DNA of 64,000 nt from Norana najaformis (taxonomy: Eukaryota > Annelida > Clitellata > Crassiclitellata > Hormogastridae): contig OZ029915.1 of the NCBI GenBank assembly GCA_964023275.1, forward strand, positions 12,902,712 to 12,966,711, written 5' to 3'. The notes under the pieces were generated by a model. The model ran no database searches. It was not told the DNA's origin and saw only the letters and a list, made by a program, of their open reading frames with translations. Positions 1 to 64,000 of this stretch are shown piece by piece; position 1 is the first letter of the stretch, and each line of letters starts with the position of its first letter. The position numbers were made by a program, and so were the translations under genes.

Positions 1-2370
1 AGTGGGTGACCGCCAAGACAGTTTGATGCTGATATGTGGATCCCAGTGGGTGACCGCCAAGACAGTTTGATGCTGATGTCCGGATCCCAGTGGGTGACCG
101 CCAAGACAGTTTGATGCTGATGTCCGGATCCCAGTGGGTGACCGCCAAGACAGTTTGATGCTGATGTCCGGATCCCAGTGGGTGACCGCCAAGACAGTTT
201 GATGCTGATGTCCGGATCCCAGTGGGTGACCGCCAAGACAGTTTGATGCTGATGTCCGGATCCCAGTGGGTGACCGCCAAGACAGTTTGATGCTGATGTC
301 CGGATCCCAGTGGGTGACCGCCAAGACAGTTTGATGCTGATGTCCGGATCCCAGTGGGTGACCGCCAAGACAGTTTGATGCTGATATGTGGATCCCAGTG
401 GGTGACCGCCAAGACAGTTTGATGCTGATGTGTGGATCCCAGTGGGTGACCGCCAAGACAGTTTGATGCTGATATGTGGATCCCAGTGGGTGACCGCCAA
501 GACAGTTTGATGCTGATGTCCGGATCCCAGTGGGTGACCGCCAAGACAGTTTGATGCTGATGTCCGGATCCCAGTGGGTGACCGCCAAGACAGTTTGATG
601 CTGATGTCCGGATCCCAGTGGGTGACCGCCAAGACAGTTTGATGCTGATGTGTGGATCCAAGTGGGTGACCGCCAAGACAGTTTGATGCTGATGTCCGGA
701 TCCCAGTGGGTGACCGCCAAGACAGTTTGATGCTGATGTCCGGATCCCAGTGGGTGACCGCCAAGACAGTTTGATGCTGATGTCCGGATCCCAGTGGGTG
801 ACCGCCAAAACAGTTTGATGCTGATGTCCGGATCCCAGTGGGTGACCGCCAAGACAGTTTGATGCTGATGTCCGGATCCCAGTGGGTGACCGCCAAGACA
901 GTTTGATGCTGATGTGTGGATCCAAGTGGGTGACCGCCAAGACAGTTTGATGCTGATGTCCGGATCCCAGTGGGTGACCGCCAAGACAGTTTGATGCTGA
1001 TGTCCGGATCCCAGTGGGTGACCGCCAAGACAGTTTGATGCTGATGTCCGGATCCCAGTGGGTGACCGCCAAGACAGTTTGATGCTGATGTCCGGATCCC
1101 AGTGGGTGACCGCCAAGACAGTTTGATGCTGATGTCCGGATCCCAGTGGGTGACCGCCAAGACAGTTTGATGCTGATGTCCGGATCCCAGTGGGTGACCT
1201 CCAAGACAGTTTGATGCTGATGTGTGGATCCCAGTGGGTGACCGCCAAGACAGTTTGATGCTGATGTCCGGATCCCAGTGGGTGACCGCCAAGACAGTTT
1301 GATGCTGATGTCCGGATCCCAGTGGGTGACCGCCAAGACAGTTTGATGCTGATGTCCGGATCCCAGTGGGTGACCGCCAAGACAGTTTGATGCTGATGTC
1401 CGGATCCCAGTGGGTGACCGCCAAGACAGTTTGATGCTGATGTCCGGATCCCAGTGGGTGACCGCCAAGACAGTTTGATGCTGATGTCCGGATCCCAGTG
1501 GGTGACCGCCAAGACAGTTTGATGCTGATGTCCGGATCCCAGTGGGTGACCGCCAAGACAGTTTGATGCTGATGTCCGGATCCCAGTGGGTGACCGCCAA
1601 GACAGTTTGATGCTGATGTCCGGATCCCAGTGGGTGACCGCCAAGACAGTTTGATGCTGATGTCCGGATCCCAGTGGGTGACCGCCAAGACAGTTTGATG
1701 CTGATGTCCGGATCCCAGTGGGTGACCGCCAAGACAGTTTGATGCTGATGTCCGGATCCCAGTGGGTGACCTCCAAGACAGTTTGATGCTGATGTGTGGA
1801 TCCAAGTGGGTGACCGCCAAGACAGTTTGATGCTGATGTCCGGATCCCAGTGGGTGACCGCCAAGACAGTTTGATGCTGATATGTGGATCCCAGTGGGTG
1901 ACCGCCAAGACAGTTTGATGCTGATGTCCGGATCCCAGTGGGTGACCGCCAAGACAGTTTGATGCTGATGTCCGGATCCCAGTGGGTGACCGCCAAGACA
2001 GTTTGATGCTGATGTCCGGATCCCAGTGGGTGACCGCCAAGACAGTTTGATGCTGATGTCCGGATCCCAGTGGGTGACCGCCAAGACAGTTTGATGCTGA
2101 TATGTGGATCCCAGTGGGTGACCGCCAAGACAGTTTGATGCTGATGTGTGGATCCCAGTGGGTGACCGCCAAGACAGTTTGATGCTGATATGTGGATCCC
2201 AGTGGGTGACCGCCAAGACAGTTTGATGCTGATGTCCGGATCCCAGTGGGTGACCGCCAAGACAGTTTGATGCTAATATCCAGATCCCAGTGGGTGACCG
2301 CCAAGACAGTTTGATGCTGATGTCCAGATCCCAGTGGCTGAGAGCCAAGACAGTTTGATGCTAATGTCAC
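1..2370. repeat. 44-bp minisatellite array, 53 full units plus one diverged unit
   Basis: The unit begins agtgggtgaccgcc and ends ggatccc. It repeats every 44 bp without any indel from base 1 to 2332, and a diverged 54th unit runs to about 2370. The window starts at a unit boundary, so the array probably continues leftwards. Variation is confined to a few positions: the segment before the GGATCC site reads atgtcc, atatgtg or atgtgtg, and gaccgcc becomes gacctcc in units 28 and 41. Each unit carries a BamHI-type GGATCC. The period is not a multiple of three, so it is not a coding repeat. The last unit passes directly into the piggyBac-like remnant next to it. Confidence 0.97.
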
Positions 2371-2790
2371 AGCACTGTTGTCGTTCCATCTCACTGTAAT
2401 GATAGAAGACAGCTTGTGGTCAACTGACCCTTGAGTCTGTTTCTTACTGGTCAACCGAAGGAAGCGAACAGTTGGCGATTCTGTTGGCTCCAGCAGCTCC
2501 AGTATATTTCGACCGGACGATTGTTGTAGAAAGTCTCAAAAGAAGTCATAAAAGTAGACAACGTAGTTATTAGGAGGGAACTTGCCAACTAGATTGACAA
2601 CCACTGAGCCGCCCAATCCAAGCTGGGTATCCGTGACACTAGCACCTTGATACGGTTCCAACTGAACACATCAGCCGAGTGGTGTATTCAACGACCAGAT
2701 TTATAGCCATATCTAATCGGTTTACCACGGATGATCGGTTTCGCAGAATGCCTGCCATTGTAGGGTATCATTGATTGGTTGGTGTGCATG
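2333..2790 (-). pseudogene. piggyBac-type transposase remnant (PGBD-like), degraded
   Basis: Reading the minus strand from about 2775 down, three frames together show the hallmark order of a piggyBac DDE transposase: a SMIPYNGRH block, RGKPIRYGYK, LNTPLG, VQLEPYQG, LGLGGSVV, a YVVYFYDFF block where DNFFTS is normal, and finally VRWNDNSAVTLASN. At least two in-frame stops (after LNTPLG and after YDFF) and one frameshift (after RYGYK) show it is dead. No terminal inverted repeats or TTAA target sites were identified. The final coding segment, at about 2333-2370, is the same sequence as the adjoining 44-bp satellite unit. The family call is strong because the motif order is diagnostic; the exact ends are not known. 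Confidence 0.85.
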
Positions 2791-3200
2791 AGCAGTAGTT
2801 TATATGGATCCCTTGGCTATAGCTCTGCTTCGATCAGGGATCTACCATGCATGATCATTACAAAAGAGAAGTGCAATAACATTGAGCTGACACGACTGAC
2901 TTTAAAGCTAAGCAGTTTTCAGTGAAACCTGCATGCCCATCACTATGGAATACTACTCCATTTGACTTGACAACAGGCCAATTCCCATTCAGTTTAAAAT
3001 GACACTGAGATATGACCTGTTAAGTACTTAATAGCTCATGTTCTTCTAGCAACTTCGCACTGGCAACGTTACTGTTTTAAGTATCATGTAAAATTACCTG
3101 TTCATTATTAATTTAATTATCATGTAACATTACCTCTTCATTATTAATTTATCATTACTTTTGTAAAATAAATCATTTATTGTTAAAGGGGCCTGAATTG

Positions 3201-3201
<1 letters not shown>

Positions 3202-3251
<50 letters not shown>

Positions 3252-3262
3252 AATAAATAAAT
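3202..3262. repeat. (ATA)n microsatellite followed by (AAAT)n
   Basis: About 14 uninterrupted TAA/ATA trinucleotides are followed by several AAAT tetranucleotides. Frame reading through it gives an artefactual poly-tyrosine stretch on the minus strand. Confidence 0.95.
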
Positions 3263-4904
3263 TTGTTGCTGTACTTATATCTATTTTGGCATTTTGGGTT
3301 GAGCTTTTGAGCACAAGCATCAACCGTTAAACTTACAGCATTACTAAGATCAGTTGCTGTTAATGGTTCAATAAATGGCTTTTGAATTGAATTTTTAAAA
3401 TGAATTGAATACATCCGCAATGCTGTGACTAACACATGTTAGATATTACTGACTATGACATGACTGAGGGAATATTTATGCAAGAAAAACTAAGTATCTG
3501 AAAAAATGATTGCGATCTTCGATGGAGTTGAAGTGACATCTGCAGAAAATCATAAAAATTACACGCAAATAGGCCTACTTTCCAAAATTAGCTGCTTGGC
3601 AGGTAACAGTTGTTAGCATTAATTTCTAAACTTTATAATTTTATAAACATAATTTTACATTACTTTTAACTAGGCTTAATATACTAATTATAGAACGATA
3701 CTAAGACGCAGTAGACACGTATCTAGTAACTTTCGCTTGATTTAACTATTAGTGGTAAAGACTGCATGATGTCATGATTTATTCTTTCTATTTCCTGTTT
3801 ACTGGTCTTCGTTCTGCTCAGGATTAATTCAGCATAATGATTCTTCTCCTCTTCTTTGTAATTATCTCGTATTCCTGGCAGTCGATCGGGAATACCGATT
3901 TGATTCTCTCTGTTTGATTTATTATTGGTCTCTAGATTCAGTTCACAGAAATGCCTGCGTCTGATACGATGTATGAAGCAATAACGCTCTCGTCTGCACT
4001 AAGAGCCTTCTACCTCACCGATTTTCACATTGATTCGTCATCAGCTATTAATCTTTTCCATATTTCCTTTGACTCAGGAGACGCCTTTTGTCTCTGTTTC
4101 CTTCTCCTTCGATTCACAGACCGACTAGTAATTGCAGTCAAATGCAACCCCCGCAAGAAACGTCACTCTGTCATTTACTTGGTCCCTTTTTGCTGTCGTC
4201 ATACTGGCATGAGTCGTTTACGAATTATCATTCCCTTGCAATAAGCGCGCACTTAATAAAGTCGCTTAAAAGCCTTCAAGCATACTTTGTGTACAATCAC
4301 GAGTTAGTTTCCAATTAATCTTTACATCTTCTCCCAATTTTTCACAGCAGTTCTGCACAGCTGGCTTCTGGCCTAAAAGATATTGGCCTCCTAAAAATCC
4401 TGTTACAATTTGTACACAGCTTTTTCCGCCATCGTTGTGGCCGCAGGTAAACACACATCCGAGACTATGCACTCCATCGCTTGACCCCGACCACCAATCG
4501 CTTCTCTCCGTTCATATCAACAAAATCTCCTGATTATACACTTCCCAACAACGATTCAATCACAGCAAGATTTCAATTGCATTCGATCGTCTATAGCTGA
4601 AGCAAGTCTAAGGCTAAGGGTCGTTCCTCTAAGTCATTTTTCAACGTGTTAAATTTATAACCAATTATTATGCATAGTTCTGTTTGAAAGGCTACTCTTC
4701 CACTGCATATATTAGACCTACGTTCTACAAGACAACTTAGAAATTAATTGCTTAAATCAGTGTTTTATTTCTGTGGCTTATTCGCGAAATAGTGCGTCAT
4801 GTTTCAGTTTTTAAGCTGAGATAAGATACTGACATGACTTCCTGCTATTATTACTAATGCAGCCTGATACGTGACTATTGTCATATCTATTAAATCAGTT
4901 TGCA

Positions 4905-4932
4905 AGTCAGTCAGTCAGTCAGTCAGTCAGTC
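4905..4932. repeat. (AGTC)n tetranucleotide microsatellite
   Basis: Seven perfect AGTC units, followed by a CTGTCTGTCT-like degenerate tract. Confidence 0.93.
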
Positions 4933-6937
4933 ACTGTCTGTCTAACCGTCCCTGTCGGTCTCTTTGTCTCTATGTCTGGGTGTCTATCTGACTATCTTCT
5001 TTATATTTGTCTGTTTGGCATCTGTCATCATATAATAAAAGACAAATCACTTTTAGTAGTGTAGTCACTTTTGTTAAAAGTGTTCCAGTCCGTAACTGCA
5101 GCTGATGACTACCACACAGTCACTGGTTTAAATGTCTCTGATGCATGGTTCTCAGAAGGCGCGAAATAATTCAGTGTTCACAGCTTTTCCTGTTTACATT
5201 CTTCGTTCTAATGTTCGAAAACGTATAACGATGTAATTCCCCAGGTGGCACCAATGTAAAGACGCGTTAACCAAGTACTAACTGGTGATCAATCTCTTGA
5301 TGGGCTTTCACGCTTTCAGTAGATTGCATGTATATTATTTCGACTTAGATCATGAAGAGTGGGTTTATTATTAGCAGAACTACGACGTTTTCCTGGTCCT
5401 TGTCACAAATTTTTGTGCAGCGTAACCGATCGAACCTTTGACGATTTTATAAAAGGTAGAATCCTCTGCTGGTTATCACGAGCAACAGGTTTAAGTAAAG
5501 TTCGCTTTAGACTGGGTCAATTTTCCAGCTCTAAGTGACCGTTAGTGATCACTCTTAATATTCCGCTCAGTTTGTTTTTCGAGCCTCGTTGGAACAGTGA
5601 AATGTTGTAAGGCGCGACAAAAGAACTTTCTGTCGAATTCTCTAAGGGTCCATTAATCAGTTGAATCCAGGGGGGCTGCTTGTGACGCAGAGAGTATGAG
5701 TTTGAGACCTTTCTAGGCGGTTACTGTGCAGGGACTAAGTACTCTACGTACAGCTGCTCAGTCCCGTTTATGCTCCGTCGTATGGCTGTGTGTCCACTTC
5801 TGAACTTTGGAGGCTGCGCAATATCAATTACAGTTTGAATTTGTGTTTGCATTTAGTCTGCAGTCGTTTTACGGTCCGCGGAAAATCGTATCATTGCAGA
5901 TCTTGATTGATGAGAATGTGCATTGAATGTGCAGATATTTGTCCTATATCATATTATACAGCCAGAGCGAACGCTGGTCACTTTTATTTATTTATTTATT
6001 ACTTGTGTAATTATGTATAGTATTGCTGTGTAATGACAAGACTTGAAGCGATGGCGCCGAGTAATTGTCGTTCAGGACTTATTCAAGATGTCAACCCAGG
6101 TTCATCTTACTGACGGCTCAACCAATAGACCACCGTTTATATAAGCACTTTATTGTCGATGGACTGGTGCCTCTGTCTTCCTGCTTCACTTTTTTTAAAT
6201 GTAAATGAAAAATTTCTGTTTGATTACTCACTCAGCATATCGGACAGCACTCTCACCGTTTCAAACTTCCTTGCCATGCATTATTCCTCGCATTTCCATT
6301 TATCAGTGATAGCTTCCTGTAAGTTTCTTGGACTTCTTTTTATACACGGTGCATAGATCTATTACACGGTTCAAGTCTGTCTTCTCTACCTCTCGTAACA
6401 AACTCATACTGCGACACAATTAAATGCATATTGAGTCTTTGGCTATAGTGCTTATATAAATCGAAACAAAATCTCATTGTCATTCTATAATCGTCGCTGG
6501 AATGTTCTCTTTACTGCGCTAGTTTTTTTCTATTTTCTTTGGACCAATATCCTTTCGAAGTCGTCACTTATTGAGAGGCTTCCAGTTATGCAATAGCGTC
6601 ATGTTTTTCGGCATATTTTAAGTAAAAGCCGTATGTTTCATCTCAGAGTCTAGATTCTCGAAGACCTAGCTTCTCTCTCGTTTTGCTGGTCCCTTCTATC
6701 CTTCTAACTTTGCTATACATTCAGAATTTTAGGCAAACTCTCGGGTAATCGTTGTGAGAGATTCTACAAAAATTCACAATAATACTATTTAGTGTTTGTT
6801 GTCTGTTGTTTGTTCTGGTTGCATACAGCACGAAGTCTGTAGACATCCAGATGGGTGATGTTCCATGAGGAAATCGTTTATGTTCACGTCACGAAAAAAC
6901 TTAAAAGGCACTAGAGAAATAGTCAGATACATATATA

Positions 6938-7120
6938 CTCATACATGCTTTGATATACATATATACACACAAACAAGAAAGAAATATAAATGCTTATATA
7001 TATACATGAATACATACATGCAGGAAAAATTGAAATGCTTATATATACATATACACATACATACAAGGAAGAAATATAAACGCTTATATACATATATACA
7101 TATATACATATATACACACA
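6938..7120. repeat. Imperfect ATAC/ATAT-rich repeat tract
   Basis: Blocks of atatatacatatacac alternate with about 55-bp blocks containing aagaaagaaatataaa and aaatgcttatatata, giving a degenerate local tandem repeat of roughly 60 bp. The isoleucine/tyrosine-rich open frames on both strands are artefacts of the repeat. Confidence 0.8.
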
Positions 7121-7512
7121 TAGGGGACAGTTGTTCCGAATGCAGGACCAGCTCGTTATGCAAAAGATTACGAGAGGCCTAAAAACGAGTATTTTCCCCA
7201 AAAGAAATTTGCCAAAGGGGAACGATTAACACCTTTTCTCGCCGATATAATCCTACATTGGAACACATTCTCATGCAGTTGTATTCTTCACTCACGAGAT
7301 GATTGCCTGTTCAAATAGCAGCATAGATCTACGGACGAAAGCGGATATTCATGGTTTCCATTCGCGACATCGTTGCGCTAACACTCTGTTACACAGCTGG
7401 GCATTAAAGGAGTCAGATTGGCGCCTTGTTTATGGGTAGGCCTGTCCTCAGAGGTTCAATCCCTTATCCCGTCTCTTGGCGCCGCTGTTATTAACTGCGT
7501 CATTGTCTTTAG

Positions 7513-20324
<12,812 letters not shown>

Positions 20325-20953
20325 GACAATATTACATTAAGGTTGACCTACTGACCTAGCAAAGCAAGAACACGGCAAGCGTCAACTGGACATCGTATTC
20401 TTATGTTTTAGGCTACTTAACTGATAGACTATCATTCGAATTATGCATACGGTAAAGTAAGGTCGAGGCCAAGAGGCCGGGCAGCAAGAAGATGCCTTTA
20501 AGCACTGGAAACTGCCATATTAAAAACGTCATCTGAATTCAATTTGAGAGGTTGTTCCAAAATATGTAGACAGCTTGGTAAGTAGGTAAATAGTTAGTAC
20601 ATCGTTTATTCTTTACAGTGCAGTCGTCGTCGTTGGCGTAGTTCTAAGGTTGATGGATCTTTTAGCTGTAGCAGTCCAACAGCTAAGCGGGATGTTCCTA
20701 GAGCATCGTCACAATAAAGTGTCAATATCACATTATGCCCCTCTAGATTCTGAAAAGGAAAATCTGGCATTACTTGTTTTATGGAGTTTAAGGAACGCTG
20801 GTCATCTAAGTAACGATGACTATGACAATTGGACGACCTCGTTAGAGAGACGAAATTCTATTTCTGCTTTACAGTCATTCGGCACCTTAATTATTTGCTC
20901 ATCAGTGTCAGTGTACATATATTACATTATGCCTACTTTCAATCGATGTATAT

Positions 20954-21340
20954 TGTTGCATGCTGGAAACAATTAGGCTCGTAGGGGTATAACCCGAACC
21001 AGCATACAACGTTCGTTGGTTTAAAAATCTGCATTCTCGAACACTCGACTCCAAAACGGCAACATCAGATAGCAACAACGTCAACTCAACGAACTTCAAC
21101 GAACCTCAAAGAACCTCAAAGAAAACCTCAGAACCAACCTAAGAACCTCCCACAACAGTTTAAGCTCTCTCTTTTATACCTTCTTCTCAACCAACGAGAC
21201 AACCATTCCTTTAACCACTCCCTCAAACACTCCTTTCATCAACACAGGTGCATGCGCACGTGTTCCTAACAGAATATTGCACGAGCACGTGTCACCTTCC
21301 GACCTAACCTCACCTGCCTTCCACACGTGACCTAGCAACA
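20954..21340 (-). mobile_element. Solo LTR of an LTR retrotransposon
   Basis: The 387-bp segment begins TGTTGC and ends GCAACA, giving a perfect 6-bp terminal inverted repeat of the TG...CA type. It is flanked by ATAT on both sides, a possible 4-bp target duplication in an AT-rich site. On the minus strand it carries a TATA-like ggtataaaagagag. Three CACGTG E-boxes lie at 21257, 21286 and 21324. No internal gag-pol is present, so it fits a recombination-derived solo LTR. A 29-bp direct repeat (atatattacatta, then gcctactttcaatcg) is found on both sides and is longer than any normal target duplication. Confidence 0.65.
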
Positions 21341-22471
21341 ATATATATTACATTACGCCTACTTTCAATCGGAGTTCGATAAAAGTTACGTGCATGAGCA
21401 TAGCTGAGCTGAATTTGAATACGTCATGCAGTTGTTTCAGCATGTACTAATGCATATATACAGGCCTATACTCCTTCGGATCCAACTGAGAGCCCTCTCT
21501 TTCTTGATGATATCCAGCTTTTGAAACGTGGATGTACAAATGCTGATAGCTCATTTACCACTTTTATTTGATGTATATTGATTTAATCATCATAATGAAA
21601 TGCATGCCATACAATGTGATTAGTGATCGCGAAGGAAGAGTCGAGCCTGTAACACACGACTTAATTTAAGGCGCGTAGTTTGTCGGCTCTAGGATCTGTG
21701 AAAGAGAGATCAACGCCATGCCAATTAAGAACGCATGGAGGATTATTAATACTTTAGACTGACCATTGCTTCAACATATATATGTTTCTGAATGCATTCT
21801 GTACAACAGATGTATATTTTGAACCTCAGAGATTGGGGAATATGTTAAATTACTAGGCTGTCTGTCTTTGTTCAAAATGGCTGTTTGGAGTTTTTACGTT
21901 TCTATGCATCAGTCGAAGAATCTTTTGAAAATTCGATCCCGGTACAAGATATAAAGCACATTGTCTGAATTTTGATATCGATAATGATTCAAAAGAACTG
22001 TCGTTGTGAGATACTGCAAATACAAAATAGCATTACAAGAACTGTGTTTCTTTTTCAGTACTCTTACACGGCGCCGAGTCAAGTGTCTGGGTTTGAAGAG
22101 TATGCAGAAATTCGAAACACGCAAACACAAGTATGATCCAGGGAATATCATCATCGCCGTCACATGCAGATCGACTTCGAAATTATACAACAACTGCCGT
22201 AGATCGTACCTGCTTTTGTAGATAAAAGCTGCTTTGAAGTACTTGACAGATGTTAAACAGTTAAACTTCTGATTTCGAACAGCTGTCATAAACTCGACCA
22301 GCAGCTCAACATTGTCACTAATAAATGTTGCTGCGTCAATGCGTTTGAACAGAAAGCTTGTTGCAGAAACAAAGGCTTAACTGTTACAATGGATCACTTT
22401 ATTCGTGAACACTAGAAAACTACGTTGTATGGATAATTCTTATATAGATCCTAAGTCAGAATTCCTGTTAA

Positions 22472-22705
22472 ATGGAACGGTGGCTGACTGCAAGTACGCC
22501 TGCCTCTCAACTCTGTGCTCAGGGTTGGAATCCTGATGTGTTGCGTGGAATTAGTAATTCTTTATGGAGCCTTGAAACCCATAGAAAAGGCTGTGTTCAG
22601 TTGTTGGACTGCTGTTGTCGTGTTATTCTGCGCTTCAGTCAAGATATCCCTCAACCCGGTACCACGGCTGTGACGCCTATTTGGATTACTATTAAAGCAG
22701 GCGTA
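22472..22705 (+). mobile_element. tRNA-derived SINE
   Basis: The head contains an A-box-like ggtggctgactgcaag and, at normal tRNA spacing, a B-box-like gggttggaatcc; a non-tRNA body of about 150 bases follows. The tRNA-like part is too diverged to be a functional tRNA gene. Confidence 0.55.
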
Positions 22706-23235
22706 TACTAATAAGCTACATTATTAATGATCTTACTTTAGTCATGACAGGCATTAGACTTTAAAATATATCATATTAGAATTATGCATGCCAATTATTA
22801 TGCTGTCTAAACATACATGTGACTCTGGTCTGTTTGCAACTTAGAACAGGATGCTATATGCATTAGAGCTACATCTATACAATATATTTAACCTAGGCAT
22901 ATACCATAGGATTATAATATAGGACATGTATCCGACATATATCTGATGTTATGCATATTATATATCCTTCATTTACTTCTTTTGGTTGTAGTTTTGTCTC
23001 AGTTTGTCATGAATGTCTCCGGATGCAATATCTTTTATATAATGTGCATTAGCCAAAATATAACTGCTAATCAAATACACCATAAAATAGAGATTTAAAC
23101 ACGTTTACCATGCGATTTCCAAGGCGACACTAAATCAGTCCAACTCAAAAACTAGATTAGTTGCAAGCAAAACTATCAATCACTCTAAGAAACGATATAT
23201 CGTCGATATTAATATTAGTAGTAGTACATGTAAGT

Positions 23236-26200
23236 CTAAGAATGAACCGAGACTGCTGAAACAATTTCATAATTGTCATCTCCTTTTTTCTTCCTGAATG
23301 CCGCCTCTCTATTACGGGGCATCTCCGAAGTTGGCATATTTCACTTTCATGTTCATAAATCGCACTGGCTTCCTGTCCACATAAGAATCAAGTAAAAAGT
23401 TTGGTTATCGTGTGCAACTGGTGAACTGATTACGTTGCACTGTTTTGCTTGTTCCCCAATTTCTTATTTCCATTGGACAGCGTGGGATCTTAGCTGTGGT
23501 TGACCTCACGAGTCTTCCCTTGCCTTAATTACGCTGAAAGAACTGAAACCATGTTTCAAATATTTATGCTTTTATGCTCATGAGTACGCAATATTGTTAT
23601 TGTTAAGTCTTATTTAAACGACTAAACATACACTGTTGGACATTGGCAATTTTTAGCAGTAGTAAAATGCTTTCAAAGTTGAGTAACAGCGTTCACATTT
23701 AGAGCTTCCAAGTCGTGGTATTTGGAACTTAAAATAATAAAGCATGAAAGTCTTAAGTTAACAACCATCCTTATTCGTCTTTACTTGTAGAAATATGTGC
23801 TAATGTTTGTGATTTCCTTAGCGGACTGACCAAGCTTGAAAGCTTCTGCTTACACCATGGTTTCGAATCAACAATGCTTAAATAAGATAGGAGCACACGT
23901 TTACACTAGTGTTTTTCTGTAAACAGAAACAATGGAAACGTTGTCTTCCAAATTTGGATTTGGTTGACATCGTTATTTGTCGGGCCAATGGTAAGTCAAT
24001 CGAGTTCGATTGCTGGAAATATCAACTGCGTAATTGTTGCAAGGGGCAGTAGGTTACCTAAAAACTTCCAGATAGCGAAACATTGGCATCTGTTAATGTA
24101 TCATTTACCGTGCGAAGTAGCCTGCGCTTCTTCGCAATAAGGCATCCAAGCTTTCCTCCGCACGTAAGAATAAAGAAATGATTGTATAAGAGGATTAGCT
24201 ACTACAGTGGACAGCTGTTACATCTTATGCTTGGAGCAGTGACTTTGTGCTATCTAGGCGACGTCGCTGAAGCCACTTTCACCGATGAAGACTGAATAAG
24301 TTGGCATTTGCTGTGTACCAAAGTCAGACAATCCGTTTCTTTCCGATGCTGTCGCAGTATTTTGAGAATTCGTTTCATTTGCTTGTTGCCTTCTTGTCGA
24401 AGTTATTGCAAAATTGATTGTCTTGTATTCCGGGTGTTTCTGATTTAGAACGGAAAATCTAAAAGGATATTCATGATGTTACGGTACAATGTTCAATTGC
24501 ATTGATACAAATTACGCAATTAGTTACACGACCGGCAGATATTTAGAACCGTGTTTTGCAAGGTTGGATCAACCAAGAAACGTTGAATTAGAGAATGACA
24601 CGCAGAGCTTTGGTTGGCTTTTTGCTATAAGACATCGATTTGGTTGAAATGGGATACTTTGGACTTGATGAATTGGTTGGACGACATATATTGATCTTGC
24701 AACTTGCGTTATTAGGCGTGTTAATTAACAGTGAACAATGTTTTATGTGAACAATTGCCTTAGACCAGCCTCAAAGACCGAATTTGGCTACGATGTCGAG
24801 GTAAAAGCAATGGGCTAATAAGATAACGCTACATAATGCCAAGATATACCTTCGTAAGCATATGATTCCTGCGCAAAAAATTGCCAGGCAAACTGCCAGT
24901 GTAAGTCCACCAATGGAGACCATAGCTAAAACTAAACAAAATTGTAATTGTAATTGTAATTTGAGATTTATAAAGCGCCTCTTAGAGGTTAAACTCAACA
25001 GAGGTGCTTCCGACCCGAAAAAGTAAAATCACTGTTGAACAGCACAGTCTTCAGGCGCCTGCGGAACACTGAGAGGGGGAGAGAAAGGAGCTCAAGTGGC
25101 AACGTAGGCAAAGCTTCTGGACTGGGCTGCAGCGGTACGCATGCGAGGGACAAACAGGAGATCTTGAGTGGCCGAGCGAAGGTTGCTACGGCCCGGCAAC
25201 GAGGAGACCAAAGTGCAGAAGTCAATGAGGTAAAGGGGAGCAGAGCCAAGAACACAATTACGCATGAGGGGAGAGGATCTTAAAGTGGACACGCTGCTGG
25301 ACGGGGAGCCAGTGAAGAGTGTTACGAATATAAGACGAGATGTGGCCATACTTTGGAATGCCCCCTATGAGACGAGCAGCAGAGTTGAGCACAGATTGTA
25401 GCTTAGCAGTGTTGGCAAGCGATAGGCTGGTAAAGATGGCGTTCCCAAAGTCAACCCTGGTGCAAATGAGGGCATGGACCAGCGTGGAGATAGCGTGGAA
25501 GGAAAGAGTACGGCGAATGGTACGGAGCTGACGAAGATGATAAATCAAATGTCATGAATTAAATGTATTTCTTCCTCAATAGCTGGGTCGATAAAGCATA
25601 CAACTGAAAACAAGACAGTGAAAGAGTGGATTAAGAAGGTAGGCTGTTATTTATCCTATAAACTTAAAACAACCAGGGTAAAGGCAACTCAACGAATGAT
25701 TGGAATTCACACTTTATTGTGTCCTCAGCTCCCATTTTCTTCCTCCTTGCTATCATTTGTCGCCAAATGTTCAGACAATGTGATCAGTTTGAATTTAACA
25801 AGTTCAGTGGAAATGAAGAAGCGGTATGCTAAACAAAAGGAACAACTATTATCTTTTGAACAATGCTAAGTAACCTACTTTGTCCGTCACTCCAAGACTC
25901 CGCTTTGATTGACTCGGGTTCTGATACAGGACCATGTGCTGACAACCCTAAAAAAGAAATGCGGTGTTTCATCAATTAAGTGCCCAGTTTCTTTAATTAG
26001 TTGTCTCATGTCACCTATAATTATAGACGCATAAGAGCTTTATAAGCGGGAAAGTACATCGGGTGGTTTTGTCTCTGCAGACCTTTGAATAGTCTTTCCA
26101 TGGCAGAAATACTATAGGCTATTTAGTTTATTTAGTTTCTTAGTAATCGACGTACATATTAACGGCTTATGTACGTTTATGATACTAGTTGTTCAGATAC

Positions 26201-28716
26201 TGCTATTATTTAGATCTTGACTTCTAACCCTGGGAGCAGTTTCCAAAAACGCCGATCCAATTTCCCTCCTGGCAGACGAGATGCCATGTTTTACGACTAG
26301 CATAACAGCCAATCACAATCGTATCTTCACTTCTCTTCAGCCAAGCATCTTCTGGCGGAATGAGGTCGGAACAACCAATAGCTACAAAGATTAGAATATG
26401 CAGAAGGCATTTCCAATTTGTATTTTTATGGTTAACTACCATAGAAAGAATGTAGTAGCTTAAAGTCTGCAATCTGCTTAGAAGGAGATTTTAAAGATAT
26501 CCGTGGTAGCGGTGGTGGTAGTAGTTATGGTGGTGGTGATGATGACGATGATGAACATAAGCATGGTATGGATGATGAACATAAGCATGGTATGGATGAG
26601 TGATTTTATTCCGGCTCAAAAAGCACGACATTTTAAAATAGTGTATCCGCAGTGATGTTTAGCTATCAGAATGACTATCGTACCATCTACTGTGATTGAT
26701 CTAACAGATGGAATAAAACAATGTGAATTTACATTCAATGATTAACATGAATCGCTTCCCATCGCCAGTGTTTTCATCATCAACGACATTATTGAAAATT
26801 ATGTCGACTTCATTTCCTCTTGATATACACAATTGTTTTGTCTCATGTTCGCCGTCTACGCAGATGGAAACGTTTCTTTTGGCTGCCTTATCCACGATGA
26901 CTCCATAATTATTGCACGACTGTTTCCTTTGTCCTCGTATGCCGTCTTCAGTTGATGCAGTGAAATCTAGGAGACTTGTACGGATTCTTTGTCCAGCGGG
27001 TGCCTCAATAATCCACGGCTGAGTTTTGGTTCCACAAATTCTCGTTGAAACAGATGAACCGATTATATGGATTGGATCCGTTGAAGCGATCAATATACAC
27101 GCACGATCTTCGTCTGCAACTGAATGATTGCTTTCAGGGTAAAATGTTATAGAAACTTTAATGCTAAAACGTGTACTCTGCTAATGGTGCCTCCACTTGC
27201 AGCTGAAGATATGCATTGTGAATAAAAACTCTTTTAGATTTACATGTATAAGGCAAATTGGCACTTGTAGCGTGATTTGTGTGTTTAACTATAGACTGAA
27301 GTGATGTTCTAGTGTCTGGTGTACAAATTTCTCTGTCACTAGCGCTTTATAGCGGACTCCGCCATAAAATTGGTACATCGACTTACGCTGTACTTACAGC
27401 GACGATAAGAAATTATACTGGTCTCCCACTCTCTTATCCGAGGCTACATAATTGATGTCTTCATGTTTTATATCAAAGAGACCTCTACGGATTGGCTGAA
27501 GAGATTGTTCCTGTCCCCCTTACGTAGTCTCGGTGTATAATTAGTGCCCAATTTCTAGAAGGTTCCACAGATCTACACTCAATGTGTTTTTTTCATTTCG
27601 GTTTGATATCGCCACTTCATATTCATCTGGGTGTAAGACTAGTTTTTAGCATTCCGCACTCCCAATTGGTCATCTGGGTTCTATTTCTTTGTTTCAGAGA
27701 ATGTTTTGATGATTTTAGGACTTATAATGAGTGGTCTGTTTAATCTAAAGATGGATGGCAATTAAACTTAAGTGATGCAGCTACAAACGTAGCTCGCACT
27801 AGTAAGCAGCTCTAATAAGCACTGAAATTTACCGTTCACGCATTGATAAGTGACTTGCAGATACGCAGTGAGGCCAGGAAAGCAGGGCTTTATATTGTTG
27901 GCTGATATTTCGGAAAGACGAATATCGCACTCAGGCAATCCAGAACATTTTCTATGCAGTAGATTCAACACGTCCGATGAACAACCAAGATAACGAGGGT
28001 CTTCGCCGACGACGGCTCTGTGCGCCTCTACTTCTTCCGCCGTTATACAGCGACCGATACTCATTCGTCCATAGGTGGCGCTTTTTATTAGCAGTACCTC
28101 ATTCTTTGGGCAGCGGGGCTGAAAGGGCTCTGACATGCAGTAGTCTTCGGTCACCGCTTTAGATCAATTTAACAAAATATAAATTTTAAATTAAAGAGAA
28201 ATGTCATCATATAAATCAAAGCTGAAAACACTATAACAGAATGGAAATACCAAATTCAGAGAATAGCGAAATCAGAAAGCAATTTTTATAGGCCTATTTT
28301 GTTTCCTTTACGCACCGCATGCAATTATTAACAATCGACAATATGCTTGTTTGCGATAGGCCTATGTAATGACACGAACCCAATTCACTGTCATTACTGG
28401 CTTTGTAACTCAAATGTAGCAAAAGGCCTATAGGCTGTAATAGGCCAGAACTAATAGCTAACGATTTACGGGGGAATACATCTGCTCTTATAAAAATCAA
28501 GCACTTAAATATTCGAGCAAAAACATTAATATGTAAAAAAACAACAGCCTGTTCAAAATTAGGATATTTGAAAGTAGTTTGTAAGCAGACGCAAAGGCAA
28601 TTCTTTAATAAAATCGAACGCCTACCAGGCTTATTAGTTCCATCCTGTGCGAGAACTACCGAGAAAAGCATCCATGCTAGAACTGCATTCTTCGTATTTC
28701 GAGCATAAATATCCAT
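23236..28716 (-). CDS. LCSR-A: lectin-CUB-sushi transmembrane receptor (inverted copy)
   Basis: A predicted type I surface receptor of about 390 residues. Exons on the minus strand: signal peptide 28716-28626, SUEL/Gal_Lectin-like 28156-27833, CUB-like 27113-26733, sushi-like 26381-26229, acidic stalk 25947-25879, transmembrane 24931-24850 and putative tail 23308-23236. Phases are 1-1-1-1-1-2, as in its five relatives. The lectin exon shows the SATYGRM and KPCFPGLTAYLQVTY motifs expected for SUEL-type lectins. The helix is LAMVSIGGLTLAVCLAIFCA, followed by LRR. The tail exon, with FRKKKGDDNYEIV and a stop, is much shorter than in other copies and was chosen only by splice phase and its basic-then-tyrosine layout, so it is the least certain part. 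An L2-like LINE fills the intron before the transmembrane exon. The gene is divergent from LCSR-B. Confidence 0.82.
24940..25550 (-). mobile_element. L2/CR1-like LINE 3' fragment inside LCSR-A
   Basis: Minus-strand reading gives the C-terminal part of a CR1/L2-type reverse transcriptase (YHLRQLRTIRRTLSF, VHALICTRVDFGNAIF, LNSAARLIGG, LHWLPVQQRVHFKIL), then a short 3' UTR with ataaagcgcctc and an (ATTACA)n tail. It is 5'-truncated at about 25550. It is sense to LCSR-A, and its tail ends about ten bases before the transmembrane-exon acceptor at 24932. Confidence 0.85.
26505..26600. repeat. GGT/GAT low-complexity tract with a 23-24 bp direct repeat
   Basis: A ggtggtggtagt-type tract passes into two adjacent copies of gatgatgaacataagcatgg, within the LCSR-A intron between the CUB-like and sushi-like exons. 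Confidence 0.8.
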
Positions 28717-31424
28717 TTCGCCTTCTACTCAAGTGAAAACAGAAATCAAATTTCCTCAGGAACTGCACATTTTGTCAATATACTTTCTAACGTCTTGCAA
28801 GACTAAGAAAAATTTATACTGAAGGCAAATAGCATTTAGATAATATTATAAACTGTTTAGAAGATGTGTCTTGTTGTTAAACTGTCTCCTTCAGTTTATT
28901 AATGTAGAGTGCAGCTAGCGCTTTATTTTGTACCAAATGCGTAGTGATACGATACTAACAATAGCGCATAAATTAATTTTCGTTGAGGGACCATCTCAAA
29001 ATAAAGAAATAGATAAAGAAAGCTGTGACAATCAGAAATTCTGAACAAGTTAATGAGTATGATTTCTATCTTTTATAAATACACGATTTATTTTGAACTA
29101 CACATGTTTGAAGTCCTAACTTTAGAATGTTTAGTTGACATGTTAAAACTTTATATCTAGTGGTATGCTTGTGTTGGCGCAGTTAAGCTCAATGCCTGGT
29201 GGCGACATGTAATGAAAGGAACACAAGATTATCATGAAATGAAATTTACACAATTGTTTCTTGAAACCAATGGCTCTATATTTAGCAAAATATATGTGTG
29301 GTAGGATGGTTCTAATAATCAATAGTTGACCTTATCAGTGTTAAATAAGCACATGAGGCGGATTTCTGGACATTGAGTTAAAGTTATTGCTACGCTGCAG
29401 CGGAAAATGTTTCTGGTGTCGTAACTGCAGAATTTACCTCAACATCATAAATGAACATGAAACAATTGATCCCGCAACAACTAGTATTGCGAGGCAAGAG
29501 GCAACAGGCCTGATCCTAATATTCCACAATTAAACTGGCTACGAGATGTGCGGTGAAATACCGATCTAAGACTTGAGAATTGATTAATAAATCGCTGACT
29601 AGTCTTTTCTACTGCATTAACATTGCATAAGAAGTGAAGATTCTTTTGAACGACCAGTATGAAGTAGCAACAACGAAAAAGTTTCAAACGATTATTTTTA
29701 CTGCCATTGATAAGGATACAAATAGTTATAAACTACGTGTAACTAACATTCTGTTTATCTGTTACAAGCTCATGATTTGTATACCCGAGTCGAAAGGTTT
29801 TATTAATGATAATTCCAGCTTTGTCGGCTTGAATGTGTTTTCGTTATTTCTCGAAATTACTTTACTATTTGTTTTTGCAATTATTTTCAGGAAATCTTAG
29901 CTATATCTTCTTCTTTGTCCAAAGCTTCTTCAACACACTTCTTCGTCCAGCTGTACTACGTTCAATTCTCATTCATTCCTGAGTCCAGTTAACTGTCTTC
30001 TCTCCAACGGTGACCCCCCACGACGCACCGTCGAATCAATATCTCCCTTTGTCTATTCTTATTTCTCCTCTTTGGCCAATCCTCCAGTTTCTTCGCAGCC
30101 TTCCATACACTGTAGTAACATGCAGCGCAGATGACTGTGATATTAGTTTTAAACAGAAGTGTAGATTTTATTCAATTTATTGGAACTATTGTTTATTTAA
30201 TTTGAACTATATTCGTTTGTTTTAACCTGTCAGAACTAAATTATTAAAAGGTACCGCCGGGTAATTATCAAATAGTGGCATAACTAATTTGCACACGCCT
30301 GTCATTAAATGAAAGGGAGAGAGGAAGACGTGTAGGATGTTTTAACCTGTCAGAATTTATTATTAACACGCCCATCGTGTAGGATGGGTGGAGTAATAAA
30401 AGGAGAGCGAGAGATGGAGACACAAAGTACGGACATGAGTGTGGAGTGTGGATGGAACAGAGATGGCTGATTGACTGGTGAAGGTAAAAGATGACAGGGG
30501 ATTGAGAAAAGGACCCAAAAGCAGGCGAAGTTGGAGAGAAAAGGATTCGCAAAATCGACAATCAAGGAAAGCCGAAAGATTAATTAACTTGTGCATCTCA
30601 TTAACTGGTTGACCAATCGCAGGCCTATTTCTTTACCGAAGCGCATCGCGGACTTTGAGTTTTGTTGCAAATGTCACTGAAATGCGTTGTATATTTTATT
30701 AATATAAAAAACAAGGAACATGTCTCGTTATCTTCGGACAATTTTGGACCCACCGGTTATATACAGTAGTAGCCCTAAGTGCCTCGAAGAATAAGCAACT
30801 GAATAACAGCACCGCTCGCCACCAAATTACTGGAAAAAGACTGTGTTCGCCTTAAGTAAGTAATGTATTTGTTAACACAGCATTTGTCCTTCGAATCCTT
30901 GCCGACGATAGACGAGCATATCATCAATTTTTCTTTCATAACACACTTCGACATCATTGACCAACGCATCTTCTGCTCTATCCGTCCGTCCGTCCGCTGC
31001 CTACCTCCAGTCAATCCAACTGTATTCTGACATAGGCCTATATGTTCTGGCTTACATTTTTTCTTAGCGATAAGATCCTAATACTTTCATATCCCATTCC
31101 AATAGGCTCTTGTTACCAATAGGCTAACTGAAATTTTGACATCGATAACTTCTTGTTTTCATTTGGCTAATTCGCGTTTAAATGTTAAATGTAAATGTAT
31201 ATGTTTTTCTATAGAAACCTCATAGCGTCGACCTTGTTCACTTTTCAATGAATTGATCAGGTGAGATCCTTCACTACCACTGCCCGTTTGAATGGGCTCC
31301 ACGCCATTTAAGACCGTGCTAGCCTGAGATTCAAAATCTTTTACATATCGGCATTCTCATGCACAGAGGAGCCCTGACGTACGCTTTAACGAATGAGGGT
31401 TTAGATACTTTACGCATCGAAGCA
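28717..31424. other. Divergent intergenic region between LCSR-A and LCSR-B
   Basis: About 3 kb separates the two head-to-head start codons, with one copy of the shared upstream motif facing each gene. No coding exon is recognised. A direct repeat of about 29 bp (gttttaacctgtcagaa followed by an AT-rich tail) occurs at 30218 and 30336. Open frames here have low-complexity composition. Confidence 0.6.
28982..29001 (-). promoter_or_regulatory. Shared upstream motif of LCSR-A
   Basis: TTTTGAGATGGTCCCTCAAC on the minus strand lies 265 bases before the LCSR-A start codon. The same motif, with one to three changes, occurs at a similar distance in front of LCSR-B, C, D and F. Function is inferred from position only. 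Confidence 0.6.
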
Positions 31425-31443
31425 TTTTGAGACGGTCCCTGAC
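31425..31443 (+). promoter_or_regulatory. Shared upstream motif of LCSR-B
   Basis: TTTTGAGACGGTCCCTGAC lies 293 bases upstream of the chosen LCSR-B start. It is the best match to the consensus TTTTGAGAYGGTCCCTGAC formed from five gene copies. Confidence 0.6.
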
Positions 31444-31736
31444 CTACATACGCACATATTATAATTCAAGCATCTGATGAATTCGCACTAAATTTTAATG
31501 TGCCAATACGCCGTACTTTACCTCTCTTGGTTGCTACTGAGCAGGATTTCATCTGGTTAGGTTTCTTTAAACTCGATGAATTTTCATTTTTACGAGGTTG
31601 TACTAGACTCCGCCATTTAAAACGACCGAGCGTGTATACAGTAATGACCGGGGTTTATAACTTAGAAAATCCGACGATTTGATGAGTGATATTTCAATAG
31701 CGCTTAGTTCGAACGCAATCATAAATGCATAAAATC

Positions 31737-34700
31737 ATGGATTTCAGACTAACTTTATCTATTTTTGTGCTATTGACCTGTGCAGTTGACTTAGGCTTAT
31801 GTCTGCCTCGGGATAAAGATGAAGAAACAGGTACGAATTTCTGAATATTGACACTATAGACACGCAAAAGAGATAATTTTATCGCTTCCTCGATAATAGC
31901 CTTTGTTGCAAAAACATGGAAGTTATCAATTTACCACATTTTCAACGAATTTGATTGTTTCAGTTTCAATTTGTTTCTCTGAGAGAATATAGATGCGTGT
32001 AGCCAATTAGAAAATATTGCAGCATTTCAGCAATATTAAACCTGGTGTCATTCGCCCATATCTTTGACCTATAATATGACATCTCGAATATCTATTGAAA
32101 TTAATTTGCTTTTAATATATCATAATATGTCTAGTTACACTAGAAATAAGAATCATTGGTGACAATTTTTAAAACAGCAAAACATTAAATCTGAAACGAA
32201 ACGCGCAAAATTATTGTAATTGATAGAAAGTGAAAACAGTGGCCGGATTTTGTGTTTTCTACTTAAAACCATCAAGGACATTTTAAAAGGGTTGATTTTA
32301 TTTTTAAACTCGTAAAATAAATTTTATTTTTATATAGAGAAAGCAGAACAAATTACTTTTAAAATAGCCTACATAGTAGGAGCAAAACTATTTGTCCGAT
32401 TTCTATTTGATAGTTCAAGCCACAAAGAAAAGTGTGTCTCATAAAGTTACCATCGAAAATTAAGAATTTTAAAATGATTTGTCATTTATGCAAAAACGCA
32501 AAGAACTCGATATAAAAGCTGAATGACCTTTGATTAATCGCTGCGTCGTTCAGTGCAAGAACTCTGAAACTCAAGAACTTTTCCCAAACTGTAGACATTC
32601 GAGAGAATTTTACAATTTCTATGCTGTTCTCTGTATAGAAACTCGTAAAAGTTGGTCCACTTGCTCAGAATACATACTATTCAGATGAGCAGATATGTAG
32701 ATAACGGACACAGAGGGTGAAGATGGGGCACTCCTGGCTCCTAAATTTTTTATTATAGTCTTTAGGAGTGTGATATCTTTGTCAGCCGGGTGTTCTGGGC
32801 TAATGGGCGACGTCGCCAGACTAAAATATGTATCTAATAATCTATTAACATAAATTATACAAAGACTGCGAATAATATCCATCAAATTAGAAAGTATTGG
32901 CGCTAGTTTGTACTCGCTTGCCTGCTTTGTGCTCCTGTTATCATTCACTCTCAAACAATACTAGTTTTTCAAATTAGGGTCCAATTAACTGAATAGACAT
33001 TATTGAATGTTTATGTTAAGCTGCACCTGAGTACTGTATGCTGGAGGTTTTTCAACCTCGATGTCTAAAGAATGAAGTTATACTTATGACAAGTGCCACC
33101 TACGGACGCATGCGCATTGGTCGATGCATAACAGCTGAGGAAATCGATACATTTGGGTCTCGTTATCTTGGTTGTTCTGCCAATGTACTGCCAATACTGG
33201 ATCGCAAATGCTCTGGAAGAGCCGAATGTGATGTTCGTCTGTCAGATATCTCAGTTGAGAATATCAAGCCCTGTGTTGCTGGCCTAACCGTTTACCTAGA
33301 AGCAAGCTACAAATGTATCACCAGTAAGTTTTATATGATGTGATCACAAGTTTGCAACTACGCGTCGTACCTCGCGCTACTCATTGCATACATCGTCTGT
33401 TTGTTCAACTTTTAATTTATCAATATGCTTCGATTGGTAACGCTTCATTTTGGCAACCTGCATTATGGAACAAACCAGATTTTATTCTTAATATCAACCA
33501 GCATTAAAGAACTTAATAGTAATCGCTAGTTTCAAAATGCTACTCGGTTCATTGCAGTTATAAGGATGATGAAGCGCTTTAACGCTGTACTTACTAATAG
33601 AAACAAAACGCAACCGTACGCAAAAATAAATGATCGATTCAAATAACTGTGAAGCTACGTTTAAATCTAACGTAGTTTCAGAGGATTCTAAACTATATTG
33701 ATAAGCTCGTTTCTTAGGCAGTCACTCTCTATCTGCAAATGTCAATAAGCAGCATTCGTCAACTTTGCTGGCTGCCATCTGAGTGGAGTAATTAGTTCAA
33801 AATTTCAGAATAGACTGAATGGCTTTGCAGCCCTACGAATTGTAATACTGCTAACATTCAAATGGGCAGCGGTGGTGATGGATCGTACCCAATAAGTTCA
33901 TTCAAAAATGAGCAGGAACGAGGTCATATGGTCCCTGTGGGAAAACGTGCACAGTTACACTTACATTTAACACCATATCACCTCTGCAACTGCTGCGTTC
34001 TTGCATACTGACTTGTACAAAAATTAGCTCCAGGAGAGTTGTGAGATCCCGTAAGCTATTTCTGATCCTCTGTCCTCTGTATATATAGTCAACCGCCTCG
34101 AAAGGCCGATTCTTTATCGACATTTATGTCGTTTGACAAGACCCTCTACTTCATTTTCTGTCTCGTTCCCTGAAGAACATGTATCGGGGCATCAAAATTA
34201 GATTAAGACTTTGAGCGTAATCGCAGTAAAGAAATATAAACAAGAAACGTAAAACATGAATAAGCAGTGCCTTAATTTAAATGCGCCTTAAACCCTCAAA
34301 TAATTTTGCTGTTTAATTTTTAAGCCGATCTTTAAATCTGGGAGCAATTTTGAGTTATGAAGCACAATATAAATTAAAATCAAGTGTTCTTATTTCACAA
34401 AAAATAATGTTATGTAGTTGCAGATGAAGGGCGATCGTGCACTATCTCTGCATCTACAAGTCCAATCCATATAATCACCTCATCCGCCTCCAAAAAAAGT
34501 TGCGGAACAAAATCTCAACCATGGCACGCGGTTGCACCTGGAGGTCAGAAAATCAAAATAAGTCTTTTTCAAATCGCAACTTCGACTCTTGGTCAGACGG
34601 ATAAGCCAAGCAAGCAATCGTGCGTCAACCATGGCTTTATCATGGACAAGACGGGAAAAGCAAACACGTCAATTTGCGGCGACGGTGGAATGAAAAGAAA

Positions 34701-37700
34701 AAGTGACTTGTATCTGTCAACAGGAAATGCTGTGGAAATATTCACGAGTCAAGCAGAGGAGCAAGAATCCGTTCCTGGACAAATTATACTGAGACTTGAA
34801 AGTAAAAGCAATTTGTTTTATAATGATTAATTATCACCGGTAAAACACGCGATTAAGTGCTAATCCGAAACTTCACAATCTGTTAACTTTTCATCACTCT
34901 TATTGTGGCAACGCCTTTTCGATTTATAACCGACTTAATTCCTTTAAAAATGCTAGCTGCGAATTTTAAAAAAAATATTACCAGATGGCATAAGAACAGG
35001 CTTTATGAAAGTAGGTGACCAATCACTGTAACATCTAATCATAGTTTTCATTGCAATATGTTAATTAATTGAGTCATTAGTTGAATCTTTCTTTCCAGCC
35101 GTTGGCTGTTCGGACATCATACCACCAGAAAACGCTTGGCTGAAGAGGAACGACAACACGATTGTAATTGGCTGCTATTCTAATCGTCAAACATGGCACC
35201 TTAACTGCCAAGAGACAAAGTGGTCTGGAGTTTTTGGGAATTGCTCACAAGGTCAGATTAACTAATAAATACCATTGCAACCCTAATTAATTAAACCAGA
35301 CGTGACGACGTGAGTTAATAAGTAGGCTAGTTTTAGATGTCTTTCCTAAAGACTCTAAGACTCGGTCCTTGTTCCTCTATCGCTTACCAGCTTTTAAAAC
35401 TAACACGATTGTCGCTAAATCGCATACCACAAAAGCGTTCTACTGTTCATATCTTCGACTTAGAGTCTTATTATTACACTTCGCAAGGAGCCAACAGGGA
35501 TGACATAAATTAACTGTGGCGTTTTATTTGCTTTATGGACATTGTCTATTTAAGAGGAGGGTTAATTAATGCGTTGCATATTATAGAATTTCCATTTCTA
35601 CTGACAGTAACTGTATTCAGAAGCCTAGTTTGTCGAGCTTACTTTGCATAAAACTCCTCGTTGAAAAGTCATGTAAAACTGTTATTTTATCACATTATTA
35701 GTAAGAAATAGTATCCTAGTGTTATCCATACTCATGTGCGCTGTTGGCTATGAGCATCAAAGCACTAAATGGTATCCCGGTTTTCTAATAGTGATAAGCA
35801 TGTTCGTGTAATATCTTGTACAAAAAGCTTCATGCCAATTTAAACAGTTGATATGTTTATACAATTACAATGATGTCTTAATAAATGAATCGATTTTGTA
35901 TACAAATTCATGTATTACGCAGTTTATCAAGAGCTCCATTTGTAGTATCCTGCACACATCGGTCATTAATAAGAACATTCTGCTTTTACTAATATGAAAT
36001 ATCATATTCTTGATACTTGAATCCTCCTTTCCACTGCGCAGACTAAGATACAACTATGTCGATTAATTTTACAGACAGCAACGAGGCTTCTGATCCGGAT
36101 GAAAAATCACAACTTCTGACAGACACATGGAGTGATGAACAAAGTAGGTTAATTGTCTGGCTACATAAATTGAACTTTTATAAGTTTATCTTAGACTAAA
36201 ACATCTTTCTTTATATAGTTAAAAGTTATATAAATACAGGAAATGGTTCGTTTATTAAGCCGCAAAAGACAAATTCTAAGATTCGAAAAATTTGTATTGT
36301 CAGTTATTAATGATGGAGACACACTAGGTTAGGGGCAGACAGTTTGTTTATAAGCCTCCATTACCAACCATCGGCTTCATTGGCTATTATATGAGGGCAT
36401 GGTCGATTGAAGCGTGCCTACGTAACCTGCTCCTCTCTGCCTCAGTTACACTGTTTTCTCCAGTGCAGCACAACAACGTCTTATAACCTTGGTTAATTAC
36501 AAGTCTAGGATTACATGCCGTTCGTTTGATAGTTTGCTCATCTAGGTTATTGTGCATTAAAGTTAAGAAAACCAAACCAACAACACTTCTTACACACGAC
36601 TGTCTTACGGAGTTAACTTTTAAAGAGACTGATCATTCTCAGATTCATCAGTTACTTATTAAAAAACACCACAGGAACACCAAGACATCTCCAAGAAGTC
36701 AAAAGTGCACAAAAAGAGGCTCAATGTCTCGCTTAGCAAGGCCCTATAACAGTTTAACAATCCATCAAGCTAACTCCTAGAGCAGCCATAGTATAAAGTG
36801 CTAGCGACTTCACTTTCTTAGTCTCGGCATATTAATGTGGGTGGCCCGTCCTCTCCCTCGCCGCCTAATCTCCCCACCGACAGCGTTTGGTCATTATAGT
36901 CATTTTCAGCTGATTTTGCTCAAGGTGCAATTGGAACATAGAGTATTTAACCTCGAAACATACGAACCCTTGACCTCTGACTCAACAGTTCAGCACGCTT
37001 TCCATACAACTCTAGCGCATAATAAAAATTGCAATGGCGAATAAACTTCGATAATCAGAACATTTATACAGCGCATTTTGAAGCATCGCAAAGGCGTTCT
37101 CTTTTCATGAACATATGTGGCAAACAGGATATGACACAATAGGAACGAATACGCACTCAGTTTCAGAAAGCATGTTTGGCAGCATTTGCATCCACTTGGC
37201 ATCGACATTTATATGGTATTTAATTTTGATTAATCGGTCATTTTTTGCATTATGTTCATCTTTATTTCTATCTATTGCCATATGAAATTTTATTTCCGGC
37301 TAGAGTCGCATCGATTGTAATGCCCAGGGGTTTCTCTGTATTTCAGTTTTAGCTACGGTTTCCATCGGTGGTTTTACACTCCTGATTTGCTTGACAATTC
37401 TTTGCATCGGAATTGTTTGTTTACGAAGGTTTGTTACAAAATCTCTATTTATACTTCATCTTTTTAGGAAATATAGATTATTTTTTTACACTCTTGCACG
37501 GAGAGATATTGACTTTGCACAGCGCAAAATATCAAAATCCAATTTATAAACTGGAGACAACACTATGGTCTATACTGCGATCGCCAGTTACCTTATAAAG
37601 CGTTTTAAGGCATTATGGTATATACAACAAGGCGAATGGAAGTTTGAACGTCTGTGAAGATATAGCCATAGCACCAGATTCCTCCCGTTTCTGGATCCGG

Positions 37701-38398
37701 AAGTTTTCGGACGCACTGCTCCACAGATTCAAAAACACTCGGTTCCTTTAAATTTCCTTTTAAATTAAGATGAACAGAAAAATATCCAGCTCAGATGACT
37801 ATGTAAAACAAACAGCTTAAGTTGTGCTAACTTCTAAATGAAGAATAAGTCTCCAAAAACTAAAATACTTTCGGATACAGAATGGCTTCGCCATAAGCTC
37901 AACTCCCGACCACGGGCTTTGCTATTCGCCTCACTAGGAACATGCCCCAGGTTTCAAAATCTCTTTGTCCTCTAAATTCGAATCTTGTATCCGACGCTGA
38001 AAAGTTTACGTTTAGTCAACCTGCTATCAGTAGTATAATGTAGTTATCTGCATAACATAATGTAACATATGTTTGTATTACCAATTCATGTATGCATCAA
38101 AGCATTTTTATTATGCATGGATGGAAACAAAAATCGCTAAAGCTAGTATTAACTTTTCAGGTTCTCTGCTCAAAACAAGAAGTCTCCTGAGTACAATACG
38201 CTTAACTACCAGTCTAGTTCCGTCTGTGATCGGCACATGGACCAGCGTATTGCCCTGGGAATCGCAAACGGCCTTCTTGAGAACGACGTCCAGGAGTTGA
38301 ATGCACAAGAGATGCCAAGTTTTCCAGTTTACGTCGGAAGGAATAACATCGATAATGGAATTAGCGCAAATCGTGTTGCTTTGTCTCCTCAGTTGTGA
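31737..38398 (+). CDS. LCSR-B: lectin-CUB-sushi transmembrane receptor
   Basis: Predicted 438 residues. Exons: signal peptide 31737-31830 (hydrophobic LTLSIFVLLTCAVDLGLC), lectin-like 33021-33323, CUB-like 34424-34801, sushi-like 35099-35251, stalk 36075-36143, transmembrane 37347-37428, tail 38161-38398. An in-frame ATG four codons upstream (31725) is also possible. The lectin acceptor is at 33020 (gttaag|CTGCACC), giving the right phase. The lectin domain lacks about four residues between GRCITAEEIDTFG and SRYLGCS that the other copies have. The helix is IGGFTLLICLTILCIGIVCL, ending LRR. The tail has SPEYNTLNY near the membrane and ends about 14 residues beyond FPVYVG, where relatives have PTYS. 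The stalk (EASDPDEKSQLLTDTWSDEQ) is acidic. The intron at 31831-33020 contains an unrecognised minus-strand frame (32619-32954). Confidence 0.88.
37055..37112 (-). repeat. L2-like 3' hairpin relic
   Basis: The pair acagcgcattttgaagc and gcaaaggcgttctc resembles the 3' terminal hairpin of the L2-like fragments at 24.9, 40.0 and 52.2 kb. No coding part is visible. Confidence 0.35.
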
Positions 38399-39123
38399 TT
38401 TTGCTTTTGAATTTACTGATTTTTTTTGCATAAATAACAGTTTACGACACTAATTGACTTACACACTGCAAAAGCAACAGTATTTTTCATTAAATCTTTA
38501 GAAAGTGTCTGAGTCTTCTAAAACCTCGTGCTTTTTGTACATTGATAGTGCTAAATGGTTTAGGTGAAGCGTTGCATCATTACATGTAGGCGAGTGTGCG
38601 CAGAAATGGTAATCTACGTTCATCTTAGCCGCAATGACTCTTCATGGAAATTTTATGAGACAGACTAGTATGTAAGTTCGTGGTATACACCAAACATTAA
38701 GAATTCCTTGAAGCTCTCTTCCTTCCAGCATAGCTGACTTTTTAGTTAACGAAAAGCTTTATGCTAACATATGTATCTTATTTCAACTCTGTCATTTGTG
38801 TTTATTTTATGCTGATGAAATCCATATACATATACACATGAAATACATATTTATGCAATAGGAAACTATACAAAATTTTACATTTTACAGCATATCGGAC
38901 TATACATATGAGTATTTCAGAAACCGATCGTCAATGGACATATATATCGCAACCTCACAGTCCATTGGCCTGCATATACAAATTATGCCGTATTGCATTG
39001 CTTTTCCAAATTCCCGTTTATATGCAGCACAGAGACTTATCACTGACTATACACGCTTGCTGTTAGACAAATATGACTTGTATATAAGTAGGCACACTTT
39101 TACAAGCCTAATTGTTATCCAGA
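38399..39123. other. LCSR-B to LCSR-C spacer
   Basis: AT-rich sequence with no recognised gene. It must hold the LCSR-B 3' UTR; a cataaataac stretch close to the stop may serve in polyadenylation, but no clear AATAAA was assigned. Confidence 0.5.
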
Positions 39124-39142
39124 TTTTGAGATGATCCCCGAC
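39124..39142 (+). promoter_or_regulatory. Shared upstream motif of LCSR-C (most diverged copy)
   Basis: TTTTGAGATGATCCCCGAC lies 247 bases before the LCSR-C start codon and differs from the consensus at two positions. Confidence 0.5.
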
Positions 39143-39389
39143 CTCTTTATGCCAAAGCAGCAATTACAGATTACATAATATATTTAAGACAGATCAGTGC
39201 GCCAAGTGATGCTTTGCGCTGAATTCTGTGACAGACCATTATTCAGCTAAGTGATCTGAATTGTTACAGACAGTGGACCAAAATTATTAGGTTTGTGCGT
39301 TTTGAAATACACTCACATACGTAGAAGTCTGCACATGGTGACGGTTGTCTCGTTTCATCGACACATGTAGGCTACAACAAAGATTACTT

Positions 39390-42300
39390 ATGGCGTTGAA
39401 CTTGACAAATTTGCAGATTTTCATAGTCATAATATCGGCCAACCTCTGCGTATCTTTTCTCCATAAAACAATTGAAGAGACAGGTAACACTTTGAATTCT
39501 AATAATAAGCCAGTTATAAAAATAAGCCTGTAGATAGCTACCTGAACAACGTAATGAAACAAAGATTTTTTTAAAAATGAGTAAAAAGGTAGCTCACAGT
39601 TGGGAACACAGGAGATGTAAGAAAATTGGAGCTAGTAAAGTTTTAAAGTGTAACTTGCAAATTTGAGAAGCATAGTAAGTAGTTCAAAAAGAGCGAGAAG
39701 AATTGGAGTTATATGCGGCTAACAAAAATCCCGGAATAAATGGAATTGCGAAATCATGAAAAAAAGCCGGGAATCATGGACAGTGAACTGGCTTCAAATG
39801 GTTGCAGATTATTTAGAATAGATTCAGCTAATCATAGGATCCAAAATGCACCTTTAGACTCTTTTGTCAAACCCTCAGTATCAATACTTTCGTGAGTCCA
39901 TCAGGTCCAATGACCACATATCCTTTGAAGTCGCTTTTGTGGTAGTTTTCTAAAAAGTTAACATTTTATTTGTGCATGTATGTATGTATTTATGTATGTG
40001 TGCATTTATCTTTGTATATATGTATTTATCTGAACTTACATAGCGCCTTTTCAAACTTACAAAGGCGCTGAAACATGGCTATCGAAAGATCTGAAAAGAT
40101 GCATCTGAAGATAAGATGAAAATATTTCTTGAGATATTTGTGGCGGTGAAGTTCTAATTTTTAGCGGAAGCCTGTTCCATGAGGACGGTTCAATGAACGA
40201 GAAAGAATGATTTTTACAAATCGCTGTACTGGAGTGCGGAACCAACAGGTTCCCGTGTGCTGCGGAGTGCATTGTTTGTTGACTCGGCTGGATTGATGCA
40301 GTTAGCTGAGTCGGATTTTATTCGCATGTACAAATAAGACTTAGTGGGTAAAGACCTTGACTGATTCTCAGTCCAGTTAATGACTCTAAAGATTGGCTAA
40401 ACGCAAGAATTGCCGCATGAAAAGCACAGACTTCTAATTTTCGCTAATAAAATTCTGATAAAGTAAGCATTATTACATGCTTGCTATTCTATATTACACA
40501 AATTGCAGGTTAATACCTCTAGTTTCTAAATGTTTCATTGCCTGCTTAATGTGCCGCAGAATACTGCATGCTGGAGTCTTTCCAACCTCGATGTCTGAAG
40601 AATGAGGTCATACTGATAAAAAGCGCCACTTATGGACGCATGCGCATTGGTCGATGTATAACGGCTGCAGAAGTTGATGCTCAACGGTCGCTGGCTGGTG
40701 GTGATGATCCTCGCATCCTTGGTTGTTCAACTGATGTTTTGCCCATACTGGATCGTAAATGTTCTGGAAAGACTAACTGTGACATTCGTGTTGGTGACAT
40801 TTCAAACGAAAACGTCAAGCCTTGTGTCCCTGGTCTAACTGTATACTTGGAGGCCAGCTACGAGTGCGTCAGCAGTAAGTCGTTACTGTTAATTATCTTC
40901 CAATTGGTCAAGAAGTATCACAGTTCAATGTCGGTTAAAACTATACTACAAGCAGCCTCATTATGTTTTAATATTTAGCGTTCGAGTACCTCAAGCTTCC
41001 TTTACAATGACTCTCTTAGGAGATATTTGACCTGCACACTTCGCGTGATAAGTGAAATTTATCCAATCGACCACCACGTCAAGCGAAATCATCATAATAC
41101 TCAGAAAGTCTAGTTTTATAGTTGCAGATGAAGGAAGGTCTTGTGCTGTCTCCGTTTCTACAAATCCGGTTCATATAATCAGCTCAACCTTCTCAGAAAG
41201 AAGGTGTGGAATCAAATTTCAACCATGGTCTGTCGATGCACCTTCTGGTCAGAAAATCCTTATTACTCTTCTCGAATTTTCCTCTTCGAATTCACGTGGG
41301 TTTGAAGAACAAGTCAAGCAGCCATGCTTTAATCACGGCATCATCGTCGATAAAGCTGGAAAAACGAATGCATCAATATGCATTGATGGACAGCAGAGAG
41401 AGAGCCATTTGTATCAGTCGGTCGGTCACTCAGTGCAGATATTCTTCAGCTACGCCGATGATCAGGAAGACAACAACCAAAAATTCATTCTCAGACTGAA
41501 AAGTTAGCAATTTGTATTTTTTTTCTAAAAATTTGGTTAAGCAAAACAAAGCACCATACTTAGGTAAATGGATTATTGATAATGTACAAAAATCGTGTTC
41601 TTACAAGTTATTTGTTAGTTTTATTTCAATATTTTGGCAAGTTTTTCAAAAAACAATCTATTCATGACGTCGCATTGATTTTGCTAATGAATCGTCTACC
41701 TTTCTGTTTAGTTTTAAGTTGTAAATATTTATGTGGATATCAGATCGCAACAAAATAATGATTATGATATCTAAAACTGAGTCAAACTATCTTGAAATCT
41801 TAAAATATGAACTCTATACATAAATTATGATATAAATAAGTATGGCAAATTTGGTCCGATGCAAAAAGGTTATGACCATGAATTCTGTGATATTCTGTGA
41901 TAAGCCCGCTTGAAATATCTAATGAACCCAATTTGCGTAGGTCATTCTTGCTAAATAAAGAATTAATCTTTTGCAGAACTCTTTATTTTTTAAAATGATG
42001 AATGATTAAAGCTACCGGAAGACCCGCCTTCGTGGTCATTATTCAGTTAAAGAGCGTGTTTATAGGCCTTTATGTCTAAAAATTATATTTATGATAGACA
42101 TATGTCATTTGCCACAGCTATTAGTAAATCTGAATAATGTAAGTAATAATTGTAAAATGAAACAATTTGACTGTAGCTGTGGGATGTTCGGACATCATTC
42201 CTCCAGAAGACACTTGGTTGAAAAGGAATGACAATGCGATTATTATTGGTTGCTATGCAAGTCGTCAAACATGGCATCTTAGTTGTGAAGAAGGAAGTTG

Positions 42301-45300
42301 GATTGGCGTATTTGGAAACTGTTCGATAGGTTAGCTTCAATGTTCGACATTATCTCGCGCTTGAGGTTAGCTTACTAGACCTATACCGGGCTTAGGCCTA
42401 AACGCAACATTCACATGGCTTATACCTACTCGAAAATAATTTCAGCTGACAGTTTTATAGCAGCGTTCTAAATGGCATTAAAAAATTTCTGTTATGTCCT
42501 TAAGTCTTGACTCATTAAACAGTGTTTGATTATATCCTGCGCCATGAGTCACAAAAGATCAAATTTATGTTTACCACTACTGCTTGAATAGATGGAATAA
42601 ACAACCGTGGGAGAAATGACGGTCAGGCCGACCATAAGACGATGTAGTTCTTGTGGTCAGAGCTGATTCAGGCGACTATTTCAGACCAGTCATGCGTGCA
42701 GCACTTTTGTAAGGTACTTAATTTAAATGACCTATATTACTTACATATATGATGGTCTGTGTTACAGAACTTGAAGGAAACGATTTAATTGCAGAATCTG
42801 AATTTGTGGCAGAAGCTTGGAATGACGAGCAAGGTAGGTTGGATTCTTTAAAATGGGACGATTTCAGATGCTATTCATCGACTGCATGGGTTTACGGAAT
42901 CGTATCTAAGTAACTGACTCTGCGTGGTTTAACTGTTGCATAATCTTAAGGTATCAGCACAAATTCTTACTTGTTCTTTGCGTTAGAATTTTGATATGCA
43001 TAACTGAAAGTAATTTGATTGTGTCTAAGCAATTATTCCCTAGATCTCAAATCAGCTTTCAAATCCACTCAAGGCGAGATCGAGCGCCTATACTGGCAAG
43101 ATCTTAGCATTAAAACAGTCAATTGCAGAAGAGACAGGACGAGGTTGCCCTTATTATTTTTGCCTCTTCTGGTATACGACCGTTGCAATAATTCATGCTA
43201 CGGAATCGTTTTGCCTTATTTATGCATTTCTTTGAATCGACGTTTATTTTTTACTTTTTTACTTTATAATTATTGGCCTGTTTATTTGTAAATGCATGTT
43301 TTTTAGTTTTAGCTGTAGTAGCCATAAGCGGATTTACAGTTGTGATTTGCCTATCAATTCTCTGCGTCGGATTAGTTTGTCTGCGAAGGTACAGTATTTA
43401 TACTTTAATAGTTTATCACGGTTTTATAAATTAACGCATAACGTTCTTTAAAAAATCTTTATCGCTTAACATTTTTACGTTAATTAACCAGGAAAATTTT
43501 TGCACGTGTTTAGCTGAAGCAACTCTGTTCAATCTGTATAAGTCTTTTACGCCCATCTCACAGCAAAGCAGTGCATTTTACATATAGGTCTGTAGTGTAT
43601 TTTCATGCATTGTGGTCTCATTAATTTAATTCATTTCCTAAAAAGTGTTTCTAAATCTCTGATACTGCCATATCTTGGATTAAGTCATGCCTTGCTTGTC
43701 TTTCTTTTTTCTTAATGCCGCGGGTCATGCACCCTTCTCGATCTCATACTCACAACCGAGTTCTTTTCTTGGTCATCACCTGATCATTTTGTATACATTT
43801 CCCCAATGCAAACTCATCTACTCATTCTCTGTTGATTATCATTTCTATGCTGATAATACATACCAATTTCTTTCTTTCCACCATCATTCAGTCTCTGACG
43901 CACTAAGTCATCTCCATAACACCATTGCCAAATATTAGAATGGATGATGGACAACCGTCGATGTCTCGTCCCTTCAAATACAGAATTTCCATTAATAAGT
44001 CTTCGTTAGCAACACAAAATTAGAATTTGCCTCTCACTTTTGTGCAAATGAGCATAGCATATCATAGCATAACTACGGTTTTATGTGTTTCAGAAGACTG
44101 TGCTAGAACTACTGCAAATTAACAGGGAATGCTTAATAGCCAATCCTTCTTAAAGCTGTCACTGTATCCACTGTGACTGTACTGTGAAGAACCCCCTGAT
44201 TTGTGGCTGGGGGCACCAAGTTCCACCTCCCCTTGGGTCGAATGCATGACAGGGCCCGTTGGCCAGGATGAGGCCGAAGACTTCCGCGTCCCTGTGACTT
44301 GCGGCAACCCATGGCCAGTGGGTTGGGGTCCGGCTAGGGGGCGCTTAGCCCTATTCTCTGCACCTCTTTCCGGTGATCCAATGGGAGACTGGTATCGGTG
44401 GTAAGGGGAGGACATCTTTATATGACGCGTTTGGATCTGAATTAAGCAGACAGGACACGTACACGTTTCAATATGTTCTATTGACACAAAGATCACTACT
44501 AGTAAACACAAATATCAATAAGATTACACCCTAAAAGTTGGTAACACAAAAAAAACAAGCAGTGGCCCTGTGCCAGATATCCTAGACTTGGCTTAAGAGC
44601 GTATAACCGCGCTTGATTCAAAACGATTTAAGTGCAGAATCTGAATTTGTGGCAGAAGCTTGGAATGACGAGCAAGGTAGGTTAGATTCTTTAAAATGGA
44701 ACGAGTTCAGATGCTATTCATCGACTGGGTTTGCGAAATCGTATCTAAGTAACTGACTCCTCGTGGTTTATCTGCTGCATAATCTTAAAGTAACAGCACA
44801 AATTCAGAATCTGCTGCCACCCAAACGAAACTCGAAAGGCTGTGGGTCTCTCGAGCGCAAACGGAATGGGCAGATCTTTCCTCATCCACTAGCCCTATCC
44901 CTTCAAGACTCAAACGTCTCACTATCTTACTCACTTACAAAGCAAATCGTTACTACGTCTTACTCTTGTTTATGCCGTGTTCTTCCCTTCCCAGCGACGA
45001 CCAACGCCGAATGCCTCTCTCAACCGCTGGCTGCAACACAGAGAGCCCCTCTGGGCCTGCTCCTTTTCCCTATATGCTTTCTCTGCTGGTGGGCCTACTT
45101 ACTCACCCCACGCGGCTCCCTTTGGCCAACATCCGTTGCCCGCCTTGGCCCTGGGAGTTGGAATGGTCGGCACCCTGCTGGCCGTCTGCCTTGCCCACCC
45201 GCTTGACCCTGTTCCAGCCAGACTACTGCCTCCAGCCGGCCTGTCCTCGACGCCCCGCTCAGCCGTTGGGTCGCAGGCTCTCCCACCCCTACCCCATGTC

Positions 45301-46965
45301 CAGACTATGGTACACTGCCTACACCATTGTTGCCAAGTCCTACAATTAATTAAAGTCCTCTGTACTAAGAGTCTGTCTCTTCACAGTACTATCATCCAAA
45401 AGATTCCACAAATCAACAACTCTTGCATTAAAAAATCTCTGCCCCAATGTTTCTTCTGGTATCTTAAATAATTTATACCTGGTCTTTAGTTACATGATTA
45501 ATTTCTATTCTCTTTTTTGAACAATGGCACTATGAGTGCATCTCTCCATTCCCGTAATACGTCTCCAGTCTCCTTTGGTGCATCGAAGTTGTGTGCTAAT
45601 ACCTTTCCGAGTTCATCTCTGACTTCGTGTAAAAATTAGGATGTAATACAACTTCGCCCATATTGCCTCTTCTAGACAGTCAAAGTCTGCAGTTTATGGC
45701 CCTTTCATTTCAATCCCTATATTTTAAGCCACATCATCGATATTTAGATACGTAAACAACGTCTAAGGCGCTACTTACACATAGAGTGGTCAACAGCGCA
45801 CTGCATCGTCTATTGGGAAATGAAGATGCGAAAGAGTACTTTTTATACGGATGCTTAGATATCGCTGTGTCCTGACATCTGATGCTAGGGTGAAGATAGA
45901 GAATTCAATCTTTGCAGTGAGGGCGCATAATGGTGGCTGCCAACGGAGCGTTTTCAGATACGAGAAGATATGCTCGCCATTGATGTGAAAAAGCCGACAG
46001 ATAAGTTAGATTATATCAAACGAGCACCAAACCAGTAAAAATGCTGGCTGAAACATTCTGAATGCATTGGAACGGTTAACTAATGATCTAGCCAGTTACG
46101 GCTAGATTCTTAGCCGGCTTATACTTAGCCGGCTGATGACGAAACAAGTCACGGCTGACCATTTTATCAAGAAGTCGCCGGAATTATTTAATGAGACGCA
46201 GATGCTAGAATGTGCATATGCAGTCAACTTTGCTGATGAGGGACTTCACTGAGAGTTCAGTGAGACAGTCTAGCTGCCCACAAGTGACGGTGAGATGACC
46301 TGCACCCGTATTCGCAAGCATTTGGTGACGAAATTTAGTGTGGAATCACACTAAGCAGTTTTCATTCGATGGATTCTGCTTGAGCTTTCGAGAGGTGCAC
46401 AGGGTATCGATGTCTTCTAACACACAAGAGCACTGATACGTCGAGGTGCCAGTGCTATTGTGCAAGAGATATTGATACATCGGGAGTGTGCAGCATGATA
46501 TTGAAATATCGGGTGAGTATATAGATGTGTATATAGATAACAATATTCTGTTGTTCCTCAATGGTGCTATTCAGCAGCTTGATGCAGCACAGAGTTGTGA
46601 AACTTTCAAGAATCAACTTCTATGGCCCATTCATTCACTGACTGTTTACTTGAAGTTTCTAAATATAAAAATACGATAGTGACACCAGATGTAACTTCGA
46701 AACTTTCAGATTTTCCGCTCAAAACAAGAATATGGATATACCCGAATACAGAACGCTTAAGCCTCACGCCAATCTCAGCAGTGGTCAACATGGGGAGCAA
46801 AGAAATCCTTTCGGAATAGCAGCCAACATCCAAGATGATGAAATCCGTGGTTCCTTCGCACCCCAAATACCAACGTACTCGATTTTCGTTGCCGAGAATG
46901 ACTTCAGTGACGTCAATAGTCCAATGGGTCAACCTGACACAAATGATGTTTCAGCGCGAAAGTAA
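39390..46965 (+). CDS. LCSR-C: lectin-CUB-sushi transmembrane receptor
   Basis: Predicted 446 residues. Exons: signal peptide 39390-39483, lectin-like 40560-40874, CUB-like 41128-41502, sushi-like 42177-42329, stalk 42768-42833, transmembrane 43307-43388, tail 46710-46965. The lectin module carries [12 protein letters not shown] and [17 protein letters not shown]. The CUB-like exon has CGIKFQPWSVDAPSGQKI. The sushi-like module keeps four cysteines and GVFGNC. The helix is ISGFTVVICLSILCVGLVCL, then RR. The tail contains PEYRTL and, later, PTYSIFV, with an extension of about 27 residues after it that no other copy has. The lectin and CUB-like domains are closest to LCSR-B. The 3.3-kb intron before the tail exon holds an L2-like reverse-transcriptase fragment, a second partial copy of the stalk exon and a GC-rich block. 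Confidence 0.88.
40025..40290 (-). mobile_element. L2/CR1-like LINE 3' end in LCSR-C intron 1
   Basis: The minus strand encodes a typical CR1/L2 C-terminus (LVPHSSTAICKNHSFSFIEP, SWNRLPLKIR) followed by an AAGGCGCT...ATAGCGCC hairpin. It is 5'-truncated and antisense to the host gene. Confidence 0.75.
43690..44050 (+). mobile_element. L2/CR1-like reverse-transcriptase fragment
   Basis: The plus strand shows a degraded RT palm: LGHHLIILYTFPQCKLI corresponds to the usual LGPLLF block, and DYHFYADNTYQFLSF to the YADD box with its second D changed to N. After a frameshift comes NRRCLVPSNTEFPLI, matching the usual N.L.LNPSKTE block. The element is dead and lies in the LCSR-C intron after the transmembrane exon. 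Confidence 0.7.
44180..45320. other. GC-rich blocks in the long LCSR-C intron
   Basis: Bases 44190-44420 and about 45000-45320 are much richer in G and C than anything nearby, and open frames run through them on both strands (proline- and alanine-rich, for example LSSTPRSAVGSQALPPLP). The abrupt change suggests inserted mobile DNA. I recognise no protein family, so no function is given. Confidence 0.4.
44618..44808 (+). pseudogene. Partial duplicate of the LCSR-C stalk exon and its downstream intron
   Basis: The segment repeats bases 42782-42969 at roughly 90% identity by eye, covering most of the stalk exon (AESEFVAEAWNDEQ), its gtaggt donor and about 130 intron bases. An acceptor-like gtgcag directly before AATCTG keeps the stalk phase. 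It lies downstream of the transmembrane exon, so it cannot be used in the normal exon order. Confidence 0.8.
45480..46709. other. Unassigned intron sequence before the LCSR-C tail exon
   Basis: No recognised coding exon. It has a small repeated motif around 46110-46137 (cttagccggct and variants) and scattered frames that look mobile-element derived but match no family I know. Confidence 0.4.
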
Positions 46966-47480
46966 TTTTACCTCTCGAAACAGTCAAAACAGCTAAACTT
47001 CTCCAAGAAAAAACACTGTGCTTTCTTAAGGTTTTTCCTTTTATGAACAATGTGCGCGTTAGTTTTGACTTCAGACTTTAGACTAATAAGGAAGGGAAAG
47101 TTACGATGAAGATTATTCCTATTAAACATTTTATAAATTTAGTTATTAACAATTTCTATTATTCTTAAATGACATTTGTTTTCTTAGAAAGGCGAAATTT
47201 GTTTCCCACTATAAGCCAAATGTTGGCTATTAACCCAGTGCGGGATACTTATCCCTTAGTATGGTCCTTAGAACTGTAATCTACACTGACATTATTCATA
47301 TTAGTCGGCATTGGTTCTTCAAGAATTATTTGGCCATTTATAATGCTCATATACTTAGTTGTAGATGGTCTTCAGCAATTTGGATATTTATGATACAAAA
47401 ACAGAATTAGTGGAATAGTCATCTATTTTAAATTATATGTTTTATAGCAGCTGTTTCATAAACCTGCTGATCTAAAGACG
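46966..47480. other. LCSR-C to LCSR-D spacer
   Basis: An AT-rich spacer of about 500 bases leading to the shared upstream motif of LCSR-D. No gene is seen. Confidence 0.55.
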
Positions 47481-47497
47481 TTTTGAGACGGTCCCTG
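47481..47497 (+). promoter_or_regulatory. Shared upstream motif of LCSR-D
   Basis: TTTTGAGACGGTCCCTG lies 311 bases before the LCSR-D start codon. It is identical over 17 bases to the copy in front of LCSR-B. Confidence 0.6.
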
Positions 47498-47808
47498 TAT
47501 TCTATAATGACAAGTAATTATAGGTCATCGTATCACTGCGCGTTTGACACATGAATACCGATGTTAAACATTAGTTGTTCATACGCAGATGTAGAAACTT
47601 AGGCAACAGTGTCTCAAGTTCAGGATGATTTTTGTAATTTTATATAGGCCTAGGCTTTGTCTTCACTCGTTTGATAATTACTGCTTAGACCGACTGACTT
47701 GGCAGCGGTGCAAGGAATGATAAAGGACTTAACCTTTAATTTTGTTAGAAGATTCGTATAGGTTTAAGCTAATAAACTTCAGCATTAAAAATACAGATAT
47801 TAGGAATA

Positions 47809-50800
47809 ATGATTCTGATAAATATCCATTTTCTTTCGAGTTTAATATTACTTTCTACGCGCTTGGCTGCTGTTCTTTGTGAATTTCTGATGAATGGACC
47901 AGGTACGTCATAGCATCTAAACTACAGCCTATTACACGTTTCTATACTTCATCCCAACAGTATATTCTGTACAATATCGCAACAGATTCTGTCACAGACG
48001 TAAATTTAGTGTTTTCAGATTAGTTTGTGCTCCCCTGAGCTTTCGCATTGCAGAATGAGAGCGCATTTGATGATAACTTACATTTGTCATTTTGGCAAGC
48101 CTACAGTTTTAAATAGACCACAGTGTTGACTACCCATATCGACGTTAGGGTCTATTTAAGTTCCCTAAGCCTAATTTAAATGTATGTGATTGTCGACTTC
48201 AAATTTATGTAATTTATTACTTTGCTAAAGTGATGTTACCGTATTTATGGCATAATATAATTGGTGTTTAACCCTCATCAGAAGAGTACTGCATGTCAGA
48301 GCATTTCCAGCCTCGATGTCCGAAGAATGAAGTTATCATAATGAGAAGCGCCGTATTCGGACGCATGCGCATTGGACGGTGTGTAAAAGCTGAAGAAGTG
48401 GCTGCACACAAAAAAATAGTCGGAGATGATCCTCAGTATTTTGGATGCTCAGAAGACGTCTTAGAAATAATGGACCAAAAATGTTCTGGACAGTCGGAGT
48501 GCGATGTTCGTCTATCCGATATCTCAGACAAGGATATCCAACCTTGCTTTCCTGGTCTAACGGTTTACCTCGAAGTCAGCTATGAATGCAAAAACAGTAA
48601 GTAGCATATATTTGTAGATAAGCGTCATGAGTTAGAGGTCATTTGAGTCATCAGTTTGTCATGTTCTGCATCGAAAGCTAATTGTTTTAGGGTTTATCAT
48701 AAACTGGTATTTCAGCAGCGTATGTTTATGCGACACCTAAGCACTGCCACTGCAAAACGTTCCCTGCCGTCATGCCATCGAAGGTTCACAAATTCACAGT
48801 TGTAGATCCTGCCTAATGCTGAAGCTTAATGTTGACACACAGCCAGCGCCGTCGACGAGTATCTTTGAAATGGCGCATCATAAAAATTAAATAGCTTTGC
48901 ATTGCATTGTACATCTCAACACAAGCACTGCATACGAACCTCGTGAAGTAGATGTTAAAGGGCGGCCATCCGGTGGTTTTCTCGCCCTCTTCATGTAGGT
49001 CATAGAAACCTTCACCGCCCCCGTAATGCCCCCAGCCGTAGTTCGGAAGCCGCTAGGGTTAATACCGAGGTTTGATGCGCCGATCGACCAGGTACTAGCG
49101 ACACTGGATGATTCTGGTAGTAGATGTGTCGTGTAAGTGGACCTAGACTACCCAGACCATCTGCATGAAAGATAGAGCGATTGACCTCTAGCGCCAGAGG
49201 TCAAGTAAGATGTTTCTGTGAGTAAAAGGATTTTAATCCAGAATCTACAAGAAAAACTGTGTTATGTTTGATGTAAAATAAGGCCACGTTATCTCGTGCC
49301 AAGATTATAGGTAGCTTTTAGGTTATTGATGTTACTCTAGGAGATTACAGACTGACACTCCATCATCCCATGCACAGCAGCACAGTGGGTCCCGTGTATA
49401 GTCTGCAAAGGGCCCCAGAGTGATTAATCCGGCCATAGGCATTTTAAGAACTGGTCATCACAATTGAACACGTAACATACAAGTTTAATTTTAACATAAA
49501 TTTGTTATAATAAAGCAACATTGTATAGTTACAACAGCAAAATTGGACTATAAACTTAAAGGATAAAGAACGCACACAACACCGAATACCGTTACCGATA
49601 TCGCCATATAGAGAAAAACCGAAACCGATACTGAAGAAATAGATATAAAAATACCGGAAACCGATAAGACTTAAAAACCGATACCGATCTATTCTAAACG
49701 CCATCTACGATTATTTTATTCTCTTTTTAACAAAAAAATATTTCTTGAAGATTTCGCATTCTAAAACAAACATACTTTATGCAATGCGCACAGTTGCAGA
49801 CGAAGAGCGTTCGTGTACTTTGGAGGCTTCAACGAATCCAGTTCATATAATCGGTTCAACTGTTTCAAAGATAATCTGTGGAAGCAAAACTCAGCCATGG
49901 ATTGTAGAGGCACCCACTGGACAAAGAATTCGTACAAGTCTTCTAGATTTCACTGCATCGACTGAAGACAATATGAGAGAGCAAAGGAAGCGATCGTGCA
50001 GTAATTACGGGGTCATCGTGGATAAGGCAGACAAAAGGAATGTTTCCATTTGTGGTGGTGGCGGATTTAGAGAAAAGGAACTGCATATGTCAAGAGGAAA
50101 TGAAATTAATATCATTTTCAACAGCGCCAACAAAGAGGAAAACACTGGCACTTTAGGCAGACGATTTCTCCTTGCTGTTACAAGTGAGATTACGTGTTGT
50201 TTTTATAAAAGTATTGAGGTTGATTTTTCGATATAATTCTTTAATATTATTATGATAATTTAGTTTCTAAGACTAATTTAATCAAAATAAAATAGCAGTT
50301 TTGCAACACAAATGTAACGCGACATAGCCTATACTAGCGCCTCCAGCGACTGTTGCAACCATGTGCAGTGATCCTAGCTTGGCCTTCAAGTAAGTACTCG
50401 TCAACGCAATGCATTATGATGGTCATCTAAATGTTGAGGCAACGCAATTACTCTTTAGAATTTTACTCCGAATAGAATTACAGCTTTAAAAGGAGTGCCA
50501 TAGTTTGGGCAATTCCCTATAGAAAACGAGACTCCCGAGTTTACTTTAAGTAACACATGTGTAGTGATTTAAATTCTTATAGGGTGACAACTCTGTTGCT
50601 ATTAAAAATGCGCGTGATTATAACTTTCATGTTTTGCCAATGTTTATAATATATTCGGCTCTTAAGTCTAAAACGTTATGTTGGATACTTTAGTGAGATA
50701 GCACAAATCATTAAAATTTGCATCTGTAAATTTTAACCTAACACATAGCACACTGAAAATGCATGCTGCAATTGCTAATCTTTGTAGGCGTTGGTTGTTC

Positions 50801-53800
50801 CGACCTCATTCCACCAGAGGATGCTTGGCTGAAGAGAAGCGAAGACACGATTGTGATTGGCTGTTATGCTAGTCGCAAAACATGGCATCTCGTCTGCCAG
50901 GAGGGAAATTGGATCGGCGTTTTTGGAAACTGCTCTCAAGGTAAGATTTGAACAACAACAAATAACAGAAACATTTTTCTATGGGTGCTATGATTCGAAA
51001 ACAAATGTTCAGTTTCTAACTGATATACCAGAACTTGAAATCTGACGCAGAAGTGAAAGGGAAACGCATTAACTGTTATTTGTTGTTACATTCTGCGCGA
51101 ATTAAGATGTGGCTTTAACATTTCTTCTTCTTCTTTTCAACCGTCCTCGGTACGAGGGTTGGTCGCATTGTAGACGATTCTTTTCCATCCACTCCTATCC
51201 TCGGTTCCTCTCAGCAACTTCTCTGTGGCTATACCGGACCATTCGCTGATGTTGTCCATCCACCTCTTCCTTGGTCTTCCTCTTGCTCTTGCTCCCGGCA
51301 CTGTTCCTTGCATGATCTCCTTCTCCAAGCAATCACCCTGTTTCCTCATTATGTGTCCGAAGTACGACATCTTTCTTCTTTTGATTGATTCAAGTGGACT
51401 CCTTTCCACACCAGCCGTCTCCAGCACCCACTCATTTGTTCTTTTTTCTGTCCATGATATTCTAAGTATTTTTCGTATACACTTCATTTCAAATGCCCTA
51501 ATTCTATCCTCATCCCTCTTCTTGATTGTCCAGCTCTCACATCCGTACATCATTACTGGCCAAATCAGCGTCTTCATTAATTTTAACTTTGTGTGTACTT
51601 TGATGTTATGGCACTTCCACAATTTCATCAGTTCTGCTCCCGTTCCCTGTCCTCTTTTGCAATTCTTACTCTTATCTCCCTACTACACTCAGCATCTTCT
51701 GTCACGAGCGATCCCAAGTATGCGAACGCGTCCACTTGTTCTATCCTGATATCTTGCACCTTGATGTTACATTGTGCACCTGCCATTGCCATGCATTTTG
51801 TTTTCCCCATATTAACATTTAACATTTGGCAAGGCATATATACCATAACTTAATCTAACTTGCTCAATTTATTTAAATACTAAGATTGAAGCATAACAAG
51901 CTATGTGGGTCAAATTGTCTGCTTGATCAGCAAAGTAGCTGAACTTTTCAAACGCATTGTGACTCAGAAGGCAATTGCACATAAGATACGGCTTTGAGAA
52001 TGCAATTGCAGTTTATTTGTTATTTGATGACATGCATATTAGTAATACAGCCAGCAAAGAAGTTCACTTTAACAATTTAGTTCATCTATTGCTTAGGAAT
52101 TATAGCACCTGATCCAGTCCAAGAATTAGAGCAGATGAAAACAGAATCTTGGAGCGATGGACAAGGTACGTAATTGTAATTTGAGATCTATAAAGCGCCT
52201 CTAAGAGGATAAAAACTCAACAGAGGTGCTTCCGACCCGAAGGAGTAAAATCACTGTTAAACAGTACAGTCTTCAGACGCCTGCGGAACACTGAGAGGGG
52301 GAGAGAAAGGAGGTCAAGTCGCAATTCTCTCGGGAGACGATTCCAGCAAGTGGGACCAAGTAGGCGAGGCTTCTGGACTGGGCAGTAGCGGTGCGCATTC
52401 GAGGGACAAACAGGAGATCCTGAGTGGCTGGGCGAAGGGTGCTACGGCCCGGCAACGAGGAGACCAAAGTGCAGAAGTCAATGAGGTAAAGGGGAGCAGA
52501 GCCAAGAACACAATTACGCATGAGGGAGAGGATCTTAAAGTGGACACGCTGCTGGAAGAGTGTCACGAATATAAGACGAGATGTGGCCATATTTTGGAAT
52601 GCCCCCAATGAGACGAGCAGCAGAGTTGAGCACAGATTGCAGCTTATCAGTGTTGGCTAGCGATAGGCCGGTAAAGATGACGTTACCAAAGTCAACCCTA
52701 GTGCAAAAGAGGGCATGGACCAGAGTGGAGATAGCGTTGAAGGAAAGAGTATGACGAATGGTGTGGAGCTGACGAAGATGGTAAAAACAAGAGCGAGAGA
52801 CGCTGTTAACATGAGCAGACGGGGTAAGCTCCTGATCCAACACAACCCCGAGATCCCGGACCGTAGTAGAGAAGGAGATATCCGGAAATCTCTGGCGTAA
52901 GGAGGAGAGATAGGTTACGTAGGTTACGTAATGAACGCATGTACAGTAGGTCTATGCATGTATGTATTTGGACGTTAAGATTATCTCAACGACATAAAAT
53001 ACATATAAGCTTAGGTCTTATTGCAATGACATCGTTCAAATTATGTTTATCTGACGTCTAAATGAGTGCTTTCCTTAGAAATAATGTTGCAAACTTTCTA
53101 AAATTAATCGTCAAAGTTCTTTAAATGTCAGTGAAACTGTTTCAAAACATGAACAGAGAAAAAGCATTTCGAATTTATATGTCCACTCGAAGCTGTATGA
53201 CACGACGCATCATCCTCAAACTAGATTAGTACTTGGATATGTAGTCGTTCCTATATAAAAGTACCCAAACAAAAATTGTCCTGTCATTTGATTGTTGTGG
53301 CAGTGTTTCCGCCTCAGTCGAAAGATTCTTTGACTTTAAGATCACATTTCAGAGCTTATGCAAAGCTTTAAGGCTACTTTTGTACACTTGATTGTATTTT
53401 TATACATAGAGTGATATACTTGTTTTACTTAATTCTTTTAGTTTTGGCAATGGTTTCTATCGGTGGACTTACATTAGCTGTTTGCCTAGCAATTCTATGC
53501 GCAGCAGTCATTTGTTTACGAAGGTATGGTTTCAAAGCTATTTTTGTTTTAAAGTCATCACATGAGTCAAACACATTTTTGCTTTAATGTCACCATAACA
53601 ATCGGTTCTACTTTCAACATGAAACAACATTCATTTAGACGTATTCAGTTACTATTACACAAAGCCCAAGAAACAGCAGAATCAACTACAAATGAATTGA
53701 AGTCGTTTGTTTGGGCAATGTCACATTGTGCAAGAATAGTTTAACAGTAGTTTGGAACGACAACAATAGGACTGACGTTACTGAGTGACTTAATTAAAAA

Positions 53801-54438
53801 ATTAAGTCAGCGTAGGTGACATACTCCTGGAATGTTTAGGTTTACCTATCTGTGTGCTCATATACTTTCTTGTGCCGTGCCTTACAAATTAGTATTGTAC
53901 ATCAAAACAGTTTCTTTGCAGCCAATCCTTTAAAAGTAGGATTCTAACGTTTTTGTTTTTAAGAGACATTTGAGACCTCATCTATTATTTACTAACAGTT
54001 AAAATTTTCTGTTTACTGTCTAACTCTGAATCAGCATTTGATTTTGTACAGCATCCATCTATCATTTATTGTTGGGCTCTTGTCCGTACCGACATTTGAC
54101 ATTTTAAAGCACCCTTGAAGTAGCTTGCCGCTGACGATGCTGCATAATGTGTTATGATTACACTTACAATTACAATTGCAACCAGTGGCCTTGCCTTGTG
54201 GCTATATGGCTTTATGACAAATACTTTTAGAGTTTCAGCTAGAAAGAAGAAACAAGAGTACACGACCATCAATTACACCATTAGTTCCACAAGAAGGCAA
54301 CAAATGGATGAAATGAATCCAACAAATGCCACTGTACCAGAATTCATCAGAAACGGATTGCCTGACTTTGGTACACAACAACAGATGCCAACTTACTCGG
54401 TCTACGTTGGAGAAAATGGCTTAAATAATGTCGCTTAG
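47809..54438 (+). CDS. LCSR-D: lectin-CUB-sushi transmembrane receptor
   Basis: Predicted 434 residues. Exons: signal peptide 47809-47902 (hydrophobic IHFLSSLILLSTRLAAVL), lectin-like 48282-48596, CUB-like 49800-50183, sushi-like 50788-50940, stalk 52097-52165, transmembrane 53442-53523, tail 54231-54438. The lectin exon has SAVFGRMRIGRC, with F in place of the usual Y of the YGR motif. The sushi-like module is identical in protein sequence to that of LCSR-A from GCSDL to GNCSQ. The tail starts ARKKKQEYTTINYTISS and ends with PTYSVYVGENGLNNVA, giving four tyrosines, the most of any copy. An AATAAA at 54592 lies about 155 bases after the stop. Introns hold an RTE-like LINE (51124-51850) and an L2-like LINE (from 52170), the latter starting next to the stalk donor. 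Confidence 0.9.
48940..49052 (-). other. Unassigned exon-like segment, antisense in an LCSR-D intron
   Basis: The minus strand reads LPNYGWGHYGGGEGFYDLHE followed by EGEKTTGWPPFNIYFT without a stop. It is bordered by an acceptor-like accctag and a donor-like gttcgt. It is more GC-rich than its surroundings. I do not recognise it; it could be a captured exon or a mobile-element fragment. Confidence 0.3.
51124..51850 (-). mobile_element. RTE-like LINE 3' fragment
   Basis: The minus strand encodes the region after the reverse-transcriptase palm: KTKCMAMAG, FAYLGSLVTEDAECSREI, YGCESWTIKKRDEDRIRAFE, ILRISWTEKRTNEWVL and ARGRPRKRWMDNISEW. It is interrupted by a frameshift near 51628 and ends in an (AAG)n tail at 51124-51136. 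It is 5'-truncated and antisense to LCSR-D. Confidence 0.85.
52170..52915 (-). mobile_element. L2/CR1-like LINE 3' fragment beside the LCSR-D stalk donor
   Basis: The minus strand encodes RDLGVVLDQELTPSAHVN, then RSCFYHLRQLHTIRHTLSF and VHALFCTRVDFGNVIF, then the CR1/L2 C-terminus and the ataaagcgcctc 3' UTR. It is closely similar to the fragment at 24.9-25.5 kb. Its tail touches the donor gtacgt at 52166. It is antisense to the gene. Confidence 0.87.
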
Positions 54439-56026
54439 ATAACAGCAGTCTATCGAACCAATTCACGCTTTTATTGTCTCTTATATAATATCTGTCCTCG
54501 TATTGCACTGAAAGTGAACATCGTTTCTATGTAATGTTTTAAAATTTTATCAACTTCAAATTAAGTTAACATTTATAAAACTTGTAAGAGTAATAAATAT
54601 AAGGATGTAGAGTTTCGTTAGTTTTACATCGTATAATTGCCTGAAGTCGTCTCTTTGGCTACGTAGTCAATTAAACCTACTGACAATATCTTGCGTGTAG
54701 TTAATGCTACTTCATTACATTTAAATCTGCCGATCTGTCTCTGCTCCTTGCTTACCACTCACACCAACAATCATCTTGAATCATCTTGAATTATCTTGAA
54801 TCTTCTTGAATCAACTTACCAACCGTGTCACACCCGGACAGTTTTTGCCCCACCGGCGTTCGCGGTGGCCGGTCCAAAGCTTTGGAATTCACCGCCAAGT
54901 TCTCTGTTTTGTCAGTTTCTTAATGCAATTCAGGTCTAAACTTTAGATTCGTCTATTTCAATTTGCATACCAACCGTGACCTGACTTCTGATTTCCCTAA
55001 CATAGGACTTCGCCTTGGCTTATCTAACGGATTACGATTCTTGACTACGGTTTCACCCTAAACGACCGACGAATAATGTAGTGCTAATTATTATAACGGC
55101 GATATATAAGTCATTAGATTAGAATATTAAGCGTATACAGTGAACGGAGAAACCATCTATAAAATTTGCATTTCAATTAAGTACATTACGCCTCTAGCAT
55201 ACCAAATGTATCGTATTGCATGATCGAGTAAAACTGCAACAAAATGGATTACTGCAACTAACGGTGGTCACAAAATTCGCATTAATCGTAATAAGATGAA
55301 TGACCATTATTTCTTGGCTCTGCTGCAGAATTTAGTGCATCAGAATCGCTATTTTTCAATTCAACATCAAGCTCTATTATATTTTCAATTTAGGTTACTG
55401 TTATTTACAGAGTGTTAAAATTATTACATATAGGCCTAAGTTCTTTCCTTTGAAATGCCGCATACGTTTTCTCAGATCGATTTCCCTTTGCGTTTGTGAT
55501 CATCTTATTACGCCAGAAGGCAGACAAAACCATATGTTGCAATAATGCTACAATAACAGTGTCAAGCGCACAAACCGAGAAATTTTCGTAAATATCGCCG
55601 GTGAAATCCGAATTATAGTTGTACAGGACGCTGACCTGGGAATCACAAACAGAATGCTCACCAACATAACACCACAAATTTTATTATCTTTAAGAAAATT
55701 TAATGTCCAATGAGCTAGACCCCTAAAGAAAATGGTGCGGCGATTCCTAACTGTGCAATGTAATTTTTGGTTGGCCCCCGACCTAATAATGCAGCGTTTT
55801 CTTGGCGATGACTGTTGTCGAATCACCGGGCGCTTTGCTCCGATGGACGGATAGATGGACGAATGGATGGATGCGCGCAGTGTGATTCATTCTGCTAGTC
55901 ATTGTCTTGGACGATCATCAGCGACGGATGAACGCCAAAGCACCAGCCTCAGTCGGCGACGACAGGACCTGAACACCGTTTCGTCTACAGAAATAGACTG
56001 ATTTGTGATTTTGCAGACATTTTAGA
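54439..56026. other. LCSR-D to LCSR-E spacer
   Basis: It holds the LCSR-D 3' UTR, a decamer repeat (tcatcttgaa)n at 54770-54818 and a GATG-type tetranucleotide tract at 55843-55873. No gene is recognised, and the upstream motif found before the other copies was not found here. Confidence 0.5.
54770..54818. repeat. Decamer repeat (TCATCTTGAA)n
   Basis: Four imperfect units in tandem, downstream of LCSR-D. Confidence 0.85.
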
Positions 56027-56044
56027 ATGGGCTGCAAAAGAAAC

Positions 56045-59000
56045 ATGACGTTCAAAATTACAGATTATATAAATGCGACACTGATATGGCTACATCTGCA
56101 GCCAGGCTTGTCTTCGTACGTTGAAGCCGAAAAAGAACCAGGTAGCTTTTGCCTAATCTAAACTAATCTAGTCTAACCTGACGACTTCTAAGGAGTTACT
56201 CGTTAAATATTATCCATACGAGCCAACATTAGATCTAACCCACATTTGACGAGCAACTAACATGTTGATGATTCTCTTTTAATACCATTCATGACTATTC
56301 TGAGGTAAGCTTGTCGCATAGAATTAAGCCTGAGAGTTTTATTTTAGATCTTATTTTAATGACTGTTGTGAGGTTTTCAAATCGCTTCAAGTTGTCTATT
56401 ACTTTCTTAAATGTGACAATGCTGAATGTATCTGACAGCGATTCCATGTTTCGGCCTAACAGATTGCACATGTCTTCGGCATGCACATAGGCTACTTATA
56501 TTCCTGCAATGCTAACTAGTAGGCCTGCACTGCTAGCTCATGTATTTCAACCACCTGTTTAAAGCAAGCGGAAAACACCCCATTATTGAGACCCCATCAG
56601 CGGGTCTGTATTCATGTCTATCTCTGCATATATGTGACCATCTGTCCTCTACCGGTCATTGGACTATATTTAATTTATTATCACTTGAAATTTGAAGCTG
56701 CAATGGAAGAATACTGTATGTCGGAACCTTTTCAACCTCGATGTCTCAAGAATGACGTCTTACTAATGAAAAGCGCCACCTATGGTCGGATGCGTGTCGG
56801 TCGATGTGTAACGGCAGAAGAAGTCGATGCTCATCGGTTGCTGTCCGGCGATGATCCTCGTTTCCTTGGCTGTTCTGCCGATGTTTTGTCTCTGTTGGAC
56901 CGGAAATGCTCTGGAACTGCACAATGTGATATTCGATTGTCCGATATCGCAGCTGAAAATATCAAGCCTTGTTATCCCGGCCTAACTGTGTACCTTGAAG
57001 TCAGCTACGATTGTATCAGCAGTAAGTTCTAATATAAAAGCAGCAGATTTAATATTAAAGCCCTCCACAAATCCGTTAATCTATGAAAACTTATTAAATC
57101 GACATTAACTTTAAATTAGCCTGCTTATTGCTGCATTATGTATGCACTGTGTTTTATAAATTCGGGACATATAGAAAATTATATAAATCAATTATTTATC
57201 AATGAATTTATAACATTTTCTAGATTTAGTTAGCCAAAAGGATTTCTTCTTCTTTATGTTCTCTGCCCCTCGGCAGGTTCGTATGTCCAATGACGCCATC
57301 TTTCTCTGTTCTGTGCCTCTCTCTTCAGTCCACTGTATCCCTCCTCTGTCATCATCCAGTCCAGTAGCATTGCTCTTGGTCTTCCACGTGTTCTTTTCCC
57401 CTCCATTCTTCCTTCGATGACGTCTTTTAATAGGGTGTCCCCTCTCAGGATGTGGCCGATCCATTTTCTCTGTCGTCCGCGTATAGTGCCTATCAAGGAT
57501 CTTTTTTCCTCTACCAGCTGCAATATTTCTTCATTAGTTCTTCGCTCCTTCCAGCTGACTCTCTCCATTTTACGCCAAATCCACATCTCGAAGGCCTCTA
57601 GTCTTTTAATGTCCTCCTTCCGCATTGTCCACGTCTCTGAGCCATACTGGACGACACTCCATACCAATGTTTTAACCATTCTCTTTTTTAGCTTCCTGTT
57701 TAGACTGCCTCTGAGTAGCTCCCTCCTTTTATAAAATGCATCCTTTCCCATAGCTATCCTTCTTTTTATTTCCACTTGGCACCTTGCATCGTCCGTAACC
57801 ATACTTCCCAGATAGCAGAACTTCTCCACCCTTTCCAATTCTTCTCCATTTAACGTGATCTTTACATCCTTTTCATTTCCTTTGCTTACCCTCATGACCT
57901 TTGTTTTCTTTACATTTATTTTCATGTCGTAGTTCAATGATATCCTGTTTAATCGGTCCATCGTCCTTTGTAGGCCTTCTTGGCTGCCTGCTATCATCGC
58001 TTGATCATCTGCAAATCTCAGTGCTTTCACCATTTCCCCCCCCCACTTTTATCCCCTCATCCATCTCTTCCATCGTCTCTCTGATGATTTCCTCTATATA
58101 GATGTTGAATAGAACCGGTGACAGTGGGCATCCTTGCCTCACTCCCCTACCGATTTTTCCCGGTTCTGAGAATTCTCCATCGATTCTTATCTTCATTCTT
58201 TGTCCCATGTATAGATTTCCTATCAATCTTCTTTCTCTCCATTCCACTCCCATTCGTCTCAGTATCTTCATAAGAAAGATTAATGACTTCAGAGAAAAAT
58301 TTCAGAGCCAGAATTTGCAGAGTCTTCGGAATTTTACACTTTTCAGCAGCGGAGCTCACGGTACTGTAAATGTTATTGGATAACGAACGCTCATACTTCA
58401 TTATATCAACACTTCAATTCACCATTCAAGAGCCAAAAAATTACTCCTATAGACTACAAAATATATGGAGCTTTATGCTGGAAAACTGCTGAACATCTCG
58501 TTCGAGCCTGTGTTGCGGCAAGAGCACGTCAATTGCTTGTGACTTTGTTTCCTGGTCTAAGAAATAAAAATATTATATAAGTTATTAAACTTAAATAGTT
58601 ATGATACATGTTTTGGGATCCCAATTGTTTAAACACCGTATAGCTACTAGCACATATCTCTTGAACATTTTATCTTTAAGAGTTATTTGCACTTCCTTTG
58701 TACCTTAGACCGAAACTTACCGCAGTCATCTTGCTATTAAATCTGCCAAATGGTTCGCCTATTATGTAAGGTAATGGCTTACTCTCTTCATTATAATTTA
58801 ATTTTGAACATCTTTCGATGAACTTATTAAGTTTATTTTAAAATTAAAACACTTTAGTTGCAGACGAAGGGCGTTCGTGTATGTTGATCGCCTCAACGGA
58901 TCCAATCCATATAATCGGTTCATCTGTTTCAACGAGAATTTGTGGAACCAAAACTCAGCCCTGGGTTGTTGAGGCACCCGCTGGACAAAGAATTCGTATA

Positions 59001-61750
59001 AGTTTCCTAGATTTCATTGCATCGACTGAAGACGACAAGACAGCGCAAAGAAAACAGTCTTGCGCTGCTTATGGTGTCATCGTGGATAAGGCAGCCAAAA
59101 GGAATGTTTCTATTTGCGGAGGCGGCGAACGTAGAGCAAAAGACTTGCATGTATCAAGAGGAAATGAAATCAACTTAATTTTCAGCAATAAAAACGAAGA
59201 AGATCTTAGCGATGGCAAACGTTTTCTGCTGACTGTTTCAAGTTAGAGCAAATTTATAACTTTAATGCTTTCTGTCAAAATATAGGACTGGGTTGTTATG
59301 TTTTAAAGTAAGTCGTGATAATTCTAGATATTCATAATTTATCCGACAAACCTATATAAAATAGATCCTTTTAAAAGTGTTTATGAACAAAAAAGGTATA
59401 CTTTTTGAATAGTTTTAGCACTGAAAAGACGAATCATGCATATGTATAATATTACTAAACTACTGCTAAAATTTCAGTTGTAGATACTGATTGTATTATA
59501 GTCAGAACAAATAGATGCATTCCTGTTAACCGTTTCGCAGCTGTTGGTTGTTCGGATATCATTCCACCAGAAGATGCTTGGCTGAGGAGAAATGTTGATG
59601 CCATTGTGATCGGCTGCTATACGAGTCGCCAAACCTGGCATCTTAATTGTGAAGAAGGAAATTGGATTGGAGTTTTTGGAAACTGTTCACAAGGAGGTTA
59701 GATTCGTATGAATAGATCGGCATCATTCAAGTCGGACTGCATTAATTTCATTCATTGTCTTAGAAGATTACTTGGTAAAGACAATTTGAGAAACGAAATC
59801 ACACATTCGCGCTCTGATTGAAGTATTGCAGCTTGATTTAATGCAATACAATCAATCGCATATGTAGCGCTACTTTTCAACCACATTGGTTATTTACCAC
59901 ATGTCCTCAAGCCCAAGAATTCGAATAAATCCACCTCATTTGTCCAGCAGTTAGCAAAACAAAGAGTCAAGTTTAAAATTTCCGCCAGAGCAGAAAGATA
60001 TTTCAAAACTTCTGTCGCATTATCCCCCTAGAGAACTTAGCTATAGATGAGTACACTAACCGTACATCTGGGAAGATGGGTTGTTGGGAAAATTAGGCTA
60101 CGAGAGAGAACTGGCAACCCGCACTCATAAACCGAGGCTAAGAAATGAAAGCTTCATACCTATACCTGCCTCTCAGGGCGAGCTTAGGAAATGCTGTCCG
60201 TTTCGTTTTGTGACCTAGACACAAAGATAAACATTGTGGTTAAGCTTAGTATTTTATTTATTTATTTATTTAGACCATGCGAATACAACTCCATCCATGT
60301 ACATGGTGCAGGACGATTCAGATGATGGCCTGCATCTAACTCAAATAGCAACCGATTCGTCACTACTAAAGCTTCGCTGAAATGTTGAAATGTACTGTTT
60401 CAGGTATTGCAGCGCATTACCCCGTCGCCGAAATCGAACTGATTAACCGAGAATCTTGGAGCAACAGCCAAGGTAGGTTCGTTTGAACTGCGCAGCATCA
60501 TCCAATACCAGGTCGGCTGTCAACACGTTCTCCTAGATAATTAATATTACGTCATTAATATTCCTCGTGGTTTTCTGATATGCTGTGTTGCTACTCACTG
60601 ACTGTGACTCTTTGGCTGTCTGTTTTTTCATATCTCTCTCTACTCCATATTCTCCACTTTATTTACAGTATGTGGGTCTTGCGCCCTCCAGAATTTGAAG
60701 CTAAACCAATAGGTAATGTAACTAATAGTACTTGATTCTTTACAAAGGTAAGAAATGAGTGATTCAGACTACTGTATGAGTACTTCTAAAAGTCTGTCAG
60801 ATGTGGTCTAAATTCAGTTTGTCATAGATTCTGAGTGGAGCTCATTGTGTAAGAGAGGGCATTGAGAGAATTAATGATGTAGTCATTTATCGCTTATTTT
60901 GGCGCTACAGAAATTATCCTGATAGGTTTGTATGTGGTTGTTTTTGACTTATAGTTTTAGCCATCGTTTCCATTGGCTTACTCACAATGGGAGTATGCTT
61001 AGCAATTGCATGCATGGGAGCTATACTTTTTCGAAGGTAAGGTACTCAAACACGTGTGCAATTATGTAGTCTAATATAAAGATGTCTATTTCGATACTAG
61101 CATATCAATGTAGCCTGGGTTCACATCATCTGAAAATTTAATTATCTACTATAGTCACTTTACATTCATTAAAAAAGTTATCCATGTATTTGTTTATATA
61201 GCGTCTCTTGAATACTTTTTAAATGCGTTGATTACAGATTGTCTTCCGTCATTTTCATATTGCTAAGGGTGTTTTGCACAAAATCTAATTATATAGTTTT
61301 GAAATTAATCAAAGCTATCAAAGAGTTTCTCAAGCGCAGAGTACTGTGGCACCTTTTCTTTTATCCCTTTATTACAACCTCATGATTTCAACTGGTGATC
61401 CTTTGCGGTTTGCATTGAAGCTTGCAGCTTGATCTCATAATGAATAATAAATTATATCCTGCATATACAGCAGAATATAGTGCGCATTGTTTAATTTCTT
61501 GATGTTACAGTGTATTGATGTCATCCTAACAAAACGCGATTCAACTTGTTTTAGATTTTCTTTTTGGAGCAAGAAAAAACCCGATTTTTCAACGATTAAT
61601 TTACCGATTAGTTCAAGAAAAATTCGACAGATTGAGCAAAGGATTTCTCCCATTGACTTGATTGTCAACGACTTGCAAGCTCCGACTGCTGAGCAGGGAC
61701 CAACGTATTCAGTCTTCATTGGAGCCACTGACCTCACCAGCGTTGAATAG
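56045..61750 (+). CDS. LCSR-E: lectin-CUB-sushi transmembrane receptor
   Basis: Predicted 433 residues from ATG 56045, or 439 from an in-frame ATG at 56027. The later start gives a signal exon of 97 bases, close to the 91-94 of the relatives. Exons: 56045-56141, lectin-like 56698-57021, CUB-like 58864-59241, sushi-like 59541-59696 (one codon longer, donor moved to GGAG|gttaga), stalk 60404-60472, transmembrane 60955-61036, tail 61555-61750. The lectin has [12 protein letters not shown] and [15 protein letters not shown]. The helix is [20 protein letters not shown]. The membrane-proximal tail tyrosines of LCSR-D are replaced ([15 protein letters not shown]), but the distal PTYSVFIG is kept. 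The signal exon looks unlike the others, and no upstream motif was found. An RTE-like LINE sits in the intron before the CUB-like exon. Confidence 0.88.
57232..58275 (-). mobile_element. RTE-like LINE, 5'-truncated, reverse-transcriptase part
   Basis: The minus strand encodes [20 protein letters not shown], the catalytic [12 protein letters not shown] block, [46 protein letters not shown] and a [11 protein letters not shown] ending, with a GAA-rich tail at 57244-57251. One length change in a run of nine Gs (about 58036-58044) breaks the frame just before the catalytic block; otherwise the 259-codon frame is open, so the insertion is fairly young. It belongs to the same broad group as the fragment at 51.1-51.8 kb. 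Confidence 0.88.
60669..60712 (+). other. Possible alternative stop-containing exon in LCSR-E
   Basis: Bounded by a good acceptor (tttatttacag) and donor (AG|gtaatg), these 44 bases continue the frame after the stalk for fourteen codons ([14 protein letters not shown]) and then meet a TAG whose last base is the last base of the segment. Inclusion would yield a secreted ectodomain without the helix. It could also be chance; no other copy was seen to have it. Confidence 0.25.
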
Positions 61751-63212
61751 TTGATTAACATTAATCTGTCCTTTAAACTGAATGTAGTCTCGTGGCAGAA
61801 AGTCATGATGTCTTGATTGTGGCCTTTGTATTTTTTAAATGTCGCTTTATTATTGAATTTTGTCAGCTGAAACTGTCTGTACTTACATTATAGAGATAAT
61901 GAGATATCGTTCGCTGAATGTATAGTTTAGCATAATCGATTTTCAAGATCACGTCGTCAATTTGCTAGGTTCACCTGACAACTGCAAGCCTGCATTATGA
62001 CTCTCGATAGATGAAGTTGAACACAGCATGTGTCTGAAGAAGATGAATGAGTGCTAAATTTTTAAAATTTAATGTTATGATAAAATATTCATAATTTCTA
62101 ATTATTGCTCGACTTCTAATATATTTAGATATATAGATCTGCAGAACAATAGTTTTTTGCTGCCTAGCCCTATGACACGTTTGCATATCATGTCAAAACT
62201 GTCGTCAATAACCATAATCGTTGAGTTTTATTATAAGAATTCCGAGATTCTGATTATCGCACACTTTCAGATGTTCACGATATTTCCATAATAGCGAAGG
62301 TAGAATATAATCAAATACTGTAAATTAAAGACTCGTTTACTAAGCCTACTTGAAGCCACTGACGAATTTAAATGGCGTGTATCTGGTGTAATCCAATCTG
62401 ATCTTATCTATAATTTACTCGACGGGCAGCCAATGTAATGAATGCAATATGAGTGTAATATTTTGACATTAAGGGGTCTTTTCAATGGCTCTGGCCAGGG
62501 AATTCTTAACCATTTTATTTCTGCAAATCTCACTCAGTGATACCTATAAGAAGTGAATTGCAGTTGTGGAGTCTGTTAGAAATCAGAGCATTTACAGTCA
62601 TCACTGTGACGTTTTGGCTCTCTCTATACCATTGTCACGCCAAAAGCAAGAGATTTCTGTTTCCTATCGTGCATTGCCAAAGTTCTTCAGCACATACGAA
62701 GCAAACTTTAGACGGTGCCCACGATTTGTCCTGGTAACCAATCTTAATACCAAAGTAAGCAAATTACACATTTTCCCAAATAGGTTACAGTTTGCCTCTA
62801 TACTTCTTTATCTCAAACTTCCAACATATAAAAAATACCGGGACTGATTAAAGAATCTCTAATTGTCCTTATGACATCTGTTTCTTAAAATAAAACACAA
62901 ATAGGAAATCACTCATGCCAAACAAATTACTTGTTACTCGCTTAAAATCAACATTTTCTCCATTAAATTTATGTTTTGTGAAAAAACTTACGTAATAGAG
63001 TTACATATTTTGGACTTAGCATATGTAAATTGATAATACCGATAAATGTAATAAGACAATAAAACCGTTGGGACCTTTTATATTGCAGAAAATAGAAACT
63101 AGTAGTTGTAGAGCGGCGATTAAGCCTAAATCTGGAACTCCCAATTGAAAGAAACAGCTGAGAATCGTAAGCCTACAAATGATGTTCTATCAAAGAGTGG
63201 AGCAGTATATGG
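61751..63212. other. LCSR-E to LCSR-F spacer
   Basis: AT-rich sequence with no recognised gene. Two short open frames at 62537-62847 overlap each other and match nothing known to me. Confidence 0.5.
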
Positions 63213-63231
63213 TTTTGAGATGGTCCCTGAC
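63213..63231 (+). promoter_or_regulatory. Shared upstream motif of LCSR-F
   Basis: TTTTGAGATGGTCCCTGAC lies 278 bases before the LCSR-F start codon. Confidence 0.6.
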
Positions 63232-63509
63232 ACACTTTAGTTCAAGGGAATGATCGCATAATGATCGCACAGCCAATGAATGCAGTGATTGATAATTCTT
63301 CTTCTCTAAGGCGGATTAGTACGCCACAATGCCTGCTATATTAACTCCTGAACGCCAACTGTTTTCATCTGACTCAGTCTTGTTTGTTTCAAAACTGAAT
63401 TTACAAAATTACATAAATTTTGAATTTATGACGTTTGCATTAGGACGATGTAAACTTGGTTATTCGCTTGTGTTTTCTTGTGCTGATTTGCTTGCAACTG
63501 TTGAATAAA

Positions 63510-63603
63510 ATGCAGAATTTTAAATCAAATTATATAGTAATCGCTATCATTACGAGTCTGATGGCTTGCGAGTTTTTGTTAACTTCCGGAAACAAAGAGA
63601 AAG
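63510..63603 (+). CDS. LCSR-F: first (signal-peptide) exon of a sixth receptor gene, cut by the window end
   Basis: The 94-base exon has exactly the length and ending phase of the signal exons of B, C and D and encodes MQNFKSNYIVIAIITSLMAC followed by EFLLTSGNKEK, a plausible signal peptide. The junction AAAG|gcaagt would be a GC-type donor in its best consensus context. The shared upstream motif lies at the expected distance. The remaining exons must lie beyond base 64000. Confidence 0.65.
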
Positions 63604-63639
63604 GCAAGTCATTATTTTTAATATTATGGTTTCACACTT

Positions 63640-63800
63640 AGCGGACTGGACTATCAACCCAGAGGTTGAGGTTCAAATCACCGCGAAGGCGGAAAGATGT
63701 TTTAAGATATATGATCCACTTGCTTACACAACCTCTACTTGTCCTTATAAGACGTATTTCTAAAAATAGCGAAATCAGCTAAATAAATGAGTACACTGAC
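63640..63800 (+). repeat. tRNA-derived SINE-like repeat
   Basis: A degraded tRNA-like head (gaggttcaaatcacc as B box) is followed by a body containing gagtacactgaccgtacac. The body motif recurs near 60047-60075 (gagtacactaaccgtaca), so this is an interspersed repeat. Confidence 0.45.
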
Positions 63801-64000
63801 CGTACACTGTCTGTGGGAAGAAGAGTGGCATTCGAAGACAAGTTGGCTTATGGCGAAGTCGGTTTTGTTCACACAAGGTTTTCTGATGTGGCTTTCAAGT
63901 TAAATTTTTGCACGTCAGTGTGCGATTTAATTTTTTCTGTAGGCTAAATATTTAATGAACGCCTTAACATTTGTATTGGCTTATCATTCCGTGTCCAAAA

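Follow-up and report, generated by a model that had tools for sequence, protein, structure and literature searches.

The window analysed here, a stretch of 64,000 nucleotides from the annelid Norana najaformis, lies at C3:12902712-12966711 in a genome of 608 Mb in 17 contigs. Between positions 24254 and 63603 it contains five complete seven-exon genes (G1 to G5) and the first exon of a sixth (G6), and the exon order in each complete gene is signal peptide, SUEL lectin, CUB-like module, sushi-like module, stalk, helix and tail. Each gene is predicted to encode a small type I membrane receptor about 430-450 residues long; the gene models are as follows.

28716-24254, minus strand: G1, complete model, open from start to stop
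28626..28716, minus: G1 exon 1, signal peptide
27833..28144, minus: G1 exon 2, SUEL lectin (PF02140 40.5 bits, cut-off 31.4)
26733..27119, minus: G1 exon 3, CUB-like (family identity through relatives)
26229..26381, minus: G1 exon 4, sushi-like (gene model and fold of the sushi model)
25879..25947, minus: G1 exon 5, stalk
24850..24931, minus: G1 exon 6, transmembrane helix
24254..24458, minus: G1 exon 7, tail with YKTI and YSVF
31737-38398, plus strand: G2, complete model, open from start to stop
31737..31830, plus: G2 exon 1, signal peptide
33021..33323, plus: G2 exon 2, SUEL lectin (PF02140 34.5 bits; acceptor picked among candidates)
34418..34801, plus: G2 exon 3, CUB-like
35099..35251, plus: G2 exon 4, sushi-like
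36075..36143, plus: G2 exon 5, acidic stalk (splice scan, conserved WSDEQ end)
37347..37428, plus: G2 exon 6, transmembrane helix
38161..38398, plus: G2 exon 7, tail with YNTL; PSFPVY in place of the usual distal tyrosine motif
39390-46965, plus strand: G3, complete model, open from start to stop
39390..39483, plus: G3 exon 1, signal peptide
40560..40874, plus: G3 exon 2, SUEL lectin (PF02140 35.7 bits)
41122..41502, plus: G3 exon 3, CUB-like
42177..42329, plus: G3 exon 4, sushi-like
42768..42833, plus: G3 exon 5, acidic stalk (splice scan, conserved WNDEQ end)
43307..43388, plus: G3 exon 6, transmembrane helix
46710..46965, plus: G3 exon 7, tail with YRTL and YSIF
47809-54438, plus strand: G4, complete model, open from start to stop
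47809..47902, plus: G4 exon 1, signal peptide
48282..48596, plus: G4 exon 2, SUEL lectin (PF02140 38.4 bits)
49794..50183, plus: G4 exon 3, CUB-like (query of the genome CUB search)
50788..50940, plus: G4 exon 4, sushi-like (AF2 pLDDT 87, fold match; query of the genome sushi search)
52097..52165, plus: G4 exon 5, stalk
53442..53523, plus: G4 exon 6, transmembrane helix
54231..54438, plus: G4 exon 7, tail with YTTI and PTYSVY
56045-61750, plus strand: G5, complete model, open from start to stop
56045..56141, plus: G5 exon 1, signal peptide (weak prediction)
56710..57021, plus: G5 exon 2, SUEL lectin (PF02140 30.4 bits, cut-off 31.4; E 5.2e-7)
58858..59241, plus: G5 exon 3, CUB-like (Pfam CUB E 0.2, below cut-off)
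59541..59696, plus: G5 exon 4, sushi-like
60404..60472, plus: G5 exon 5, stalk
60955..61036, plus: G5 exon 6, transmembrane helix
61555..61750, plus: G5 exon 7, tail; F in place of the proximal tyrosine (DFSTIN), distal YSVF retained
63510..63603, plus: G6 exon 1, signal peptide, GC donor (remainder beyond the window in L034)

An earlier note on this DNA had described one exon plan common to six genes, with five complete copies open and spliceable; the plan was recovered in the five complete genes and the signal exon of the sixth, and all five models are open with matching phases. G1 is the one complete copy of the five that is inverted relative to G2-G5. The first six exons are joined in phase 1 throughout and helix to tail in phase 2, in agreement across all five genes; the note had described the ectodomain modules as phase 1-1 units. 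All 30 introns of the five models have GT-AG boundaries, which were chosen during model building, so that the exons are spliceable and splicing itself is a prediction. For the G2 and G3 stalk exons, placement relied on splice sites and the common W-[SN]-D-E-Q ending, not on blast. G6 continues into the next 10 kb of the contig (L034), in which an exon search found lectin, CUB, sushi, transmembrane and tail exons and no match to the stalk exon. No exon has been placed in 23236-24253, the opening of the region given in the note. In their lectin, CUB and sushi exons, the window copies share 45-98% of residues.

Several introns contain further features. The lectin-CUB intron of G5 holds retroelement reverse-transcriptase fragments (57257-58301, minus strand), one of whose two ORFs is just above the Pfam cut-off. 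A common repeat (92-94%) is present at 24991-25544 and 52213-52785, in the stalk-helix introns of G1 and G4; because its direction is the same although the two genes are opposed, it was probably inserted twice independently.

The first module, which the note had called SUEL-lectin-like, is confirmed as such by Pfam: PF02140 matches four of the five window copies above 31.4 bits, and G5 reaches 30.4 bits (E 5.2e-7). In the PDB profile search, the lectin exon is best matched by latrophilins 3, 2 and 1. Eight aligned cysteines occur in all five window copies, and the YGR motif is present in 24 of 25 array lectin exons, with FGR in G4. When the sugar-contact columns are set by alignment of the lectin exon to latrophilin, the Glu after the first Cys, the Asp of DPC and the Lys of KYL are each found in none of the 25 exons; in L029 and L035, a Lys sits one residue ahead of the KYL Lys column. 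All three residues are sugar contacts in CSL3, and the Glu and Lys also in latrophilin-1 (PMC3269628). Since these contacts are absent from all 25 exons, classic rhamnose or galactose binding by the array lectins appears unlikely, and the label "lectin" needs to be used with care. The contacting Tyr and Gly are largely kept (24/25 and 22/25, respectively), and given this the array lectins might still bind some sugar.

The CUB-like module of the note was recovered mainly through relatives. Within the window, Pfam CUB (PF00431) matches only one copy of five, at E 0.2, but in the wider family it hits 7 of 18 members at E values of 0.1 or less (best 7.7e-4). A profile (A6) built from two array copies and 16 dispersed CUB sequences (all 18 except L008 and L040) matches cubilin in the PDB at E 1.3e-4 over the whole chain, with a best single-stretch i-Evalue of 1.1 and none passing alone. 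We take all nine PDB chains matched by this profile at E up to 1 to be CUB-bearing proteins. An AF2 model of the CUB exon from the five-copy alignment has a pLDDT of 32. Judged by the matches of its relatives, module two is probably a divergent CUB domain.

Evidence for the third module, described as sushi-like in the note, comes from structure rather than from sequence matches. Pfam Sushi (PF00084) was found in none of the five window copies and none of 16 wider members, neither set gave a sushi match against PDB sequences, and Foldseek's own ranking of the module's model returned no significant match and no sushi. However, the AF2 model of the G4 exon (pLDDT 87) aligns end to end with sushi domains, and the module has the four cysteines and the Trp before the last that belong to the sushi fold. 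On the model alignment and this cysteine pattern, module three is assigned as a short sushi domain. A loose regular expression located it in 14 of 20 fetched places, and one with stricter spacing matched none. In an alignment (A7) of these 14 sequences with L059 and G4, the invariance of the four cysteines and the last Trp is partly due to the choice of expression, which did not specify the residues G2, W13 and G43. In each of the 22 copies for which all three exons are available, a SUEL-fold head, a probable CUB domain and this short sushi domain are present.

Helices and tails were read in 10 of at least 70 genes, L034 and L037 only partly. None of the 10 transmembrane helices contains a charged residue, including one for adaptor pairing. 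Whole tails are 64-84 residues long; YxT[LI] lies near the membrane in nine of the ten, with the proximal tyrosine 7-12 residues into the tail as read, and a distal PTYS[VI][FY] is present in eight, in keeping with the short tyrosine tails reported in the note. No ITIM or ITAM consensus was seen in the ten tails, two of which were read in part. The conserved tyrosines may represent phosphotyrosine docking sites or clathrin-adaptor signals, both of which fit the motifs equally. A second copy of the G3 stalk exon with its downstream flank (42778-42966) lies at 44621-44805 (92%) within the helix-tail intron, and this copy has neither the start of the exon nor its acceptor.

The scale of six genes given in the note is too low. 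With the G4 CUB exon as query, at least 121 places in the genome match (150 of 190 candidates scored); at least 70 CUB exons, five of them in the window, lie at C3:11.72-13.64 Mb, and none of these 70 array matches contains a stop. The G4 sushi exon matches at least 150 places (150 of 231 candidates scored), 70 of them in the same interval, and every one of the 70 CUB exons of the array has one of these 70 sushi exons as its partner on its own strand. The locus is a tandem array that comprises at least 70 genes over 1.9 Mb (57 on the plus and 13 on the minus strand); the median spacing is 10 kb, and gaps reach 671 kb.

At least 80 further sushi-like exons are scattered over 16 of the 17 contigs. 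At least 42 of these 80 are preceded within 12 kb by a SUEL exon on their own strand, and at least 52 by a SUEL or CUB exon; among the matches listed, SUEL exons in the wrong order or on the wrong strand occur at none of the 80 within 12 kb and at three within 20 kb. The dispersed gene L059 (C7) has SUEL, CUB, third module and helix. In L058 (C16) and L060 (C9), SUEL was seen and CUB is known from the genome CUB search, and the third module was not found in the fetched stretch, a result that depends on the splice thresholds of the scan. In the CUB tree, 32 array-type sequences (29 array copies and three outliers) form one clade against 16 dispersed sequences, with a support of 0.94. The clade formed by its sequences inside a genome-wide family suggests that the array arose by local expansion of an older receptor plan, which may also exist in other animals. 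Further clusters of SUEL exons, some with two close together, are located at C2:2.0-2.8 Mb and 40.9-41.1 Mb and perhaps encode secreted lectins.

Selection on the three modules is purifying. Median dN/dS is 0.19 for lectin, 0.32 for CUB and 0.14 for sushi exons, no pair exceeds 1 in comparisons of 105, 152 and 201 pairs, and no codon under detectable positive selection was identified among 103, 128 and 51, respectively. These values argue against diversifying selection, as a weak negative because synonymous change is saturated in 195 of 300 lectin, 343 of 496 CUB and 123 of 325 sushi pairs. Left out of the calculations were L001-L011, L038-L053, L058-L060, matches under 85% of the query, and the duplicates L012, L019 and L031 (of L036, L035 and L037, respectively); the CUB set includes three relatives outside the array (L054-L056).

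The exons of one gene have partly separate histories, which are best explained by exchange between copies. Over 22 copies, with mean synonymous p-distances of 0.55-0.66, the Spearman correlation of divergence is 0.05 between lectin and CUB, 0.03 between lectin and sushi and 0.36 between CUB and sushi, values to which saturation may contribute. Conflicts between exon trees at a support of 0.9 number two for lectin-CUB, one for lectin-sushi and none for CUB-sushi. In nine genes at C3:11.72-12.12 Mb (L013-L017, L020, L025, L033 and L036), the sushi exon alone has become nearly uniform, almost as far as its splice sites: synonymous p-distance averages 0.12 for sushi, as against 0.62 for lectin and 0.50 for CUB exons, the sushi match ends within 20 bases of both exon edges in 31 of 36 pairs, and the introns are mostly unalignable. 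Exon-limited gene conversion is the simplest reading of this pattern. Codon constraint was considered as the cause of the low sushi divergence and rejected, because the sushi distance is 0.64 in 13 genes of the remaining array (lectin 0.68, CUB 0.69), which argues for conversion.

On balance, we lean towards the view that the SUEL-CUB-sushi array as a whole encodes recognition receptors with signalling or endocytic tails. The SUEL-CUB head would bind cell-surface or soluble ligands, more probably proteins or atypical glycans than rhamnose or galactose, and the YxT[LI] and PTYS[VI][FY] motifs would act as phosphotyrosine docking sites, as clathrin-adaptor (YxxPhi) sorting signals, or as both. 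Different copies could in this way deliver different ligands to one common inward response.

An immune or self/non-self role is plausible as the likeliest use of such a repertoire. The large clustered family, the mosaic exon histories and the conserved cytoplasmic tyrosines count in its favour, whereas the lack of positively selected codons with dN/dS well below 1, and of canonical ITIM/ITAM motifs and charged transmembrane residues in 10 copies, counts against it or is neutral. An arms race is unsupported, since there is no positively selected site and dN/dS medians are 0.14-0.32. We advance only tentatively the more specific picture of a germline-encoded self/non-self or microbe-recognition system, in which variable, membrane-distal lectin-CUB heads diverge and are exchanged between copies, a constant sushi domain next to the membrane is kept by conversion in part of the array, and one short tyrosine tail is used throughout.

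It is possible, if doubtful, that the genes instead serve housekeeping or development, for instance in uptake, in cell-cell adhesion or at gamete or tissue surfaces, as endocytic, scavenger or adhesion receptors whose tail tyrosines are YxxPhi sorting signals and not signalling sites. The closeness of the proximal tyrosine to the membrane, the ITIM/ITAM-free tails and the purifying selection on all three domains would suit such a role, and the dispersed genome-wide family of similar plan suggests an old general function; yet seventy clustered, diverged and exon-exchanging copies exceed the usual housekeeping need, and the second, distal tyrosine motif is also retained. A surface identity code used in cell-cell recognition during development or in chemical sensing, rather than in defence, seems unlikely: latrophilins are the top PDB matches of the lectin exon, and both EVA-1, a guidance receptor, and latrophilin, an adhesion GPCR, contain SUEL domains (PMC3269628), but none of the five window models contains a GPCR or guidance part. 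Pseudogenes or assembly duplication of one gene, the latter raised in the note, are very improbable, since near-identical pairs are few (L014/L017, 92% over 3 kb; L022/L035, dS 0.02 in the CUB exon), most copies are as far apart as the synonymous distances above indicate, the window genes share only part of their residues and are open and spliceable, all 70 array CUB exons are open, and dN/dS is well below 1.

Returning to recognition receptors, no description of a SUEL-CUB-sushi receptor array was found in the open-access literature searched, a scope outside which most subscription journals fall; the array is real and large and, within that scope, undescribed. The best-known clustered receptor repertoires use Ig, C-type lectin, LRR or NLR folds, and an array of 70 SUEL-CUB-sushi genes would be a further independent solution, whose pattern of conversion, differing from exon to exon, lends itself naturally to testing the evolution of constant as against variable portions of a receptor. 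The NK-type receptors KIR and LILR are likewise clustered, and are birth-and-death families with Ig folds and ITIM tails or charged transmembrane segments; the array, in contrast, has neither ITIM nor charged helix in the 10 copies read, and Pfam scans of the window lectin, CUB and sushi exons, not dedicated to Ig, listed no Ig family. Latrophilin and EVA-1-type single-pass receptors also place a SUEL domain on a membrane receptor, whereas the array receptors add CUB and sushi domains, have the Glu and Lys of the sugar site replaced, and are without the olfactomedin, GAIN and 7TM parts that latrophilin carries. Secreted rhamnose-binding lectins (CSL3) and Hydractinia rhamnospondin, which has thrombospondin repeats, have the SUEL fold, eight cysteines and YGR motif in common with the array, but each array gene has a single SUEL domain on a membrane receptor, with changed DPC and KYL motifs.

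The closest functional parallel in the literature searched is the Botryllus fester/FcoR system. As far as its available description goes, FcoR comprises type I receptors with a sushi domain, encoded at 53 loci as a multigene family, with an Ig and sushi ectodomain and long tails that have a core tyrosine motif YxxI/L/V and can carry ITIM or hemITAM (PMC12065747). Sushi domains, YxxI/L/V tails and multigene organisation are shared features, whereas the SUEL-CUB head is, to the extent of that description, peculiar to the array, whose tails are short.

Elsewhere in the window, positions 1-2368 are occupied by a tandem repeat with a period of 44 (53.8 copies, 97% matches) and several open frames. 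Exons of an ionotropic glutamate receptor, which is presumably AMPA-like, are located at 14161-17727 on the plus strand, with Lig_chan or Lig_chan-Glu_bd matched by Pfam in three of four ORFs. The sequence TAGGCCTA occurs 20 times on the two strands of the window (10 palindromic sites), compared with 1.6 occurrences expected from base composition.
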